From the NCBI GenBank assembly GCA_001636495.1, contig KV440964.1, positions 2,558,666 through 2,622,665 on the forward strand: a DNA stretch of 64,000 nt, written 5' to 3'. The translations under genes were made by a program, and so were the position numbers. This stretch comes from Sutcliffiella horikoshii. GTDB lineage: Bacteria; Bacillota; Bacilli; Bacillales; Bacillaceae_I. Shown in pieces: positions 1 through 64,000 of the stretch. Each line of letters begins with the position of its first letter. Positions within the stretch are counted from its first letter, which is position 1. A model generated the notes under the pieces. The model saw only the letters and a program-made list of their open reading frames with translations. It searched no databases and was not told the DNA's origin.

Positions 1-606
1 CAAGAAATTGAAAATGGGATGGTAGTGAATTTGGGGATTGGCATTCCTTCTTTGGTTCCGGATCATTTGCCAGAGGGTACCCATGTGTTTTTTCAAGCCG
101 AAAATGGCGTATTAGGTATGGGTTCCACTCCACACCCCGGTGAGGAAGACGGAAATCTGTGCAATGCAGCAGGATACCCTGTAACCATTCGAGCGGGAGC
201 TTCCTATTTCGATAGTTCTCTTGCCTTTGGAATGATTCGAAGGGGGAAACTCGACATCACAATATTAGGATCCCTTCAAGTTAGCGAACAAGGTGATCTA
301 GCAAACTGGATTGTTCCAGGAAAAAAGGTGCCAGGAATGGGCGGAGCGATGGAGCTTTCTCAAAAAGCCAAAAAAGTTATCGTACTGATGAATCACACAG
401 ATAAGTATGGTCACTCGAAAGTGGTAAAATCCTGCAGTTTACCAATTACAACTCCAGCGTGTGTGGATATGATCATAACAGATTTGGCAGTTTTTGCAGT
501 GGGAAAAGAAGGTCTGCTACTTCTTGAGTTAATGCCAGGGGTTACTTTGGAGCAGGTGACAGCAAGTACAGATGCTACATTTAAACTATCACCTGCACTC
601 ATATAG
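1..606 (+). CDS. yodR: 3-oxoacid CoA-transferase family, subunit B (5' truncated by window)
   Basis: The reading frame is open from base 1, so the start lies upstream; about 201 residues are visible. It belongs to the CoA-transferase family I beta subunit, which transfers CoA between acyl-CoA and acetoacetate or a similar acid. The sequence shows the glycine-rich NLGIGIPSLV near the N-terminus and AENGVLGMG, whose Glu is the catalytic residue that carries CoA in this family. It is followed 35 bp later by a YodQ-like deacylase, as in the kamA-yodP-yodQ-yodR-yodS-yodT set of B. subtilis, so a role in the CoA step of beta-lysine degradation is likely. The alpha subunit (yodS) is expected just before base 1. 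Confidence 0.9.
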   Translation, partial: QEIENGMVVNLGIGIPSLVPDHLPEGTHVFFQAENGVLGMGSTPHPGEEDGNLCNAAGYPVTIRAGASYFDSSLAFGMIRRGKLDITILGSLQVSEQGDLANWIVPGKKVPGMGGAMELSQKAKKVIVLMNHTDKYGHSKVVKSCSLPITTPACVDMIITDLAVFAVGKEGLLLLELMPGVTLEQVTASTDATFKLSPALI

Positions 607-641
607 GGTTCTATGGTGAATGACGAGGAGGGGTGGGTGAG

Positions 642-1904
642 ATGAAACAATTTGAATGGAAGGATTGGCTGGATAAGAATAGAGTTAATGCAGTAAAACT
701 TCTGCAGAAACTTATTCAGGAAAGAAGTGTACAAGGAAAGGAAAGCTCTGCCCAGGCAGTCGTGATCGAAACGTGCAGAGAACTCGGATTGGAAATAGAC
801 ATCTGGGAGCCTGATGCAAAGGAAATGAGTAAGCATAAAAATTTCGTTTCTGTTCGTGAACAGTTTCAGGATTCGCCAAATGTAGTAGCTGTCTGGAAAG
901 GTACAGGCGGAGGGCATTCCATTATTCTGAATGGACACATTGACGTGGTGCCAGAGGGTGACCTGCTCCAATGGGACTTTGACCCATACGAGGGCAAAGT
1001 GGTGGATGGAAAAGTTTACGGTAGAGGAAGCACAGACATGAAGGGTGGTAACGTAGCATTATTGCTTGCAATCAATGCTTTAAAGTCAACAGGAGTGAAA
1101 CTTAAAGGGGATGTTATCTTCCAAAGTGTTATTGAAGAAGAGAGTGGAGGTGCCGGAACATTGGCTGCTATCCTCCGGGGCTACACAGCAGATGCAGTAT
1201 TGATTCCGGAGCCTACCAATTTGAAAATATTCCCGAAACAGCAAGGGTCCATGTGGTTCCGCCTAAAAGTGAAGGGCAAGTCTGCACATGGTGGGACCAG
1301 ATACGAAGGTGTAAGTGCCTTAGAAAAGAGTGTCCTTGTAATAGATAAAATAAGAGAATTGGAAAAGCTTCGAAACAGCCGCGTCATTGATCCGCTATAT
1401 AAAGGAGTCCCCATTCCACTTCCAATTAATCTAGGGAAAATCGAAGGGGGAAACTGGCCATCCTCGGTACCTGACCTGATAACACTGGAGGGAAGGATAG
1501 GCGTAGGTCCAGAGGAAAAGCTCGGAGACGTCAAACAGGAGCTTGCTTCATGGTTAGGTGCAATAAGTGAAGAGGATCCATGGTTTGAAAAGCATCCTGT
1601 AGAACTAGAGTGGTTTGGGGCTCAATGGGTACCTGGATCGGTTGAGGTGGACCATCCTTTTGTGAAGTTAATAGAGGATGCTTATACAGAAGTTGTCCAA
1701 AAACCCGCAATATTGGAAGCTTCTCCTTGGGGGACGGATGGCGGGTTATTTACACAGCTCTCTGGTATTCCAACGGTTGTGTTCGGTCCCGGTACAACAG
1801 AAGTTGCCCACTACCCCAATGAGTATATCTCCATTGATCAAATGATGAAGGCGGCAGAAATCATTGCCATTCTTTTAATGAACTGGTGCGAGGTCACCGA
1901 TTAA
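642..1904 (+). CDS. yodQ: M20 family metallopeptidase/deacylase (YodQ-like, ArgE/DapE family)
   Basis: A zinc-dependent amidohydrolase of about 420 residues. Metal-site motifs are NGHIDVVPEG, GRGSTDMKGG and the EEES block (about residues 100-180), with a C-terminal GPGTTEVAHYPNEY histidine. The family removes acyl groups from amino acid derivatives; next to AblB and KamA homologues it probably deacylates an N-acetyl intermediate of the lysine/beta-lysine route, which is inference. ATG 642 is preferred over GTG 633 because the SD AGGAGGGG overlaps the GTG and is about 8 nt from the ATG. It probably shares an operon with the upstream CoA transferase. Confidence 0.88.
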   Translation: MKQFEWKDWLDKNRVNAVKLLQKLIQERSVQGKESSAQAVVIETCRELGLEIDIWEPDAKEMSKHKNFVSVREQFQDSPNVVAVWKGTGGGHSIILNGHIDVVPEGDLLQWDFDPYEGKVVDGKVYGRGSTDMKGGNVALLLAINALKSTGVKLKGDVIFQSVIEEESGGAGTLAAILRGYTADAVLIPEPTNLKIFPKQQGSMWFRLKVKGKSAHGGTRYEGVSALEKSVLVIDKIRELEKLRNSRVIDPLYKGVPIPLPINLGKIEGGNWPSSVPDLITLEGRIGVGPEEKLGDVKQELASWLGAISEEDPWFEKHPVELEWFGAQWVPGSVEVDHPFVKLIEDAYTEVVQKPAILEASPWGTDGGLFTQLSGIPTVVFGPGTTEVAHYPNEYISIDQMMKAAEIIAILLMNWCEVTD

Positions 1905-2086
1905 TTTTTGCTGTGCTTTGGAATCTCTTTTATAAGGGGTTCTTTTTTTGATTAATGAAGAGTTCAGGAAACCTCTTTGCAATTATATGTTAAAAAATCC
2001 CCCATTTCCATAAAGGCATTACTAGTTCACATATCTTGGGCTTAATAGAAAATACTATCATGTATATGAAGTCCGGAGGCAATAAA

Positions 2087-2326
2087 ATGGTTACTTTCTT
2101 AACGTCTTTTATATTTATCAGCATGATCTGCTTCATCACGGTTCTGGATTGTCATTATTATGACATGAACTGGATGGAATGTTTTTCTCGTATTTTCATT
2201 TTTGACCCGGGCTTAAGAGAATGGATGGTATATTTAACATTTTTATTCGGAATCTTTATAGCTATCCTTCAAGATCTCCGTTTCAAAAATAAGAAAAGTG
2301 GGAGTAACGGTGCCAATGGGAAATAA
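2087..2326 (+). CDS. Small two-TM germinant-receptor D-type protein
   Basis: A 79-residue protein with two hydrophobic segments (about residues 2-22 and 47-66) and a basic C-terminal tail. It is placed directly before a gerB-type gene and overlaps it by a few codons. Several Bacillus germinant-receptor operons carry such a small D gene (yfkS in B. subtilis, gerUD in B. megaterium), reported to modulate receptor function. The start at 2087 is supported by CCGGAGG 7-8 nt upstream; an upstream in-frame ATG at 2036 has no good SD. Assignment rests on size, topology and operon position, since the sequence itself is poorly conserved. Confidence 0.65.
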   Translation: MVTFLTSFIFISMICFITVLDCHYYDMNWMECFSRIFIFDPGLREWMVYLTFLFGIFIAILQDLRFKNKKSGSNGANGK

Positions 2327-3443
2327 AGAAACAATTTCATTATGGCAATTTTTCATCCTCCTCCTGATTTTTGAAATGGGTAGTGCAACCGTTGTTGGAA
2401 TAGGAGGGGAAGCGAAGCAGAATGTGTGGCTAGCAATCATGATTGCCGGCCTGATTGGTGTGGGATACTTCCTGTTGCTACACTTTATGATGGGAAGAAA
2501 AGAAGGGAGTAATCTCTTTGGTCTTATAGAATTTTGTCTTGGAAAGTGGTTGGGAGTAGCTGTCAGTCTTCTATATATTTTATATTTCATCTATCTGTCT
2601 TCGAGAGTACTACGGGACTTTGGGGAACTAATCGTGTCTACCATTTTCATCTATACTCCGATTGAAATAATCAGCATCTCCATCATGTTGACCATTGTCT
2701 ATATGCTATATAAAGGTGTTGAAGTAATGGCCAGAACATCGGAGATTTTTTTCCCTTATGTCTTTTCTTTTACATTTCTCGTCGGTCTTTTCATTCTGCT
2801 ATCCGGTGAGATTCACTTCGAAAATTTAAGACCTTTTCTTGAAGATGGGTTTCGCCCCATTTTAAAGGCGGTATTTCCTAGTTTATTGACATTTCCTTTC
2901 GGTGAGTTGATTGCTTTTGCTACGGTTCTGCCGCTGGTGACAAAATATAAAAAGGCTAAAGGGTTTGCAGTTGCGAGCATTGTTTTCAGTACGCTTGTAT
3001 TGGTCTATTCTGCGGTCATTCAAGTAATGACGCTTGGTCAAGAGATGAAAGGAAGAGCGAATTTCCCGCTTCTTTCTGCTGCAAGGGAGATTTCCCTTTT
3101 GGATTTTATAGAGCGGGTGGATATAGTAGTCGTATTTGTCGTGATGTTCGGTATTATCGTGAAAATCGGTATATTTTTCTTCGGGGCTGTGAAAGGGTTG
3201 GAACATATCTCAAAAAGGGAGTACCGTTCATTCCTGTTCCCAATCGGGTCGATTATCTGTTTGTCATCCATTATCATTACGGATAATTTTGCAGAGCATA
3301 TTGAAGAAGGGCTGGAGATCGTACCATATTTTGTACATCTTCCGTTTCAGTTTGCTTTGCCAGTTTTACTATTTGTGATTGTTCTTATACGTACAAGAAG
3401 AAAGAACGGAGAGAAAGGGAGGGGAGTAGGATGGGGAGGATAA
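2316..3443 (+). CDS. Spore germination protein, GerB-family (GerAB/YfkT-type permease)
   Basis: An integral inner spore membrane protein of the APC-like endospore germination permease family, about 375 residues with roughly ten hydrophobic segments, starting with WQFFILLLIFEMGSATVVGIG. In germinant receptors the B subunit binds the amino acid germinant. It ends in a basic tail and overlaps the following gerA-type gene. Several starts are possible (GTG 2298, GTG 2310, ATG 2316); GGGAG at 2300-2304 serves the last two. The operon order here is D-B-A-C. Because gerC is broken, the receptor as a whole may be inactive. Confidence 0.88.
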   Translation: MGNKETISLWQFFILLLIFEMGSATVVGIGGEAKQNVWLAIMIAGLIGVGYFLLLHFMMGRKEGSNLFGLIEFCLGKWLGVAVSLLYILYFIYLSSRVLRDFGELIVSTIFIYTPIEIISISIMLTIVYMLYKGVEVMARTSEIFFPYVFSFTFLVGLFILLSGEIHFENLRPFLEDGFRPILKAVFPSLLTFPFGELIAFATVLPLVTKYKKAKGFAVASIVFSTLVLVYSAVIQVMTLGQEMKGRANFPLLSAAREISLLDFIERVDIVVVFVVMFGIIVKIGIFFFGAVKGLEHISKREYRSFLFPIGSIICLSSIIITDNFAEHIEEGLEIVPYFVHLPFQFALPVLLFVIVLIRTRRKNGEKGRGVGWGG

Positions 3444-5023
3444 AGGATTTCCTTTTGGGTCAACAGCAGGATATTAGCTCAACAGAAAAAGAGCTGTATT
3501 CAGAAACAGAAACTCCAGAACCTCTATTGAAATCGCTTCAAGACAATGACAAAATAATTCAACAAGCTTTCTCTCTTTCTATAGATTTTCATTACTCCAC
3601 CTTAATCGTAGGAAAGCGCGATGCAATCGTATATTTCTTTGAAACGTTGATTTCTAAAGACAGATTGACAGAGGAAATCTATGAGCCGCTGGTCTCTGCT
3701 GAAGGGTCAGATGCTTTATTAGAGTCAGGTAATCTTGAAGAGTTCAGAAAAGAGTTTTTTGCTTCTGTTCCTTATAAATTCGCAGAAAATTACCACCAAA
3801 TTTTTTGGAAACTGCTTAATGGGTATGCCGTTATCGTCATAGATGGAATTGAACAGGCGCTTTGCATCAATTTGGGAAGTATCGAAAAGAGAACTGTATC
3901 GGAACCGAGCACCCAAACAATCATCAGAGGTCCAAAAGACAGTTTTACAGAAACAATGAATACGAATATCAGTCTGATAAGGCGTAGAATACGTAATCCT
4001 AACCTTTGCTTTGAACAATATCGTGTAGGTCAGGATACAAAAACGGCTGTAGTGATCGGTTATATCAAGAATATCACCAATGAAGCCCTAGTAAAAGAAG
4101 TGAAAAGCCGTATTGAAAAGGTGAACGTGGTTGGTCTTTTTGACAGTGGGAATATAGAGGAATTCCTGACAGACAAAACCTTGACACCCTTTCCGCTTAC
4201 ATATAACACGGAAAGACCAGATAATATAGCTGCCAATCTTATCGAGGGAAAAGTTGCCGTTCTGGTTGATGGCAGTCCTTTCGCCTTGAGTGTTCCAACT
4301 GTCTTTACGGATTTCTTCATTTCAACCGAAGATTATTACCAACCATTCTACATGGCATCTTTCATCCGGATCATCCGGTATATTTCTTTTATGCTTTCCC
4401 TGTTACTTCCGTCTCTTTATGTAGCCATTTCAACCTATCACCATGAACTCATTCCCACATCGCTGTTAATCAGTGTACAGGCGCAAAGGGAAGGGGTACC
4501 TTTTCCGGCTGTAATCGAAATTCTTCTTATGGAGCTGACGTTTGAGGTGTTAAGAGAGGCTGGAGTACGTATGCCACGGGCTGTAGGCCAAACCGTCTCT
4601 ATTGTCGGAGCACTGGTAATCGGACAAGCAGCTGTGGAGGCTGGATTGGTATCGAGCGTGTTGATTATTATTGTGGCATTGACTGCAATCGCAAGTTTTG
4701 TTTCACCTATCTATAATTTTTCCATCGCCACGAGGATACTTCGTTTTGGGTATATACTGGTAGGAGCCCTGATTGGCTTGTATGGAGTTCTCCTTTTAGT
4801 TGTCATTATGGTGATACATCTGACAAATTTACGTTCCTATGGTGTACCTTATTTGGCACCTGTAGCTCCTATGCTATTAGAGGATCAAAAAGATGTGTTC
4901 GTCCGAATGCCAGTCTGGGATAATATCACCCGTCCATCCTATCTGAAGCCCAAACATACTAAGAAAACGGGGGAAAGTGGAACCAGCAGTGGACCATCAA
5001 AAGATAAGGGGAATTTCTCATGA
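3431..5023 (+). CDS. Spore germination protein, GerA family
   Basis: A 530-residue A subunit of a Ger germinant receptor. It has a soluble N-terminal part (about 1-300), then several membrane segments (about 310-480, including the LSLLLPSLYVAIS and PFPAVIEILLMELTFEVLREAG blocks typical of GerA), then a hydrophilic C-terminus. The A subunits assemble into the receptor in the spore inner membrane. The start overlaps gerB by 13 bp behind the SD AGGGAGGGG. The stop overlaps the gerC start (ATGA-like), as expected for a coupled operon. The gene appears intact. Confidence 0.9.
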   Translation: MGRIKDFLLGQQQDISSTEKELYSETETPEPLLKSLQDNDKIIQQAFSLSIDFHYSTLIVGKRDAIVYFFETLISKDRLTEEIYEPLVSAEGSDALLESGNLEEFRKEFFASVPYKFAENYHQIFWKLLNGYAVIVIDGIEQALCINLGSIEKRTVSEPSTQTIIRGPKDSFTETMNTNISLIRRRIRNPNLCFEQYRVGQDTKTAVVIGYIKNITNEALVKEVKSRIEKVNVVGLFDSGNIEEFLTDKTLTPFPLTYNTERPDNIAANLIEGKVAVLVDGSPFALSVPTVFTDFFISTEDYYQPFYMASFIRIIRYISFMLSLLLPSLYVAISTYHHELIPTSLLISVQAQREGVPFPAVIEILLMELTFEVLREAGVRMPRAVGQTVSIVGALVIGQAAVEAGLVSSVLIIIVALTAIASFVSPIYNFSIATRILRFGYILVGALIGLYGVLLLVVIMVIHLTNLRSYGVPYLAPVAPMLLEDQKDVFVRMPVWDNITRPSYLKPKHTKKTGESGTSSGPSKDKGNFS

Positions 5024-5480
5024 GGAAATGGTTAAGTGTTTGTTCTATCCTCCTATTATTAACAGGGTGTTGGGACAAAGTAGAGTTGAATGAAATCTCG
5101 ATTGTCACTGGTATTGCGATAGAAAAAGGAGAAAAAGGAAAATTTCTCGTCACCGTCGAGACCATAAACGCGCCGCAACTTTCCGCTGAACAACGGAAAA
5201 AATAGAAACTTATCATAAACATGAACAAGCGTTAAATAACTATATTAAAGAGAAGATTCATACAACCATTAATAAAATGCAGGAAGAATACGAGGCTGAT
5301 ATTTTTGGATTTGGTGAAGTGTATTACCGTTCCTCTCCAAAGAAGTTCAAAGAGGTAGAAAATGATTGGGATGCAAAATTCTCTGAAGCAGAAGTGAAAA
5401 TCACGTCAGATTTTCATATTAAACGGTCCGGAATACGCAATAAGAGCTTTTTAACAGATGAAACGGTCACAGACGAATAA
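5020..5480 (+). pseudogene. Broken gerC (Ger(x)C lipoprotein): N- and C-terminal remnants only
   Basis: The N-terminus is typical of Ger(x)C lipoproteins: signal peptide, lipobox LLTGC (Cys about residue 17), then WDKVELNEISIVTGIAIEK. After about 58 residues the frame stops at 5205. From about 5202 a different frame encodes a GerC C-terminus (ETYHKHEQALNNYI... DIFGFGEVYYR...) that ends at 5480. Intact family members have about 370-400 residues, so roughly 230 middle residues are missing and the junction is out of frame. This is an internal deletion plus frameshift. The rest of the receptor operon is intact. Confidence 0.88.
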
Positions 5481-5550
5481 ATCTTCAGAAAGAAATTAAA
5501 AAAGTGGGGGATTTTTCTAATTTTTAGCGAAAGTAAATAGGAGGGGGGAT

Positions 5551-6441
5551 ATGATGAATATTAAAACTGGTGAAGTCCTGCAATTAAAAAATGATTCATT
5601 CTATTTGTCTGCCTATCAGGACTATTATAACAAAAGATTAAAAATAGAAGATTTCAGAGGGAATATGGAGGAGATCATCCATACCATCAATCGATTAAGT
5701 GAACAAACGCATGTGGAAAAGGTTATCGTGAAGGCGAGAATTGAGTCGGTCGAACCCCTCATAGAAAAGGGATTCCTTTTAGAGGCTAAAGTGCCTGGCT
5801 ATTTTTTAGGTGGGGATGGCTATTTTCTATGTAAATATAAAAACTCGGATCGATATCAGAGTGGGAAATGGTGTGAAGAGGACGGGATTCTCGATGGCGT
5901 ATGGAATAAGGAGGGGCAACAGCAAGTAAGTCTAGATCAAGGGTTGTCGTTGCGCATGGCTGATAGAAAGGATGCACCTTTACTTTCCACTTTTTATCAG
6001 AGTGTATTCCCGATATATCCGGTTCCAATTGAAGATCCCGAATATATTATCGAACAGATGAATGATAATACCATTTTTATGTTGATTGAAGAGCGTGGTA
6101 AGATCATTGCGGCAGCTTCAGCGGAAATAAACGACAAATATAAAAATGCAGAAATTACGGATTGTGCTACCTTGCCTTTCATGCGCAAGGGAGGATATAT
6201 GAATCATATAATCCGCGAACTTGAAAACCAGCTTGTCAAAAGACACATATATTGTAGCTATTCCATTGCACGTGCGCTTTCGTTCGGTATGAATGCGGTA
6301 CTGCATAATCTCCATTACACATATAAAGGAAGATTAAAAAACAATTGCTATATTTTTGATAAAATAGAAGATATGAATGTCTGGTACAAGGACTTATCAA
6401 ATAAAACTGCCGAAAAGTCGGCATATACTGCCAGGAATTAG
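5551..6441 (+). CDS. ablB: Putative beta-lysine N-acetyltransferase (AblB/YodP-like GNAT)
   Basis: A 296-residue GNAT-fold acetyltransferase. The C-terminal half (about 130-280) has the GNAT core, with AAASAEINDKYKNAEITDCATLPFMR followed by the acetyl-CoA pocket. AblB homologues acetylate beta-lysine made by lysine 2,3-aminomutase; in Bacillus they sit beside kamA and yodQ and may serve lysine breakdown or N6-acetyl-beta-lysine formation. The start has two tandem ATGs behind GGAGGGG. Here it is separated from yodQ by the ger operon and precedes kamR by 13 bp, so it is probably co-transcribed with the regulator. Confidence 0.85.
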   Translation: MMNIKTGEVLQLKNDSFYLSAYQDYYNKRLKIEDFRGNMEEIIHTINRLSEQTHVEKVIVKARIESVEPLIEKGFLLEAKVPGYFLGGDGYFLCKYKNSDRYQSGKWCEEDGILDGVWNKEGQQQVSLDQGLSLRMADRKDAPLLSTFYQSVFPIYPVPIEDPEYIIEQMNDNTIFMLIEERGKIIAAASAEINDKYKNAEITDCATLPFMRKGGYMNHIIRELENQLVKRHIYCSYSIARALSFGMNAVLHNLHYTYKGRLKNNCYIFDKIEDMNVWYKDLSNKTAEKSAYTARN

Positions 6442-6454
6442 GCGGGTGGTTAGG

Positions 6455-7846
6455 ATGCAAACACACAATCTATCCAAAGAGATGCTGATGGCCATTCTCG
6501 ATGGGATTGATGAAGCTATCCATGCAGTAGATAAGGATGGCATCACCATCTACTATAATAAAGTGGCAGCAGAGTATGATGGAATGGCCGTAGAAGAAGT
6601 ATTAGGAAAACACTTATTGCATGTTTTTCCTTCCTTGACGGAAGAAACAAGTACACTTCTGAAAGTGCTTCATACTAAAAAACCAATCTATCATGAAAAC
6701 CAGCGCTATGAGAATAAAAAAGGTCAATTACTTGAAACGGTGAATACAACTATTCCAATACTTAATGAGACAAAATTATTGGGGGCAGTAGAAATTGCCA
6801 AAAATTATGGACAATTGAATACTCTTTCTAATAAACTACTGGACTTGCAAGCTAAAATCCAGAAAGCAGGGGATCGTAAAAAACTGTCCCCATTCCAGGT
6901 TTCTTACAAATTAACTGATTTCATCACACGTGATCCTGTATGTAAACACATGCTTCAAGATGCTAAATTATTTGCCTCCTCTAAGTTGCCAATTGTCATT
7001 TGGGGGGAGACGGGAACAGGAAAAGAAATAGTTGCGCAAGGAATCCATCACCATTCGCCACGAAGTCGTGGACCATTCATTGCCCAAAATTGCGGGGCAA
7101 TCCCCTCCACTCTCCTCGAAAGTATTTTATTTGGGACCGAGAAGGGGAGCTATACCGGGGCAACGGATAGAAAAGGGTTATTCGAAATGGCCACCGGTGG
7201 TACATTGTTTCTAGATGAAATGAACTCCATGCCCCTGGAGCTGCAAGCAAAACTGCTAAGAGTGCTGGAAGAGGGGGCAGTAAGACGTGTAGGGGGAACA
7301 AGTTCGATTCAAGTTGATGTCAGAATTATTACCGCGATGAATGAATCACCGGAAACTTGTCTGGAAAACGGGACATTCAGAGCGGACCTATATTATCGGT
7401 TAAACACCTGTCCGATCTATATCCCTCCATTAAGGGAGCGGGCAGTGGATATTAAAGTATTGATGGAAGATAAGCTTCTACCCCGTATCAGTCATCCATT
7501 GAATCCCGAGGTATTGGATATGTTCCAATCCTATCATTGGCCAGGAAATGTGCGGGAATTAATCAATACGATAGAGTATTTACTGTTAAGGGCAAAACAA
7601 GAACCGCTTTCCACCAAACTTCTCCCTTCAAAATTACAACAAGAAAGAATGTGCATGCCGATTCGAAAAACGACAGGTTCATTAAGGGATATCCTACAGG
7701 AAACAGAAGAATCGATAATTAAGGATGCGCTTTTCCATTCAGGAGGGAATGTGTTAAGGGCTGCCAAGCTTCTGGATATACCGAGACAAACCTTACAATA
7801 CAAGTTAGCTAAAATGGAGGAAAAAGCAAGAATAAGTGCTAAATAA
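6455..7846 (+). CDS. kamR: Sigma-54-dependent activator with PAS domain (KamR-like)
   Basis: A 463-residue enhancer-binding protein. It has an N-terminal PAS sensor (about 5-115), an AAA+ core with Walker A GETGTGKE, a GSYTGA sigma-54 contact loop (variant of GAFTGA; RocR-type proteins have GSFTGA), Walker [13 protein letters not shown] and the R-finger region, and a C-terminal Fis-type helix-turn-helix ([21 protein letters not shown]). It lies directly upstream of a perfect sigma-54 promoter driving kamA, matching the kam locus described in B. thuringiensis, where KamR and sigma-54 control kamA. ATG 6455 is chosen because 6377 lies inside ablB. The signal sensed by PAS is unknown. Confidence 0.92.
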
Positions 7847-7870
7847 TAAGTAGCTAATAACATTAAAAGG

Positions 7871-7900
7871 AAGGGAGTGCTGAATATTCGGCACTCCCTT
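7871..7900 (+). promoter_or_regulatory. 10-bp perfect inverted repeat: terminator stem or KamR enhancer site
   Basis: AAGGGAGTGC and GCACTCCCTT form a perfect 10-bp inverted repeat around a loop that is itself palindromic (GAATATTC). It sits 25 bp after the kamR stop and about 70 bp upstream of the -24 element. No T-run follows (CAATAACAAG), so a classical terminator is doubtful. The position suits an upstream activator sequence for the KamR Fis domain. The two roles are not exclusive. Confidence 0.6.
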
Positions 7901-7956
7901 CAATAACAAGTTTCTCCCCTTTTACATATATAAGTAATATATGGGCATCAGCATAG

Positions 7957-7973
7957 TTGGCACGGTTATTGCA
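7957..7973 (+). promoter_or_regulatory. Sigma-54 (SigL) promoter of kamA
   Basis: TTGGCACG-GTTA-TTGCA matches the sigma-54 consensus TGGCACG-N4-TTGCA at every position. The GG and GC dinucleotides are correctly spaced and the kamA start is 27 bp downstream, leaving room for a transcript start near 7985. An activator of the correct class is encoded immediately upstream. Confidence 0.95.
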
Positions 7974-7999
7974 TGATGTAAGAAAGGGAGGAGATAGAG

Positions 8000-9421
8000 A
8001 TGAAAATGGATTTATACAAGCCTGAACGCCACTGGAAGGGTATCGAATTGTGGAAGGATGTAACAGAAGAACAATGGAATGATTGGATATGGCAACTGAC
8101 CAATACCATTCGCACGCTCGAAGATTTGAAAAAAGTGATCAATTTGACACCGGAGGAAGAGGATGGTGTGAGGATCTCCACCAAAACCATTCCTTTAAAT
8201 ATAACTCCATATTATGCATCCTTAATGAACCCGGATGATCCCCAATGTCCAATCCGGATGCAATCTGTCCCAATTTCTCAAGAGATATATAAGACTAAAT
8301 ACGACTTGGAAGATCCACTCCACGAGGATGAAGATTCTCCGGTCCCAGGACTGACACACAGATACCCTGATAGAGTATTGTTTTTAGTGACGAATCAATG
8401 TTCGATGTATTGCAGGTACTGTACGCGAAGAAGGTTTTCGGGTCAGATTGGCATGGGTGTACCGAAAAAACAGCTTGATGCAGCCATCGCCTATATTGCT
8501 GCCAATGAACAAATTCGGGACTGTTTAATTTCAGGAGGGGACGGTCTACTTATCAACGACCAGATCCTAGAATATATTTTGAAGAATTTGCGTGCAATTC
8601 CTCACCTTGAAATCATTCGTATCGGAACGCGTGCACCTGTGGTGTTCCCTCAACGAATAACTGAAAACCTCTGTAATATTTTGAAAAAGTATCATCCTGT
8701 TTGGTTGAACACGCATTTTAACACCTCCATTGAAATTACGGAAGAATCCAAAATAGCGTGTGAAATGCTCGTGAATTCTGGCGTCCCTGTCGGAAATCAG
8801 GCCGTAATCCTGGCAGGAATCAATGACAGTGTGCCAATCATGAAGAAATTAATGCATGACCTTGTAAAAATACGTGTAAGACCGTATTACATTTATCAAT
8901 GTGATCTTTCGGAAGGCATTGGCCACTTCAGGGCTCCAATATCCAAGGGACTGGAGATTATCGAAGGGTTACGCGGCCATACGAGCGGCTATGCCGTTCC
9001 AACCTTTGTGGTAGACGCACCAGGTGGCGGTGGGAAAATTGCCGTACAGCCGAACTATATTATTTCTCAAAGTGCCAATAAAGTTGTTTTGCGGAATTTT
9101 GAAGGAGTTATCACCACTTATCCGGAGCCGGAGAATTATGTTCCAGGTAGGGCGGAAGCATATTTTGGAAAAATCTATCCGAACATGGAAGAGAAGCGGT
9201 CCAATATTGGCATTGCTGCGCTTATGAATGATTCTCAATTTAACCTGGTACCGGAAGGGTTAAACCGTTTGAACCGGCGCAAGGATTATGAAACGAATCC
9301 TGAACATACGTCTTTAAAAGACAAACGTGACAAACGAGATGTATTAAAAGAGAAAAAATATCAGGCCCAACAGAAAAAGTATTCCGAAGGGGAAGAAGAT
9401 AAAAAGAGCGAAACCAGTTAG
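8000..9421 (+). CDS. kamA: L-lysine 2,3-aminomutase (radical SAM/PLP)
   Basis: Converts L-lysine to L-beta-lysine using a 4Fe-4S cluster, S-adenosylmethionine and PLP. The 473-residue sequence has the radical SAM motif CSMYCRYC (C134, C138, C141), the SAM-binding SGGDGLL loop, and the glycine-rich DAPGGGGKI with the PLP-forming Lys about residue 346. It ends in a charged, lysine/glutamate-rich tail (last 40 residues) common in Bacillus KamA. The SD AAGGGAGGAG precedes the ATG. It is transcribed from the sigma-54 promoter and followed 10 bp later by yokU. Its order relative to yodQ/yodR differs from B. subtilis. Confidence 0.96.
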   Translation: MKMDLYKPERHWKGIELWKDVTEEQWNDWIWQLTNTIRTLEDLKKVINLTPEEEDGVRISTKTIPLNITPYYASLMNPDDPQCPIRMQSVPISQEIYKTKYDLEDPLHEDEDSPVPGLTHRYPDRVLFLVTNQCSMYCRYCTRRRFSGQIGMGVPKKQLDAAIAYIAANEQIRDCLISGGDGLLINDQILEYILKNLRAIPHLEIIRIGTRAPVVFPQRITENLCNILKKYHPVWLNTHFNTSIEITEESKIACEMLVNSGVPVGNQAVILAGINDSVPIMKKLMHDLVKIRVRPYYIYQCDLSEGIGHFRAPISKGLEIIEGLRGHTSGYAVPTFVVDAPGGGGKIAVQPNYIISQSANKVVLRNFEGVITTYPEPENYVPGRAEAYFGKIYPNMEEKRSNIGIAALMNDSQFNLVPEGLNRLNRRKDYETNPEHTSLKDKRDKRDVLKEKKYQAQQKKYSEGEEDKKSETS

Positions 9422-9433
9422 GAGTGGAGATTG

Positions 9434-9712
9434 TTGAAATGTAATTGGTGTGAAAGTCTAAATGCAACAACTTCAACCGGAACAGTATATTGGGAACTGC
9501 CCGATGGAACAAAAGCGGTTGCGATAACCGAGACACCTTCTGTTGTCTGCGTTGACTGCGGGATGGAATATCAAGAGGACTCCATTGTAAAAGAAATAGA
9601 AGATCAGTTGTTTTTAATAAACACTCGTGAGTTAGAAGCAGAGCTAAGCTATACGCAGCTTATGGGAAAACAAAGATTGCTGAAAAGAAACTACTTCGAT
9701 TTCACCAGCTAA
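9434..9712 (+). CDS. yokU: YokU family small zinc-ribbon-like protein
   Basis: A 92-residue protein with two CxxC pairs (CNWC at the N-terminus and CVDC about residue 35), suggesting a zinc ribbon like the N-terminal half of MqsA. YokU homologues are found beside kamA in many Bacillus genomes; function unknown. It starts with TTG (9431 or 9434) behind GGAGTGGAG, 10-13 bp after kamA, so it is in the same sigma-54 transcript. Confidence 0.82.
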   Translation: MKCNWCESLNATTSTGTVYWELPDGTKAVAITETPSVVCVDCGMEYQEDSIVKEIEDQLFLINTRELEAELSYTQLMGKQRLLKRNYFDFTS

Positions 9713-9772
9713 AGGTTGTCCCACCTTCTCATTATGTTGTAGAATGAGAGAAAAAACGGGTGTGGATGATTG

Positions 9773-9991
9773 ATGAGTAAGTCGTTTTACCATTATATAA
9801 TGAAATTTCGTCATGCTTTGAAAAAAGATGATATAAGTATATTTGCCAACCATGCATATGATGACCATGCTTTTCCAAAGAACTCTGAGGACTACCATGA
9901 GATCAGCAGCTATTTGGAGATGAACGGACAGTACCTAGAGAGTATGTCTACGTTTGATAAGGCGTGGGAACTTTATGAGGAAGATGCTTAA
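9773..9991 (+). CDS. yozE: YozE family protein (UPF0346)
   Basis: A 72-residue protein matching the YozE/SAM-like helical family: SFYHYIMKFRH near the N-terminus, the acidic NHAYDDHAFPKNSEDYHEISSYLE block, and a short helical C-terminus. Function is unknown. The ATG at 9773 follows a TTG at 9770. It is followed by a strong terminator. The neighbour order with yokU and kamA is that of B. subtilis. Confidence 0.9.
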   Translation: MSKSFYHYIMKFRHALKKDDISIFANHAYDDHAFPKNSEDYHEISSYLEMNGQYLESMSTFDKAWELYEEDA

Positions 9992-10000
9992 ATATTTTAG

Positions 10001-10030
10001 AAACGCACCGATTTTATGGTGCGTTTTTAT
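10001..10030 (+). terminator. Rho-independent terminator after yozE
   Basis: AAACGCACC and GGTGCGTTT form a stem with an 8-nt AT loop, followed by a T-rich tract. Confidence 0.85.
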
Positions 10031-10159
10031 TTTTCATAGGTATCTAGCCTAAAACACATTCGTTTTATACTTTTTGCCCTTACGCTTTGGCGATTTCACC
10101 TCTTGCTGCATATAATACATTACTATCAAAGCCACAGTGATAAATGGGGAGAAAATTAC

Positions 10160-10867
10160 ATGGGAAAGAACAAGAAACCAAATAAACCGAAATATAAAAT
10201 TGGCGATATTGTTGTCATCACCATCTATGGAACTGTCGGTAAAGTGACGGACATGAAACAAATTGATGGTGCGTATGTATATGAAGTGAATTCGAGCGAT
10301 GGGCTGTATCAAGAAGAAACATTAGCCTTTGTTTCAGAATATGAAGGGAAAGTTCTTGTAACAGAACGTCTTGATATCAAGTATCTCTATTTCATCGGTG
10401 ACATCGTTCATGTTGCCGGATATGGAAATGAATTATTTAAAATTGTTGGGTTCCGCACGGAAATTTGGAGATATAAAGAGGATTCTTGGGAAGACATCAT
10501 TTACGAGCTGACAAGATTGTCAGACGGAGAATGGTTAGAAGCAGGTGAGGAAGAGCTAACCATGGTTGTCCACCATGAGCATGCCGAAATTCTTATTCAC
10601 AAACTTGGATTGTCCTATATGTTCAACAAAGAAAATACAAGCTTGGAGTTGTATAATCCGATGACGGGATCAAACAAACATTATAAAAAAGAGGAATTTA
10701 ACAAAGAGTATCAACGAATAATTGATGGCCTTCTGGATGTCTACAATGACTACAAAGTATTGCATGATATTTTTGGTGATGAGGAATACAAAGAAGTTAT
10801 GAATCTCGTCATGAAAAACTTAAAAAAATACATGGATGGAAAAAAACATAGTCAACTAGAAAAATAA
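10160..10867 (+). CDS. yodN: YodN-like conserved protein of unknown function
   Basis: A 235-residue soluble protein with a lysine-rich N-terminus. Two similar beta-rich segments follow, each containing a GDIV-V.GYG-type block (YKIGDIVVITIYGTVGKV about residues 11-28, and FIGDIVHVAGYGNELFKIV about 72-90), suggesting two SH3-like or KOW-like barrels, then a helical C-terminus. The name rests on neighbourhood with yozE and yozD and on general resemblance, so it is moderate. ATG 10160 is chosen over the 19-codon longer form because of GGGGAG just upstream. No function is known. Confidence 0.7.
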   Translation: MGKNKKPNKPKYKIGDIVVITIYGTVGKVTDMKQIDGAYVYEVNSSDGLYQEETLAFVSEYEGKVLVTERLDIKYLYFIGDIVHVAGYGNELFKIVGFRTEIWRYKEDSWEDIIYELTRLSDGEWLEAGEEELTMVVHHEHAEILIHKLGLSYMFNKENTSLELYNPMTGSNKHYKKEEFNKEYQRIIDGLLDVYNDYKVLHDIFGDEEYKEVMNLVMKNLKKYMDGKKHSQLEK

Positions 10868-11014
10868 TAAGGAGAATTGAAAGAGCAAATAGATGAAAAA
10901 CGGAGCACCTATTATTCCTGTAGCCAGGATTAGTTTATCCGATAATTTATCTAAGAGCGGTAATAACACTTCCTCTTCTCCTAATCTTTCTAAGCTTGCC
11001 AAGTAGTTTTTCAT
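10856..11014 (-). CDS. Possible 52-residue membrane peptide
   Basis: On the minus strand an ORF begins at one of three tandem ATGs behind AAGGGAG (8 nt to the last ATG). It encodes an amphipathic acidic segment (LERLGEEEVLLPLLDKLSD) followed by one hydrophobic stretch (ILATGIIGAPFFIYLLF) and a hydrophobic end. The good SD and protein-like composition argue for a real small gene; its 3' end overlaps the yodN stop. No family is recognised. Confidence 0.35.
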   Translation of the reverse strand: MKNYLASLERLGEEEVLLPLLDKLSDKLILATGIIGAPFFIYLLFQFSLLFF

Positions 11015-11200
11015 CATCATTTCTCCCTTCAAGTGGATGCTTGTCCTTTTGTCCCAATTTATGCGAGGAAGAAGTTTTATATGTCTTTTTCTGAATTTTT
11101 TTAAAACAAAGATAGCATTTGTCCAATAGGATGGATTAATATAGAGAGTAAGACATATATCTATATAGACGTACATAAACCTTTAAAAAGGGGTGATATT

Positions 11201-11368
11201 GTGAAAGAAATCGAAGTAGTTATTGATACAGAGGAAATTGCCGAGTTCTTTTACAATGAGCTGGTAAGGCGTGGGTATGTTCCAGCTGAAAGCGAGATTG
11301 AAGAGTTGGCGGATATCATGTTCGATTATTTATTGGAAAAGTGCATTATTGATGAAGAAATAGAATAA
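11201..11368 (+). CDS. yozD: YozD-like small protein, 55 aa
   Basis: GTG start behind AAAGGGGTGA; the product is a 55-residue acidic protein beginning MKEIEVVIDTEEIAEFFY and ending LLEKCIIDEEIE. It matches YozD of B. subtilis in size and in position between yodN and yodL. Function is unknown; the regular alternation suggests a small folded domain. It is short enough to be missed by length cut-offs. Confidence 0.75.
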   Translation: MKEIEVVIDTEEIAEFFYNELVRRGYVPAESEIEELADIMFDYLLEKCIIDEEIE

Positions 11369-11541
11369 AAAAACATAAAAAATTCCTTCAGAAAAAAATA
11401 ATACAAGCAATGCTGTTTCTTTGGCGAGTGTTTGGCCTTGGAGGCAGCTTTTTTAACTGGGACATTCATGTTCCTCTTCACCAACTTTAAACAATTTAAA
11501 CACTCTACAACTTCTAAAACTTACGAAAAGAATCATTCTCG

Positions 11542-12660
11542 TCATTTTCCTAATTTCAAAAAAATCCCATGAAGTTCAGACATTCCAGTAAGCTTCATTA
11601 AGTTATATATATGTCTTTTCTCCATATCAGCCGGTTCAATGTTCGAAGGAAGACGAAAAAAAACGCTGGCCTCCTGAATGTCTTTAAACCATGCAACCGG
11701 TGTAATGGGAGGGTGATCATAATCCGGCCATGATGCGTTTATAGTTGGACTATATATCTTACTTGCTGTAGTAGGTTCAGATGAAAAAACGGCAGGGAAA
11801 TAATCTTCTCTTGATCCAGTATGGGAATTCTCCCTGCTGAAACGCAAACACCCCTGCAACACCTTCTGATTTTTAAACAAAAGGACATAAAGTTTTTTAC
11901 CAATCTCAACGCGTGTCGCAACCTTGGAAAATTGTTGTACTCCAAGTCCTGTCAAGGAAGTTTTGGAACCTTTTCTATACGGAAAGAGGACTAGCGTAAA
12001 ACCCAGCTTTTCCTGTAATTGATAAGTGAAACTGGATAGAACTTTTTGCTGAAAGAAAGGATTTTGAAGAAGGTTATGCTCGATGAAACTCTGTTCATTA
12101 ATGATCAATGAAACGGTAAGAAGTTCTTTTTTGTTGTTATTTTTCCAAAAAAGTGTCCATATGGGATTCATGAAAGGTGAAACTTGAAATTCAGAGAGTA
12201 GATGAAATAGGGGTCTACCAGACTTTTTGCTTTCTTCATATAGGAGTAGTTGTGGATAAGCATCTTGGAAGATGAGATGATTGGCTTTTTCAAGAAATCG
12301 AAACAAGATGGAGGTTTTCTCATAGGTAAGCATTGTGGATATATGACTCGCCTTCAAGTCTGTCATATTCCAGCCCCCATTTCTTGAAACCATGTGAGCC
12401 AATAGGCTCCAATGGATCTCTGGATGCTTTAGATAATAGTCCAGGTAAGCATGGGTTCTTGTTACATTATTGCGATTGAGGTTTGCTGTTTTGTTGCGGA
12501 TTTTCATGATTAGTTCTTGCTCAATGGCGGTTGGTGATGGAGGAGAAGTGGTTGTTGTCCATTCTTTGGTCAATTGCACTTTATCTGCTGAGGTCCATAC
12601 CTGAACCTTCAACTTATCTTTTGGTTTGGATGAAGCATCAGAAAACCATTTAAACAACAT
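11542..12660 (-). CDS. DUF2515 family protein (YppC-like)
   Basis: A 372-residue protein matching DUF2515: RNNVTRTHAYLDYYLKHPEIHW, LAHMVSRNGGWNMTDLK and DAYPQLLLYEESKKSGRPLFHLL are family hallmarks (about residues 65-160). No signal peptide or membrane segments are evident. Function unknown; in B. subtilis the homologue is yppC at another locus, so its place here differs from the surrounding synteny. It is transcribed divergently from yodL, and a TGAGGTGGTGA SD precedes the start. Confidence 0.85.
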   Translation of the reverse strand: MLFKWFSDASSKPKDKLKVQVWTSADKVQLTKEWTTTTSPPSPTAIEQELIMKIRNKTANLNRNNVTRTHAYLDYYLKHPEIHWSLLAHMVSRNGGWNMTDLKASHISTMLTYEKTSILFRFLEKANHLIFQDAYPQLLLYEESKKSGRPLFHLLSEFQVSPFMNPIWTLFWKNNNKKELLTVSLIINEQSFIEHNLLQNPFFQQKVLSSFTYQLQEKLGFTLVLFPYRKGSKTSLTGLGVQQFSKVATRVEIGKKLYVLLFKNQKVLQGCLRFSRENSHTGSREDYFPAVFSSEPTTASKIYSPTINASWPDYDHPPITPVAWFKDIQEASVFFRLPSNIEPADMEKRHIYNLMKLTGMSELHGIFLKLGK

Positions 12661-12839
12661 AACATCACCACCTCAGGGTTATCTTATGAGGGAGATGTGA
12701 ATTTCATGATTCGAAAGATATCCAATAGGTTTTCCAACACATGATTATTCTTTTCGACAAAACTTTTTATAATTTGATGAAGGATTCGACAAGGTGAATT
12801 GCTAATACTATATATAGAAATGGTTGAGGGGTGAAAAGG

Positions 12840-13154
12840 ATGTTGGCTCTTAAAAGAATGATGAAGATGGGTACAGGGGAATTTGATGTCACCATTATGC
12901 AAACACCTAATTACGGAGAATCTAAAGGGTACAATCCCATTTTCCGATTAACCATGGAGGGAACCAGTCATCAGGATGTGGTGGATAAAGTATATAAGAA
13001 ATTCAATGTAACAGATTCCATCCCACGTAATTACGAGGGGAGATTTATTGCAACAGGTGATGTCCTTATGATTGATGAAGGTACATTAGGAATAACTTAC
13101 TACCGCTTGGAATTTGGTGGGTGGAAAAAAATAAATCGTGTGGCAGTACGCTAA
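12840..13154 (+). CDS. yodL: YodL-domain protein
   Basis: A 104-residue protein with the YodL domain: FDVTIMQTPNYGESKGYNPIF, then RNYEGRFIATGDVLMIDEG, ending in YYRLEFGGWKKI. B. subtilis YodL affects cell-shape control when overproduced (reported interaction with the MreB system). ATG 12840 follows GAGGGG with 8 nt spacing; the GTG at 12831 overlaps this SD. A strong bidirectional terminator follows. Confidence 0.85.
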   Translation: MLALKRMMKMGTGEFDVTIMQTPNYGESKGYNPIFRLTMEGTSHQDVVDKVYKKFNVTDSIPRNYEGRFIATGDVLMIDEGTLGITYYRLEFGGWKKINRVAVR

Positions 13155-13161
13155 TTAAGGG

Positions 13162-13196
13162 AAAGGGCAAAGCTCAAACTTTGCCCTTTTGTTTTT
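13162..13196. terminator. Bidirectional terminator between yodL and the 47-aa gene
   Basis: AAAGGGCAAAG and CTTTGCCCTTT form an 11-bp stem with a 6-nt loop, with T-rich sequence after it on the plus strand. It lies between convergent genes and could serve both. Confidence 0.85.
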
Positions 13197-13338
13197 ATAT
13201 ATGGTTTCCTGGCCCGTTTTTGCGGCCTTTGGGTGAGTGTTCTTTCTTATGAGCTGTGTGTTCCGCTTCAATTGCTTCAGGACTGATATGGTTGTTCTTC
13301 TTTTGCCCATTAATTCTGTTTCGGTGTTTTTTACCCAT
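13195..13338 (-). CDS. Small basic protein, 47 aa, conserved-looking, function unknown
   Basis: The minus-strand ORF is preceded by AAGGAG 9 nt before the ATG. The product starts MGKKHRNRINGQKKNN and ends HSPKGRKNGPGNHI: very basic, hydrophilic, rich in Asn, His and Lys, like minor small spore proteins of Bacillus in composition, though no family is recognised. It converges on yodL and shares its terminator. Strong SD, intact frame and terminator make it a probable real gene absent from length-filtered gene lists. Confidence 0.6.
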   Translation of the reverse strand: MGKKHRNRINGQKKNNHISPEAIEAEHTAHKKEHSPKGRKNGPGNHI

Positions 13339-13571
13339 TTAACTCAGCTCCTTTTTTAGTTAAGCGTCGCCATTCTAGCTTTTTTGTTTATCTCGTCTGG
13401 ATGTGTTAGGCTCAGCAGTTTTCTTTTTCGTTGTGTTCGTTTCATTTGCATGTTCTACAGCTTGCTTTAGCTTCTTTCTCAATCGGATCACCTTCCTGAA
13501 AGGAGAATATCTTTCCCCTTTATTTTCTGCTGCAACTGTAAAAGAATGCGCTTTATTTAGGAGAGATTCTT

Positions 13572-13599
13572 TTGAAACATGGGTAATATATGGTATAGT
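13572..13599 (+). promoter_or_regulatory. Sigma-A promoter of deoD
   Basis: TTGAAA at 13572-13577, a 16-bp spacer, then TATAGT at 13594-13599, about 50 bp before the deoD start. Confidence 0.65.
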
Positions 13600-13648
13600 A
13601 GTCATTGTTGTAAAGTAACAATGGCAAGAGCTATTAGGAGGTAACATA

Positions 13649-14353
13649 ATGAGTGTACATATTGGAGCAAAACAAGGTGAAATAGCGGAAACGATTCTAC
13701 TACCTGGAGATCCGTTACGTGCAAAATATATAGCAGAAACATTCCTTGAGGATGCGGTCTGCTACAATGAAGTAAGAGGAATGCTTGGCTTCACTGGTAC
13801 CTACAAGGGTGAGCGAATCTCTGTACAGGGTACTGGCATGGGAGTACCTTCCATCTCCATTTACATTAACGAACTAATGAATGAATATAATGTGCAAAAC
13901 CTGGTTCGTGTAGGAACATGCGGAGCTATCCAGAAGGATGTGAAGGTACGTGACGTCATCTTGGCTATGAGTGCATCCACTGATTCCCAAATGAACCGTT
14001 TGACATTCGGTGGGGTGGATTATGCACCGACTGCTAACTTCGACCTTCTGAAAAAGGCTTATGACGTGGGAGTGGAAAAAGGGCTTAACTTGAAAGTTGG
14101 GAATGTCTTCACTGCCGACATGTTCTACAATGATAATGGCGAGCTTGAAAAATGGGCTAAATATGGAATCCTTGCAATTGAGATGGAATCTGCAGCGCTT
14201 TACACTTTGGCTGCTAAATACGGCCGTAATGCGCTATCCATTCTAACTGTTAGTGATCATATTCTAACTGGAGAAGAAACGACTTCAGAAGAACGTCAGT
14301 CCACATTCAGCGACATGATGGAAGTGGCATTGGAAGCAGTAACTAAAAAATAA
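13649..14353 (+). CDS. deoD: Purine-nucleoside phosphorylase, DeoD type
   Basis: Phosphorolysis of purine (deoxy)nucleosides to the base and (deoxy)ribose-1-phosphate in purine salvage. The 234-residue length is exactly that of hexameric DeoD enzymes. Visible motifs: [14 protein letters not shown] (phosphate site), [19 protein letters not shown], and [12 protein letters not shown] with the ribose-binding Met-Glu; TVSDHI contains the catalytic Asp. SD AGGAGG precedes the ATG. It is monocistronic with its own promoter and terminator. Confidence 0.97.
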
Positions 14354-14362
14354 TCATTTTTT

Positions 14363-14395
14363 AAAGCCCTTGGGATAACTTTCAAGGGCTTTTTT
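14363..14395 (+). terminator. Terminator after deoD
   Basis: AAAGCCCTTG and CAAGGGCTTT form a 10-bp stem followed by a T-run. Confidence 0.9.
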
Positions 14396-14473
14396 AGATG
14401 TAAGAAGAGTTTAATGGTTGTTGAATAAGTGTATTAATGTATTACAGAAGCACCTAATGAAAGGATGATATAA

Positions 14474-14881
14474 ATGTTACATACCATCAATCTGCAAACA
14501 TCTAACAGGGATGAGTGGCAAGATATCACGGCTAAGGTCGAGAGTTTGGTGTTAAAAGCAGGTGTTAAAGAGGGGCATGCGATGGTATATTGTCCCCATA
14601 CTACTGCCGGGATTACCATTAATGAGAACGCAGATCCTGATGTTGTAAAAGACGTCGTGATGCGACTCGATGAAGTATACCCGTGGGAACACCCGAAATA
14701 CCGCCATATGGAGGGTAATACAGCAGCTCACTTAAAAGCAATGACAGTTGGGAGCTCCCAGCAGATAATCATTCATAATGGTGATCTTGTTCTCGGTACA
14801 TGGCAGGGGATTTTTTTCTGTGAGTTTGATGGTCCTCGTCATAGAAAAGTTTATATAAAAGTGGTCAAAGATCCTGATTGA
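14474..14881 (+). CDS. YjbQ/UPF0047 family protein (YugU-like)
   Basis: A 135-residue protein of the UPF0047/YjbQ family, short beta-barrel proteins sometimes annotated as secondary thiamine-phosphate synthase. The sequence shows the family signature [21 protein letters not shown], then [14 protein letters not shown] and [17 protein letters not shown], with conserved His residues that may bind a metal. The physiological role is uncertain. It is monocistronic and plus strand. Confidence 0.9.
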
Positions 14882-15059
14882 TCGCATAATGTAGGATAGT
14901 GACTTTTTTCTTATCTTCTGTTTTAGCAGTAATATCTTTTTACTGAGTTAGGGATTAATGGTACACTGTTTAAGTATGTTTCACCTTGAGTGAAACTTTT
15001 ATTGTAAAACGAATCCACACATAATAATTATATTAGAATAGTAAAAAGGTGATTATTGT

Positions 15060-15914
15060 ATGAAAAAGAAACATTTCTCTGTCCTGGTAATTTTATTGCT
15101 GTTAACAGGTTGTTCCAACCAATTAAATGATTTCAACTGGAAGTTCTGGGAGTACTTTATGGACGAAGAAACAACAGAAGAGATTGTAGAAGAGGTTCCT
15201 GAAAATGAAGAGCCTGTGGAAGAGGAGAAGCCAGATGAAAATTCAGAGACGGAGGCACCTCCAGAAACGGACGAGAACCAATTTATATTAGATGAGCCGT
15301 TTTTCACCGTTTTAAATGAAGAAAAGGTGATTGAAAACACGGACAACATTCTGGTACTTGTGAACAAAAATCAGTCCCTTCCTGCTGACTATGTTCCCAA
15401 AGACTTGACCATTCCTGAAGTACCGTTTTCATTCGAAGGGGACTTCGACAAGAAGTATTTACGTGAAGAAGCAGCGCGTGCACTGGAAGATTTGTTTGCT
15501 GCTGCCGAAACGGAAAATGTAGAGATTTTTGCAGTCTCTGGCTACCGTTCATATGAAACACAGTATGGTATCTATAATACCTACTTGAAAAAGTGGGGAG
15601 AAGAAAAGACAAATGCAGTATCCGCCATTCCAGGGCATAGTGAACATCAGACAGGATTGGCGATGGACATTTCTAGTCGCTCTGCCGGTCTTGATTTGAC
15701 GGAAGAGTTCGGTGAAACCCCTGAAGGGAAATGGGTAAAAGAGCGTGCAAGTGAGCATGGCTTCATTATCCGTTATCCGCATGATGGAGAAGTTATTACA
15801 GGGTACCAATATGAACCATGGCATCTTCGTTATGTCGGCAAGGAAGTAGCGGCTTACATGGATGAACATGACCTTACTTTGGAAGAGTTTTTTGACCGCG
15901 CAATTAAGCAATAA
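15060..15914 (+). CDS. yodJ: D-alanyl-D-alanine carboxypeptidase family lipoprotein (VanY/LdcB-like)
   Basis: A 284-residue lipoprotein: basic N-terminus, hydrophobic stretch and lipobox LLLTGC (Cys 19). An acidic Glu/Pro-rich linker (about 35-85) precedes a C-terminal M15B peptidase domain. Zinc and catalytic motifs are SGYRSYETQ, GHSEHQTGLAMDIS and EPWHLRYVG. It trims peptidoglycan stem peptides at the membrane surface. YodJ precedes deoD in B. subtilis, and the linkage is kept here. Confidence 0.9.
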   Translation: MKKKHFSVLVILLLLTGCSNQLNDFNWKFWEYFMDEETTEEIVEEVPENEEPVEEEKPDENSETEAPPETDENQFILDEPFFTVLNEEKVIENTDNILVLVNKNQSLPADYVPKDLTIPEVPFSFEGDFDKKYLREEAARALEDLFAAAETENVEIFAVSGYRSYETQYGIYNTYLKKWGEEKTNAVSAIPGHSEHQTGLAMDISSRSAGLDLTEEFGETPEGKWVKERASEHGFIIRYPHDGEVITGYQYEPWHLRYVGKEVAAYMDEHDLTLEEFFDRAIKQ

Positions 15915-15952
15915 ATTAAGGCCTCATTACTTATAAAATTTGCTTAAAATTG

Positions 15953-16012
15953 TTCCTCACTCCGTTGCGGGGTCTCCCATGTCCCTTCCTCCCGCAGGAG
16001 TCTACGTGCCTT
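15953..16012. repeat. GC-rich imperfect palindrome in intergenic region
   Basis: ACTCCGTTGCGGGG at about 15959 can pair with CCTCCCGCAGGAGT at about 15988, giving a long imperfect hairpin much richer in GC than its surroundings. It resembles dispersed intergenic palindromes seen in Bacillaceae genomes; only one copy is in this window, so repeat status is an inference. Confidence 0.45.
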
Positions 16013-16067
16013 CCACGAAAATCAACAAATTGTCGGATAAATTTATAAATTGATATTGCTATTACAA

Positions 16068-16101
16068 AAAGACCTCATCGAGCATCATGGATGAGGTCTT
16101 T
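16068..16101 (-). terminator. Terminator of the ZIP transporter gene (minus strand)
   Basis: AAAGACCTCATC and GATGAGGTCTTT form a 12-bp stem. Read on the minus strand it is followed by TTTTTG. It overlaps the stop codon of the minus-strand gene. Confidence 0.8.
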
Positions 16102-16831
16102 ATAATATTCCACTTGATAGGACGTAGGAGCATAATAATCCCAGTGCAGACAGAAGACCGACAATGGGTCCTCCTTCTTCAAAGGCTTCAGGCATCATGG
16201 TGGAAGCCACCATCGCAATAATCCCGCCCGCTGCAAGGCCACTTACCATATACATATAGAGCTCATTTAATTCTTTGAAGACAATAAAGCCGAAAAGTGA
16301 GCTTAACGTAGTTAAAATAAATACAATGGTCCATAGAAACAGTATCTTCTTTTTCGTATATCCATCTTTTCTTAGACCTACGGAACTTGATAGAGCTTCC
16401 GGTATATTACTGATAAAGATGGCTAATACAATGACCCAACTCACCGTATTCTCCTTTATTAGACTTACCCCAATTATGACTGATTCGGGAATAGAGTCCA
16501 TGATCGAACCGATAAAAATAGCCATACCTGAATGCCCTTCACTTTTTTCCTTCGAAAGCTTCCGTCCTTTCCCTCCTTTTTTATTAATAATAAACTCCAA
16601 GGAAGTGAACAGGGTAGCCCCGATCAAGAAGCCAAAAATAACATAACTGTACCCTTCCCGCCCCTCAATTTTTCCTAATAATTCAAAAGATGCGGCCCCG
16701 ATAAGGACCCCTGTTCCAAAGGCCATAATAAAACCAGTGATTTTTCTAGGTATTGGCACAAATAGACCGACCACAGCCCCAAGAAGTAACGCCCCACCAG
16801 CTACCGCTCCCCATAACAAAGCTTCAATCAC
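16100..16831 (-). CDS. ZIP family divalent metal transporter
   Basis: A 243-residue membrane protein with about eight hydrophobic segments and a basic/His-poor central loop (KKGGKGRKLSKEKSEGHSG). The two metal-site helices show IGSIMDSIPESVIIG and FISNIPEALSSS, the pattern of the GufA/ZupT branch of ZIP proteins. It probably imports zinc or another divalent metal. The classical His of HSxxEG is replaced by Asp/Ser, so ion preference is open. It is monocistronic. Confidence 0.85.
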   Translation of the reverse strand: MIEALLWGAVAGGALLLGAVVGLFVPIPRKITGFIMAFGTGVLIGAASFELLGKIEGREGYSYVIFGFLIGATLFTSLEFIINKKGGKGRKLSKEKSEGHSGMAIFIGSIMDSIPESVIIGVSLIKENTVSWVIVLAIFISNIPEALSSSVGLRKDGYTKKKILFLWTIVFILTTLSSLFGFIVFKELNELYMYMVSGLAAGGIIAMVASTMMPEAFEEGGPIVGLLSALGLLCSYVLSSGIL

Positions 16832-16963
16832 ACATTCTCACCCGACTTATCCTAAAAGTATTATATTACTAATGTGTACGAAAAAAATTTCAACATACTT
16901 TATTTGCTTTTTTGACAAAATAACTAAGGTACTTATTTATATGAAAAAAAGGAGGGATGGAAG

Positions 16964-18091
16964 GTGAAAAGAATTTTCACTTTGGTAGTATTAGCAACAG
17001 TCATCGCCTATTCATTTTATAGTCCTGTTGGACCGGGCATGGCTTTGGCATTTGGTGACAAGGACGATACAGCACAATATCACGCACAAACATCCTTGGA
17101 TTCCCAGTATATTACGGATATGCCTTTGCCCAAAAGTATGATTAAAACCATTCGTAAAGGAAAGTGGGAAGAGATTCCCTACCCTGTCCCGCCGACAGAC
17201 ATCTTTATCAGTCTGAATGGAAAAAAAAGGTATGCCGTTGATCATCAATTGAACATTTATGATTTAAAAAATAATAAAGCAGTATTAGTACTACCCGAAA
17301 AAGCAGCACATCAATTGGCCAAAGATATGAAAAAACTCTACGGCAAGCATTATGGTGATCTTATCACCTGGAATGAAGCGAACAGTGCGTTACCTCGCTA
17401 CAGCAGTTTTACTGTACTTGATCTGGATACAGGTCGTACCTTTCAAGTACAAAGAAGAGCGGGATCTTATCATGCTGATGTTCAACCTTTAACAAATGAA
17501 GATACTAAAATAATGAAAGAAATTTACAGGGGAACGTGGAGCTGGGATCGGAGGGCAATTTTAATTTTATCGGAAGATCATAAGTATGCTGCCTCCATGC
17601 ATGGAATGCCACATGGAAAAGGAGCACTGCAAAATGGATTTCCGGGACATTTCTGCATTCATTTCCAGGACAGCATCACGCACAAATCAAGAAAGATGGA
17701 TCATGCGCACTCCATCATGATAAAAAAAGCGGCAGGCGAATGGCTGGATCACACGGAAAAGCTGTCACCATCTGAAATCGTGGATGCGACCGTCCTATCT
17801 ATCCATCAACACGACTGGTTCATTCTCGCGTCTGTTCTCGATGATCAAAACAGAGAGCTTCTGGATGAAAAGATTAGTTTTCTGGAAGAGATCGATCTTG
17901 TTAAAAGACTTTCTGACCTCCCTGAAACTCGTGACTATGATACGAAGCTATACTATCCAATCAATGTAAAGCTTTATATTCACAGAGACTCTAGCGGAAC
18001 GGAATCAAGGCATGTCACTTTCAAATTGTACAGAGGTTCTATAGAGGAGCCATGGACGTTGGACTTGGAAAATCTGATGGAACAATTATAA
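16964..18091 (+). CDS. Secreted or anchored protein with GHFCIHF domain, function unknown
   Basis: A 375-residue protein with an N-terminal signal or anchor (about 5-30). The middle part (about 145-240) contains HADVQPLTNEDT, SWDRRAILIL, AASMHGMPHG and GFPGHFCIHFQDSITH. I have seen this pattern in uncharacterised secreted Firmicutes proteins; the HG...CIH spacing faintly recalls L,D-transpeptidase HGCIR, but this is not a demonstrated homology. GTG start behind GGAGGGATGG. It is convergent with the next gene, sharing a terminator. Confidence 0.6.
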   Translation: MKRIFTLVVLATVIAYSFYSPVGPGMALAFGDKDDTAQYHAQTSLDSQYITDMPLPKSMIKTIRKGKWEEIPYPVPPTDIFISLNGKKRYAVDHQLNIYDLKNNKAVLVLPEKAAHQLAKDMKKLYGKHYGDLITWNEANSALPRYSSFTVLDLDTGRTFQVQRRAGSYHADVQPLTNEDTKIMKEIYRGTWSWDRRAILILSEDHKYAASMHGMPHGKGALQNGFPGHFCIHFQDSITHKSRKMDHAHSIMIKKAAGEWLDHTEKLSPSEIVDATVLSIHQHDWFILASVLDDQNRELLDEKISFLEEIDLVKRLSDLPETRDYDTKLYYPINVKLYIHRDSSGTESRHVTFKLYRGSIEEPWTLDLENLMEQL

Positions 18092-18121
18092 AAATAGAGG
18101 GAATATCCCCTCTATTTTTTC
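18089..18121. terminator. Bidirectional terminator between convergent genes
   Basis: AAAATAGAGGG and CCCTCTATTTT form an 11-bp stem with a short loop, with an A-run on one side and a T-run on the other. Confidence 0.9.
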
Positions 18122-18615
18122 CGTTTGGATTTAATTATCTCTATGGGAACCTTTGTGACAGAGTGTTGAGTCTCTTTAGCTATTCTTACTTCCACTATAC
18201 CGTCTTGATAACGTGCTTTTGAGCTATTTCCCTTAACTAGACAAGGGAGAGTGATTGTCTGTTTGTTTCCTGATGCAGGTATATTTTCAACGAATAAAGA
18301 TGTGGTATTATAAGAAGTTTTTAGCTGCTGAAGCTGCTCTTCGGATTTGACTGGAAAACGGATGAACACTTCATCATGTGTTTCAAACACTTTAGCTTCA
18401 AATGGGTTTGCTTTCTTCTGTTTCTTCTTTATTTGAGCGGTTTTCAAAAATTCCAATGATTGAGCAAAGAAATCTGTGGTGCCAAGCATTTGCGGATTGG
18501 GAGGGAGTTTCCCCTGCGTGGCTTTGGACATCCACTTTTCAATGTCAGACTGCTTGAATATATCCTGTTTCATGTAATCTTTAGGGAACGGAAACATCTT
18601 GTTCCACGGTAACAT
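18112..18615 (-). CDS. Hsp20/alpha-crystallin-like protein (possibly spore-associated)
   Basis: A 167-residue protein: a Pro/Trp-containing N-terminus (MLPWNKMFPFP), a Lys-rich linker, then a beta-sandwich-like C-terminal half (about 70-160, EVFIRFPVKSEEQL ... GIVEVRIAK). The end has the weak pattern of small heat-shock proteins, as in CotP-type coat proteins. The assignment is tentative because the sequence is divergent. The ATG at 18615 is preferred over 18630 since GGAGGTGG lies right before it. Confidence 0.5.
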   Translation of the reverse strand: MLPWNKMFPFPKDYMKQDIFKQSDIEKWMSKATQGKLPPNPQMLGTTDFFAQSLEFLKTAQIKKKQKKANPFEAKVFETHDEVFIRFPVKSEEQLQQLKTSYNTTSLFVENIPASGNKQTITLPCLVKGNSSKARYQDGIVEVRIAKETQHSVTKVPIEIIKSKRKK

Positions 18616-18689
18616 TTTATCCACCTCCAAAGAACCTAAACTACTTTAGAATATTCTTCTCACTCAGGAAGTGTTAAGGATGCTTTTGG

Positions 18690-18718
18690 TTGACGTCTAT
18701 TTGTTTTTGCCCTATACT
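18690..18718 (+). promoter_or_regulatory. Sigma-A promoter of mhqD
   Basis: TTGACG at 18690-18695, exactly 17 bp spacer, TATACT at 18713-18718. The predicted start of transcription is inside the adjacent MhqR-type operator. Confidence 0.8.
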
Positions 18719-18724
18719 AAAATA

Positions 18725-18740
18725 ATCTCGAATTCAAGAT
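18725..18740. promoter_or_regulatory. MhqR-type operator
   Basis: ATCTCGAATTCAAGAT is an inverted repeat with one mismatch. It matches the operator reported for the MarR-family repressor MhqR of B. subtilis (tATCTcgaatTcgAGATa), which controls mhqNOP, azoR2 and mhqED. It overlaps the predicted +1 of the mhqD promoter, a typical repressor position. Confidence 0.8.
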
Positions 18741-18770
18741 AATATTTATGTATCCAAGGAGGTAATGATC

Positions 18771-19364
18771 ATGAAGCATATTTTTAAAAAAGGTTCTGAC
18801 CGTGTATTGCTTCTTTTACACGGAACAGGGGGAACGGAGCAGGACTTGCTTCCATTGGCAGAAATGCTTGATTCTGATGCTTCCATACTCAGCGTAAGAG
18901 GAAATGTCTCAGAAAATGGGATGCCCCGCTTTTTCAGAAGGCTCTCGGAGGGTGTATTTGATGAAGAAGATTTGATTTTCCGGACAAAAGAGTTACATGA
19001 ATTCCTTGATGAAGCAGCAGGAAAATACGGATTCAAGCGCGCCAACGTTATTGCGGTCGGGTATTCAAATGGTGCCAATATTGCAGGTAGCCTTATTTTC
19101 CATTATGAGAATGCTTTAAAAGCGGCTATTTTGTATCACCCGATGGTTCCAAGAAGAGGTGTAGAGTTGCCTAATTTAAGCAAGATACCAGTCTTTATTG
19201 GTGCAGGTAAAAATGATCCTATTTGTCCCGCGGCAGAAACGGAAGAACTGACCAACATTCTTGAAGCGGCGGGATCCAAGGTAGAAGTCCATTGGGAATA
19301 TCAAGGGCATCAGTTAACACACTCAGAAGTCCAAGCTTCGAAAAAATGGTATGAAACAATTTGA
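18771..19364 (+). CDS. mhqD: Alpha/beta hydrolase MhqD (YodD)
   Basis: A 197-residue carboxylesterase/dienelactone-hydrolase-like enzyme. Catalytic triad: Ser in GYSNGA (about residue 104), Asp in GAGKNDPICP, His in GHQLTHSE; the oxyanion region is LLLLHGTGGTEQDLL. MhqD belongs to the quinone/methylhydroquinone detoxification regulon of Bacillus. The ATG at 18771 lies 8 nt after AAGGAGG; the earlier ATG (18765) is too close. Regulation by MhqR is suggested by the upstream operator. The mhqE dioxygenase partner is not next to it here. Confidence 0.88.
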   Translation: MKHIFKKGSDRVLLLLHGTGGTEQDLLPLAEMLDSDASILSVRGNVSENGMPRFFRRLSEGVFDEEDLIFRTKELHEFLDEAAGKYGFKRANVIAVGYSNGANIAGSLIFHYENALKAAILYHPMVPRRGVELPNLSKIPVFIGAGKNDPICPAAETEELTNILEAAGSKVEVHWEYQGHQLTHSEVQASKKWYETI

Positions 19365-19517
19365 TGCAAGTAAGGAGTGGAATCTCAGGTTTCGCTCCTT
19401 TTCATATGTTACATTCAAATTGTAATCAATAATTGAGCAAACCATTTTCTTTCATTGCCTACATATATTAAACTTAAGAAAGAAATAAAATCTGTACATA
19501 ACCTCTGGAGGAATAAA

Positions 19518-19859
19518 ATGAAGCTTATTGACCAAAATCATGTGCAAGCTGAATTAAATAAGCTTATCGATTTAAAAGTCTTCGTGCATTTGGAAACAAC
19601 CAATGGTGCATATGCCGGTCATCATAATACCGGCCTTGCAGTAGGAGCATTCATCCGTAATGTCCCATTGCAATTTGAGCGTGCAAAAATAGTGGGTAAC
19701 AGCCCTTATCGAGTAGGACTGAAACTGGCGCATGGTTGGATTTATGCGGAAGGAGTCACCCATTACGAAGTGGATAACAAAGGACGCCTTCTCCTTGCAG
19801 GTCTAAATCCAGAAGGAAAACTGGCGGTAGCTTTACAAATTAGCCAGGAGCCATTTTAA
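19518..19859 (+). CDS. yojF: YojF family protein (DUF1806)
   Basis: A 113-residue protein matching YojF: NKLIDLKVFVHLETTNGAYA near the N-terminus and GWIYAEGVTHYEVDNKGRLLLAGL in the second half. Function unknown, but it is almost always just upstream of bshB2 and overlaps or abuts it, suggesting an accessory role in bacillithiol metabolism. SD GGAGG precedes ATG 19518; the frame upstream to 19455 has no SD. Confidence 0.9.
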   Translation: MKLIDQNHVQAELNKLIDLKVFVHLETTNGAYAGHHNTGLAVGAFIRNVPLQFERAKIVGNSPYRVGLKLAHGWIYAEGVTHYEVDNKGRLLLAGLNPEGKLAVALQISQEPF

Positions 19860-19871
19860 GTGAGGGGTGAG

Positions 19872-20543
19872 ATGAAAATGGAAGCAGAAAAACACGTGTT
19901 AGTCGTATTCCCTCATCCAGATGATGAAGCATTCAGCTCATCAGGTACTATCAAGCTCTTTACACAAAGCGGAGTTCCCGTTACATATTTGTGTGGCACT
20001 CTTGGACAGATGGGGCGAAACCTAGGCAATCCTCTTTTTGCTAACCGCGAAACATTGCCAGAGGTCCGTAGAAAAGAACTATTAGAAGCATGCAAGGTGA
20101 TGGGAATCGAGGATTTACGGATGCTTGGTCTGCATGATAAAACCCTAGAATTTGAAGATGAGGAATATCTTGCTGATATTGTAGAGGAAGCATTGGTAGA
20201 GTTGAAGCCAAGCTTGGTTCTCACCTTCTACCCTGGCCATGGGGTACATCCGGATCATGATGCTATGAGCAATGCAGTCGCAATAGCTGTTAGGAGACTT
20301 CCGGAACAGGAGAGGCCAACTGTATACGGGAAGGCAATATTGAAAAATAGTGTCGAGCTAATAGGCAAACCTGATGTGACCATCGATATCCGCTCAGTTG
20401 CAGAAGAAAAGCTGAAAGCCATCAAAGCACACAAGTCCCAAACAAGTGGATGGGTGGAGTTGATGGAAAAGCAATTGAAGGAAAACGCTCCTGAAATTGA
20501 GGATTGGTTATACCGGGAAACGTTTTGGACATATAAAGTGTAA
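19872..20543 (+). CDS. bshB2: Bacillithiol biosynthesis deacetylase BshB2
   Basis: A PIG-L/LmbE-type zinc deacetylase that removes the acetyl group from GlcNAc-malate in bacillithiol synthesis. About 224 residues; zinc motif PHPDDEAF at the N-terminus (about residues 14-21) and HPDHDA about residue 120. It follows yojF with its SD GAGGGGTGAG right at the yojF stop, so the two are coupled. ATG 19872 is chosen over GTG 19860 because the SD lies between them; ATG 19878 is also possible. Confidence 0.92.
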   Translation: MKMEAEKHVLVVFPHPDDEAFSSSGTIKLFTQSGVPVTYLCGTLGQMGRNLGNPLFANRETLPEVRRKELLEACKVMGIEDLRMLGLHDKTLEFEDEEYLADIVEEALVELKPSLVLTFYPGHGVHPDHDAMSNAVAIAVRRLPEQERPTVYGKAILKNSVELIGKPDVTIDIRSVAEEKLKAIKAHKSQTSGWVELMEKQLKENAPEIEDWLYRETFWTYKV

Positions 20544-20544
20544 G

Positions 20545-20578
20545 AAAAATCAGGAGATGAGGTCTCCTGATTTTTTTA
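20545..20578 (+). terminator. Terminator after bshB2
   Basis: AAAATCAGGAGA and TCTCCTGATTTT form a 12-bp stem with a 5-nt loop and a T-run. Confidence 0.92.
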
Positions 20579-20638
20579 TTGGTTTGGAGATTATAATTGA
20601 ACTTTGAAATATTGTTCATGTTAATTCTTCGCAGGCGT

Positions 20639-20794
20639 TATGAAGACCTCAGTGACAAAGAAAAAGGGAGAGGAAGGTCCTCATAGACGGTATGAAGACC
20701 TCTGTGACGAAGAAAAAGTAGGAGAGAAGTCTTCATAGACGGTATGAAGACCTCTGTGACGAAGAAAAAGAAGGAGAGAGGTCCTCATCGCCAG
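20639..20794. repeat. 52-bp tandem repeat array 1 (three units)
   Basis: Three units begin with TATGAAGACCTC at 20639, 20691 and 20743, an exact 52-bp period. Each contains the pattern ATGAAGACCTC - (T/A)GTGACRAAGAAAAAG - GAGAG - GGTCCTCAT, whose outer parts are complementary, so each unit can fold into a hairpin. The same unit occurs at 32.2 kb (reverse) and 37.3 kb. It lies in the gap between bshB2 and paaK; the rest of that gap holds a weak paaK promoter (TTGACA 20839). Confidence 0.95.
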
Positions 20795-20946
20795 CCTCTG
20801 CTTTTTAATTACTAAGAAAGAATCTTCAGAATTATCAGTTGACATTTCTTGCCTTCAAGGTTATTTTAATGATGTTGAACAATATTACATATTGTATGGT
20901 GTCGGAATAAATTCGTTATATTAAAAAAGTGAAAGGGGAAATATCG

Positions 20947-22266
20947 ATGATCTTACATGATTCTGAAACTCTATCTTTATCAGAGATGCAACTCCTTCAA
21001 TCCTCCAGGTTGAGAGACACCATACAGAAAGTCTTTCAACATGTTCCTTTTTACAGACAAAAGATAACTAACTTAACTATCACACCTTCAGATATTCAAA
21101 CCACCCACGATATTCAAAAACTACCTTTTACCACTAAAAAAGAACTGCGCGAGAACTATCCATTCGGATTATTTGCTATCCCGCGTAATCAAATAACAAG
21201 ACTTCATGCCTCCTCTGGAACCAGCGGCAAGCCTACAGTTGTCGCCTATTCCCAAGAAGATATCAATATGTGGAGTGATATTGCAGCACGTGCCATTTCA
21301 ATGGCGGGAGGAAAGAAAGGAGACATTCTTCATAATGCCTACGGTTATGGCCTTTTTACAGGAGGACTGGGACTGCATTATGGCAGTGAAAAACTTGGGA
21401 TGATTACAGTGCCGGTTTCTGGAGGAAATACAGATAGGCAAATCCAATTAATTCAGGATTTTAAGCCTTCGGTCATTTGTGGGACACCTTCCTATGTGCT
21501 GAACATTGCTGACAGGATGATAGCTTTAGGCATTAATTCAAAAGAGAATTCTTTACAGTATGGAATTTTCGGAGCAGAGCCTTGGTCGGAAGAGATGAGA
21601 AGAACTTTGGAAGATAAATTATCAATCAAGGCGTGTGATATATACGGATTAAGTGAAGTGATTGGTCCTGGTGTGGCAATGGAATGTCACGAGGCGCAGG
21701 ATGGTCTGCATGTTGCGGAAGATCATTTTTATGTAGAAGTGATTGATCCTAAAACTCTGGAATTATTACCAGATGGGGAAGTAGGAGAGCTTGTATTTAC
21801 GAGTCTTACAAAGCAAGCCATGCCAATCATTCGTTACAGAACCGGTGATATAGCTTCTATAAAAAGAGAGAAATGTGTTTGCGGACGCACGACAACGAAA
21901 ATGTCGAGAGTCAAAGGAAGAGTAGATGATATGTTAATTATTCGAGGGGTAAATATCTTTCCTTCCGAGATCGAACATACATTATTACAAATTAAAGATT
22001 TAGCACCACATTATCAGATCTTCGTATCGCGAGAGAAAAGCTTAGATTCTGTAGAGGTTCAGGTAGAAATGCAAGCGCATACATTTTTACGGACAGACGC
22101 AGCAAATAGACAGGATGAAATAAGACTTATTGAACAAAAAATAGAATATGATCTCAAGACAAAATGCTTGATTAATGTGAAAGCAAGCGTTGTTGAACCG
22201 CGAACAATACCCCGCTCTGAAGGGAAAGCGGTACGTATTGTCGACACAAGGTTTTCTCACGCTTAA
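20947..22266 (+). CDS. paaK: Phenylacetate-CoA ligase
   Basis: An ATP-dependent adenylate-forming enzyme activating phenylacetate to phenylacetyl-CoA. The 439-residue length is usual. Motifs: SSGTSGKPTVVAYS (ATP/phosphate loop), YGLSEVIGPGVA, YRTGDIA, and the C-terminal GRVDDMLIIRGVNIFPSE with the hinge. ATG 20947 has GGGG 8 nt upstream. It is the first gene of the paa group and is separated from paaA by a promoter-operator, so it may be transcribed on its own or together with it. Confidence 0.95.
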   Translation: MILHDSETLSLSEMQLLQSSRLRDTIQKVFQHVPFYRQKITNLTITPSDIQTTHDIQKLPFTTKKELRENYPFGLFAIPRNQITRLHASSGTSGKPTVVAYSQEDINMWSDIAARAISMAGGKKGDILHNAYGYGLFTGGLGLHYGSEKLGMITVPVSGGNTDRQIQLIQDFKPSVICGTPSYVLNIADRMIALGINSKENSLQYGIFGAEPWSEEMRRTLEDKLSIKACDIYGLSEVIGPGVAMECHEAQDGLHVAEDHFYVEVIDPKTLELLPDGEVGELVFTSLTKQAMPIIRYRTGDIASIKREKCVCGRTTTKMSRVKGRVDDMLIIRGVNIFPSEIEHTLLQIKDLAPHYQIFVSREKSLDSVEVQVEMQAHTFLRTDAANRQDEIRLIEQKIEYDLKTKCLINVKASVVEPRTIPRSEGKAVRIVDTRFSHA

Positions 22267-22286
22267 AAAGTTCAGAACTTTCTGTG

Positions 22287-22334
22287 TTGAAAAACGTATA
22301 ACATTATATTATAATGACGTTAAATAAACGTTAT
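22287..22334 (+). promoter_or_regulatory. paaA operon promoter with CGTT-N5-AACG operator
   Basis: TTGAAA (22287-22292), 17 bp, TATAAT (22310-22315), then the inverted repeat ACGTTAAATAAACGTTAT at 22317-22334 over the predicted start of transcription. The same repeat is found after the -10 of two other promoters in this window (34253 and 37787). Confidence 0.8.
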
Positions 22335-22354
22335 AGAAATAGGAGGCGGCGAAA

Positions 22355-23323
22355 ATGACCAACTCATTATCGTTTGACCGCTTGACGGAAGAAGAGAAAC
22401 ATGAGCATTTTATGCAGCGTATCCAGGCTGGGGAAAAGATTGAAGCAGACGATTGGATGCCGGAAGAATATCGTAAAACATTAATTAAACTGATCTCGAT
22501 GCATGCAATCAGCGAAATAATGGGAGCGCTTCCAGAAAAGGAATGGGTACCAAAAGCTCCTACTCTAAAAAGAAAGCTTGGGATCATGGCTAAAGTTCAA
22601 GATGAAATGGGCCATGGACAGCTGCTGTTACGAGTTGCGGAAGATTTGATGGAACCTTACGGAAAATCCCGTGAAGAAATAATGCAAGATTTATTTTCAG
22701 GAGATTTAAAGTTTCATAATGTTTTTCATATGGAAGCACCAACATGGGGCGATGCAGGTCTTATCGGCTGGCTTGTTGACGGGGCTGCCATCATATCGCA
22801 GACGAATATGCTAGATGCATCCTATGGACCTTATGCGAGAGCGCTAAAGAGGATATGTGCAGAAGAAGTTTTTCATGCTCAACACGGCGAAGCTATTATT
22901 ATGGCACTTGCAGAAGGAACAGAAGAACAAAGAAATATGATACAAGATTCCATTAATCGCTGGTGGGAAGCTTTGTTAATGTTCTTTGGACCGGCAGATG
23001 CCTCAACTACTGGTACTTCAAAGCAAGATATTACGATGAAATATAATATCCGCACCAAAAGCAATGAAGAACTTCGCCAAGACTTTTTCACCAAATACAT
23101 TCCGAGAGTGTTATCGCTTGGCCTAACATTGCCGGATGAAACGATGCATTATGATGAAAAAGAAGAAAAATGGATTTATAAACAACCGAATTGGAACAAC
23201 TTTAAAGATATTATCAGAAATAAAGGTCCTAAATCACAGGATCGCCTGAGATTAAGAATAATAGCACATGAAAATAATGCATGGGTTCGCGAAGCGTTAA
23301 GCTCCGAAACATCAGCAGGATGA
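22355..23323 (+). CDS. paaA: 1,2-phenylacetyl-CoA epoxidase, subunit PaaA
   Basis: Catalytic diiron subunit of the ring-epoxidising monooxygenase acting on phenylacetyl-CoA. 322 residues, ferritin-like; carboxylate/His ligands lie in DEMGHGQ and in AEEVFHAQHGE. SD AGGAGGCGG before the ATG. First gene of paaABCD, which form a tight run. Confidence 0.96.
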   Translation: MTNSLSFDRLTEEEKHEHFMQRIQAGEKIEADDWMPEEYRKTLIKLISMHAISEIMGALPEKEWVPKAPTLKRKLGIMAKVQDEMGHGQLLLRVAEDLMEPYGKSREEIMQDLFSGDLKFHNVFHMEAPTWGDAGLIGWLVDGAAIISQTNMLDASYGPYARALKRICAEEVFHAQHGEAIIMALAEGTEEQRNMIQDSINRWWEALLMFFGPADASTTGTSKQDITMKYNIRTKSNEELRQDFFTKYIPRVLSLGLTLPDETMHYDEKEEKWIYKQPNWNNFKDIIRNKGPKSQDRLRLRIIAHENNAWVREALSSETSAG

Positions 23324-23340
23324 GGGGAGGAGCTAAGGAA

Positions 23341-23688
23341 TTGAGTACAAAAGGCTTTTATAAAGAATTTGAAGTGTTTAGTAAGAGAACCCATACGGCT
23401 CCAATGCAATATCAGTTCAGTCTACTTGCTCCCAACGAAGAGATTGCGCTTGTCATGGCACAAGAAAACTTCATGAGACGTGAGCCTGCCGTGGATATTT
23501 GGGTGGTGCAACGAGGCGATATCCGAAAAATGTCTCAAGAAGAACGTCAATCTTTGCAGAGAATTGACAACAAGGACTACCGAAACACGAAAGGCTATGG
23601 ATATTTGAAGAAAAAATGGCGTCACTATGAACAGGGGATGCTTGATGAGCAGGAAATCATGTCTTGGGGAGGGAAGAAAAAAGGATGA
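23341..23688 (+). CDS. paaB: 1,2-phenylacetyl-CoA epoxidase, subunit PaaB
   Basis: Small bridging subunit of the epoxidase complex, 115 residues. It begins FYKEFEVFSKRTHTAPMQYQ, contains ALVMAQENFMRREPAVDIWVV, and ends in a basic tail. TTG 23341 is taken as start because a GGGGAGGAG SD is located 9 nt upstream and the family N-terminus begins here; a longer frame reaching 23281 lies within paaA. Confidence 0.92.
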   Translation: MSTKGFYKEFEVFSKRTHTAPMQYQFSLLAPNEEIALVMAQENFMRREPAVDIWVVQRGDIRKMSQEERQSLQRIDNKDYRNTKGYGYLKKKWRHYEQGMLDEQEIMSWGGKKKG

Positions 23689-24506
23689 ATATAGCAACGA
23701 TAGAAGAAGCCAAAAGAGATGCATCCTATTACAAGGCCCTAACAGCGTTATTATATCAACTGGCCGACGACGATTTTATCATTGCCTACAGGGGATCGGA
23801 ATGGCTGGGCCTTGCGCCGCATATTGAAGAGGATGTTGCATTTTCTTCCATAAACCAAGATACGATGGGGCATGCCGCCATGTACTACCAATTGCTTGAG
23901 GATCTCGGCGAAGGGGACATGAATGCACTTGCACATGGAAGAACAGCCGCAGATAGAGTGAACGCAGTTCTTTTGGAAAAAGTAAATGGTTCCGGGACCT
24001 ATCTCACCGAACCGAAATATGATTGGGCCTATACCGTAGTAAGACATTATTTTTACACACAGGCCAAGAAAATTAAAGTGGAGGCATTGAAAAACTCCTC
24101 CTATGAACCTCTGAAACATGTGGCAGTAAAGGTGAATATGGAACTTTATTATCACTTGTTACACTGGAGAACTTGGTTCAGACAGTTGTGTACAGCTAAT
24201 GGTGAAGCTAAGACCAGGATGAAAGCAGCCATTGATAGAGTTGTAGAAGAATTTGATGGTGTCCTTTCCTTGGGGCCAATTGTTGTTCAAATTACACAAC
24301 ACCAACTAATAGATTCAGAGGAAGATATTCGCCTTCGCTTTACTGAAGAGATGACAACTATGTTTGAAAAAGTGGGAATGACTTTTCCAGATAATATGGG
24401 AATGAAAAGTGGCAATGGCAGACAAGGTGAACATACCAAGGATTTGGAAGACGCCCTTTTGACGCTTAGCGAAGTCTATAGTAGCAATCCAGCTGCTGTA
24501 TGGTAA
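23685..24506 (+). CDS. paaC: 1,2-phenylacetyl-CoA epoxidase, subunit PaaC
   Basis: Structural ferritin-like partner of PaaA, 273 residues. Typical stretches: LLYQLADDDFIIAYRGSEWLGLAPHIEEDVAFSS and QDTMGHAAMYY, with VKVNMELYYHLLHWRTW. The ATG at 23685 overlaps the paaB stop (ATGA), so the two are translationally coupled; the frame before it is inside paaB. Confidence 0.95.
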   Translation: MNIATIEEAKRDASYYKALTALLYQLADDDFIIAYRGSEWLGLAPHIEEDVAFSSINQDTMGHAAMYYQLLEDLGEGDMNALAHGRTAADRVNAVLLEKVNGSGTYLTEPKYDWAYTVVRHYFYTQAKKIKVEALKNSSYEPLKHVAVKVNMELYYHLLHWRTWFRQLCTANGEAKTRMKAAIDRVVEEFDGVLSLGPIVVQITQHQLIDSEEDIRLRFTEEMTTMFEKVGMTFPDNMGMKSGNGRQGEHTKDLEDALLTLSEVYSSNPAAVW

Positions 24507-24548
24507 GACAAATCACCTTTTAGCCTAACAAAAAGGAATGATGACATC

Positions 24549-25040
24549 ATGCAGGAAGAAGCAATTTTAATGAAGGTTTGGGATGCCCTGCAGCATGTAA
24601 AGGATCCTGAAATAGATTCCGTCAGCGTAGTGGATCTCGGAATGGTGGAAGCAATTGATGTAAACAATCAGGAAGTGACCATACAGATGCTGCCTACATT
24701 CATGGGGTGTCCAGCCCTTGATATCATAAAAAAGAATGTAGAAAACGAGATGGATAATTTAAAAGAATTTCAAAAGGTGACTGTTCAATTCATTTATCAG
24801 CCTCCCTGGACTTCTGACCGCATTACTGAACAAGGCAGAAGTCATTTGAAAGAATTTGGGATTGCACCGCCACCTATAATAGATGCTTCCGGGGAATGGC
24901 ATGTGGATTGCCCTTATTGCGGATCGACTTATACAACATTAGATAACATCTTTGGCCCCACCGCCTGCAGGAGCATTCTCTATTGCAAAGGTTGTAAAAA
25001 CCCTTTTGAAGCAATGAAACCTGTTTCCACCATGATGTAA
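24549..25040 (+). CDS. paaD: 1,2-phenylacetyl-CoA epoxidase assembly protein PaaD
   Basis: A MIP18/SufT-type protein thought to help build the metal centres of the Paa monooxygenase. 163 residues: N-terminal DUF59 domain (VKDPEIDSVSVVDLGMV ... PTFMGCPALD, Cys about residue 56) and a C-terminal zinc ribbon with CPYC and CKGC. Spacing of 42 bp after paaC keeps it in the operon. No paaE reductase gene follows. Confidence 0.93.
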   Translation: MQEEAILMKVWDALQHVKDPEIDSVSVVDLGMVEAIDVNNQEVTIQMLPTFMGCPALDIIKKNVENEMDNLKEFQKVTVQFIYQPPWTSDRITEQGRSHLKEFGIAPPPIIDASGEWHVDCPYCGSTYTTLDNIFGPTACRSILYCKGCKNPFEAMKPVSTMM

Positions 25041-25144
25041 GTACCAATGCCTAACAGAGAAAACGCTGTCAGGCGATTACATAAATAACTGGCCTGATAA
25101 AACCCCAGCGGTTTATTGAGAGCCCATAAAAGGAGAGATTTGGA

Positions 25145-25453
25145 ATGGTAAAATTAATCGCGCTTTACAAACACCCGGAAAACAAGGAAGCTTTCGATCA
25201 GCACTATTTCGACACACATGCACCTATCACTGCTAAAATCCCTGGCCTACGCAAAATGGAAGTAACGAAAGTAGTAGGCAGTCCAATGGGCGGTGAAGGC
25301 AAGTACTATTTAATGTGTGAAATGTATTACGACAGCCATGACGCGTTAAAGCAAGCAATGAGAACGGATGAAGCGAAAGCATCTGGAAAGGATCTAATGA
25401 GCTTTGCCGGTAATCTTGTCACTTTGATGATTGGTGAAGAAGTGAATGAGTAA
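25145..25453 (+). CDS. EthD family protein
   Basis: A 102-residue ferredoxin-like alpha+beta protein: VKLIALYKHPENKEAFDQHYFDTHAP is the EthD signature, with conserved His residues. EthD proteins act with oxygenases or as small isomerase/cyclase-like enzymes. It starts behind AAGGAGAG and ends 8 bp inside the next gene, so it is an operon member. Its role in phenylacetate breakdown is undetermined. The 104-bp gap before it contains an imperfect stem (GCCTAACAG/CTGTCAGGC). Confidence 0.85.
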   Translation: MVKLIALYKHPENKEAFDQHYFDTHAPITAKIPGLRKMEVTKVVGSPMGGEGKYYLMCEMYYDSHDALKQAMRTDEAKASGKDLMSFAGNLVTLMIGEEVNE

Positions 25454-26225
25454 AACGTACGAATATATTGAAGTTTCCATTGAAAGCTCGATAGGTATTG
25501 TTAAACTCAATAGACCAAAAGTGCTGAACGCAATTAACAGGCCGATGGTCACTGAAATTGTGACAGTATTGGAAGAGTTTGATCGAAACGATGAAGTCAA
25601 AGCTATGGTATTGGCAGGAAACGGCCGTGCTTTTGCTGCAGGAGCAGATATCGATGAAATGGCAGAAGCAACAGCGATTGAGCTTGAACTGTTAAATCAA
25701 TTCACAGAATGGGATCGACTTGCTTGGGTAAAGAAACCTATTATCGGTGCTGTTCAAGGCTTTGCCCTTGGGGGAGGCTTTGAACTTGCCCTCTGTTGTG
25801 ACATCTTATTTGCAGCACATGATGCCGAATTCGGCTTTCCTGAGATAAGCCTCGGTGTCATGCCTGGAGCAGGGGGAACGCAGAGATTGACAAAACTGAT
25901 GGGCAAATCAAAAGCAATGGAATGGTTGCTTACCGGTGACAGGATGAGTGCAAAGGAAGCATTGCATTATGGAGTGATCAACCGGGTCATCCCGAAAGAA
26001 TTATTAATGGAAGAAACCATGCATTTTGCACAAAAAATAGCTAAACAACCGCCTCTTTCCCTTCGATTGATCAAAGAATCTGTCCATAAGGCAGTGGACT
26101 ATTCTGTGTATGAAGGGATGCAATACGAACGAAAGAATTTTTATCTTTTGTTTGCATCCAAAGATCAAAAAGAAGGCATGCGTGCATTTAAGGAAAAGCG
26201 TAAGCCTAAATTTGAAGGGGAATAA
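25446..26225 (+). CDS. paaF: Enoyl-CoA hydratase (PaaF-like)
   Basis: A 259-residue crotonase. Both catalytic glutamates of hydratases are seen: in GGGFELALCCD and in FPEISLGVMPGAGGTQRL, with the oxyanion-hole AGNGRAFAAGADIDEM. Likely hydrates 2,3-dehydroadipyl-CoA in the lower Paa pathway; which crotonase takes which step is inferred from active-site residues. It overlaps the EthD gene by 8 bp. Confidence 0.88.
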   Translation: MSKTYEYIEVSIESSIGIVKLNRPKVLNAINRPMVTEIVTVLEEFDRNDEVKAMVLAGNGRAFAAGADIDEMAEATAIELELLNQFTEWDRLAWVKKPIIGAVQGFALGGGFELALCCDILFAAHDAEFGFPEISLGVMPGAGGTQRLTKLMGKSKAMEWLLTGDRMSAKEALHYGVINRVIPKELLMEETMHFAQKIAKQPPLSLRLIKESVHKAVDYSVYEGMQYERKNFYLLFASKDQKEGMRAFKEKRKPKFEGE

Positions 26226-26237
26226 GGGGGATACACC

Positions 26238-27011
26238 ATGTTTGAAACCATTAAATATGAAATAGTAAACCAGGTTGCATGGGTCATCATGAACCGGCCG
26301 GATAAATTGAATGCGTTTACAGAACAGATGAACAAAGAGATCACGAAGGCATTAAAGCAGGCAAGTTTGGATGAAAGTGTTCGGGCTATAGTCATTACCG
26401 GGGAAGGCAGGGCGTTTTCCTCTGGCCAGGACCTTGCAGAAGTGGATGAAAATATGGATCACGGTCATGTCTTGCGTACAAGATATGGGCCGATGATGAA
26501 ACAGTTGTCCCGATGTGAAAAACCTGTCATTGCTGCGATAAATGGAGTTGCTGCCGGTGCAGGTTTCAGCCTTGCCTTAGCATGTGATTTTCGTATTGCC
26601 TCTGAAAAAGCAAGCTTTGTTCAAGCGTTTATACATGTCGGGTTAATCCCTGACTCGGGGAATCTGTATTTTCTCCCTAAATTAGTGGGAACGGCCAAAG
26701 CATTGGAGTTAGCTATATTAGGAGAGAAAATTAAAGCAGAACAGGCAAAAGAATATGGACTTGTCACCAAAGTGGTCCCTGTAGACAGTTGGAACGAAGA
26801 AGTGGAAGCATTTGCGAACAAACTTGCTAACATGCCTACACAAGCAATTGGACTCATTAAACGATCTATACAAGCAAGTTGGAACCTTACGTATGAAGAG
26901 TATTTGGAGCAGGAAGCGTACGGTCAGAGAATTGCCGGTCTATCAGAAGACCACAAAGAAGGGGTAACTTCTTTTATAGAAAAAAGAAAACCAGCATTTA
27001 AAGGAAGATAA
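26238..27011 (+). CDS. paaG: 2-(1,2-epoxy-1,2-dihydrophenyl)acetyl-CoA isomerase (PaaG-like)
   Basis: A 257-residue crotonase paralogue. It lacks the first hydratase Glu (AAGAGFSLALACD) and has Asp in HVGLIPDSGNLYFLP, the pattern of PaaG, which turns the epoxide into oxepin-CoA and also isomerises 3,4- to 2,3-dehydroadipyl-CoA. GGGGGA SD; 12 bp after paaF. Confidence 0.87.
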   Translation: MFETIKYEIVNQVAWVIMNRPDKLNAFTEQMNKEITKALKQASLDESVRAIVITGEGRAFSSGQDLAEVDENMDHGHVLRTRYGPMMKQLSRCEKPVIAAINGVAAGAGFSLALACDFRIASEKASFVQAFIHVGLIPDSGNLYFLPKLVGTAKALELAILGEKIKAEQAKEYGLVTKVVPVDSWNEEVEAFANKLANMPTQAIGLIKRSIQASWNLTYEEYLEQEAYGQRIAGLSEDHKEGVTSFIEKRKPAFKGR

Positions 27012-27035
27012 TAAAAACTTAAAGGAGATGAGAGT

Positions 27036-28553
27036 ATGTCTACAGTTAAAGAGCAAAAAATGGAACAACTTGATATGAAACGAGACACTTATCAACTTAT
27101 TATCGCAGGTCAACGCATGGGTAGTTCTACAGGAGAAACGTTTACTACTTACAATCCTGCAACAGGAGAAGCAGTTGCAACGATCGCGAAAGCTTCTAAA
27201 GAGGATGCGGAAAAAGCGGTTCAAGCCGCACGTCAAGCATTTGATAAAGGAAAGTGGAAGCTCTTCCCGTTAAACAAACGTGCAAGAACATTAAATAAAA
27301 TTGCTTCTATCATGCGATCCCGTTTCAATGAGCTGGTAGAGTTAGAGATTTTAGATACTGGTAAGTCCCTTGCAGCTGCACAAGGGCAAGTGATGCAAGC
27401 AATCGAAGACTTTGAGTTCTATGCAGGTGCTATCGTTGGCCACCGCGGATCTGTTAATAACGTTCCAGGACAATTCCACAACTTCACAGAAAAAGAACCA
27501 GTAGGTGTTTGTGCGCAGATCATTCCATGGAACTATCCACTAATGATGGCAGCATGGAAGATTGCCCCGGCAATAGCGGTAGGCTGCTCCGTTGTCGTGA
27601 AACCAGCCACCCTAACTCCGCTGACTGCCATCGTGTTAGGTGAAATATGTGTAGAAGCAGGAGTTCCTGAAGGAGTTGTCAACATCATCCCAGGTGCAGG
27701 GTCTGAAGTTGGAAACTACTTAGTTGAACACCCTCAAGTAGACAAAGTAGCATTCACTGGCTCAACTCCAATCGGAAAAGACATCATGGAGAAAGCTTCC
27801 CAGACTCTTAAACGAGTAACATTGGAACTTGGTGGCAAGTCTCCTAATCTAGTATTTGAAGATGCAGACATTGATGCTGCAGTAGACGGATCTTTGTTTG
27901 GAATTTTTTATAACACAGGTCAATCTTGTGAAGCGCGTTCCCGTCTGTATGTCCACGAAAATATCTATGACGCGTTTATGGAGAAGTTCGTAGAAAAAGC
28001 GAAAAAGCTTTCCCTTGGTGATCCTTTTGCAAAAGAAACACATATTGGCGCGATCATCAACCAAGGTCAGTTAGATGTAATTGACGGCTATGTTCAATCT
28101 GCAAAAGAAGAAGGAGCTAACATCGTTTTAGGCGGTCAAGTGGCTAAAGTGGAAGGCTATGAAAATGGTTTCTGGTATGAGCCAACCATTATCACTGGTG
28201 TTACACACGAAATGAAAGTGGTAAAAGAGGAGATTTTCGGGCCAGTTGTGGTAGTTATGCCATTTAGTGACGAGAAAGAAGCGGTTAGACTTGCGAATGA
28301 CAGCGAATATGGACTTGGTTCAGCTATCTGGACAAAAGACCATGGCCGTGCAACCCGTGTTGCAAAACAAATCCAAGCTGGAATCGTGATGGTCAACTGC
28401 CCATTCTCCGCTTTCCCTGGCACGCCGTTTGGAGGATATAAGCAATCCGGCTTCGGACGCGAGCTATGCATTGAAACGCTTGATCTTTATACAGAGACGA
28501 AGAGCATCATTTCCTATTTCGGAAACCGTCCGCTTAATCCGTTCGGTGTATAA
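27036..28553 (+). CDS. Aldehyde dehydrogenase (probable open-chain semialdehyde dehydrogenase of the Paa pathway)
   Basis: A 505-residue NAD(P)-dependent ALDH. Catalytic Cys in GQSCEARSRLYV, general base Glu in VTLELGGKSPNLV, NAD motif FTGSTPIGKDIM, and EEIFGPVVVVMPF. In organisms without a fused PaaZ, a separate aldehyde dehydrogenase oxidises the ring-opened 3-oxo-5,6-dehydrosuberyl-CoA semialdehyde; its place in this operon suggests that job. The partner oxepin-CoA hydrolase is not obvious here. SD AAGGAGATGAG. Confidence 0.85.
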   Translation: MSTVKEQKMEQLDMKRDTYQLIIAGQRMGSSTGETFTTYNPATGEAVATIAKASKEDAEKAVQAARQAFDKGKWKLFPLNKRARTLNKIASIMRSRFNELVELEILDTGKSLAAAQGQVMQAIEDFEFYAGAIVGHRGSVNNVPGQFHNFTEKEPVGVCAQIIPWNYPLMMAAWKIAPAIAVGCSVVVKPATLTPLTAIVLGEICVEAGVPEGVVNIIPGAGSEVGNYLVEHPQVDKVAFTGSTPIGKDIMEKASQTLKRVTLELGGKSPNLVFEDADIDAAVDGSLFGIFYNTGQSCEARSRLYVHENIYDAFMEKFVEKAKKLSLGDPFAKETHIGAIINQGQLDVIDGYVQSAKEEGANIVLGGQVAKVEGYENGFWYEPTIITGVTHEMKVVKEEIFGPVVVVMPFSDEKEAVRLANDSEYGLGSAIWTKDHGRATRVAKQIQAGIVMVNCPFSAFPGTPFGGYKQSGFGRELCIETLDLYTETKSIISYFGNRPLNPFGV

Positions 28554-28575
28554 AAAGAATAATTTTTAAAATTGG

Positions 28576-28608
28576 AGCAAAGGGGCATGGTCCTCTTTGC
28601 TTTTTTTA
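28576..28608 (+). terminator. Possible internal terminator or attenuator in the paa operon
   Basis: AGCAAAGGGG and CCTCTTTGCT form a stem followed by T7, between the ALDH and paaH genes. No strong promoter is visible between it and paaH, so it may reduce rather than stop transcription. Confidence 0.6.
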
Positions 28609-28634
28609 CAGCATGATGAAGGAGGAGAATCTAG

Positions 28635-29480
28635 ATGGAAAAAGTAGTGGTCATCGGTTCAGGTGTCATGGGTCGTGGCATTGCCTATGTAAGTGCGTTA
28701 GGCGGGTACCATACAACACTAATAGACGTGAAGGACGAACAACTTGAAGGTGCTAGAACCGAAATAGAAACCATCATCTCAAAAGGGTTGGAAAGAGGAA
28801 AAATAACAGAGCACGTAGCAGGGGAATTAAGAGATAGTTTATATTATTCTACCAAACTTGAAGATGCCGCTATGCAAGCCAATCTTATTATAGAAGCGGT
28901 ACCTGAAAACATGGAAATTAAAAAAACTGTCTACCAAAAAATAGACAAGGTTGCACCTGCGCATTGTTTTTTTGCTTCCAATACCTCTACCATGAGTCCA
29001 ACAGAAATAGGAAGTTTCACATCGCGACCGGAAAAAGTGATCGCGATGCACTTTTTTAATCCAGTACATAAAATGAAACTTGTGGAAATTGTCCGTGGTT
29101 TGGAAACAAGCGATGAAACGGCAGAATTTATCCGTCATGCAGCAGAAAAAATGGGGAAAGAAACGGTTGTTGTCAATGAATTTCCTGGATTTGTGACAAG
29201 CAGAATCAGTGCCCTTGTCGGGAATGAAGCCTTTTATATGTTGCAAGAAGGGGTAGGAACACCTGAAGAGATTGATAAAGCGATCAAACTTGGACTTAAT
29301 TATCCGATGGGGCCATTCGAACTTGGAGACTTGGTAGGATTGGATACACGTCTGAATAACCTGAAATATCTTCATGAAAAGTTAGGCGAAAAGTATCGCC
29401 CGGCACCTCTGCTAGAAAAGTATGTGAAAGCCGGAAGACTAGGCAGGAAAAGTGGAAAAGGAGTTTATGACTACCAATAA
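28635..29480 (+). CDS. paaH: 3-hydroxyacyl-CoA dehydrogenase (PaaH-like)
   Basis: A 281-residue NAD-dependent short 3-hydroxyacyl-CoA dehydrogenase. Rossmann motif VVIGSGVMGRGIAYVSAL; catalytic His-Glu pair in HFFNPVHKMKLVEIV; NEFPGFVTSRI. Likely oxidises 3-hydroxyadipyl-CoA to 3-oxoadipyl-CoA. GGAGGAG SD. Twelve to twenty bp from the next thiolase gene. Confidence 0.92.
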   Translation: MEKVVVIGSGVMGRGIAYVSALGGYHTTLIDVKDEQLEGARTEIETIISKGLERGKITEHVAGELRDSLYYSTKLEDAAMQANLIIEAVPENMEIKKTVYQKIDKVAPAHCFFASNTSTMSPTEIGSFTSRPEKVIAMHFFNPVHKMKLVEIVRGLETSDETAEFIRHAAEKMGKETVVVNEFPGFVTSRISALVGNEAFYMLQEGVGTPEEIDKAIKLGLNYPMGPFELGDLVGLDTRLNNLKYLHEKLGEKYRPAPLLEKYVKAGRLGRKSGKGVYDYQ

Positions 29481-29501
29481 ACAACAAGAGAGGTGTGCCT
29501 T

Positions 29502-30713
29502 ATGAAGGAAGTTGTAATTGTAGATGCTTGCCGAACACCAATTGGAAGGTATAAAGGTGCGTTAAAGGCTGTTCGCCCGGATGACCTTGGGGCAATCGTA
29601 ATTAAAGCCCTTGTAGAAAGAAACCCTAGTGTGCCGGTAATTGAAATCGAAGAAGTCGTGTTCGGCAATGCCAACCAGGCGGGGGAAGATAACCGCAATG
29701 TTGCACGGATGAGTGCATTATTGGCAGGTCTACCGGTAGAGGTGGCTGGCACTACTATCAACCGTTTATGCGGATCGGGTCTTGATGCGGTAAATTATGC
29801 GGCACGTGCCATAATGGTGGGAGAAGGCGACATTTTTATAGCCGGCGGGACTGAGAGCATGACAAGGGCTCCTTTTGTCATGGCAAAGCCGGAAATGGAC
29901 TACCCCCGAGGCAATATGGAGCTCATGGATACCACCATCGGCTGGAGATTTACTAACAGAAAACTTGAAAAAATGTACGGAGTGGACACGATGCCGCAAA
30001 CGGCAGAAAACGTGGCAAGAGAATTCTCCGTCTCCCGTGAAGATCAAGACGTATTTGCCCTTGAAAGCCAGCAAAAAGCAAAAAAAGCAATGGATTCGGG
30101 CCGCTTTAAAGAAGAAATGGTACCAGTCACGATTGTGGATAGAAAAGGCAAGGAAACAATTGTTGACTGCGACGAGCACCCTCGACCTGAGACGAGTTTA
30201 GAGAAACTGAGCACCCTGAAACCTATTTTTGGCGAAGGTACCACAATAACTGCAGGCAACGCGTCAGGTGTAAATGACGGCGCAGCGGCATTGCTACTGA
30301 TGAGTGCAGAGAAAGCGAAAGAGCTTGGTTTAAGGCCATTAGCAAGGTATGTCACATCTGCCGCTGCCGGGCTTACTCCATCGATTATGGGAATAGGGCC
30401 GATTTACGCTACCAGGAAAGCACTTGGAAGGGCAGGTCTGTCTGTTAGTGATATAGACCTTGTTGAGTTAAATGAAGCATTTGCCTCCCAATCGCTAGAA
30501 TGTATGCGCCAATTAGAACTAGATCCTAGCAGAGTGAATGTAAACGGGGGTGCAATTGCGTTTGGACATCCTCTTGGTGCCAGCGGGGCAAGGATCTTAA
30601 CTACCCTTGTGCATGAAATGAACAAACGGGGTGTAAGATACGGCCTTGCGACGATGTGTGTAGGAGTTGGACAGGGGATTGCGACGATAGTTGAGAGACC
30701 ACATGAATCATAG
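29502..30713 (+). CDS. paaJ: Thiolase (PaaJ-like, 3-oxoadipyl-CoA thiolase)
   Basis: A 403-residue thiolase with nucleophilic Cys in NRLCGSGLDAV (about residue 90), His in GGAIAFGHPLGASGAR and second Cys in MCVGVGQG. In this operon the expected substrate is 3-oxoadipyl-CoA, giving succinyl-CoA and acetyl-CoA. ATG 29502 is preferred over GTG 29493, which overlaps the SD GAGAGGTG. An 8-bp stem (AATCATAG/CTATGATT, 30706-30732) follows the stop and may end the transcript. Confidence 0.92.
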   Translation: MKEVVIVDACRTPIGRYKGALKAVRPDDLGAIVIKALVERNPSVPVIEIEEVVFGNANQAGEDNRNVARMSALLAGLPVEVAGTTINRLCGSGLDAVNYAARAIMVGEGDIFIAGGTESMTRAPFVMAKPEMDYPRGNMELMDTTIGWRFTNRKLEKMYGVDTMPQTAENVAREFSVSREDQDVFALESQQKAKKAMDSGRFKEEMVPVTIVDRKGKETIVDCDEHPRPETSLEKLSTLKPIFGEGTTITAGNASGVNDGAAALLLMSAEKAKELGLRPLARYVTSAAAGLTPSIMGIGPIYATRKALGRAGLSVSDIDLVELNEAFASQSLECMRQLELDPSRVNVNGGAIAFGHPLGASGARILTTLVHEMNKRGVRYGLATMCVGVGQGIATIVERPHES

Positions 30714-30865
30714 AGCTTGATGCCCTATGATTCTTTGGGCTGGTTTTTTGGAGGAAGCTTGGATAAGTTTTCCGTTTTCATCTTTTCTATAACGCGTTAC
30801 TCTGTTAAAATGAAATTACTGTAATATAGCTATTTATCATTTGTGGTAGAAAGAGGATGCAGGTA

Positions 30866-31741
30866 ATGAATACAAGATCTATGATTTTCACTTTATATGG
30901 GGACTATGTCAGACATTATGGCAATAAAATTTGGATTGGTAGCTTAATCAAATTATTAAATGAATTTGGTCATAATGATCAAGCAGTGCGCGCAGCGATA
31001 TCGCGTATGAACAAGCAGGGATGGGTCCAAGCGGAGAAAAAGGGGAACAAAAGTTATTATTTTTTAACAGACCGCGGCGTGAAAAGAATAGATGAAGCGG
31101 CGAAACGTATTTTCAAGTTGAAGACGGATAGCTGGGATGGAAAATGGCGCATGCTTATGTACACCATTCCCGAAGAGATCCGAAGTGTTCGGGACGAGCT
31201 GCGGAAAGAGTTGGTATGGAGTGGGTTTGGGACGTTATCAAACAGTTGTTGGATTTCGCCTAACTCATTAGAAAAACAAGTACAGGACCTTATCGCCAAA
31301 TACGAAATAGAAGAGTATGTAGACTTTTTCATTTCTGAATATCATGGGCCTTTTGAAAATGAACGACTTGTGATGAAAAGTTGGGATCTGAATGAGATAA
31401 ATGGAAGGTACCAACAATTTATCCAAGAGTATAGCCAGAAATATATCATCGATAAGAATAAGATTGGAAAAGGCCAAATGACAGATGCTGAATGTTTCGT
31501 GGAGCGGACCAAGCTTGTACATGAATACAGAAAGTTCTTGTTCGTTGATCCGGGACTGCCAGAAGAGCTTTTACCGGACATGTGGCTCGGCAGTCATGCA
31601 GCTTCTTTGTTTAGTGAATATTATAAAGAATTGGCAGAGCCAGCTTCTCGCTTCTTTGAAGAGGTCTTTGAGGATGGTAATGAGCTTGAGTTGAAGGATA
31701 AGAAGTATGATGTGATGAATCATCCATATATTATGGAGTGA
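30866..31741 (+). CDS. paaX: PaaX-family transcriptional regulator
   Basis: A 291-residue regulator with an N-terminal winged helix (LINKLLNEFGHNDQ-type: IKLLNEFGHNDQAVRAAISRMNKQGWV), the PaaX central domain (WDGKWRMLMYTIPEEIRSVRDELRKELVWSGFG) and the C-terminal PaaX_C domain. PaaX is the phenylacetyl-CoA-responsive repressor in enteric and other bacteria. It lies directly after paaJ with its own spacing, so it may be autoregulated; it is the best candidate to bind the shared CGTT-N5-AACG sites. ATG 30866 gives better SD spacing than 30857. Confidence 0.93.
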   Translation: MNTRSMIFTLYGDYVRHYGNKIWIGSLIKLLNEFGHNDQAVRAAISRMNKQGWVQAEKKGNKSYYFLTDRGVKRIDEAAKRIFKLKTDSWDGKWRMLMYTIPEEIRSVRDELRKELVWSGFGTLSNSCWISPNSLEKQVQDLIAKYEIEEYVDFFISEYHGPFENERLVMKSWDLNEINGRYQQFIQEYSQKYIIDKNKIGKGQMTDAECFVERTKLVHEYRKFLFVDPGLPEELLPDMWLGSHAASLFSEYYKELAEPASRFFEEVFEDGNELELKDKKYDVMNHPYIME

Positions 31742-31831
31742 TGGGGGCATTTCCACTTGGACGGTGGAAGTGCTTTTTGGTTTTGATAGGGTTATTTGTT
31801 TACATAACATTGTTATGGTGTATTTGATGAC

Positions 31832-31963
31832 TGTCGATTTTTTGTTGAAAGGTAGAAGGTGGGCCGAAAAATGTAGAAGGTTTGTTATTTATGGAAGAAG
31901 ATCCTTAAGAAAGTGTCGAAGTTTTATGTTTTAATGTAGAAGATCATCCTAAAGTTGTAGAAC
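31832..31963. repeat. Degenerate 21-bp periodic motif (GTAGAAG)
   Basis: The words GTCGATT (31833), GGTAGAAG (31851), TGTAGAAG (31872), TGGAAGAAG (31892), TGTCGAAG (31914), TGTAGAAG (31935) and TGTAGAAC (31956) recur every 19-22 bp. The bases between them are not conserved. The period is two helical turns. It is in the 810-bp gene-free gap downstream of paaX, which otherwise holds only the array at 32233 and no credible ORF. Confidence 0.55.
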
Positions 31964-32232
31964 CTAGCAAATTAAATCTAAAAGGCTCTTTTCTCAAAGA
32001 TTGTTGCTATTCATAGTAAAAAGTCGGCAATAGGACTTTTTATCGCTTATCTACTTTAAATTAGGCATGCAGTCTATCCCGTATAGCCAGGAAAAGAGCG
32101 CGATAGCAAGGAATATAACGGTTGATTTATAAATACTAAAATCAACAAAGTTTACGAAAACAGCCATCTAAAAAGACAGATCCAGTAAATAGAAGAATTC
32201 ACCAAACATCGAATCAAATTAAAAAGCACCTA

Positions 32233-32440
32233 TATGAAGACCTCCCTATTCCTAATTTCTCGTCACCGAGGTCTTCATAACCTCTATGAAGACCTCTCTA
32301 ATCCTAATTTCTCGTCACTGAGGTCTTCATAACCTCTATGAAGACCTCTCTACTCTATTTTTCCCGTCACTGAGGTCTTCATCACGTCCATGAGGACCTC
32401 TCTACTCTATTTTTCTCGTCACTGAGGTCTTCATCACGAC
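32233..32440. repeat. 52-bp tandem repeat array 2 (four units, reverse orientation)
   Basis: Units begin at 32233, 32285, 32337 and 32389, exactly 52 bp apart. Each runs TATGAAGACCTC - 20-bp pyrimidine-rich core - CGTCACTGAGGTCTTCAT, the reverse complement of the units at 20.6 kb and 37.3 kb. Hairpin arms are conserved and the core (for example CTACTCTATTTTTCTCGTCAC) varies a little. Confidence 0.95.
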
Positions 32441-32506
32441 GATCAAGGATTACCCTAATGATTATTCCTCAATTCAACTGTTTTATAATTTCCTAAACAA
32501 CAATAA

Positions 32507-32530
32507 ACCGAGCCATCTACCCAGCCCGGT
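32507..32530 (-). terminator. Weak terminator for the hexapeptide-repeat gene
   Basis: ACCGAGC and GCCCGGT can pair with one mismatch; on the minus strand TTTATTGTT follows. Confidence 0.4.
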
Positions 32531-32552
32531 CACGCACGCAACTTCCGTCTAT

Positions 32553-33068
32553 TTATTCTCCCAATTCCCTCTCATAATCTTTCCCTTTCTGCACATATGT
32601 ATCAATGGACATCTGTATGAGCTCCAAATCCTTGTCTGTTAATTCACGAATCACCTTACCAGGCGACCCTACAACCAACGAACGTGGAGGAATCTTTTTA
32701 CCGGAAGGAATTAATGTGTTCGCTCCAATGATGCTTTCTTCCCCAATATCAGCACCATCCAAGATCGTCGAACCCATTCCTACTATACATCGCTTTCTAA
32801 CCGTACAGCCGTGCAATATAGCAGTATGGCCAACTGTCACTTCATCTTCAACCACTAAAGGGAAACCTTCGTATAAATGCGCTGTTACATTATCTTGGAT
32901 GCTGCATCTCTTACCAATGGAAATTGGTCCTTCATCGCCGCGCAGAACCGCGTTAAACCAAACAGTCGATTCTTCTCCGATCGTTACGTCACCGATAATT
33001 CGAGCTCCAGGTGCTACAAAAACTGAATCATGAAGTTGAGGTTTTTTTCCACCAAAAGGATAAATCAT
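32553..33068 (-). CDS. Gamma-carbonic-anhydrase-like hexapeptide protein (PaaY/YtoA family)
   Basis: A 171-residue left-handed beta-helix protein built of hexapeptide repeats (IGDVTIGEESTVWFNAVLRGD ...). The metal-binding His pattern of gamma-carbonic anhydrases is present (NVTAHLYEG, TVGHTAILHGC). Next to paa genes it could act as PaaY, a thioesterase-like protein that relieves dead-end CoA esters, but YtoA-type homologues occur widely outside paa loci, so this role is uncertain. It is transcribed alone on the minus strand. Confidence 0.85.
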   Translation of the reverse strand: MIYPFGGKKPQLHDSVFVAPGARIIGDVTIGEESTVWFNAVLRGDEGPISIGKRCSIQDNVTAHLYEGFPLVVEDEVTVGHTAILHGCTVRKRCIVGMGSTILDGADIGEESIIGANTLIPSGKKIPPRSLVVGSPGKVIRELTDKDLELIQMSIDTYVQKGKDYERELGE

Positions 33069-33147
33069 TCATCACTCACTCCCCAAATATTATTGTCTAA
33101 ATATTAAAATTAGTATAACATTATTTTTACGAGGGGTGAAATATTTG

Positions 33148-34095
33148 ATGAATAAACTACAAGTAATTCTAAAAATAAACTTTCCGATCATCCAAGGCGG
33201 AATGGGGAATATCAGTAATGCTCCATTAACTGCAGCTGTTTCCAACGCAGGAGGTCTCGGTACAATAGGGGCAGGTACGATGAAGCCGGAAGAAGTGGAA
33301 GAGATTATCATTAAAACCAAAGAACTCACGGAAAAACCTTTTGCTGTGAATGTTGCTTTGTCGGTTTCTCCATATACGAAAGAAGTTCTGAAACTCATTA
33401 TTAAGCACAAGGTACCGGTTGTGTCCCTTTCAGCAGGGAATCCGGCTCCTTATATTCCGAAGCTAAAGGAACATGGGCTAACGGTCATTTGTGTGGTGGC
33501 TTCTCCTAAACAGGCTATAAAAGCAGAGAATGAGGGAGCTGATATTATTGTAGCAGAAGGTTATGAAGCTGCCGGCATAAATTCTAACCTTGAAACAACC
33601 ACTATGACATTAATTCCACAAATTGTAGAGGCTGTGTCCATTCCTGTTGTAGCAGCTGGGGGAATAGGGAATGGAAAAGGGCTTGCTGCAGCTATCGCCC
33701 TGGGTGCCTCTGGAGTGCAGATGGGGACAAGATTGATTGCTACGAAAGAAGCACCTTTCCACCATCATTATAAGAATTCCATCTTAGCTGCTGACGATCA
33801 GGGTACTGTCATTGTGGGCCGAACCGTCGGGAGAGTACGAAGGGTCATTCGTACTCCATATGCAGATCTGCTTCTAAAAAAAGAGCAGGAAGGGATTACA
33901 CTTGAAGAGTTTAATTTGTTAACTACTGAAGATCACCACATTAAAGGTGCAGTAGAGGGTGAGCTGGAGCAAGGATTCATTAACGGCGGTCAAATATCAA
34001 GTATCATCCAAACGATCCCAAGTGTAAGTGAACTTTTCGAGCAAATGGTTACGGAAGCAAAAGAGCAGCTACAAAAAGCAGATGCCCAATTATAA
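33148..34095 (+). CDS. FMN-dependent oxidoreductase, nitronate monooxygenase/FabK family
   Basis: A 315-residue TIM-barrel flavoprotein. FMN-binding features: FPIIQGGMGNIS at the N-terminus, GGLGTIGAGTM, VVAAGGIGNGKGLAAAIALGASGVQMGTRLIAT. Members oxidise alkyl nitronates or reduce enoyl-ACP; the active-site His of classical NMO is not clear from reading (EGYEAAG replaces EG.EAGGH), so the substrate is open. Start at 33148, with GAGGGG upstream; TTG 33145 is an alternative. A terminator follows. Confidence 0.8.
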   Translation: MNKLQVILKINFPIIQGGMGNISNAPLTAAVSNAGGLGTIGAGTMKPEEVEEIIIKTKELTEKPFAVNVALSVSPYTKEVLKLIIKHKVPVVSLSAGNPAPYIPKLKEHGLTVICVVASPKQAIKAENEGADIIVAEGYEAAGINSNLETTTMTLIPQIVEAVSIPVVAAGGIGNGKGLAAAIALGASGVQMGTRLIATKEAPFHHHYKNSILAADDQGTVIVGRTVGRVRRVIRTPYADLLLKKEQEGITLEEFNLLTTEDHHIKGAVEGELEQGFINGGQISSIIQTIPSVSELFEQMVTEAKEQLQKADAQL

Positions 34096-34101
34096 AAGTC
34101 A

Positions 34102-34139
34102 AGAAACCTCTTAGCCATTCAGAGGTTTCTATTTTTTTA
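34102..34139 (+). terminator. Terminator after the FMN oxidoreductase gene
   Basis: AGAAACCTCT and AGAGGTTTCT form a 10-bp stem with a 9-nt loop, followed by a T-run. Confidence 0.88.
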
Positions 34140-34220
34140 TTTATAAAAAGAAAAAGGGTTTTAGAGAAAAATGGCGTATTTATTGTAAAATAATAAATTT
34201 ATTTAAATTTTTAGAATATA

Positions 34221-34272
34221 TTGACACTATTTGTTTGTTGGTGTTAATATAACGTTGAAAAAACGAATAACG
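34221..34272 (+). promoter_or_regulatory. ABC importer promoter with CGTT-N5-AACG operator
   Basis: TTGACA (34221-34226), 17-18 bp, TTAATA/TAATAT (34244-34250), then CGTTGAAAAAACG at 34253-34265 and a further AACG at 34269-34272. The repeat has the same spacing and position relative to -10 as in the paaA and thioesterase-pdh promoters. Confidence 0.75.
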
Positions 34273-34364
34273 TTTTGTCCATCATAGACAACCACATAAT
34301 GTAAACGGTTTCAAGAGCTTACATAATTTTATGTAGCTTTAAAACATATATAAGGGGGATAAGT

Positions 34365-35363
34365 ATGAAAAAGTTCAAGATGAAATCTATTTTGGCAAGT
34401 ATGGCATGCGCAGCTTTACTAGTCGGCTGTAGTTCCGATTCAACAAGTGGGGATGCAAAGGATCAAGTGGTTGTAGGGGTAACCCAAATTGCTGAGCATC
34501 CTTCATTGGATGCTGCGTTTGAAGGTTTCAAGAAGGCGCTAGAGGACAATGGGTACAAAGAAGGCGAGAATGTCAAATATGATGTTCAAAATGCTCAAGG
34601 AGATCCGAATAACAACAAGCCTATTGCAGATAAGTTTGTTGCAGATGAGGTGAATTTGATTTTTGCTAACTCCACTCCAAGTGCTCAAAGTGCGTTGCAG
34701 GCTACAAAAGATATTCCTATCATTTTTACATCGGTAACCGATCCTGTTGGTGCAGAGCTGGTAGAATCCTTTGAAAAGCCAGGCCAAAACATCACAGGTA
34801 CTTCAGATACACATCCTGATGCAATAGCTACTACCATCAATTTCATGATAGACGAGCTTGGTGCGAAAAGTATCGGGGTTATCTATAATACTGGGGAGCA
34901 AAACTCCGTAGTTCAAGTCGAAGCTGTGAAAAGTCTTGTTGAGGAAAAAGGCGGAACTCTAGTAGAAGCATCCGTTTCTACATCTGCAGAGGTTCAGCAG
35001 GCCGCAGAATCTCTAATTGGCAGAGTAGATGCTATCTATATGCCTACAGATAACACGGTTGTTTCAGCTATACAATCACTCATTACAGTTGCCACGAATG
35101 AAAAGATTCCTTTGTTTGCAGGAGATCTTGATTCCATGGAAGCAGGAGCAGTTGCGGCAAGTGGATTTAACTATTACGACTTGGGTTATGAAACTGGCTT
35201 AATGGCTGTTCAAGTTCTTAAAGGGGAAAAAGACCCTTCTGATATTCCAGTATCCTATCCTCAGAGCTTGAAATTAACTATTAATACAGAAGCTGCAGAA
35301 GCTCAAGGCTTGGAAGTGCAAGATGCTTGGACGGAGTTTGCAGAGTTCTATGATGAAAAATAA
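34365..35363 (+). CDS. ABC transporter substrate-binding lipoprotein (TrpX-like, ABC_sub_bind family)
   Basis: A 332-residue periplasmic-type binding protein anchored by a lipobox LLVGC (Cys about 22). It is of the family typified by tryptophan-binding TrpX: VVVGVTQIAEHPSLDAAFEGFKKAL, ANSTPSAQSAL, FTSVTDPVGAELV. The ligand is probably an aromatic compound: the operon lies among phenylalanine/tyrosine catabolic genes and shares their operator. The precise ligand is not visible from sequence. AAGGGGGA SD. Confidence 0.88.
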   Translation: MKKFKMKSILASMACAALLVGCSSDSTSGDAKDQVVVGVTQIAEHPSLDAAFEGFKKALEDNGYKEGENVKYDVQNAQGDPNNNKPIADKFVADEVNLIFANSTPSAQSALQATKDIPIIFTSVTDPVGAELVESFEKPGQNITGTSDTHPDAIATTINFMIDELGAKSIGVIYNTGEQNSVVQVEAVKSLVEEKGGTLVEASVSTSAEVQQAAESLIGRVDAIYMPTDNTVVSAIQSLITVATNEKIPLFAGDLDSMEAGAVAASGFNYYDLGYETGLMAVQVLKGEKDPSDIPVSYPQSLKLTINTEAAEAQGLEVQDAWTEFAEFYDEK

Positions 35364-35396
35364 GAAATTTTAAGACAACAAGGAGATGATTCTGAC

Positions 35397-36419
35397 ATGG
35401 TAACAGCAATTTTTGGTTCAGTCGAATTGGGAATCATCTACGCAATCATGGCCCTAGGGGTATATCTCTCCTTTAGGGTCCTTGATTTTCCTGATTTGAC
35501 AGTAGATGGTAGCTTTGTAACCGGTGCTGCAGTTGCTGCGACAATGATTGTTAGCGGCTATAGTCCCATCACAGCTACAGTGGTGGCTATGGTTGCAGGA
35601 TTTATCGCAGGTTGCATTACCGGTTCCTTACATACGTTTGGAAAGATTAATCCACTATTATCTGGTATTTTAATGATGATTGCCCTATATTCCATCAATT
35701 TGCGAATAATGGGAAGGTCGAATGTGCCATTATTAAATAGTGATACTTTTTTCACCAACATCCGTTCCTGGTGGGGGAATACCGGAATAGATGAGTTTTT
35801 GAACAATATTTTCTCTACTATTGGATTAGGTGCTTTTGTCCCCAGAACATGGGGGATCATCTTTATCATGTTAATTGTGACGTTTGCCATTAAAATCATC
35901 ACTGATTTATTTTTGAAAACGGAAATCGGTTTGGCAATCAGAGCAACAGGGGATAATAAGCGGATGATTCGAAGCCTTTCTGCCAATACAAGCGGACTGG
36001 TTATTCTTGGTTTGGGAATTTCAAATGCCATGGTTGCATTTTCAGGTGCATTGATAGCCCAGCATGGCGGGTATGCAGACGTCGGAATGGGAATCGGGAT
36101 GATTATCATCGGATTAGCATCTGTTATTATCGGAGAGGCCATATTTGGTACCAGGACGATTGCATGGACCACTTTTGCCGTTATCGGCGGTGCCATCATC
36201 TATCGTATTGTTGTGACACTTGCCTTGAGGGTGGAATTCTTAAAAACAGGTGACTTGAAAGCCATTACGGCAACCATTGTTATTTTGGCGCTTATCACTC
36301 CTAAATTCATTGATGGCTACAAAGATCGAAAGAGGAAAAAACAGAAGATGCTAAAACTGGGATCTTTACAATCGGCCAATGAAAAGGGGGATCAACGTGC
36401 TACATTTAACACAGATTAA
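35397..36419 (+). CDS. ABC transporter permease (TrpY-like)
   Basis: A 340-residue membrane protein with about nine hydrophobic segments, resembling branched-chain-type permeases that partner with TrpX-like binding proteins (LSFRVLDFPDLTVDGSF, EIGLAIRATGDNKRMIRSL cytoplasmic coupling loop). It ends in a basic cytoplasmic tail and overlaps the ATPase gene by about 20 bp, so the two are coupled. Confidence 0.87.
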   Translation: MVTAIFGSVELGIIYAIMALGVYLSFRVLDFPDLTVDGSFVTGAAVAATMIVSGYSPITATVVAMVAGFIAGCITGSLHTFGKINPLLSGILMMIALYSINLRIMGRSNVPLLNSDTFFTNIRSWWGNTGIDEFLNNIFSTIGLGAFVPRTWGIIFIMLIVTFAIKIITDLFLKTEIGLAIRATGDNKRMIRSLSANTSGLVILGLGISNAMVAFSGALIAQHGGYADVGMGIGMIIIGLASVIIGEAIFGTRTIAWTTFAVIGGAIIYRIVVTLALRVEFLKTGDLKAITATIVILALITPKFIDGYKDRKRKKQKMLKLGSLQSANEKGDQRATFNTD

Positions 36420-37191
36420 TAAAATCTTCAATGAAGGAACTTTAGATGAGAAAAATGCGCTTGATACCATCAATCTTTCTTTAGAAAAAGGGGATTTCGT
36501 CACTATCATTGGTAGTAACGGTGCCGGTAAGTCCACCTTGATGAATATGATCTCAGGAGTGCTGACGCCTGATACCGGAAAAGTAGAGATTGATGGACGC
36601 AATGTCACCTATTTGGCAGAGCACAGAAGAGCGAAATATATCGGAAGGGTGTTCCAGGATCCAATGGCAGGAACGGCTCCTACGATGACGATTGAAGAGA
36701 ATTTGGCAATGGCCTATTCACGGAATAAAAATCGCACATTAAAGATGGGTGTGACCAAAAAGAGAAAAGCCTATTTCAAAGAGGTGCTCGAAACCCTGCA
36801 CCTTGGTTTGGAAAATAGATTGAGTGCAAAAGTTGGATTACTCTCAGGTGGGGAAAGACAAGCTTTGTCACTTTTGATGGCAACATTCACAGAACCTGAT
36901 ATTCTGCTTTTGGATGAGCATACTGCTGCTCTTGATCCATCTCGTGCCGAATTAATTACCAACATCACAAAAGAAATCGTTGCAGATAAAGGGTTGACTA
37001 CTCTGATGGTGACCCATAATATGCAACAGGCCTTGGATCTTGGGAACCGTTTAATTATGATGGACAAGGGGCAAATCATTTTGGAAGTGGGAGAAGAAGA
37101 AAAGAAATCTCTTACGATTGAAAGATTGTTGGCTGAGTTCCAGCGAATACGCGGTCAAGCAATGACCAACGACAGAGCATTATTAAGTTGA
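36397..37191 (+). CDS. ABC transporter ATP-binding protein (TrpZ-like)
   Basis: A 264-residue ATPase: Walker A GSNGAGKST, Q-loop FQDPMAGTAP, signature LSGGERQA, Walker B ILLLDEHTAALD, switch His in VTHNMQQAL. The DEHTAALD form is typical for this transporter type. GTG 36397 is preferred since AAAGGGGG lies 7 nt before it; ATG 36379 overlaps this SD. Last gene of the operon. Confidence 0.9.
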   Translation: MLHLTQINKIFNEGTLDEKNALDTINLSLEKGDFVTIIGSNGAGKSTLMNMISGVLTPDTGKVEIDGRNVTYLAEHRRAKYIGRVFQDPMAGTAPTMTIEENLAMAYSRNKNRTLKMGVTKKRKAYFKEVLETLHLGLENRLSAKVGLLSGGERQALSLLMATFTEPDILLLDEHTAALDPSRAELITNITKEIVADKGLTTLMVTHNMQQALDLGNRLIMMDKGQIILEVGEEEKKSLTIERLLAEFQRIRGQAMTNDRALLS

Positions 37192-37197
37192 ATTTGT

Positions 37198-37233
37198 AAA
37201 GAGGAAAATGACACGCTCATTTTCCTCTTTTTC
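37198..37233 (+). terminator. Terminator of the ABC importer operon
   Basis: AAAGAGGAAAATGA and TCATTTTCCTCTTT form a 14-bp stem with a 5-nt loop and T5. Confidence 0.92.
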
Positions 37234-37278
37234 ATTGTTTAAAATATTATGAAATAATGGAATGCTGGATTCGTTGGG

Positions 37279-37707
37279 GGTGAAGACCCCAGTGCCGAGG
37301 AAAAAGAAGGAGAGAGGTCCTCATCACCCGTATGAAGACCTCAGTGACGAGAAATCCGGAGGAGAGAGGTCCTCATCACCGTTATGAAGACCTCAGTCAC
37401 GAGGAAAAAGGATGGAGAGAGGTCCTCATCACCGTTATGAAGACCTCAGTGACGAGGAAAAAGAAGTAGAGAGGTCCTCATCTCCCGTATGAAGACCTCA
37501 GTCACGAGAAATCCGGAGGAGAGAGGTCCTCATCACCCGTATGAAGACCTCAGTCACGAGAAATCCGGAGTAGAAAGGTCTTCATCACCCGTATGAAGAC
37601 CTCAGTCACGAGGAAAAAGGAGGAGAGAGGTCCTCATCACCGTTATGAAGACCTCAGTGACGAGGGAAAAAGAAGAGAGAAGTCTTCATTGCCAATATGA
37701 AGACCTA
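37279..37707. repeat. 52-bp tandem repeat array 3 (eight units plus partial ninth)
   Basis: Unit starts are 37279, 37331, 37383, 37436, 37488, 37540, 37592 and 37644, with a partial one at 37696; spacing is 52 bp with one 53-bp step. The consensus is TATGAAGACCTCAGTSACGAG - GAAAAAGG or AAATCCGG - AGGAGAG - AGGTCCTCATCACCSG. Arms ATGAAGACCTC and GAGGTCCTCAT pair. Two core variants (aaaaagg and aatccgg types) alternate along the array. It fills the gap between the ABC operon and the thioesterase promoter; no ORF is found in it. Confidence 0.96.
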
Positions 37708-37754
37708 TCTCCTTTGTGTTTTTAATTGACTATTTATAAAATTTCTACAATTTA

Positions 37755-37806
37755 TTGACTGTTCATTTAACGAAATGTTATTATAGCGTTGAATAAACGT
37801 TATACG
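37755..37806 (+). promoter_or_regulatory. Thioesterase-pdh operon promoter with CGTT-N5-AACG operator
   Basis: TTGACT (37755-37760), 18 bp, TATTAT (37779-37784), then CGTTGAATAAACG at 37787-37799 followed by TTATACG. Same layout as the paaA and ABC importer promoters. Confidence 0.75.
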
Positions 37807-37821
37807 TTTTGAGGTGAGCAC

Positions 37822-38205
37822 ATGAAGCCAGATTTAACCTTAGGTACGAAACATTCCATTCAAATCACCGTTACCAACGAAATGTTTGCACAGTTTGAAG
37901 GGGAACTAGTGCATCCCGTGTATTCCACCGCAATGATGGTCTATCACATGGAGTGGGTTTCACGGCAAATAATTCTAGGAATTTTAGATGTGACAGAAGA
38001 AGGAATGGGTGCAGAAGTTAAAGTGAAGCATCTGGCACCGGCAACAGAAGGGACCGTTTTAACGTTAGAAGCAACGGTAGTGGCTCTTAAGAAGAACTTC
38101 ATCATCACTAAAGTCCTAATATTTTCTAAAGATCGCGTTGTTGGCGAAGGAGAAGTTACGCAAGTTATCTTACCAAAAAGTAAAATCCAAACAATGATAG
38201 TCTAA
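37822..38205 (+). CDS. Hotdog-fold acyl-CoA thioesterase (FlK-like)
   Basis: A 127-residue single hotdog domain resembling fluoroacetyl-CoA thioesterase FlK and related proteins: GELVHPVYSTAMMVYHMEWVSRQIIL and HLAPATEGTVLTLEATV. As first gene of the pdh-BCKDH-like operon it could release toxic or stalled aryl-acetyl-CoA, similar in idea to PaaI, but it is not PaaI by sequence. SD GAGGTGAG. Function inferred from family and context only. Confidence 0.78.
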   Translation: MKPDLTLGTKHSIQITVTNEMFAQFEGELVHPVYSTAMMVYHMEWVSRQIILGILDVTEEGMGAEVKVKHLAPATEGTVLTLEATVVALKKNFIITKVLIFSKDRVVGEGEVTQVILPKSKIQTMIV

Positions 38206-38232
38206 AAGATTAATAGAAAAAGGGTGGTTGCT

Positions 38233-39378
38233 TTGACAAATATGAAAACGCTTACTTCTGAAGTTGGAGGAATGGAAATGTTCGATAAAATTCAACAACA
38301 TCAACAGGTAGTATTCTGTAATGATCCAGATACAGGTTTAAAAGCCATTATTGCCATACATAACACAACTTTAGGGCCTGCTTTGGGCGGATGCCGTATG
38401 CAACCATATCAATCAGTGGATGCCGCATTATACGATGTTCTTCGTCTTTCAAAAGGGATGACATATAAATGTGCGGCTGCTGACGTTGATTTTGGTGGAG
38501 GGAAAGCTGTCATCATCGGTGACCCTAATAAAGACAAAACTCCTGAGCTATTTAGAGCGTTTGGTCAATTTGTCGAATCATTAAATGGACGTTTTTATAC
38601 TGGCACTGATATGGGAACATCACCAGAGGATTTTGTGCATGCTTTAAAAGAAACAAATTGTATTGTGGGTGTAGATGAGGTGTATGGCGGAAGTGGGGAT
38701 TCCTCCGTTCCAACAGCACAAGGAGTTATCTACGGAATCGAAGCGACAAACCTGACACTATGGGGATCAAAAAACCTTTACGGAAAAAGTTATGCAATCC
38801 AAGGCCTAGGGAAGGTCGGGGCTAAAGTGGCAGAGCAGCTAATGCATGCAGGAGCGGACATTTATGTATCTGACATCAATGAATTTGCCATTAGCCAACT
38901 CGTGTCCAAGGCGAAAGAAATTGGAGCAGGTATCAAAGTGGTTGGCGGAGATGAAATCTATTCTGTTGATGCAGATGTATTTGTACCGTGCGCCCTGGGT
39001 GGAATCATTAACGATCAGACAATAGAACAGTTGAAGGTAAAAGCGGTAGTAGGTTCTGCCAATAATCAGCTGATCGAGAATCATCACTGTGCCATGTTGC
39101 AAGAAAAAGGAATACTCTATGCTCCAGATTACATTGTCAATGCCGGTGGGCTGATTCAAGTGGCAGATGAACTATATGAACCAAACAAAGAGCGAGTTCT
39201 TCGAAAAACAATGGCCATTTATAACTCTTTGATGGATGTATATAAAGAAGCAGAGAAAATGAATATTACGACAGTGGAAGCGGCTAATAATTTCTGTGAA
39301 CAGAGATTGGTAGACAGAAGCAGAAGAAATAGCTTCTTTACACATTCCAAGCGACCAAAATGGTCAGTACGAGTTTAA
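38233..39378 (+). CDS. pdh: Phenylalanine dehydrogenase
   Basis: NAD-dependent oxidative deamination of L-phenylalanine to phenylpyruvate. A 381-residue Glu/Leu/Phe/Val dehydrogenase with very strong resemblance to Lysinibacillus sphaericus PheDH as I recall it: [23 protein letters not shown] (catalytic Lys), [11 protein letters not shown] (catalytic Asp), [16 protein letters not shown], and Rossmann [17 protein letters not shown] 38233 gives the family's usual N-terminal length and has GGGTGG 6-8 nt upstream; ATG 38242 is possible. It precedes a complete 2-oxoacid dehydrogenase complex. Confidence 0.88.
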
Positions 39379-39394
39379 TAGAGGGGGAAATAAG

Positions 39395-40459
39395 TTGAAC
39401 GATCAATTTCCTATCATTCAGATTATCGATAATCAGGGGAATTTCCTTGATGAAAGTTACGAAGAAAGAATCACTGAAGATCTGGCAAAGTCCATGTATA
39501 GACACTTAATCAGAATTCGCACCTTCGACAAAAAATGTATAAGTCTTCAACGCCAAGGCCGTATCGGGACCTATGCACCTTATGAGGGACAAGAGGCATC
39601 TCAAGTTGGAAGTGCGATGGCATTGAAAGAAGATGATTGGTTGTTTCCTTCTTATAGGGATCACGGGGCAACCATGACGTTCGGTCACTCCCTTCGTAAC
39701 ATCCTTCTTTTTTGGAACGGTAGAAATGAAGGGTGTATTCCGGCAAATGGAAAGAAAGTATTTCCACCTGGTATTCCAATTGCTACGCAGCTTCCACATG
39801 CTGTTGGCGCAGCCTATGCAGAGAAAAGAAAAGGAACCAAAAATGCAAGTATCGTTTATTTTGGCGATGGAGCAACATCTGAAGGGGATTTTCATGAAGG
39901 CTTAAACTTTGCGAGTGTTCTTAAGGCACCGGTTGTGTTTTTTAATCAGAACAATCACTTTGCCATTTCGGTACCATTGTCAAAACAAATGAATACGGAA
40001 ACAATTGCTCAGAAAGCTCTCGCTTATGATATGAGAAGCGTCCGAATTGACGGAAATGATGTTTTTGCGGTTTATTTTCATACGTTGGATTCATTAGAGA
40101 AGGCAAGAACCGGCGAAGGGCCAACATTGATTGAGGCTGTAACATGGAGATATGGCGCCCACACCACTGCTGATGACCCAACCAAATATCGTGATCAATC
40201 TGAAAATGAGAAAAGACGTGAGAATGACCCAATTCTACGCTTAGAACGCTTTATGAAAAATCAAGGCTGGTTTGCAGAAGACTGGAAAGAATCAATGTTA
40301 GTGGAGCTTTCTCAAGAAGTCGATACAGCAATAGAGGAAATGGAGAATTTTCCAAAGGCAGATCCTGCAGACATGTTCGACTACGTGTTTGAAAAACCAA
40401 CTTGGGGAATTGAGCAGCAGAAAAAGGAACTTCTTCAACTGATGAGAGGTGAAGCATAG
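39395..40459 (+). CDS. 2-oxoacid dehydrogenase E1 alpha (TPP-dependent; probable phenylpyruvate-type)
   Basis: A 354-residue PdhA/BkdA-type subunit: TPP motif GDGATSEGDFHEGLNFA...NQNN, phosphorylation-loop-like RYGAHTTADDPTKYR, and E1 signature YRDHGATM. Decarboxylates a 2-oxo acid and passes the acyl group to the E2 lipoyl arm. Directly after phenylalanine dehydrogenase in the same operon, the likely substrate is phenylpyruvate, giving phenylacetyl-CoA; this is inference from context. TTG start behind GAGGGGG. Confidence 0.88.
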   Translation: MNDQFPIIQIIDNQGNFLDESYEERITEDLAKSMYRHLIRIRTFDKKCISLQRQGRIGTYAPYEGQEASQVGSAMALKEDDWLFPSYRDHGATMTFGHSLRNILLFWNGRNEGCIPANGKKVFPPGIPIATQLPHAVGAAYAEKRKGTKNASIVYFGDGATSEGDFHEGLNFASVLKAPVVFFNQNNHFAISVPLSKQMNTETIAQKALAYDMRSVRIDGNDVFAVYFHTLDSLEKARTGEGPTLIEAVTWRYGAHTTADDPTKYRDQSENEKRRENDPILRLERFMKNQGWFAEDWKESMLVELSQEVDTAIEEMENFPKADPADMFDYVFEKPTWGIEQQKKELLQLMRGEA

Positions 40460-41454
40460 TGGAAACGGCATTGAAAACGAAAACATTGACAATGGTTCAA
40501 GCGATTACGGATGGATTAGACACCATGCTTCAAGAAAATGAAAATGTACTTCTCATGGGGGAAGACATTGGGGTAAATGGTGGTGTTTTCCGGGCCACTG
40601 AAGGCCTGCAACAAAAATATGGAGAAGACCGTGTCTTAGATACCCCACTAAGTGAAGCGGGTTTCATCGGAGCTGCAATCGGAATGGCGATAAATGGTTT
40701 CCGTCCCGTTACAGAGATTCAATTTCTAGGATTCATTTATCCTGCCTACGAACAAATCATGACACATGCATCAAGAATCAGGGCAAGAACGATGGGACAT
40801 TACACTGTCCCAATGGTCATCCGTGCACCATATGGGGCTGGAGTAAGGGCCCCGGAGATTCACTCAGACAGTACAGAGGCAATTTTCACCCATATGCCGG
40901 GAATCAAGGTGATTTGTCCGTCTAACCCATATGACGCCAAAGGATTATTGATTGCTGCAATCGAAGATCCAGATCCAGTACTATTTTTGGAGCCGATGCG
41001 TTGTTATCGTTCTGTCAGGGAAGAAGTGCCTGAAGGGAAATATACTGTGGAAATCGGGAAAGGAAAGATCTGCAGGGAAGGTGAGGATGTCACCATTATT
41101 GCATGGGGAGCGATGATTCCGGTTGCCCTTCAATCTGCAAAAAAACTAGAGTCTGAGGGTGTAAGTTGTGAAGTGATCGACCTGAGAAGCCTCTACCCGA
41201 TTGATAAAGATATTATTGCGGAATCTGTACAAAAAACCGGGAGAACGGTTATTGTGCATGAAGCGCATGCTGCAACAAGTGTAAGTGGTGATGTGCTTGC
41301 TATCATAAATGAAACATCGTTCCTCTACCAAAAAGCGCCGGTGGAGCGAGTGACGGGATTTGACGTTCCGGTTCCTTATTTTGGTTTTGAAGACTACTAT
41401 TTGCCAACTGCTGACAGGGTCATTGCAGCAGTTAATAAAGTGATGAAGTTCTAG
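40459..41454 (+). CDS. 2-oxoacid dehydrogenase E1 beta
   Basis: A 331-residue transketolase-like partner of E1 alpha: LLMGEDIGVNGGVFRATEGL, DTPLSEAGFIGAAIGMA, EIQFLGFIYPAYEQI, and the C-terminal VIDLRSLYPID and VHEAHAATSVSGD. GTG start overlaps the E1 alpha stop by one base (TAGTG), so translation is coupled. Same complex and operon. Confidence 0.9.
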   Translation: METALKTKTLTMVQAITDGLDTMLQENENVLLMGEDIGVNGGVFRATEGLQQKYGEDRVLDTPLSEAGFIGAAIGMAINGFRPVTEIQFLGFIYPAYEQIMTHASRIRARTMGHYTVPMVIRAPYGAGVRAPEIHSDSTEAIFTHMPGIKVICPSNPYDAKGLLIAAIEDPDPVLFLEPMRCYRSVREEVPEGKYTVEIGKGKICREGEDVTIIAWGAMIPVALQSAKKLESEGVSCEVIDLRSLYPIDKDIIAESVQKTGRTVIVHEAHAATSVSGDVLAIINETSFLYQKAPVERVTGFDVPVPYFGFEDYYLPTADRVIAAVNKVMKF

Positions 41455-41472
41455 TAAAAGGGGGTTCACAGT

Positions 41473-41808
41473 ATGATTGAGGTCAAACTTCATGATATTG
41501 GCGAAGGTATGACACAGGCGGATATTTTAACTTTTTTTGTTAAAAAAGGAGATAAAGTGAAACCTGATGAGCCTCTGGTTGAGGTACAGACAGATAAAAT
41601 GACTGCTGAAATACCTGCACCATATGCGGGAGTAATCAAAGAAATTTTGGTCAAAGAAGGGGAAACCATTCCTGTTGGGACCACCTTATTTATTTTAGAG
41701 GCTGAATCAGCTGGGAAAGAGACAAAAACTTCTCCCAAACCTACACATACAAACACTTCCACAGAAAGTGTAGATTCAAGAAGTGAACATCAACCCCAAC
41801 AAAGATAA
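41473..41808 (+). CDS. E2 component, N-terminal lipoyl domain (split from the catalytic part)
   Basis: A 111-residue product containing one complete lipoyl domain: DIGEGMTQADILTFFVKKGDKV, with the lipoylated Lys in VEVQTDKMTAEIPAPYAG (about residue 43). A Ser/Thr/Pro-rich linker then ends at a TAA. In the normal acyltransferase E2 this linker runs on into a peripheral-subunit-binding domain, found here in a different frame from 41823. A one-base loss around the CCCC run at 41794-41797 would explain the split. It may still act as a free lipoyl carrier. Confidence 0.85.
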   Translation: MIEVKLHDIGEGMTQADILTFFVKKGDKVKPDEPLVEVQTDKMTAEIPAPYAGVIKEILVKEGETIPVGTTLFILEAESAGKETKTSPKPTHTNTSTESVDSRSEHQPQQR

Positions 41809-41822
41809 AGTCATTTCGAATC

Positions 41823-42725
41823 ATGGCAGCCCCATATACAAGAAAAATTGCAAGGGACGCCGGAGTTGATATTGAACAGATTGAGGGGACCGGTCCTGCC
41901 GGAAGAATTACAGATGAAGATGTATATAGATTCATAGAAAATAAAAAGCAACCTACACCAAAAGTTGAAATAAAAGAACAACCAGTTCAGCAATCTCGAA
42001 CACAAACAGAGTCTAATAATCACCAAGAAGCTACAGCAATCATTCCATTTAGAGGACGAAGAAAACAAATAGGCAAGAAAATGTCACAGTCACTTCTTAC
42101 CATCCCGCATTGCACCCATTTTGAAGAAATAGATGTGACAAATATATTAGAACTTAGGGAGGTTTGGAAAAAAAGCAATCAAAGCATATCAGCAACTGCT
42201 TTATTCCTTAAAGCCATCTCCATCGCCTTAAAAGATTATCCAATTTTTAATGCCAGATTGAATGAAGAAGAAGAGACGATCGAATTGATAAAAGAACATC
42301 ATATTGGGATAGCCACAGACACAGAAGATGGATTGATTGTCCCTGTGATCCGCAATGTAGAGAGAAAATCATTAAAAGAAATCCATGCCAATTTAAAAGA
42401 GTTAACCAAAAAGGCCCAGGACAATAAGCTTTCCATGAAAGAATTGACCGGAGGCAGTTTTACCATCAGCAATGTTGGTCCTCTAGGAGGAAGTATTGGA
42501 GCTACACCGATTATCAATCAACCGGAAGTGGGATTGATCTCATTCCATAAAACCAAAAAACGTCCGGTTGTAAATGAGCAAGATGAGATTGTTATACGTT
42601 CCATCATGAACATTTCCATGTCATTCGATCATCGTGTGGCAGATGGAGCGACAGCCGTCGCCTTTACCAACAGGCTGACTCAACTTTTAGAAGAACCAAA
42701 ATTATTAATGCTGGAGCTGGTTTAA
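41823..42725 (+). CDS. E2 component, subunit-binding and acyltransferase domains (split)
   Basis: A 300-residue piece with the E1/E3-binding domain (AAPYTRKIARDAGVDIEQIEGTGPAGRI, residues about 2-40), a linker, and the catalytic core (about 75-300) with active-site SMSFDHRVADGATA. The frame is open upstream to about 41787 (TKIKSFRI before the ATG), continuing the normal E2 sequence. The ATG has no good SD. So a frameshift of an originally about 420-residue E2, or reinitiation after the lipoyl ORF, is likely. Confidence 0.85.
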   Translation: MAAPYTRKIARDAGVDIEQIEGTGPAGRITDEDVYRFIENKKQPTPKVEIKEQPVQQSRTQTESNNHQEATAIIPFRGRRKQIGKKMSQSLLTIPHCTHFEEIDVTNILELREVWKKSNQSISATALFLKAISIALKDYPIFNARLNEEEETIELIKEHHIGIATDTEDGLIVPVIRNVERKSLKEIHANLKELTKKAQDNKLSMKELTGGSFTISNVGPLGGSIGATPIINQPEVGLISFHKTKKRPVVNEQDEIVIRSIMNISMSFDHRVADGATAVAFTNRLTQLLEEPKLLMLELV

Positions 42726-44162
42726 ATGGTTGTAGGCGAACTGACACAAGAACGGGATGTAATAGTGATCGGCGGAGGCCCGGGGGGTTATCATGCTGCA
42801 ATCAGAGCGGCCCAGTTAGGTCAACAGGTTACCATCATTGAGAAAAACAAGCTTGGCGGCGTCTGCTTAAATGAAGGATGTATCCCATCCAAAGTACATA
42901 CTACAGCAGCGCAGTCTTTCCAACGAATGGGACCTTTTCAGCAGCTCGGACTGGATACTAGCGGAGTTACATTCGATCTACCAAGGTTACAGGATCACAA
43001 ACAAAAGGTTGTCGAGCAACTGCTTCAAGGTGTTGTGGCATTATGTAAAGCTAATAAAATCGAGATCAAAGAGGGAGAAGCATCCTTTATATCTGCCACT
43101 AAAATAGGGGTGGAGAATGGACACCAATATGATACTTTCACTTTTAATGATGTAATTATAGCGTCCGGCTGCAATAAAAAGCCAATCGCAGAAATGCATC
43201 ATCATGCTCTAACTCCTACTTCGATATGGAATCTTGAAGAATTGCCAAGTGAGCTTATTTTATATGGAAACGATGATTTTACCCTTGAAGCTGCAACAAC
43301 ATTTAACAGCCTAGGTTCAAAGGTGACATTGGTTCTTCCGCCAGGTCAACATGACTTTACATTTGATCCTTCCATAAACAAGGAGCTGCAGAGACAGTTA
43401 AAAAAGCAAAAAATAAAGCTCTATAAGACTGATACTACTCCTCAGTTCAAGTTTTATGAGAATCAGTGGGAAGTGACGTTTGAACACGGTAAGAATGAAT
43501 CAGTTATTCTAGAAAGTTCCCATCTTTATTGTGCGGAAGAAAGAAACCCGGTAACAGAATCACTTGGTATTCAGAGAGCAGGCATTCATTTGTGTGAGGA
43601 AGGTTTTATCAAAATTAATGAAGCGTGCCGTACAAATATTGCTTCCATTTATGCAATTGGTGATATTACAGAAGGCCCGGCCTTGGCGGTAAAAGCGATA
43701 AAACAAGGGAAGGTGGCAGCGGAAAACATCGTTGGCCATCACTCTGAGTTCGATCTTACTTTTCTTCCTAGAATCGTGCAGACCATTCCTCCAATTGCAA
43801 CAGTCGGAATGACAGAAACAGCTGCGATTGAAAATGGGTTTGAAGTGAAGGTAGGGGAAAGCACCCTCCAAACCAATGGATATGCAAGCATTCTTGGACA
43901 AAAAGAAGGTTTCAGTAAAACGGTAACTGATGCGAAAACAGAAATGGTATTGGGTATTCATATGATGGGAGCCCAAGCGGTAGATATGATCAGTACCGGA
44001 ACGCTTGCTTTAGAAATGGTTGCAAGACAAGAAGATTTGCTGTTTCCTTCCTATCCGCATCCGAGTGTAAATGAAAGTATGTGGGAGTCGGTGGAGGACG
44101 TAGAAGGTAAAGCAATTCATAAGGTCCCGAAAGTGACAAAACAAAAAGTAACTTCCTCATGA
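42726..44162 (+). CDS. Dihydrolipoyl dehydrogenase (E3)
   Basis: A 478-residue flavoprotein that reoxidises dihydrolipoamide. FAD motif VIVIGGGPGGYHAAIRAAQLG, redox-active GGVCLNEGCIPSK, second FAD motif SIYAIGDITEGPALAVKA, and C-terminal SYPHPSVNESMW with the catalytic His and Glu. The middle NAD-binding part is divergent (YGNDDFTLEAATTFNSLG lacks the normal GxGxxG), a point against tight NAD binding. Its start directly abuts the E2 stop. Last gene of the pdh-complex operon. Confidence 0.88.
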   Translation: MVVGELTQERDVIVIGGGPGGYHAAIRAAQLGQQVTIIEKNKLGGVCLNEGCIPSKVHTTAAQSFQRMGPFQQLGLDTSGVTFDLPRLQDHKQKVVEQLLQGVVALCKANKIEIKEGEASFISATKIGVENGHQYDTFTFNDVIIASGCNKKPIAEMHHHALTPTSIWNLEELPSELILYGNDDFTLEAATTFNSLGSKVTLVLPPGQHDFTFDPSINKELQRQLKKQKIKLYKTDTTPQFKFYENQWEVTFEHGKNESVILESSHLYCAEERNPVTESLGIQRAGIHLCEEGFIKINEACRTNIASIYAIGDITEGPALAVKAIKQGKVAAENIVGHHSEFDLTFLPRIVQTIPPIATVGMTETAAIENGFEVKVGESTLQTNGYASILGQKEGFSKTVTDAKTEMVLGIHMMGAQAVDMISTGTLALEMVARQEDLLFPSYPHPSVNESMWESVEDVEGKAIHKVPKVTKQKVTSS

Positions 44163-44281
44163 CACGTTGTCGCGTCAAAGCATTCTAGCTTTAAACGAGA
44201 CTCTTGCAGACTATGAAAATTATAGATTATATTATATTCAGAATAATAATATTTTTTAGATAAAAATTAGGAGGGGTATTT

Positions 44282-45400
44282 ATGAACGTAGAAAAAACGA
44301 TGCAAGTAAAAGATCAAGCGGAAGAAGTTTTTCCAGTAAAAGATGTGGACTATTTGGAGATCTACACAGGTAACGCTAAGCAAGCATCACATTTTTTTGC
44401 CACCACATTCGGTTTTCAACCTATAGCTTATTCTGGGTTAGAAACAGGCAACAGGGAGACGGTGTCCTATGTATTAAAGCAACGTAATGTACGACTTGTC
44501 ATTACAGGTTCACTTAAACAGGATACAAAAATTTCTGAGTTTGTTAAAAAGCATGGGGACGGAGTAAAGGATATTGCACTTGTCGTGGAAGATGTTGAAA
44601 GTGCTTACAATGGAGCGGTGGAAAGAGGGGCAATTGCCATCCAGCCTCCACAAGAGCTCACAGACGAGAACGGAACATTGAAAAAAGCGGTAATTGGTAC
44701 ATACGGAGATACCATTCACACATTGGTTGAACGTAAAAATTATACTGGGGTATTCATGCCTGGATTTAAAGCATATACGAACTCCACTCCAGTTAGAGAC
44801 GCTGGAATTATCGGCATCGACCATGTGGTAGGAAACGTGGAACAAATGGAAGAATGGGTTGCTTATTACGAAAAAGTGATGGGCTTTAAAGAAATGACTC
44901 ATTTCACAGATAAGGATATTAACACAGAGTACTCCGCGCTTATGTCTAAAGTAATGCACAATGGCGGCAGAATTAAATTCCCAATCAATGAACCTGCTGA
45001 AGGAAAAAGAAAATCACAAATTGAAGAATACTTGGAGTTCTATAATGGTGCCGGTGTTCAACATATTGCGATTTTAACGGAAGATATTGTGCAGACAGTA
45101 AGCAAGCTAAAAGAAAACGGCGTAGAGTTCCTTAATACTCCTGATACTTACTATGAAATGTTGTCAGAAAGAGTTGGGGAAATTGATGAGGAAATTGCAA
45201 AGCTTCGCGAGCTGAGCATTCTGGTTGACCGTGACGATGAGGGATATCTGCTTCAAATCTTTACGAAACCTATTGTAGACAGACCAACTCTTTTCATTGA
45301 GGTTATCCAGCGTAAGGGTGCAAAGGGCTTTGGTGAAGGAAACTTCAAAGCGTTATTTGAATCCATTGAAAGAGAACAAGAATTAAGAGGGAATCTGTAA
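44282..45400 (+). CDS. hppD: 4-hydroxyphenylpyruvate dioxygenase
   Basis: Converts 4-hydroxyphenylpyruvate to homogentisate in tyrosine breakdown. 372 residues, two vicinal-oxygen-chelate domains; iron ligands in GIDHVVGNV, GVQHIAILTED and LFIEVIQRKG, all in the C-terminal half. GAGGGG SD. It begins a second transcription unit of the island; a terminator (45409-45440) follows but the next genes are co-oriented. Confidence 0.96.
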   Translation: MNVEKTMQVKDQAEEVFPVKDVDYLEIYTGNAKQASHFFATTFGFQPIAYSGLETGNRETVSYVLKQRNVRLVITGSLKQDTKISEFVKKHGDGVKDIALVVEDVESAYNGAVERGAIAIQPPQELTDENGTLKKAVIGTYGDTIHTLVERKNYTGVFMPGFKAYTNSTPVRDAGIIGIDHVVGNVEQMEEWVAYYEKVMGFKEMTHFTDKDINTEYSALMSKVMHNGGRIKFPINEPAEGKRKSQIEEYLEFYNGAGVQHIAILTEDIVQTVSKLKENGVEFLNTPDTYYEMLSERVGEIDEEIAKLRELSILVDRDDEGYLLQIFTKPIVDRPTLFIEVIQRKGAKGFGEGNFKALFESIEREQELRGNL

Positions 45401-45408
45401 AAAAGTCA

Positions 45409-45441
45409 CAAGGGGAGGACCAGTTTCCTCCCTTTTTTATA
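45409..45441 (+). terminator. Terminator after hppD
   Basis: AAGGGGAGGA and TTCCTCCCTT pair around a 5-nt loop, followed by a T-run. Confidence 0.8.
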
Positions 45442-45457
45442 GGAGGTAGATTATCCA

Positions 45458-46546
45458 ATGGCGGTAAAAGTAAAAAGCAGGGAAATTCTACAACATATTG
45501 CTGCCTACCCTTTAGGGAAAAGCTTGCAGGATTTACAGACTGAGTTAGGAATCGCCACCATTAGAAATATGTCCGAAATTGAAAATGTGTTTGGATGTTC
45601 ACCGCTTGTAAAGAAGCAATTAATGCAAAGGCTAGATCATTTATTTACATACCCTGACGGATCCGCGAGAGCTCTATCTAGCAAATTGGCAGATTTTTTA
45701 GGGGTAGCACATAATCAGCTGTTCATTGGAAATGGTTCAGATGAAATAATCAGACTGCTGATCCGAGCTTTTCTAAATACGGAAGAAGAAGCCATTATGG
45801 CTGATATTACATTCCCAAGATATAAAACGAACGTTTCAATTGAAGGTGGTAAACCGGTAATCGTTCCATTAAAAGATGGTGTGCATGATTTGACTGCCAT
45901 GCTTGCTAATATCACAGAACAAACGAAAATGATTTTTGTCTGCAACCCTAACAATCCAACAGGGACAATTGTAAATAAGGCTGAACTTATTTCCTTCATG
46001 GAAAAAGTACCAGAGCATATCTTAGTTGTATTAGATGAAGCGTATTATGAATACGCAACAAGTGAGGAGTATCTTCAATCGATCCCATTATTAAAAAAAC
46101 ATGCCAATCTTGTTATTTTAAGAACGTTCTCTAAAGTATATGGCCTGGCGGGATTAAGAATTGGCTATGGCATTATGGATGCTTCCATATCCGCAGAATT
46201 AAACAAAGTGAAAGAGGTTTTCAATGTAAACCAGCTTGCGCAAGCAGCTGCGATGGAAGCCATTATGGACCAGGAATTTAGAGGAGATTGTATCCTTCGC
46301 AATGAACAAGGAAGAGTGTACTTGGAGGCAGAACTAGCCAAACTTGGTTATACGTATTTCCCTACACAAGCAAATTTCATGATGATACATATTGACAGGG
46401 ATGGAAATGAAATCACTCAACAATTACTTGCAAAAGGAATCATGGTTAAATCAGGAGCAGCTTTAGGGTACCCAAACAGTATCAGGGTCACCATTTGCTC
46501 CATGGAAGATAACCGTTATTTTATCGAGACGTTAAAAAATTTGTAG
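45458..46546 (+). CDS. PLP-dependent aromatic aminotransferase (HisC-like)
   Basis: A 362-residue fold-type I aminotransferase of the histidinol-phosphate transaminase group. FIGNGSDEIIRLL (phosphate loop), NPNNPTGTIV, LDEAYYEYA, and the PLP Lys in RTFSKVYGLAGLRIGY. Between hppD and hmgA it probably transaminates tyrosine/phenylalanine to the 2-oxo acids, rather than making histidine. SD AGGAGG. Assignment of substrate is contextual. Confidence 0.87.
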   Translation: MAVKVKSREILQHIAAYPLGKSLQDLQTELGIATIRNMSEIENVFGCSPLVKKQLMQRLDHLFTYPDGSARALSSKLADFLGVAHNQLFIGNGSDEIIRLLIRAFLNTEEEAIMADITFPRYKTNVSIEGGKPVIVPLKDGVHDLTAMLANITEQTKMIFVCNPNNPTGTIVNKAELISFMEKVPEHILVVLDEAYYEYATSEEYLQSIPLLKKHANLVILRTFSKVYGLAGLRIGYGIMDASISAELNKVKEVFNVNQLAQAAAMEAIMDQEFRGDCILRNEQGRVYLEAELAKLGYTYFPTQANFMMIHIDRDGNEITQQLLAKGIMVKSGAALGYPNSIRVTICSMEDNRYFIETLKNL

Positions 46547-46565
46547 CAAAGTGCAGGTGACATAT

Positions 46566-47174
46566 ATGGATATCCAACCAAGCAATCTTGCCTGGAAAGA
46601 TGCATACAAGCTGATGGTGGGTTCAATCTTGCCAAGACCGATTGCACTAGTTTCTTCTATTAATAAGGAAGGAAATGCAAACATCGCTCCTTTCAGCTTT
46701 TTCACAGCGATCAGTGCAGAGCCGATGCTCGTCTGCTTTTCTCCTATGCGAAGAGGAACAGACGGGTCGAAAAAGGATACTTTATTGAATATTGAAAGCA
46801 CAAAGGAGTTTGTCATCAATATTGTCAGTGAGGAAATAGTGGAACAAATGAATATTACTGCAACTGAATTTCCTAGCGATGTGGATGAATTTGTAGAATC
46901 AGGTTTCACAAAAGAACCTAGCCTCCTTGTAACACCACCAAGAATAAAGGAAAGTCTTGTTCAAATGGAATGCACACTTCATGAAGTGCTGCATTTCGGT
47001 GATGCGCCTGGGTCAGGAAGCCTTGTAATTGGAAAAGTGGAGAGTTTTCATATTTCAGATGACCTTTATTATGAAGGGAAAATTGATACAAAGAAATTGA
47101 ATCCAGTAGGAAGAATGGCAGGAAGCATGTACACAAAGGCCATCAGTGATATGTTTGAACTTCAACGCAAATAA
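46566..47174 (+). CDS. Flavin reductase family protein (FMN-binding split barrel)
   Basis: A 202-residue protein with the flavin-reductase-like domain: GSILPRPIALVSSINKEGNANIAPFSFFTAISAEPMLVCFSP. Such proteins either supply reduced flavin to an oxygenase or bind FMN themselves. No flavin-dependent hydroxylase is seen close by, so its role in the homogentisate set is unknown. ATG 46566 has AGGTGA 6 nt upstream; GTG 46551 is at the end of the preceding gene. Confidence 0.83.
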   Translation: MDIQPSNLAWKDAYKLMVGSILPRPIALVSSINKEGNANIAPFSFFTAISAEPMLVCFSPMRRGTDGSKKDTLLNIESTKEFVINIVSEEIVEQMNITATEFPSDVDEFVESGFTKEPSLLVTPPRIKESLVQMECTLHEVLHFGDAPGSGSLVIGKVESFHISDDLYYEGKIDTKKLNPVGRMAGSMYTKAISDMFELQRK

Positions 47175-47192
47175 AAAATGTGAGGGTTTGTC

Positions 47193-48104
47193 ATGAAATT
47201 TATAACCTTTAAAAAAGATTCGGGTGAAAATAGAGCAGGGTGGATACAAGGTGACGTTGTTGTCGATATGAACGAAGCATCCGATGGTCTATTACCAAGC
47301 GATCTTTTAACATTGATTAATCACTATGAAAAATTCAAAGATATTGTGGCAATGCACTCAGAAAGTGACAGCAAAAAAGGAAGATATAAAAAGAACGAGG
47401 TCACACTCCTTGCACCACTGCCTAGACCTGTAAGCGTCCGTGATTTCTATGCATTTGAGGAGCATGTAAAGACGGCAAGGTCCAGAAGAGGGCTTGAGGT
47501 AATCCCAGAATGGTATGAAATGCCCGTGTTTTATTTTACCAATCACATGGCTATTAGAGGTCCAGAAGAGATTATTGATAAACCATCCGCTTGTGAATGG
47601 CTGGATTACGAGCTGGAAATTGCCTGCATTATTGGAAAAGAAGGCAGAAATATAATGGCGCAAGATGCTGATGACTACATATTCGGCTATTGCATCATGA
47701 ATGACTGGAGTGCACGGGACCTTCAAGCAAAAGAAATGAAGGTCGGATTGGGCCCAGCAAAGGGAAAGGATTTTGCGACATCCTTAGGACCTGTCATTGT
47801 GACACCTGACGAACTTGAATCGTTTAAAACAAATAAAGGGTACAACTTAGAAATGACCGCTTCTGTTAATGGAAGCCTACTATCTAAAGGGAATTTCGAG
47901 CAGATTCACTATACATTTGCTCAAATGATTGAAAGAGCTTCAGCCGATGTTACCTTATATCCTGGAGAAGTAATAGGCTCGGGGACTGTTGGTACCGGCT
48001 GCATCCTGGAACTAGGTCCAGAAGTACATCGCTGGCTAGAACCTGGTGATGAAGTAGAACTAACCATCACAGGTTTAGGAACATTAAAAAACACAATTAG
48101 ATAA
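47193..48104 (+). CDS. Fumarylacetoacetate hydrolase family protein
   Basis: A 303-residue FAH-fold enzyme. Metal-binding Glu/Asp residues in EWLDYELEIACIIGKEGRNI, ends of MNDWSARDLQ, and KGKDFATSLGPVIVTPDEL; VSVRDFYAFEEHVKTAR at the front has the catalytic His. As neighbour of hmgA and hppD it should cleave fumarylacetoacetate or maleylacetoacetate to acetoacetate and fumarate (or maleate). No maleylacetoacetate isomerase gene is present. Confidence 0.92.
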   Translation: MKFITFKKDSGENRAGWIQGDVVVDMNEASDGLLPSDLLTLINHYEKFKDIVAMHSESDSKKGRYKKNEVTLLAPLPRPVSVRDFYAFEEHVKTARSRRGLEVIPEWYEMPVFYFTNHMAIRGPEEIIDKPSACEWLDYELEIACIIGKEGRNIMAQDADDYIFGYCIMNDWSARDLQAKEMKVGLGPAKGKDFATSLGPVIVTPDELESFKTNKGYNLEMTASVNGSLLSKGNFEQIHYTFAQMIERASADVTLYPGEVIGSGTVGTGCILELGPEVHRWLEPGDEVELTITGLGTLKNTIR

Positions 48105-48127
48105 CTACTATGATATGAGGTGAGCTC

Positions 48128-49279
48128 ATGTATTATCGTAAAATGGGAGAAATACCCCATAAACGCCACACGATGTTCAAAAAAGAAGATGGGACATTAT
48201 ATAGAGAACAAGTAATGGGTACCAAAGGGTTCTCAGGTACACAATCCATCCTATATCATCACTACCTGCCGACAGAAGTGGTAAAATCCACGGTACTTGG
48301 CAGCTATATGCCGGAATATGAAGAACAAGAAGCCCTGAATCACCGCCACCTACTAACCACATCATTAGAGACAAAAGGAAACGCATTAGATGCCAGAGAA
48401 TACTTATTAGGCAACAGTGATCTATTAATAGGAACAGCACTGGTCACGGAGAAAATGGAGAATTATTACCGAAATGGTGACGGAGACGAACTACTTTTCA
48501 TTCATTACGGTTCAGGTAAAGTGGAGACCATGTTCGGAACAATCAAATACCGCCCAGGTGATTATGTGACCATACCAATAGGAACCATTTACCGTGTCGT
48601 TCCAAACGAAGAAACAAAAATTCTTTTCATTGAATCTTTTAGTCAACTAACCACACCTAGAAGATATCGCAATGAATATGGCCAGATGTTGGAACACAGT
48701 CCATTTTGTGAACGAGACTTCAGAGGACCTGAAACGTTAGAAACATATACAGACAAAGGTGAGTATGAAGTAATCACTAAAACAAGAGGTTATTTGCATT
48801 CACATGTACTTGGGCATCACCCGCTTGATGTAGTGGGTTGGGACGGTTATCTCTATCCTTGGGTATTTAATATAGAAGATTTTGAGCCAATAACAGGCAG
48901 GGTTCACCAGCCACCTCCTGTTCATCAGACATTTGAAGGGCATAACTTTGTTGTATGTTCCTTTGTGCCAAGATTGTACGATTACCACCCAGAAGCCATA
49001 CCGGCTCCTTATTATCATAGTAACGTGAACAGTGATGAACTGCTCTATTATGTGGCAGGGAACTTTATGAGCAGAAAAGGAATAGAGGAAGGATCTATTA
49101 CGTTGCATCCTTCTGGCATTCCGCATGGCCCGCATCCAGGTACAACCGAGGCAAGCATAGGGAAGAAAGAGACCTTGGAGCTTGCAGTCATGATTGATAC
49201 ATTCAAGCCATTGAAAGTTGTAAAAAAAGCACACAGTATAGAAGATAAGAAGTATATGTTTACTTGGATAGAAAAATAG
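48128..49279 (+). CDS. hmgA: Homogentisate 1,2-dioxygenase
   Basis: Opens the homogentisate ring to maleylacetoacetate with Fe(II). 383 residues with cupin folds: FGTIKYRPGDYVTIPIGTIYRV, GHNFVVCSFVPR, PYYHSNVNSDELLYYVAG (iron ligands His/Glu) and HPSGIPHGPHPG. It has the length of Bacillus/Gram-positive HmgA rather than the longer proteobacterial form. SD AGGTGAG. Last gene of the island's tyrosine branch. Confidence 0.94.
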   Translation: MYYRKMGEIPHKRHTMFKKEDGTLYREQVMGTKGFSGTQSILYHHYLPTEVVKSTVLGSYMPEYEEQEALNHRHLLTTSLETKGNALDAREYLLGNSDLLIGTALVTEKMENYYRNGDGDELLFIHYGSGKVETMFGTIKYRPGDYVTIPIGTIYRVVPNEETKILFIESFSQLTTPRRYRNEYGQMLEHSPFCERDFRGPETLETYTDKGEYEVITKTRGYLHSHVLGHHPLDVVGWDGYLYPWVFNIEDFEPITGRVHQPPPVHQTFEGHNFVVCSFVPRLYDYHPEAIPAPYYHSNVNSDELLYYVAGNFMSRKGIEEGSITLHPSGIPHGPHPGTTEASIGKKETLELAVMIDTFKPLKVVKKAHSIEDKKYMFTWIEK

Positions 49280-49289
49280 TTTTGCGTAG

Positions 49290-49326
49290 AACACCAAGCT
49301 TTTTCATAGAGCTTGGTGTTTTAGTT
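49290..49326 (+). terminator. Terminator after hmgA
   Basis: AACACCAAGCT and AGCTTGGTGTT form an 11-bp stem with a 9-nt loop, followed by TTAGTTT. Confidence 0.88.
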
Positions 49327-49671
49327 TGTTTTGGTAGGAATTATTATCCAAAAAAGTAAGATTTCCTGTAAAGAATGTAACATAACAGAACTATTTTGTA
49401 ATAAAATGGACCGTATAAAAACTTGTCAATACCATTTTATTAGTATAATTTTAATCCTTTTCATTTTACTGGAAAAATGCTAGAAGTTCTATTGAATTAG
49501 TCACTCCATGAAATCCGTTGATACATAAAGAGTTTTTTAGCATATGGATAATAATTGAAATTATACGTTTTCATTTTCTATATTATTCCTCTAATATTAC
49601 ACAAAACCCGTGGTATGATTTTCGTGTAGCAAGAAAGCAACACAAAAAACTTTCAAGGGGGAAACACACCT
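49327..49671. other. AT-rich intergenic region with a likely promoter for the CAP gene
   Basis: No ORF of merit. An extended -10 box TGG-TATGAT (49611-49619) lies about 52 bp before the CAP gene; the region 17 bp upstream of it has no clear -35, which extended -10 promoters can tolerate. AAGGGGG SD precedes the gene. Confidence 0.45.
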
Positions 49672-50514
49672 ATGAAAATCAACAAAAAGTCTATCATCAC
49701 TGCTGTAACAACTGCAGCTGTACTAACTGCCGCACCATTCGGAATGAATGCTAAAGCGGAATCAAATGCACCGACAAAACCAACTTGTGACTTAACAAAC
49801 AAAGTCACTTCATTTAATAGTAACAAAGCATTCGCTAACCAAGAAGATGCAAAAGCATTCTTAGATGGTTATGTGAAAGATCTTGAAGAAAAGTACGGAG
49901 TAAAAGTTAACTTAAATGGCGCACCATCTGCTGAAGCGGCTGAAAAAGAAGCACCAGAGCAAGAAGCACCTAAACAAGAAGAACAAAAAGAAGCTGAACA
50001 AGTAGAAGCTCCAAAAGCTGAAGAAAAAGAAGAAGCTCCAGCTACTGCACCAAAAGAAGAAGCTCAAGCTCCAGCTCAACAACAAGCTCCACAGCAAAAT
50101 GCTGAAAAACCTGCAACAGAACAAACTGCTGGTGCTGTAAGTGAGTTTGAAAAGAAAGTCGTAGAATTAACTAACGCTGAGCGTGAAAAACAAGGACTAG
50201 CTCCACTTGAGTTAGATGAAGAGTTAAGCAAAGTAGCAAAAGATAAATCTAAAGACATGCAACAGAACAACTATTTCTCTCATAACAGCCCGACTCACGG
50301 ATCTCCGTTTGATATGATGACGAAATACGGAATTCAATACAACACTGCAGGAGAAAACATTGCACAAGGTCAACAAAGCCCTGAAGAAGTTGTGAATGCT
50401 TGGATGAATTCTGAAGGTCACCGTGCCAACATCATGAATGAAAACTTCACTCACATTGGTGTAGGTCATGTGGAAGAAGGTAACTACTGGACTCAAATGT
50501 TCATCGGTAAATAA
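49672..50514 (+). CDS. Secreted CAP-domain protein (YkwD-like)
   Basis: A 280-residue secreted protein: signal peptide about 1-30 (AAPFGMNAKAE cleavage), a short N-terminal region, a low-complexity Glu/Ala/Pro/Gln linker (about 83-150), and a C-terminal CAP/SCP domain (about 155-280) with the canonical LTNAEREKQGLAPLELDEELSKVAKDKS, FSHNSPTHGSPFDMM, AGENIAQGQ and WMNSEGHRANIMN. Conserved His/Glu residues of the CAP cavity are present. Function in bacteria is uncertain; in spore formers these proteins are often extracellular or coat-associated. Monocistronic. Confidence 0.92.
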   Translation: MKINKKSIITAVTTAAVLTAAPFGMNAKAESNAPTKPTCDLTNKVTSFNSNKAFANQEDAKAFLDGYVKDLEEKYGVKVNLNGAPSAEAAEKEAPEQEAPKQEEQKEAEQVEAPKAEEKEEAPATAPKEEAQAPAQQQAPQQNAEKPATEQTAGAVSEFEKKVVELTNAEREKQGLAPLELDEELSKVAKDKSKDMQQNNYFSHNSPTHGSPFDMMTKYGIQYNTAGENIAQGQQSPEEVVNAWMNSEGHRANIMNENFTHIGVGHVEEGNYWTQMFIGK

Positions 50515-50528
50515 TATGGATCCATCTC

Positions 50529-50558
50529 AAAAGGCAGCCATTTGGCTGCCTTTTTTGC
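50529..50558 (+). terminator. Terminator after the CAP gene
   Basis: AAAGGCAGCCA and TGGCTGCCTTT form a stem with a very short loop and a T-run. Confidence 0.93.
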
Positions 50559-50585
50559 GGTAACAAAATGTGAGTTAAAAGTCAT

Positions 50586-50963
50586 TTAATCCTTTCCGTT
50601 ACTTTTCTTGGCATAACGGTCAATGAAGAAATAAGCTTTTCTAACCCGTTGGACTACTTTATGAATGCTGTTAGGGTTGATACGGTTAATTCCTATATCC
50701 TGAAGGAATGCAGAAGTGACAGCCAACGAAGGTAGCAGTTCGTCAGAAACCCATATACTAGCGTCATATTGGATTAAGATCTTTATTTCTCTTTTCAGAT
50801 CTTCTTTAAAACTTTTGAACACTATAACCAAGTCTGGATATATTCTTTTCTTGGTTTCAAAATCTGCCGTTTCATACCTTTCTAGGAGATCTAAAAGGAC
50901 GCTGAGCTTTCGTTGGAAATGGCTTATCGAAGAAAACACTTTTTCATTATCGTAATTTGTCAT
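50586..50963 (-). CDS. Hypothetical helical protein, 125 aa
   Basis: A soluble, largely alpha-helical, mixed-charge protein (SHFQRKLSVLLDLLERYETADFETKKRIYPDLVIVFKS...). No family recognised and no motif indicating enzyme activity or membrane location. AGAGGGG lies 7 nt before the ATG, supporting translation. No clear terminator of its own; it faces the CAP gene terminator. Confidence 0.6.
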   Translation of the reverse strand: MTNYDNEKVFSSISHFQRKLSVLLDLLERYETADFETKKRIYPDLVIVFKSFKEDLKREIKILIQYDASIWVSDELLPSLAVTSAFLQDIGINRINPNSIHKVVQRVRKAYFFIDRYAKKSNGKD

Positions 50964-51278
50964 AATAAAACCCCTCTAAAAACAAATTGTTATATGACTA
51001 AATTCGACAATAAACTACAAATCCCTTTTATTATTCCTATAGGAATAGGAACTTTTCAGTTTTCCCCTAAATTTTTCTAAGAGACAATAAATATTCTGTA
51101 TCTTAAGTTCACAGTCTATTTGTCATCTGTGCTTGGAACCTCACGTGTAAGTAGTTAAATGAAAATATACAGAATAATTCATATGCCATTAAAGTGCCAG
51201 ATTGTTGAGTAACTCGTTCATTACGTAGTAGACATTACTATACAACAAGTGTCTTCACTTTATCTATAAAACCTAAAA
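50964..51278. other. Gene-free AT-rich gap with one copy of the AATCTGGC element (minus strand)
   Basis: No ORF with an SD was found. At 51183-51208 the minus strand reads TCAACAATCTGGCACTTTAATG, the same opening as the hairpin elements further on (53.5-57.7 kb). An 8-bp palindromic run CCTATAGG is at 51037. Confidence 0.4.
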
Positions 51279-51306
51279 AAGACCACCGCTATCTATAGTG
51301 GTCTTA
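51279..51306 (-). terminator. Terminator of the MFS gene
   Basis: AAGACCAC and GTGGTCTT pair around an 11-nt AT-rich loop; an A-run on the plus strand gives a T-run on the minus strand. Confidence 0.8.
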
Positions 51307-51318
51307 TCCTGAAGGCAA

Positions 51319-52536
51319 TTAATATTTAGACTTGTAACTTCTAAACGTATGACCTCTCCATAATATGGAAAGAGCTATGATTAATCCAACAATAGAAAAG
51401 GACAGTATGATTAATTGAATATCAAATCCTCTAGAAACGAGTATAGTTACACTTGCATAGGCAAGCGGATCAAACCCGTTCATGGCTAAAAAGACGATAC
51501 TCATGACCCTCCCCATAAAGCGGGGATCAGTGTCTTCTTGTGCTGAAGTGAAAAATGGGATGGATACAAATGTCATGGTAAATCCAATTAAGAACGCTAA
51601 CGCCGTTAAAATGTACAAATTAGGAATTTGACTAAAAGCTATAGCTACTATTAATGTTGCAACTAAGCCTGCAATCGATGTTAATCCCCTACGGCGTATT
51701 TTTACCATACCAATTATTGCTGTACTTATTAGCATTCCAACCCCTAAAGCAGCGTCAATGTAACTAAGATTAATTGGTGTCCCCCCATAAGCTTCTACAA
51801 AAATCGGGATTGCAATGGATATCGCTCCAAAGGCAAAAAAGTTTAACGTTATTAATATAAGGATACCTGTAGTTAAAAATCTACTTGCTTTTACATAGGA
51901 AATGCCTTCTATGAGATCTTTAAATGGTGTTTGTTTTATTGTATTGACTACAGTACCTTCCTTTATGAAAGGTGGGAACATAAAAAAGGCAGATAACAGA
52001 ACAAAAATAGATGAGGCTAAATAACCGGATGTCACGCCACCGAATTCCATGACACTCCCAGAGATAATAGGTCCAATAACAAAGCCAATCTGACCCAATC
52101 CCTGAATAATAGCATTTGCTTGTTTTATTTGGTTTTTTTGTACTATTTTTGGGATTAATGATGTTCCGGCTGGTCCAGAAAATGCATCTAATGTTCCAAA
52201 AACGGACCCCAAAATGATTAGATTAAGAAATGTTAATTGATTTGAATTGTTCATTAAAAATATGATAACTAGCAGAACTCCTTGGATTGAACTCGTACTG
52301 AACATTATTGTCGTCTTCTTGAAATTATCAGCAAGAACCCCTCCAAATACCATCATGAGAATACGTGGCACAGTCAAGGCAATAAGAATAATGCCCAATG
52401 AACTAGCAGAATTTAATTCAGAAATGACAAACCAAGTTGTTGTCATAAAAAACATACTAAATCCTATTAGCGCCAAAAAGCTCCCGAAAAACAGAAAAAT
52501 AAAAGTGCGATTCCGAAATAATGATTGTTGTTCCAT
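51319..52536 (-). CDS. MFS transporter (probable efflux)
   Basis: A 405-residue permease with about 12 membrane segments; MFS motifs MVFGGVLADNFKKTTIM (between helices 2 and 3) and FGTLDAFSGPAGTSLIPKIV. It resembles the macrolide-efflux/MefA-like MFS_3 group in layout. It is divergent from a MerR regulator gene, suggesting drug-inducible efflux. ATG 52536 (MEQQSLFRNRTF) has GAGAGGATGG 6-8 nt upstream, unlike the longer form. Confidence 0.87.
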   Translation of the reverse strand: MEQQSLFRNRTFIFLFFGSFLALIGFSMFFMTTTWFVISELNSASSLGIILIALTVPRILMMVFGGVLADNFKKTTIMFSTSSIQGVLLVIIFLMNNSNQLTFLNLIILGSVFGTLDAFSGPAGTSLIPKIVQKNQIKQANAIIQGLGQIGFVIGPIISGSVMEFGGVTSGYLASSIFVLLSAFFMFPPFIKEGTVVNTIKQTPFKDLIEGISYVKASRFLTTGILILITLNFFAFGAISIAIPIFVEAYGGTPINLSYIDAALGVGMLISTAIIGMVKIRRRGLTSIAGLVATLIVAIAFSQIPNLYILTALAFLIGFTMTFVSIPFFTSAQEDTDPRFMGRVMSIVFLAMNGFDPLAYASVTILVSRGFDIQLIILSFSIVGLIIALSILWRGHTFRSYKSKY

Positions 52537-52663
52537 AGATAACCATCCTCTCAAACTTATTATAGAACTAATCATAAATTGTGACGTAATGTCTTAAGCA
52601 AACACTTTCCACAGAAAACATGTAATCGTTAATTTATGTTAATAAAACGATTAACCAGGTGTA

Positions 52664-52694
52664 TTGATTGTGACCTTACGTAACAGTTTATAAT
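52664..52694 (+). promoter_or_regulatory. MerR-type promoter with 19-bp spacer
   Basis: TTGATT (52664-52669) and TATAAT (52689-52694) are separated by 19 bp, the over-long spacing typical of MerR-activated promoters. The spacer holds the perfect palindrome TTACGTAA. It points toward the merR-like gene, so it would be autoregulatory. Confidence 0.7.
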
Positions 52695-52713
52695 TAAGAA
52701 AGGTGGTGTTAAC

Positions 52714-53472
52714 ATGGAAATGACAATTGGTCAGTTTGCAAAATTAGTAGGTTCAACGGTAAGAACACTAAGATACTACGATAAAATTGAGTTGCTTACC
52801 CCAAACAAATTAAATAAAAATGGTCGAAAAGTATATACACTATTAGACTGGGAATTTTTTCAACAAATAATGATTTTAAAACATTTTGGTCTATCATTAA
52901 GTGAAATAAAAGAACAAATGACTAATCAAAAGTTTAAAAATCGAGAGTTGTTGCAAGTTCAGAAGCAGTTAATTGAAAAAAAGCAAGCGGAATTAAATGA
53001 TAAGCTAGAAGTAATTACGAGAATGGAGAGGCTGTACAACATTGAAGGTATTTCTGAGGAAGAATTAGATGAATTTGCTTTTATTATGCTCGATTTATTT
53101 AGGAGAGAAAAATCACAAATTCAAATATGGGAAGAATATTTTAAAGGTGACAAGGAGATCTTGAAAGAAATAAAATTGCTTCATGACCCTGGATACAAGG
53201 AGAAAATGGATAGGGAGATTTGGTATTTAATTCAAGCGATTAGAGACGTTATTCATACTAATGATTATACCAGCAGTAAAAAAGCACAAGAAATTTTAAG
53301 CGAAATGGATAACCTATTTCCTGCGAGTAGAAACCTTTTAAATCTTGTGGATGATGATTATTTTTTAGCTAGGTACAATCATGAGTTTACAAATTATTTT
53401 CCTGAAAACATATCTAATTATATTTATAAGGAATTGAAAACATATTATGAGAATAACGGTATTAAAGAGTAG
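52714..53472 (+). CDS. MerR family transcriptional regulator
   Basis: A 252-residue regulator: N-terminal winged HTH MTIGQFAKLVGSTVRTLRYYDKIELLTP, a coiled-coil dimerisation helix (about 80-110), and a long C-terminal domain (about 120-250) rich in acidic and aromatic residues, like TipA-S/MtaN-type ligand domains in length but not recognised as a known family. It is divergent to the MFS gene and probably controls it in response to the exported compound. SD AAAGGTGG. Confidence 0.88.
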   Translation: MEMTIGQFAKLVGSTVRTLRYYDKIELLTPNKLNKNGRKVYTLLDWEFFQQIMILKHFGLSLSEIKEQMTNQKFKNRELLQVQKQLIEKKQAELNDKLEVITRMERLYNIEGISEEELDEFAFIMLDLFRREKSQIQIWEEYFKGDKEILKEIKLLHDPGYKEKMDREIWYLIQAIRDVIHTNDYTSSKKAQEILSEMDNLFPASRNLLNLVDDDYFLARYNHEFTNYFPENISNYIYKELKTYYENNGIKE

Positions 53473-53569
53473 GATAAGACAGGTAACATTAGCATCAAAC
53501 TAACTAAGTGCTTTCCTTAAAAAACAATATCAACAATCTGGCGTGAAAACCAAAGACGGTGGTGAAATA

Positions 53570-54086
53570 ATGGCTAACAAAAAAGTCAGAGGATTATAAC
53601 GTAAAGCGAAAAATATGGTAAAAAGAATCGAACAGGAGACAATGAATTTCCCTTCTGATTTTCATAATGGATATTGGCATCTTCATTCACCCGTTGGACA
53701 AGGATTTATAGCTTCTAACAAAACTCCAGTGGACATTAAGCGTTTATGTATTCAAGTATTATTGAATAGAGCTGAACATTTAGTTAATGTAAAACCTGAT
53801 ATTTCAAAAAAAAGAAGAAAAAATAGTTGTTGCGGTTGACTTACCGAATCATGGGATTCACAAATAATTGTATTTAAAGGAGAATCTTATTTTAAAACTT
53901 TCTTCGACAGAAATGATCACACTCAAAGGTGGATTCCACTGCCTAAAGACAGAAATATAGAACATGAGTGGCAACTAACGGTCCTTTGTCCTTAATAACA
54001 TGGAGATGCTAGGATTCAAGGTAGAAATTACAGATGAGGAGTATCAATATTTAGGAGAAAACTGGTTTATCAGCGAACTAAATTAA
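53570..54086 (+). pseudogene. Decayed DUF3916 gene
   Basis: Pieces of a DUF3916 protein lie in order but in different frames: MANKKVRGL then an in-frame TAA (53597); VKRIEQETMNFPSDFHNGYWHLHSPVGQGFI ... LVNVKPDISKK in the same frame from 53615; after about 53835 the frame shifts to SWDSQIIVFKGESYFKTFFDRNDHTQRWIPLPKDRNIEHEW, then, after a stop, to a third piece GFKVEITDEEYQYLGENWFISELN that ends at 54086. At least one stop and two frameshifts. DUF3916 genes occur in Bacillus orphan-gene clusters; function unknown. Confidence 0.8.
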
Positions 54087-54140
54087 GGTTGTTGCTTACT
54101 GAATTAACGGGTTCATTAATTATCATAAAAATATAGAATT

Positions 54141-54184
54141 TAAGCAATTTGGCGCACCTAGAACTAGGATCTGCGCTTTTTATT
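54141..54184 (+). repeat. Hairpin element copy A (terminator-like)
   Basis: GCGCA...TGCGC outer stem with inner CTAG/CTAG; AAGCAATTTGGCGC at its 5' end resembles the AATCGGGCGC core of other copies; T5 follows. Ends the decayed DUF3916 unit. Confidence 0.5.
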
Positions 54185-54315
54185 AATTATAGTCCAAATG
54201 TAATAAAACGTTTGATAATATAGGGATGGAAATGTTCTTTAACTTAATAGCAGGTTATTGTAAATGCTGATGACATAAATAAAAGCCAAACAGACCTTTA
54301 AGAGAGGCGATTAAA

Positions 54316-54963
54316 TTGAAAATGGAAATATGTTTCCCTCCCCAACACACTTATCCTTTTGAGATTTACGGTGAGACAAAGAGTATCATTGAGTTTTCTT
54401 GTTATATTGATGGTGCTTATACAGATGCCCATGAAGAATTCTTTTGCAACTGGATGGAGAGCCCAGACTATTACCCTATTTATTCACTTTCGGAAATCTT
54501 TGATTACCAACAAGCAGAGTACGACGAACTGTTTAAGATGCAGAATATAGAGTTCAATTATATGAAGGGGAGTCGTAAAGATACGTTCTTTGTAAAGGCA
54601 ATTATCTGCAGCCCTCAGCAATTTAAAGAATATTATCCTTATTTGTACGGGAATGGAAGCATGATGAATTTATCATTATGGTCCTTAAAACAGGACGTAT
54701 TCAGATTAGAGGAAAGGGAATGTGAGTCACCTTATCCTGTGAAAAGGACTAAAAAAAACCGGACCAGCCTTGTTAAATTAAAGTGGATCACCAATACTCC
54801 GATAGTAACTTTAACTAAGAATTCTACTATGTTTTGGGTAGGATATGATGGTGATTATATTACTGCATTCTCAAATAATGACCATTTTTCAACAATAGAT
54901 TCTCTTCAAAATATAATATCAGAAAAAGTCGAACTTGTGGTTGCTGAGTATGAGTGGGAGTAG
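54316..54963 (+). CDS. Hypothetical protein, 215 aa
   Basis: A soluble acidic protein without a recognisable family; opening MKMEICFPPQHTYPFEIYGE, an aromatic-rich first half, and a C-terminal segment MFWVGYDGDYITAFSNN. The composition (Tyr/Phe/Asp/Glu-rich, no signal peptide) resembles polymorphic-toxin immunity proteins, but there is no toxin gene adjacent. TTG 54316 follows GAGAGGCGA at 8 nt; ATG 54322 is an alternative. AT-rich, unlike the backbone. Confidence 0.6.
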   Translation: MKMEICFPPQHTYPFEIYGETKSIIEFSCYIDGAYTDAHEEFFCNWMESPDYYPIYSLSEIFDYQQAEYDELFKMQNIEFNYMKGSRKDTFFVKAIICSPQQFKEYYPYLYGNGSMMNLSLWSLKQDVFRLEERECESPYPVKRTKKNRTSLVKLKWITNTPIVTLTKNSTMFWVGYDGDYITAFSNNDHFSTIDSLQNIISEKVELVVAEYEWE

Positions 54964-55045
54964 TGTTATCCAAATTCAGCTCTAGTTAAACTAATGAGAT
55001 CCTGAAGCATGGATTAAGCGCTTAGTGTATTGAAAGTTGAGATAT

Positions 55046-55123
55046 ATGAGTTTAATTCACATAATTGCTTTTATTGTTGGGTTTGTAATTTTAGGCTTAA
55101 TACTGAATGAAATAGTTAAATGA
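55046..55123 (+). CDS. Possible 25-aa membrane peptide
   Basis: An ATG-to-TGA frame encodes MSLIHIIAFIVGFVILGLI followed by LNEIVK, a single membrane helix with charged end. The SD is weak (GTTGAGA), so it could be a gene remnant. Confidence 0.25.
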   Translation: MSLIHIIAFIVGFVILGLILNEIVK

Positions 55124-55149
55124 AATTTACCAAGCTAAGGAGGGTAAGT

Positions 55150-55593
55150 ATGGAAGGCTCTTGGGAAGGGTTTTTAGATTTAATTGGTTTAAATCAAGAT
55201 ATTAGACAGAAAGCTGAGTTAAAGACATTAATTGAATTCCCATTAGCAAAACCCAAAACAGCCTTGTTAATAAGCTTATTTGAATCCATAACAACTATTT
55301 ATGGCTCCGAAAAATGCACGATTCTTTGGTGGTATGAACCGAGCAATATTAATGGTAAAAATATAAGTAATCCATATACGGAAGTCATTAGCAAAGATGA
55401 TCTGAAATATTTACAGGGTATATGGCAAAGAATTGCTGGTGATTATATTTTGTTTTTGCCAGAAGAATTCAATGCAAAGATAGTTACCAGTGATGAAGAA
55501 GAGTTTATTGGAGTCTGCTTAATCAAATACTCTCAACTGTTATTAAAAACTCCTGATGCAAACGAAGTATTGTATTTACGTATAAATGAATGA
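55150..55593 (+). CDS. Hypothetical protein, 147 aa
   Basis: Start at 55150 behind a strong AAGGAGGG SD. A soluble acidic protein (GLNQDIRQKAELKTLIEFPLAKPKTALLISLFESI ... LPEEFNAKIVTSDEEEF). No family recognised; it resembles small cytosolic immunity-like proteins in size and composition only. Part of the orphan-gene series, with no terminator before the next gene. Confidence 0.6.
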   Translation: MEGSWEGFLDLIGLNQDIRQKAELKTLIEFPLAKPKTALLISLFESITTIYGSEKCTILWWYEPSNINGKNISNPYTEVISKDDLKYLQGIWQRIAGDYILFLPEEFNAKIVTSDEEEFIGVCLIKYSQLLLKTPDANEVLYLRINE

Positions 55594-55661
55594 ATTTTCT
55601 TATTAAGATAGAAGGTAGCGATTGTTCAAATTTGAAGAATTAATCTAGGCAAGGTGACCAG

Positions 55662-55925
55662 ATGAGAAGAAACAAATATTTTTGTCCATGCTGTGGTTAT
55701 AAAACATTAAAAACTAAACCACCTGGAACTTTTGAAATTTGTGATATCTGTTTTTGGGAAGATGACGATTTACAATTTAAAAATCTTGATTATGCAGGCG
55801 GCGCAAATGAATTTTCTTTACGGCAATATCAAAAAGGTTTCTTAGAAGGACGTTTCATTAATCGAGGACCTAGTGAAAAAGATGAGCGTAAACCGAACTG
55901 GAAACCATTTAATCTTATTAAATAA
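55662..55925 (+). CDS. CPCC family cysteine-rich protein
   Basis: An 87-residue protein of the CPCC cysteine-rich family: FCPCCGYKTLK at the N-terminus and FEICDICFWEDDD about residues 27-39, giving two Cys pairs for a zinc site, then GGANEFSLRQYQKGF and a C-terminal KPNWKPFNLIK. These often lie in accessory gene clusters, sometimes beside toxin systems; no activity is known. It is followed by hairpin element B. Confidence 0.85.
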   Translation: MRRNKYFCPCCGYKTLKTKPPGTFEICDICFWEDDDLQFKNLDYAGGANEFSLRQYQKGFLEGRFINRGPSEKDERKPNWKPFNLIK

Positions 55926-55935
55926 AACATCGATC

Positions 55936-56045
55936 TTCAGCAATCGGACGCAATCCTGTAACAAGAATCAGCGCTCATTTCTCTTTGGGCCAGGATAATA
56001 GTACTTATTGTAGGAATTTTTTGATTATGAAATAATTGTTATTAA
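55936..56045 (+). repeat. Hairpin element copy B (long form)
   Basis: TTCAGCAATCGGACGCAATCC - TGTAACAAGAATCAGCGCTCATTT, followed at 56005-56045 by a 40-bp tail (ATTGTAGGAATTTTTTGATTATG...) that is repeated after copy D. The two copies match along about 110 bp. Confidence 0.8.
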
Positions 56046-56064
56046 ATAATCGAGGGGACATAGT

Positions 56065-56301
56065 ATGAAATACATAGAATTTGGTTTAGGCAATACGTGG
56101 TTAATTAGGACAGAAACAGAGTTAGAAGATGGTACTGAATATGAGAAGAAAGGGATCAAAGGACCAGTGAAAATCCACTCTTTTTATATGAGACTTTGGA
56201 TTGGTAATACCGTTTTCATATTGGATTTAAGAGAAGGTATTAAACGTGTAAAGAAAAGTAGAAAAGAATTTAAATTTATTTTAGGATTAATTAGTTATTA
56301 A
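56065..56301 (+). CDS. DUF3977 family protein
   Basis: A 78-residue protein fitting DUF3977: KYIEFGLGNTWLIRTETELEDGTEYE at the N-terminus, then GPVKIHSFYMRLWIGNTVFI. Function unknown; common as an orphan in Bacillus accessory regions. GAGGGG SD upstream. Confidence 0.85.
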   Translation: MKYIEFGLGNTWLIRTETELEDGTEYEKKGIKGPVKIHSFYMRLWIGNTVFILDLREGIKRVKKSRKEFKFILGLISY

Positions 56302-56407
56302 TTACCATAATGAACAGAACTGACTGGGAGCAATTGCTTTGGAAATCGCTCTCTACACAAGAGTTGGATATACTTTTATACATTTACACACTAGAGGTGG
56401 AAATTTC

Positions 56408-56824
56408 ATGCGAATGAAACTGAAAAATGAAAACTTGCTTGAGGTTAGGAATTATAGAAAAGAAGACTTTGTACATATCAATAAACTAAATGAAGATGAA
56501 AAGTGGAATAACCTCGTTGAAAACAAGGAGAGTACAAAGGAAGCATGGAATAATTCAAATATTGCTTATGTGGCAGAAATAAATGGACAGTTGGTTGGAT
56601 ATATAAGAGGCCTTACAGATAAATCTATCACATTGTTCCTTTGCGAAGTATTAATAAGTCATAATTATCGAGGATTAGGCATTGGAGCAATAATGCTTAA
56701 TTATGTTCATAGTTTATACCCAACGACTAGAATGGAAATGCTAGCAAACAGTACATCGCGTTCTTTTTATGAGCAAAAAGGTTATAGAACATTTTATGGT
56801 TTTAGAAAGACATATAAAGAGTAA
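56408..56824 (+). CDS. GNAT family N-acetyltransferase
   Basis: A 138-residue acetyltransferase: NYRKEDFVHINKL, AYVAEINGQLVGYIRG, then the acetyl-CoA motif VLISHNYRGLGIGAIMLNYVHS and C-terminal STSRSFYEQKGYRTFYGF. The substrate is unknown. ATG 56408 has AGAGGTGG close by; the frame before it lacks an SD. Followed by hairpin element C. Confidence 0.87.
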   Translation: MRMKLKNENLLEVRNYRKEDFVHINKLNEDEKWNNLVENKESTKEAWNNSNIAYVAEINGQLVGYIRGLTDKSITLFLCEVLISHNYRGLGIGAIMLNYVHSLYPTTRMEMLANSTSRSFYEQKGYRTFYGFRKTYKE

Positions 56825-56831
56825 TTGAGAG

Positions 56832-56886
56832 TTATTCACTAAACAATCGGGCGCTATCGTGTAACAAGGTCAGCGCCTATTTTTCA
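56832..56886 (+). repeat. Hairpin element copy C (terminator-like)
   Basis: ACTAAACAATCGGGCGCTATC - GTGTAACAAGGTCAGCGCC, with GGCGCT/AGCGCC stem and T5 after it. Same core as copies B and D. Confidence 0.8.
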
Positions 56887-57044
56887 TTCTTATGTGATCG
56901 AGGAAAGGAAATTGGTAATGTAAAAAGAGGAGTATATAAGCTATTCAACGAAATAAGGTTTTATGTGAGTTCTATACTATGCACAATAAAAAGAAAATCA
57001 CGTAGGAGAGCAGAGTTAAATAATAGTCAAAAGGAGGTTTGAAA

Positions 57045-57602
57045 TTGAAACAAGCTTTGTTAGTTATTGATGCGCAGCAAGAATTAATTAATGGTAATCA
57101 GAATGAAACAAGTGTTTTTGAAAAGGAAAAGCTAGTAAAGAATATTAATTTGGTTATAAAAAAGGCGTTAGAATCCAATTCTTTAGTGGTTTTTATGAGA
57201 GATAAAGATGTAGCAGGAGGCGAAGGCAAAGGATTTCAAGTACATGAGGATATTATAGTACCTACGGAGTCAAAAACATTTGATAAAAAAGCAACAAATT
57301 CGTTTTATGGAACTCCATTATTAAATTATCTAAAAGAAAGTAAGATAGAACATCTAGTTATTATGGGTTGCAAAACAGAACATTGTATAGATACAGCTGT
57401 AAGAGCTGCTACAGTCAATAATTTTGATGTCACTTTAGTTCAGGACGGTCATTCAACCACTGATTCCTCAACTTTAACTGCCGAACAGATTATCAAGCAT
57501 CATAATGAAATTCTTGATGGCCATTATAATGTCGACCATTTTTCTGATGTTAGAAGTGCACAAGAAGAATTATTTCAACCTAGGCATAATGATTACCGAT
57601 AA
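57045..57602 (+). CDS. Cysteine hydrolase, isochorismatase family
   Basis: A 185-residue isochorismatase-like hydrolase. Catalytic Asp in VIDAQQELI, Lys in DKKATNSFYG, Cys in MGCKTEHCIDTAVRAATVNNFDVTLVQDGHST. Members hydrolyse amides such as nicotinamide or vinyl ethers; no sign of the exact substrate. TTG 57045 is 7 nt after AAAGGAGG. Followed by element D. Confidence 0.87.
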   Translation: MKQALLVIDAQQELINGNQNETSVFEKEKLVKNINLVIKKALESNSLVVFMRDKDVAGGEGKGFQVHEDIIVPTESKTFDKKATNSFYGTPLLNYLKESKIEHLVIMGCKTEHCIDTAVRAATVNNFDVTLVQDGHSTTDSSTLTAEQIIKHHNEILDGHYNVDHFSDVRSAQEELFQPRHNDYR

Positions 57603-57616
57603 GGACAATAGGAATT

Positions 57617-57731
57617 GGTTATTCAGTAATCGGGCGCTATCCAGGAACAAGGACTAGCGCTCATTTTATTTTTATCTGGATGTAGAATAACATATTGTAG
57701 GAATTTATAAATTATGAAATGATTGTATTAA
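57617..57731 (+). repeat. Hairpin element copy D (long form)
   Basis: ATTCAGTAATCGGGCGCTATCC - AGGAACAAGGACTAGCGC with GCGCTA/TAGCGC stem and T-rich tail, then the 40-bp tail 57692-57731 (ATTGTAGGAATTTATAAATTATG...), a near copy of the tail of element B. Confidence 0.82.
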
Positions 57732-57787
57732 GTTATAGGGCAACATTCCAGTAATAAGAACTATATGTTACAAATGAGGTGTAAGAG

Positions 57788-57805
57788 ATGGTTAGAAGAA
57801 GATAG
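57788..57805 (+). CDS. Putative leader peptide MVRRR
   Basis: ATG GTT AGA AGA AGA TAG with GAGGTG 6 nt upstream. The stop codon is the first codon-length part of the 5' arm of a 12-bp stem. The Arg-x-Arg sequence is the type at which macrolide-bound ribosomes are known to stall in other leader peptides. Confidence 0.5.
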   Translation: MVRRR

Positions 57806-57850
57806 TTAGCCTCCTTAATTAGATGTTGTTTTAATTCTGGAGGCTAACTA
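57803..57850 (+). promoter_or_regulatory. 12-bp perfect stem overlapping the leader stop (attenuator-like)
   Basis: TAGTTAGCCTCC and GGAGGCTAACTA are perfect complements around a 24-nt loop. No T-run follows, so it is not a simple terminator. Its 3' arm includes GGAGG, an SD-like sequence, although the methyltransferase has its own AGGAG at 57859. A ribosome on the MVRRR codons would open the stem. Confidence 0.6.
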
Positions 57851-57873
57851 AATATATAGGAGTTGTATTAATT

Positions 57874-58605
57874 ATGAAGCAAAACAAATATGATGATATG
57901 AATTTCTTTTCTGCATATAAAAAAATAGAGCGTTCAGTTAAAGGACTTGAAGGAGCGGGAGAATGGCATGTATTAAAAGAGCTTTTACCCTCACTCGAGA
58001 ATAAAAGTGTACTGGATTTGGGATGTGGTTTCGGTTGGCATTGCCGTTATGCTCTTGAACAGCAAGCAAGGTCTGTTATTGGAGTAGATATATCTGAAAA
58101 GATGCTTCAACAAGCTCGTGAAATGAATAATGATCCTTTAATATCATACATTAAGATGCCAATTGAAGACATTAATTTTTCCCACTCTCAATTTGATGTT
58201 GTCATTAGTTCTTTGGCTTTTCACTATATAGAGTCCTTTGAAACAATCTGTAAAAAGGTCTTTGATTGTCTAAAGCCTGGAGGTTCTTTTGTGTTTTCAA
58301 TTGAGCATCCAATTTACACGTCTCGGAATGACCAAGATTGGTATTTTGATGACAAAGGGAATCGTCTGCATTGGGCTGTTGACAATTACCAATTAGAAGG
58401 ATTACGTGAAACAACATTTCTTACTGATAACGTTATAAAATACCATCGTACATTTTCAACTTATATCAACGACTTAATTATTGCTGGTTTTAATATAAAG
58501 AAAGTTAAAGAACCAATTCCATCTGAAGAAATGATAGAAAGTATTCCTGAAATGAAAGACGAACTCCGTAGACCTATGTTCTTAATAATCTCAGTTGAAA
58601 AATAA
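57874..58605 (+). CDS. Class I SAM-dependent methyltransferase
   Basis: A 243-residue methyltransferase: motif I VLDLGCGFGWHCRYAL, motif II region VIGVDISEKMLQQAREM, FDVVISSLAFHYIE (post-motif), LKPGGSFVFSIEHPI. Small molecule or macromolecule target unknown; not of the Erm type. An upstream leader peptide with hairpin suggests ribosome-dependent induction. AGGAG lies 12 nt before the ATG. AT-rich. Confidence 0.88.
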   Translation: MKQNKYDDMNFFSAYKKIERSVKGLEGAGEWHVLKELLPSLENKSVLDLGCGFGWHCRYALEQQARSVIGVDISEKMLQQAREMNNDPLISYIKMPIEDINFSHSQFDVVISSLAFHYIESFETICKKVFDCLKPGGSFVFSIEHPIYTSRNDQDWYFDDKGNRLHWAVDNYQLEGLRETTFLTDNVIKYHRTFSTYINDLIIAGFNIKKVKEPIPSEEMIESIPEMKDELRRPMFLIISVEK

Positions 58606-58649
58606 ATGTTTATCTAACGTTCCTACTTGTTGTAGAGGCGTTTTTCTAA

Positions 58650-58700
58650 TTCAACTAAAGGGCGCGTTTGCAGAACAAGCAGCCTCCCCTTGTTTCAAAA
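58650..58700 (+). repeat. Hairpin element copy E (divergent)
   Basis: TTCAACTAAAGGGCGCGTTTG - CAGAACAAGC shares GGGCGC and AACAAG in the same order and spacing as copies B-D, but the closing arm differs (CAGCCTCC). Confidence 0.5.
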
Positions 58701-58781
58701 AAGAACAGGTTAGTGCAAAAAGAGCTGGAAAAACATTCTTTTACTTAGTCTGGGTATAGTTAGGGATTTGGAGGTAAAGTG

Positions 58782-58997
58782 ATGAACTTTTTTGATTGGA
58801 AAATAGAAATGGTAGAAAGTTTAAAACCGTATATAGATATTGAAAATAAAAGAATGGCTATTCTCACTAATGAAGATGATGAAATTCATATAGCTTTAGA
58901 ATTTGATGAAAACAATAATTTAGTTATGCACCCAAGATGGAATATAAACATTACTATATTGGGTGACAAACATTTAAAATTCACTACAAATTCATAA
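58782..58997 (+). CDS. Hypothetical protein, 71 aa
   Basis: A small acidic protein (FDWKIEMVESLKPYIDIEN ... WNINITILGDKHLKF) with GGAGG 7 nt before ATG 58782; the GTG at 58779 overlaps. No family recognised. One of the orphan genes between hairpin elements. Confidence 0.55.
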   Translation: MNFFDWKIEMVESLKPYIDIENKRMAILTNEDDEIHIALEFDENNNLVMHPRWNINITILGDKHLKFTTNS

Positions 58998-59159
58998 AGT
59001 TTATTTTCAAGTAACAGTAACAAGAGTTGAACATTGTGATTGCTACGGGAATTTCTTTGTTCTTCTTAAGTTACTCGATAATTCGTAAGGTTTTAGGTGG
59101 AAATGATTATTCTAGGAAGAAAACGCAGATATTATGATACATCAGCATATTCCTTTTAG

Positions 59160-59399
59160 GTGAATGGGGGTATTTATATCTGCAACTTAATTGGTTTTGG
59201 GATTGGTTTATTATTCATATTATTCGGTGGATTATTCTTATATTTAAATACAAAAGATGATCCAAAATCTTTAAAGCTAATTTCTCTTTTATCTTTTGAA
59301 GGTGGAGCAATACTGTTAGGTTCATTAATTATTTTAATGACTATCCTTCCTATCCTGGGTATTGGAACTGGAACGTGCAAAAGTGATTTCTTCAATTAA
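59160..59399 (+). CDS. Small two-TM membrane protein, 79 aa
   Basis: Two hydrophobic segments (NLIGFGIGLLFILFGGLFLYL and GGAILLGSLIILMTILPILG) separated by a charged loop with KDDPKSLK. Starts with GTG 59160; the SD is unclear, so the start is uncertain. Resembles the small membrane orphans that neighbour MATE or ABC genes, with no family named. A terminator follows at 59438. Confidence 0.5.
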   Translation: MNGGIYICNLIGFGIGLLFILFGGLFLYLNTKDDPKSLKLISLLSFEGGAILLGSLIILMTILPILGIGTGTCKSDFFN

Positions 59400-59437
59400 C
59401 TAGGAGCGATTGTTGAATAAGAATAATACAGTGAGTG

Positions 59438-59468
59438 AGAACTTGGATATAAACCAAGTTCTTTTTTA
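59438..59468 (+). terminator. Terminator at end of the orphan-gene region
   Basis: AGAACTTGG and CCAAGTTCT pair around a 7-nt loop, followed by a T-run. The remainder up to the MATE gene holds no ORF of merit. Confidence 0.88.
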
Positions 59469-59640
59469 TAGCCTATAAATCAGTTTTGGTAATACCTAAA
59501 ACACCGTCTTTTGTACTTTAATTTGTATTCGTATTTACAATCTAATTTGCAAACCTACAATAATTATTTCACCCTTGCAAATCCACCTACATTTCTAGTC
59601 TCATTTTAGTGTGTATTTCCATAGTAAACATTGATATAAC

Positions 59641-59684
59641 AACAAAAAAAGAGCATCAAATTTTATTGCAATTTGATGCACATT
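59641..59684 (-). terminator. Terminator of the MATE gene
   Basis: GCATCAAATT and AATTTGATGC pair; read on the minus strand the stem is followed by CTCTTTTTTTGTT. It is 133 bp beyond the yojI stop. Confidence 0.75.
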
Positions 59685-59816
59685 TATATTACACCTTTAA
59701 TGCTTGTACTCTAAAACTGAACTACTTATCCTCTTGGCTCTGGGTAATTTACTGATAATTCCCTATACCTCTTCAGGTGTGATTTAAGCTGTTCCCACTC
59801 TAAACGTAACCGGTTA

Positions 59817-61181
59817 CTAAGCTGCGGAGAGAGTCTTTTTGATGTATCTGTTCTGTAGGATGTATAATCGCCATGCTAGTCCTACTGCTCCTGCAGCTAA
59901 TCCACATATTAAACCGATCCAATATCCGAAAGCACCGAATTCCGTATAATTAGCCAATAGGAAACCAATTGGCAGACCAATAAGCCAATAGGATACAAAG
60001 GCAAGCATGAAAGTGACATTAACATCTTTATACCCTCTCAAAGCACCTTGTATTGGTGCAGCAATGGCATCAGAAAGTTGAAAGAAAATGGCGTATAAAA
60101 GAAAAGCGGTGGTTAATGCAATAACCTCAGGATCTTTTGTGTACAAATATGCGATTTCTGTTCTGAAAAAATATAGGAAGACCGCACAGATAGAGGAAAG
60201 TAGAACTGCAGATACAACCCCCATAAAAGTGTACTGTTTAGCGTCTTTAATACGCCCCGCTCCAATTTCAAAACCAACCAAAATGGTAAGGGCCATAGAT
60301 ATACTCAATGGAATCATATAGAGCAAGGAAGCAAAGTTAAGGGCAACCTGATGAGATGCAATCGTTACGGTATCAAATGAGCTCATCAGAAGTGTGACAG
60401 CTGAAAAGATACTTGTTTCAAAGAAAATGGAAAGTCCTATTGGTACACCAATAAGTAAGATTTCCTTCCATTTGGAAAGGGAAACTGGATAAAGCTTCTT
60501 AAATAAGGGATATCCCGTAAAGGGACTTTTTTTAAGGACGATATATAACGAAATAAAGGTGATCAGCCAATAAGTTAATGCTGAAGCAATACCTGCACCG
60601 ATTCCACCGAGTGCTGGGAGTCCGAGTTTACCGAAAATCAATAAGTAGTTCAACAGAACATTTATCGGTAAAGAAAGCAGGGTTATGATCATGGATGTTC
60701 TGGTATGCCCTAACGCGTCGATAAAACATCTCAAAACGGTATGAGCAAATAAAGGGACAATTCCAAATCCAAGTGCTACGAGATAATACTTGGCTACATG
60801 TCTTACTTCTGATTCCAGACTCATGGCTGAAAGTATCGGATTAAGGGAAATTGCCCCGATGCCGATGACAACTACACTCATGGCAACAGCTACATACATG
60901 CCTTGAGTAATGGAAAAGGGGACATCATCCGTATTTTTTGCTCCGACCAATTGTGCCACTATCGGTGTAATGGAGAGTAAAATGCCACTTAGTCCAGTGT
61001 AGACAGGCACCCAAAGTCCTGCTGCAATGGCCACTCCGGCCAGGTCACTTGCTCCAACATTTCCCGTCATCATGATATCAAACAGATTCATGGAGAAAAG
61101 TCCGAGCTGCGTAATTAGAATGGGGACGACAATTTTGATGAATATATGTATACGCTCTTTATAGGAAAACGCTTGATGCAT
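59817..61181 (-). CDS. yojI: MATE family efflux transporter (YojI-like)
   Basis: A 454-residue MATE pump with about 12 membrane segments; family features ITQLGLFSMNLFDIMMTGNVGASDLAGVA at the N-terminus, PIVAQLVGAKNTDDV and the second-half repeat TILVGFEIGAGRIKDA. Exports cationic drugs with sodium or protons. In B. subtilis yojI is close to yojG/yojF; here about 39 kb separates them. Minus strand, own terminator. Confidence 0.88.
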   Translation of the reverse strand: MHQAFSYKERIHIFIKIVVPILITQLGLFSMNLFDIMMTGNVGASDLAGVAIAAGLWVPVYTGLSGILLSITPIVAQLVGAKNTDDVPFSITQGMYVAVAMSVVVIGIGAISLNPILSAMSLESEVRHVAKYYLVALGFGIVPLFAHTVLRCFIDALGHTRTSMIITLLSLPINVLLNYLLIFGKLGLPALGGIGAGIASALTYWLITFISLYIVLKKSPFTGYPLFKKLYPVSLSKWKEILLIGVPIGLSIFFETSIFSAVTLLMSSFDTVTIASHQVALNFASLLYMIPLSISMALTILVGFEIGAGRIKDAKQYTFMGVVSAVLLSSICAVFLYFFRTEIAYLYTKDPEVIALTTAFLLYAIFFQLSDAIAAPIQGALRGYKDVNVTFMLAFVSYWLIGLPIGFLLANYTEFGAFGYWIGLICGLAAGAVGLAWRLYILQNRYIKKTLSAA

Positions 61182-61320
61182 ATCTTGCCACGACCTTCAT
61201 TTTTGGAATGATGAAATTAATAATGAAAGGATTATAACATATTATTTTTATTTAGAGTGCAGAAATAATTTATTCGAATTTTTTTGATTATATGAAGATC
61301 TTTCTTCCTATGTAAATGTG

Positions 61321-61349
61321 TTGACACATATCTGTTATGCTACTAGAAT
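61321..61349 (+). promoter_or_regulatory. Sigma-A promoter of the riboswitch-terC transcript
   Basis: TTGACA (61321-61326), 17 bp spacer, TAGAAT (61344-61349), about 35 bp before the riboswitch aptamer. Confidence 0.8.
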
Positions 61350-61384
61350 AGGTATATATTAAAACTACATACTCACAAGCCCAA

Positions 61385-61491
61385 TCAAAGGGGAGTAGCT
61401 ATGAGAACGATATTGCCGTCATGACGTGACTGAATTAATCAGCACCGGCTTTATCGGCAACGACGATGTTGTTAGCAAGACCTTTGCCTAA
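61385..61491 (+). ncRNA. yybP-ykoY (manganese) riboswitch aptamer
   Basis: The conserved yybP-ykoY blocks are in order: CAAAGGGGAGTAGC at the 5' end, then GTCATGACGTGA, CACCGGCTTTATCGGC, GTTGTTAGCAAGACC and CTTTGCC at the 3' end. The 5' AAAGG and 3' CCTTT form helix P1. The class senses Mn2+ and controls TerC-type exporters; a terC gene follows. Confidence 0.95.
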
Positions 61492-61527
61492 ACTGGAAAT
61501 TGGACAGTTCTAGGTAAAGGTCTTTTT
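61478..61527 (+). terminator. Riboswitch expression-platform terminator
   Basis: AAGACCTTTGCCTA (shared with the 3' side of the aptamer P1) pairs with TAGGTAAAGGTCTT, followed by T5. Formation is exclusive with the aptamer, giving a switch that turns expression on when Mn2+ binds. Confidence 0.85.
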
Positions 61528-61536
61528 ATGTGTTCG

Positions 61537-61574
61537 TAAAAAGCCTTTACCGATTTCCAGGTAAGGCTTTTGTT
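61537..61574 (+). terminator. Second terminator-like stem upstream of terC
   Basis: AAAGCCTTTACC and GGTAAGGCTTTT form a near-perfect stem followed by TGTT. It lies just after the first switch terminator and copies part of its sequence (CCTTTACC), so it could pair alternatively with the first stem. Confidence 0.6.
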
Positions 61575-61595
61575 ATGTTAAAAGGAGAGAAAACC

Positions 61596-62378
61596 ATGGA
61601 ATTATCATTATTATTGGAATACGGCTGGGTTCTTCTTGTCCTGATTGCACTTGAAGGTATCTTGGCGGCTGACAACGCACTAGTACTAGCAATTATGGTA
61701 AAACACCTCCCGGAAGAGGCACGAAAGAAAGCACTATTTTACGGTCTGGCAGGAGCACTTGTTTTCAGACTTGGATCCTTATTCGCAATCTCATTCTTAG
61801 TGTCTATCTGGCAGGTGCAAGCACTTGGAGCTGCTTACTTGCTGTTTATCGCACTCAACCACATTTGGCGAAGATATGCTGTGGCCAGGGTGGAGCATGC
61901 TGCCGCTGTTGACAAGCCCAAAAAACAAGCAGGCTTTTGGATGACGGTTTTTAAAGTGGAAGTGGCGGATATTGCCTTTGCGGTTGATTCCATCTTGGCG
62001 GCTTTTGCATTAGCGATGACGTTGCCAAAAACAAATCTTCCTGATATTGGAGGAATTGATGGAGGACAATTTATCATTATCTTCCTTGGTGGGTTCATTG
62101 GGGTGGTCATAATGCGTTTCGCGGCTACGATGTTTGTTAAGCTGTTGCAGGAAAGACCAAGTTTAGAAACGGCAGCATTCTTGATTGTCGGTTGGGTAGG
62201 GTTTAAATTGGCGATTTACACATTAGCGCACCCTAGTGTCGGAGTACTTCCATACCATTTCCCGCATAGCCCACTATTTAAAGCGATGTTCTGGATTGTT
62301 TTGATCGGTATCGCTGTCGGCGGTTGGATTGTATCAGGTAAGAACAAAGTCGTTCAAGAAGTGGACAGCATTAAGTAA
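61596..62378 (+). CDS. TerC family membrane protein (Mn2+ exporter-like, YkoY/YceF group)
   Basis: A 260-residue membrane protein with about seven hydrophobic segments; metal-site motifs EGILAADNALVLAIM and VEVADIAFAVDSILAAFAL. Members of this group (MeeY/MeeF in B. subtilis) export manganese and support extracytoplasmic enzymes. Controlled by the upstream Mn riboswitch. ATG 61596 with AAAGGAGAG; the longer frame from 61530 is in the second terminator stem. Which paralogue it corresponds to is not settled. Confidence 0.92.
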   Translation: MELSLLLEYGWVLLVLIALEGILAADNALVLAIMVKHLPEEARKKALFYGLAGALVFRLGSLFAISFLVSIWQVQALGAAYLLFIALNHIWRRYAVARVEHAAAVDKPKKQAGFWMTVFKVEVADIAFAVDSILAAFALAMTLPKTNLPDIGGIDGGQFIIIFLGGFIGVVIMRFAATMFVKLLQERPSLETAAFLIVGWVGFKLAIYTLAHPSVGVLPYHFPHSPLFKAMFWIVLIGIAVGGWIVSGKNKVVQEVDSIK

Positions 62379-62426
62379 AATAAACCTTTTCACTTCAAGA
62401 AAAATGGAATAGTTGATATAATGTAC

Positions 62427-62463
62427 TAGGCTGTTGACAAACTATTGTCAGCAGCCTTTTTCA
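62427..62463 (+). terminator. Terminator after terC
   Basis: AGGCTGTTGACA and TGTCAGCAGCCT pair (one mismatch) around a 6-nt loop, then T5. Confidence 0.85.
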
Positions 62464-62538
62464 CTCTCGTAATAATAAATCAATACTCCACATAAATTGT
62501 GAGATACTAAAAGTATTATGGAAAAAGGAGACGGAAAT

Positions 62539-63411
62539 GTGTTAAAAATAGATCAGTTACCAAAAGAAATTCAAGAAAAAATCAAAAGTAATAAAGATTC
62601 GAATATGGAAAGTTCCCTTATTGGAACAGCAGGATATACGGCAACAGACAATACTATATTATTTGATTGCATCATTGCCTTAGCGATGGGGAAGAACGTT
62701 CTTTTGAAAGGTCCTACAGGTTCGGGAAAGACAAAATTGGCCGAAACGTTATCTTCCATCTTTTATCAACCTATGCACAGCATTAACTGTTCAGTGGACC
62801 TCGATGCAGAGGCTTTACTTGGTTTTAAAACTATACATAATGTTGATGGAAAAGCTTCGATTGAATTTGTACCAGGACCTGTCATCAAGTCGATGAAACA
62901 AGGTCATTTGTTGTATATAGATGAAATTAATATGGCAAAACCTGAAACATTGCCTATTTTAAATGGAGTATTGGACTACCGGAAAACAATCACAAACCCT
63001 TTTACAGGGGAAGTTGTTAAAGCAGAGCAGGACTTTGGCGTCATAGCAGCTATCAATGAAGGGTATGTGGGAACGGTCCCACTTAATGAGGCATTGAAGA
63101 ACCGGTTTGTGGTCGTGGATGTCCCGTATGTGCAAGGAGATATTTTACTCCAAGTGTTAAATAGTCAATCCCGTTTGAATGATGAAAAACTGTTGAAGAA
63201 GTTTGTGACATTATCATCCGACCTTATTGCTTTGGTGGAAAATGGAAACCTATCTGAAGAAGCGGCCTCTGTCCGTGCACTATTAGACACGTGCGACCTT
63301 AGTGTGTACTTGCCACCAATCCGTGCAATCAAGCGTGGAATTGTAGAGAAGTTGGAAGATGATAGAGAAAAAGCAGCTATCTTGAATATCGCACAAACTT
63401 TGTTTGAATGA
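62539..63411 (+). CDS. yojN: MoxR-family AAA+ ATPase (YojN-like)
   Basis: A 290-residue AAA+ ATPase close to YojN of B. subtilis: Walker [17 protein letters not shown], Walker [15 protein letters not shown], sensor AAINEGYVG, arginine region EALKNRFV. MoxR/NorQ ATPases work as chaperones with a VWA-domain partner, here the next gene. GTG 62539 is 8 nt after AAAGGAGA; ATG 62518 precedes this SD. Confidence 0.92.
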
Positions 63412-63421
63412 GGGATTTATA

Positions 63422-64000
63422 TTGAGACCAATCGTTTTTAATGATAAGAAGATCGACTCATTCCTGTTTATGGAGCTATCCGACTTAGCTACTTCACTTT
63501 CTAAGAAAAAAAATTTAGAGGTGGAATACGCATTCAAGTCGTACTATGATCCTTACAATAATAAGCTGTTTATCAGCCTTTTCTGGGACAATCACCCACC
63601 ATACGAGAAATTGCACGGTATGAAAAGTGATGTCTATTTACGCAGCATCGGTTCTGTACCGCATACGGATTACCAAGTAATCCATGAACTATTTCAATTT
63701 ATAAAAAAAACTCATTTGAGCAGTTTTTGCCGCCAGCTGTTCATGCTTCTTGAAGACTTGAGGCTTGAGGAATACTGCAAAAGGGAACGACCTGGTACAA
63801 CCAGGACGTTTCTAATCAGAAGAGCCGAGTATCGAAAGTACTTTAGAAGCCAGTTAAAGGTAAATGCCGAAAGAAACATCTTGACTGATGCACTATTCAA
63901 CCTGCTTTACCTACTGTTGACTACAGATAATCCGTTGGAGGAAGTACCATCATTGAATAAGGATCTTGACCTTGCGCTACCTTTTTTAAGAGATGAAGCT
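63422..64000 (+). CDS. yojO: YojO-like VWA-domain protein, N-terminal part (runs off window)
   Basis: Open frame from TTG 63422, 8 bp after yojN, to the window end (about 193 residues visible). Sequence begins MRPIVFNDKKIDSFLFMELSDLATSL, with a basic/aromatic middle HTDYQVIHELFQF; in YojO the VWA domain is at the C-terminus, beyond the edge. It partners the MoxR ATPase. There is no gene-length break in the visible part. Confidence 0.85.
   Translation, partial: MRPIVFNDKKIDSFLFMELSDLATSLSKKKNLEVEYAFKSYYDPYNNKLFISLFWDNHPPYEKLHGMKSDVYLRSIGSVPHTDYQVIHELFQFIKKTHLSSFCRQLFMLLEDLRLEEYCKRERPGTTRTFLIRRAEYRKYFRSQLKVNAERNILTDALFNLLYLLLTTDNPLEEVPSLNKDLDLALPFLRDEA

What the first reader, a model, noticed from the sequence alone, without database searches (positions are those of the whole stretch)
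22287..37806. One operator shared by three aromatic-catabolism promoters
CGTT-N5-AACG (with N5 rich in A) lies directly downstream of the -10 in the promoters of paaA (22318-22330), the TrpX-like importer (34253-34265) and thioesterase-pdh (37787-37799). The layout is the same in each. A weaker relative (CGGAATAAATTCG, 20903) precedes paaK. This predicts a single repressor, most simply PaaX encoded within the island, and ties phenylalanine import, phenylpyruvate oxidation and phenylacetyl-CoA breakdown together.
Basis: partly seen in the sequence, partly recalled or inferred. Interest (0 to 1): 0.75.

Follow-up and report, generated by a model that had tools for sequence, protein, structure and literature searches.

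The report
Shared repressor site for phenylalanine breakdown
One short, nearly symmetrical DNA switch sits at the start point of three gene groups that probably import aromatic compounds, turn phenylalanine into phenylacetyl-CoA and break that down, and it recurs at the same promoters in many Bacillus-like bacteria, so one repressor (most likely PaaX, encoded in the same island) probably turns them on and off together.

Summary
The three sites are at the given coordinates, each starting 2 nt after a -10 hexamer. They are the core of a 21-bp palindrome, ATNNCGTTNAATAAACGTTAT, with CG pairs 11 bp apart. It recurs before paaA, the importer and the thioesterase-PheDH-PDH-like operon in many genera. 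An exact 22-bp form, searched over one genome each of 84,980 species, occurs in 68 stretches; in 67 the nearest island-type gene is thio (36), paaA (29), paaK (1) or paaX (1); in one the fetched stretch ends too soon. In 199 genomes of the order, 67 of 108 strict sites lie within 25 kb of paaX. The weak paaK relative is real: 25 of 29 paaK upstream regions, 0.21 expected. Unlinked copies before paaK (one genome) and before a TRAP-transporter gene 1.3-2.0 Mb from paaX point to a diffusible regulator. PaaX is the only regulator recognised among 38 scanned ORFs; binding is not shown. The site differs from published E. coli PaaX and Thermus PaaR sites. Verdict: a conserved, probably PaaX-controlled regulon with an operator I did not find in print; a new variant of a known kind.

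The parts
22287..22315 (+). sigma-A type promoter of the paaA operon, TTGAAA-17-TATAAT
   Evidence: 11 of 12 matches
22314..22334 (+). operator O1, ATGACGTTAAATAAACGTTAT, before paaA; overlaps the expected start of transcription
   Evidence: matrix score 25.9, top of window
34221..34250 (+). promoter of the importer operon, TTGACA-18-TAATAT with TG before the -10
   Evidence: 10 of 12
34249..34269 (+). operator O2, ATAACGTTGAAAAAACGAATA, before the TrpX-like binding protein; weak right outer arm
   Evidence: matrix score 12.6
37755..37784 (+). promoter of the thioesterase-PheDH-PDH-like operon, TTGACT-18-TATTAT with TG before the -10
   Evidence: 10 of 12
37783..37803 (+). operator O3, ATAGCGTTGAATAAACGTTAT, before the thioesterase gene
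   Evidence: matrix score 23.8
20839..20867 (+). promoter of paaK, TTGACA-17-TATTTT
   Evidence: 10 of 12
20899..20919 (+). degenerate operator O4 before paaK, GTGTCGGAATAAATTCGTTAT; CG-N9-CG spacing kept
   Evidence: CG-N9-CGT[TC]A in 25 of 29 paaK upstream regions, 0.21 expected; its own matrix score is low (-3.5)
33115..33135 (+). candidate degenerate operator O5, ATAACATTATTTTTACGAGGG, between the FabK-like gene and the divergent hexapeptide gene
   Evidence: TAAC-N10-CG in 26 of 30 loci, 0.33 expected; eight other spacings 0 or 1; matrix score low
30857..31741 (+). paaX, repressor gene: PaaX N-terminal, Cas2-like middle and C-terminal domains
   Evidence: TIGR02277 351 bits, cut-off 264.55; PDB 8a39, E 8.6e-46
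20947..22266 (+). paaK-like phenylacetate-CoA ligase gene (633 bits, just below the TIGR02155 cut-off of 646)
22355..30713 (+). paaA, paaB, paaC, paaD, EthD-like, two enoyl-CoA hydratase/isomerases, aldehyde dehydrogenase, paaH-like, paaJ-like thiolase
   Evidence: paaB and paaC were not scanned and are labelled by position
33136..34095 (+). FabK-like flavoprotein gene (true start may be 33145 or 33148)
   Evidence: TIGR03151 308 bits, below cut-off 453
34365..37191 (+). ABC importer: TrpX-like binding protein (277 bits, below cut-off 390), permease, ATPase
37822..44162 (+). FlK-like thioesterase, Trp/Phe-dehydrogenase-like protein, PDH-like E1 alpha, E1 beta, lipoyl carrier, E2, E3
32553..33068 (-). 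hexapeptide-repeat protein (PaaY-like by position and fold family)
   Evidence: 12 of 76 extra island ORFs of relatives match the same family

Best explanation
The sites are operators of a single repressor, the island's own PaaX. A PaaX dimer binds a 21-bp palindrome whose two CG-centred half-sites (ATNNCGTT / AACGTTAT) are 11 bp, one DNA turn, apart. Because the palindrome starts at the end of the -10 and covers the expected start of transcription, the bound protein blocks RNA polymerase. Phenylacetyl-CoA, made by PaaK and probably by the PheDH/PDH-like operon, releases PaaX, so importer, phenylpyruvate oxidation and ring-breakdown genes are induced together with positive feedback. Operator strength is graded: strong at paaA and the thioesterase operon, weaker at the importer, degenerate at paaK and perhaps at the FabK-like gene. 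Shown here: position, symmetry, conservation, specificity of the sites, and their association with paaX. Inferred: binding by PaaX, dimer, repression, phenylacetyl-CoA as inducer, substrates.
For: Sites and layout. Upstream of paaA 25 of 30 loci, and of the thioesterase 20 of 30, hold a site whose score none of 100 shuffles reaches; importer 18 of 30 at 0-1 of 100. Matrix scan of 47 island loci: of 85 places with score 8 or more, 79 lie within 450 bp before paaA (34), thioesterase (21), importer (18), paaK (3), PheDH (2) or paaX (1). 199 genomes: 67 of 108 strict sites within 25 kb of paaX; a site somewhere in 60 of 82 paaX genomes against 18 of 117 others. Of 29 paaX+paaA genomes without a strict site near paaX, 22 have a site before paaA at p 0.02 or less. 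67 of 68 exact matches in 84,980 species precede thio, paaA, paaK or paaX. Trans evidence: paaK of G020 at least about 125 kb from paaX, with a 22/24 site; a TRAP-transporter binding-protein gene (DctP, 58% identical between the two genera) with sites of score 20.1 (G022; also G132, 2.0 Mb from paaX) and 22.0 (G058, 1.3 Mb from paaX), again just after a -10-like sequence. No other regulator recognised in 38 window ORFs. Published PaaX acts by hindering RNA polymerase and is released by phenylacetyl-CoA (PMC9493321, passages).
Against: No binding or expression data. paaX and paaA co-occur without exception here (all 81 genomes with paaA over cut-off have paaX over cut-off), so presence alone cannot separate PaaX from another regulator tied to the pathway. 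The operator does not resemble the E. coli PaaX site TGATTC-N27-GAATCA, which is at chance level in the window (39 found, 50 expected). paaX itself has no clear site in the window. 7 of 29 genomes show no significant paaA site; 6 of 44 island loci with a PaaX orthologue have no site of score 8 or more, some because the stretch is cut; importer sites are missing in some paaX genomes (G028, G036, G046). 22 of 82 paaX genomes lack any strict site. The CG invariance is partly built in, since sites were chosen with a template that weights CGTT and AACG. Genus members are not independent.
Confidence: 0.84

Rival explanations
1. The sites are operators of one repressor, but not PaaX: for example a TetR-type PaaR encoded elsewhere in the genome, responding to the same or a related CoA ester.
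For: PaaR of Thermus binds CNAACGNNCGTTNG, which shares AACG/CGTT half-sites, and PaaX and PaaR are predicted together in several Bacilli (PMC9493321 passages; PMC13186573 passages).
Against: The Thermus PaaR pattern with up to 2 mismatches is at chance level in the window (14 against 12.8) and not at the promoters. No TetR family among the scanned window ORFs. Among 76 extra island ORFs of relatives no regulator family matches two or more members; families with one member were not all shown. Sites cluster around paaX. The rest of the genome was not searched for PaaR.
Confidence: 0.11
2. The palindrome is not a repressor site but part of conserved promoter or 5' leader sequence (for example an RNA hairpin or initially transcribed region).
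For: It overlaps the expected start of transcription and is followed closely by the ribosome site at paaA.
Against: The distance to the start codon varies from about 17 to about 195 nt while the palindrome is kept; at paaK a relative lies about 35 nt after the -10; unlinked paaK and TRAP genes carry it. Symmetry and the fixed 11-bp CG spacing with degenerate flanks fit a protein dimer.
Confidence: 0.03
3. PaaX binds, but the physiological signal is another acyl-CoA or aromatic (for example indoleacetyl-CoA or 4-hydroxyphenylacetyl-CoA), so the regulon serves several aromatic amino acids rather than phenylalanine alone. (This can hold together with the main reading.)
For: The binding protein is TrpX-like and the dehydrogenase scores best as tryptophan dehydrogenase ScyB, both below cut-off; a tyrosine breakdown gene set follows at 44282-49279.
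Against: The review describes both regulator types, PaaX and PaaR, as responding to the first pathway intermediate, phenylacetyl-CoA (PMC9493321 passages); the co-regulated ring breakdown genes are the phenylacetyl-CoA set.
Confidence: 0.15

Closest known systems
E. coli / Pseudomonas PaaX regulon (paaABCDEFGHIJK, paaZ, paaXY; styrene genes in Pseudomonas sp. Y2)
   Same: PaaX repressor with the same family domains; target genes for phenylacetyl-CoA breakdown; competition with RNA polymerase is the published mode at Px and Pz (PMC9493321, passages)
   Different: Operator: compact 21-bp palindrome with CG pairs 11 bp apart instead of TGATTC-N27-GAATCA; regulon also holds an ABC importer and an amino acid dehydrogenase plus 2-oxoacid dehydrogenase complex; the presumed recognition helix differs
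TetR-type PaaR regulons (Thermus, Burkholderia, Corynebacterium)
   Same: Phenylacetyl-CoA-responsive repression of paa genes through inverted repeats at promoters (PMC9493321, passages)
   Different: Different protein family; sites CNAACGNNCGTTNG or ACCGACCGGTCGGTT; the first is at chance level in this window, the second was not tested

Membership tests
PaaX repressor family | PaaX N-terminal domain (PF07848), Cas2-like middle domain (PF20803), PaaX_C (PF08223) | tested here: met
   all three over their cut-offs
PaaX repressor family | equivalog-level match to TIGR02277 | tested here: met
   351 bits, cut-off 264.55
PaaX repressor family | gene lies with the phenylacetyl-CoA catabolic genes | tested here: met
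PaaX repressor family | binds operators of paa promoters | not testable with these tools
   needs a binding assay; association only
PaaX repressor family | released by phenylacetyl-CoA | not testable with these tools
   described for E. coli and Pseudomonas (PMC9493321 passages)
E. coli-type PaaX operator | TGATTC-N27-GAATCA | tested here: not met
   39 matches at up to 3 mismatches, 50 expected; none with fewer than 2; one 3-mismatch match overlaps the importer promoter
TetR-type PaaR regulon | operator CNAACGNNCGTTNG (Thermus) | tested here: not met
   14 at up to 2 mismatches, 12.8 expected; none at the three promoters
TetR-type PaaR regulon | TetR regulator gene in the cluster | tested here: not met
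   none among 38 scanned ORFs; the rest of the genome was not searched for it

The most novel reading that the evidence does not exclude
Bacillales PaaX forms a subfamily with its own compact, one-turn operator (CG-N9-CG core) and controls a complete phenylalanine 'catabolon' in which the inducer is made by one of its own target operons: uptake, deamination, oxidative decarboxylation of phenylpyruvate straight to phenylacetyl-CoA by a PDH-like complex, and ring opening, with operator strength graded from strong (paaA, thioesterase operon) to degenerate (paaK, FabK-like/PaaY-like gap), and in other genera a distant TRAP transporter added to the same regulon.
Probability: 0.6. Interest if true: 0.62.

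Novelty: new variant of a known kind. Interest (0 to 1): 0.55.

Why it matters
It gives a predicted operator for PaaX in the Bacillales, for which my literature searches showed no described site (listings), predicts the regulon in many genera, and uses regulation to tie pieces of uncertain annotation (a TrpX-like importer, an amino acid dehydrogenase, an extra PDH-like complex, and in other genera a TRAP transporter) to phenylacetyl-CoA metabolism. It also offers a testable, probably phenylacetyl-CoA-responsive switch for Gram-positive hosts and suggests how far the DNA specificity of one repressor family has moved between phyla.

Tried and rejected
Core motif alone as a genome-wide marker: rejected, since its 43 places in the genome are fewer than the 88 of its backwards control; only the 21-bp form discriminates. 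The fourth window match at 27268: rejected as coding-sequence chance. The identical 13-mer at G000:C1:1798232: inside a long reading frame that I take for secDF (name recalled, not searched). E. coli PaaX and Thermus PaaR patterns: chance level. Strict sites far from paaX in paaX genomes (22): I scanned 10 neighbouring proteins of seven of these loci. One case, a DctP gene of G022 and G058, turned out to be shared between genera and is now counted as a likely target (made while checking this report); the rest look unrelated, apart from the unlinked paaK of G020. The thioesterase operons on contigs without paaX in G003 and G205 look like contig breaks, not real separation. The two-mismatch search of 30 genomes was too lax (53 to 245 places per genome, listing cut after two genomes), so I read paaA upstream regions instead. 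Matrix caveat: it was built from 25 sites of 14 genomes, three of them the window's own, so scores in those genomes are not independent; of the 29 genomes, G046 and G050 supplied matrix sites. The simulated control reached 20.8 once in 30 windows. A third half-site (TAAC, 16 bp upstream of the left arm, in the -35/-10 spacer) is common at paaA and thioesterase promoters but not at the importer; not followed further. Literature on a phenylpyruvate-oxidising complex: one search gave two papers that I did not open, none. Structure prediction was not run.
Full report
WHAT WAS CLAIMED. A CGTT-N5-AACG operator lies just after the -10 of three promoters (paaA, TrpX-like importer, thioesterase-pdh), with a weaker relative before paaK, and predicts one repressor, most simply PaaX.

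THE SITES ARE THERE. One search finds the core at 22318-22330, 34253-34265 and 37787-37799, and a fourth at 27268-27280 inside the aldehyde dehydrogenase gene. Expected by chance 0.48; none of 100 shuffles gives four. The promoter scan gives TTGAAA-17-TATAAT (11/12), TTGACA-18-TAATAT (10/12) and TTGACT-18-TATTAT (10/12) at the three places; the -10s end at 22315, 34250 and 37784, and CGTT starts 2 nt later in each. The layout claim is therefore exact. At paaK the predicted -10 (20862-20867) is 35 nt upstream of the weak relative, so there the layout differs.

THE REAL UNIT IS LONGER. The flanks give a 21-bp palindrome: ATGACGTTAAATAAACGTTAT (paaA), ATAGCGTTGAATAAACGTTAT (thioesterase), ATAACGTTGAAAAAACGAATA (importer). 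In the window these are the three best places of a symmetric matrix (25.9, 23.8, 12.6; next 4.5); 30 simulated windows have a mean best score of 6.9, though single ones reach 11.4 and 20.8, and the window's own sites helped to build the matrix. In the whole genome the 13-bp core is not enriched (43 places, backwards control 88). The 21-bp form discriminates: the two places with one mismatch are paaA and thioesterase, the other 16 have three (backwards control 45 places in all).

CONSERVATION AT THE SAME PROMOTERS. I took up to 30 loci per promoter from searches of 61 genomes and read 330 bp upstream. At paaA 25 of 30 hold a site that none of 100 shuffles reaches, one more is borderline (2 of 100), four have none. 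At the thioesterase 20 of 30 do, one more at 1 of 100, nine do not; one of the nine (G003) is only a cut locus, its site being found. At the importer 18 of 30 are at 0-1 of 100 and 12 are not; the four genomes of that set without paaX (G026, G035, G048, G049) have none (20 to 66 of 100). Many loci are of one genus and so not independent. From 25 distinct sites of 14 genomes the left CG is 25 of 25 and the right C 24, G 25 of 25; this is partly built in by the template used to pick sites. A matrix scan of 47 island loci gives 85 places with score 8 or more: 34 before paaA, 21 thioesterase, 18 importer, 3 paaK (G042, G050, G107), 2 PheDH where the thioesterase is missing (G028, G107), 1 paaX itself (G043), 6 elsewhere. 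Of 44 loci with a PaaX orthologue 38 have at least one; of three with only a distant PaaX-like protein (G032 second copy, G053, G060) one has a single place of score 9.0.

SPECIFICITY ACROSS BACTERIA. In 199 genomes of the order, the strict pattern TNNCGTTNNNNNAACGTTAT has 108 places; 67 are within 25 kb of a paaX gene (in 52 of 82 paaX genomes), 41 elsewhere. A site occurs somewhere in 60 of 82 genomes with paaX over cut-off and in 18 of 117 others (Fisher 1e-16; relatedness not corrected). Of the 30 paaX genomes without a strict site nearby, one (G069) lacks paaA over cut-off; of the other 29, 22 have a site before paaA at p 0.02 or less against simulated sequence, 7 do not. Compared with the island's proteins, the nearest island-type gene within 400 bp is the thioesterase in 36, paaA in 29, paaK in 1 and paaX in 1 (304 bp away; a gene of another kind in between was not excluded); in the last the stretch ends 140 bp after the site. 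Many of these genomes are relatives of those that shaped the pattern, but the scan was open to any organism and any gene.

WEAK AND UNLINKED RELATIVES. CG-N9-CGT[TC]A lies in the 150 bp before paaK in 25 of 29 genomes (13 of 15 in the genus, 12 of 14 outside), against 0.21 expected (a 30th locus was too short). In G020 paaK lies on another contig, at least about 125 kb from paaX, and has a 22/24 site. In G022, G132 (one genus) and G058 (another) a strict site lies before a TRAP-transporter binding-protein gene (DctP family; 58% identity between the genera), 2.0 Mb (G132) and 1.3 Mb (G058) from paaX, scores 20.1 and 22.0, again just after a -10-like sequence. These are trans evidence for a diffusible regulator. 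A further relative, TAAC-N10-CG in ATAACATTATTTTTACGAGGG, lies between the FabK-like gene and the divergent hexapeptide gene (33115-33135), in 26 of 30 loci (13 of 17 outside the genus) against 0.33 expected, while eight other spacings give 0 or 1. I hold this one with less confidence, as it overlaps a -10-like sequence and a ribosome site.

WHICH REGULATOR. 30857-31741 is a full PaaX. Its best solved relative is 8a39, whose molecule name is that of E. coli PaaX (organism recalled, not shown). No other regulator was recognised in 38 ORFs of 12.8-50.5 kb; paaB and paaC were not scanned. Among 76 of 110 extra ORFs of island loci no regulator family matches two or more members; families with one member were only partly shown. 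All 81 genomes with paaA have paaX, so presence cannot single out PaaX. The presumed recognition helix (NDQAVRAAISRMNKQGW type) is similar in the operator-bearing genomes and differs from 8a39, in line with a different operator.

HOW IT MOST LIKELY WORKS. Shown: place, symmetry, spacing, conservation, association. Inferred: a PaaX dimer sits over the transcription start, blocks RNA polymerase and leaves when it binds phenylacetyl-CoA. Since one target operon (thioesterase, amino acid dehydrogenase, PDH-like E1-E2-E3) is likely to make phenylacetyl-CoA from phenylalanine by way of phenylpyruvate, induction would be self-reinforcing. The substrates are inference: family matches of importer and dehydrogenase are below curated cut-offs.

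WHAT IS KNOWN. A review (PMC9493321, passages) gives the E. coli PaaX site as TGATTC-N27-GAATCA, phenylacetyl-CoA as inducer and steric hindrance of RNA polymerase, and Thermus PaaR as CNAACGNNCGTTNG. Both patterns are at chance level here. A survey of paa clusters (PMC13186573, passages) reports PaaX, sometimes with PaaR, in Bacilli; the word 'operator' has 0 occurrences in its main text. My searches (listings) showed no description of a PaaX site in Bacillales; most subscription papers and the regulon databases were not available, so this is not proof of absence.

VERDICT. It is a new variant of a known kind of regulon: interest 0.55.

Noticed in passing
window 20623-20788, 32228-32435, 37281-37719: Arrays of a 52-bp direct repeat (unit with TATGAAGACCTCAGTGACGAG) lie in the gaps before paaK, between paaX and the hexapeptide gene, and before the thioesterase promoter. 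The unit recurs at nine other places in the genome: 14 of 27 matches at up to one mismatch, backwards control 0.
   Followed up: partly
window 34299-34313 and 38242-38257: CcpA cre-like sites (consensus recalled): ATGTAAACGGTTTCA, exact, 30 bp after the importer operator, and ATGAAAACGCTTACT, one mismatch, at the start of the amino acid dehydrogenase gene, suggest carbon catabolite repression on top of PaaX; 14 matches at up to one mismatch in the window, both strands, 3.8 expected.
   Followed up: no
window 33115-33135: Conserved ATAACATTATTTTTACGAGGG in front of the FabK-like gene, same 11-bp C to C spacing as the operator.
   Followed up: yes
L265 (3004-3024), L276, L269 (3025-3045): Strict operator copies before a DctP-type TRAP-transporter gene in two genera, far from paaX: possible uptake system for an aromatic acid in the same regulon.
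   Followed up: partly
window 41473-42725: The E2 of the PDH-like complex is split: a separate 111-aa lipoyl carrier protein followed by a 300-aa catalytic protein.
   Followed up: no
window 44282-49279: HPPD-like, aminotransferase, flavin reductase, fumarylacetoacetase-like and homogentisate dioxygenase-like genes follow E3 after a 120-bp gap without the operator: a tyrosine breakdown set next to the phenylalanine set.
   Followed up: no
G032, G061, G073, G120, G147, G164: A second PaaX-like gene (241-263 bits, below cut-off; in G120 the only one) lies about 2-17 kb from a PaaA paralogue of only 123-135 bits: possibly a second, uncharacterised epoxidase-like system with its own PaaX.
   Followed up: no
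L289 / L263 (G205:C7): A record labelled Chryseobacterium sp. ISL-80 carries a Bacillaceae-like thioesterase-PheDH operon with the operator, while the genome set places the same contig in this order: the record's name is probably wrong.
   Followed up: no
window 22293-22309 and relatives: A third half-site-like TAAC lies 16 bp upstream of the left arm, in the -35/-10 spacer, at most of the paaA and thioesterase sites listed but at none of the importer ones.
   Followed up: partly
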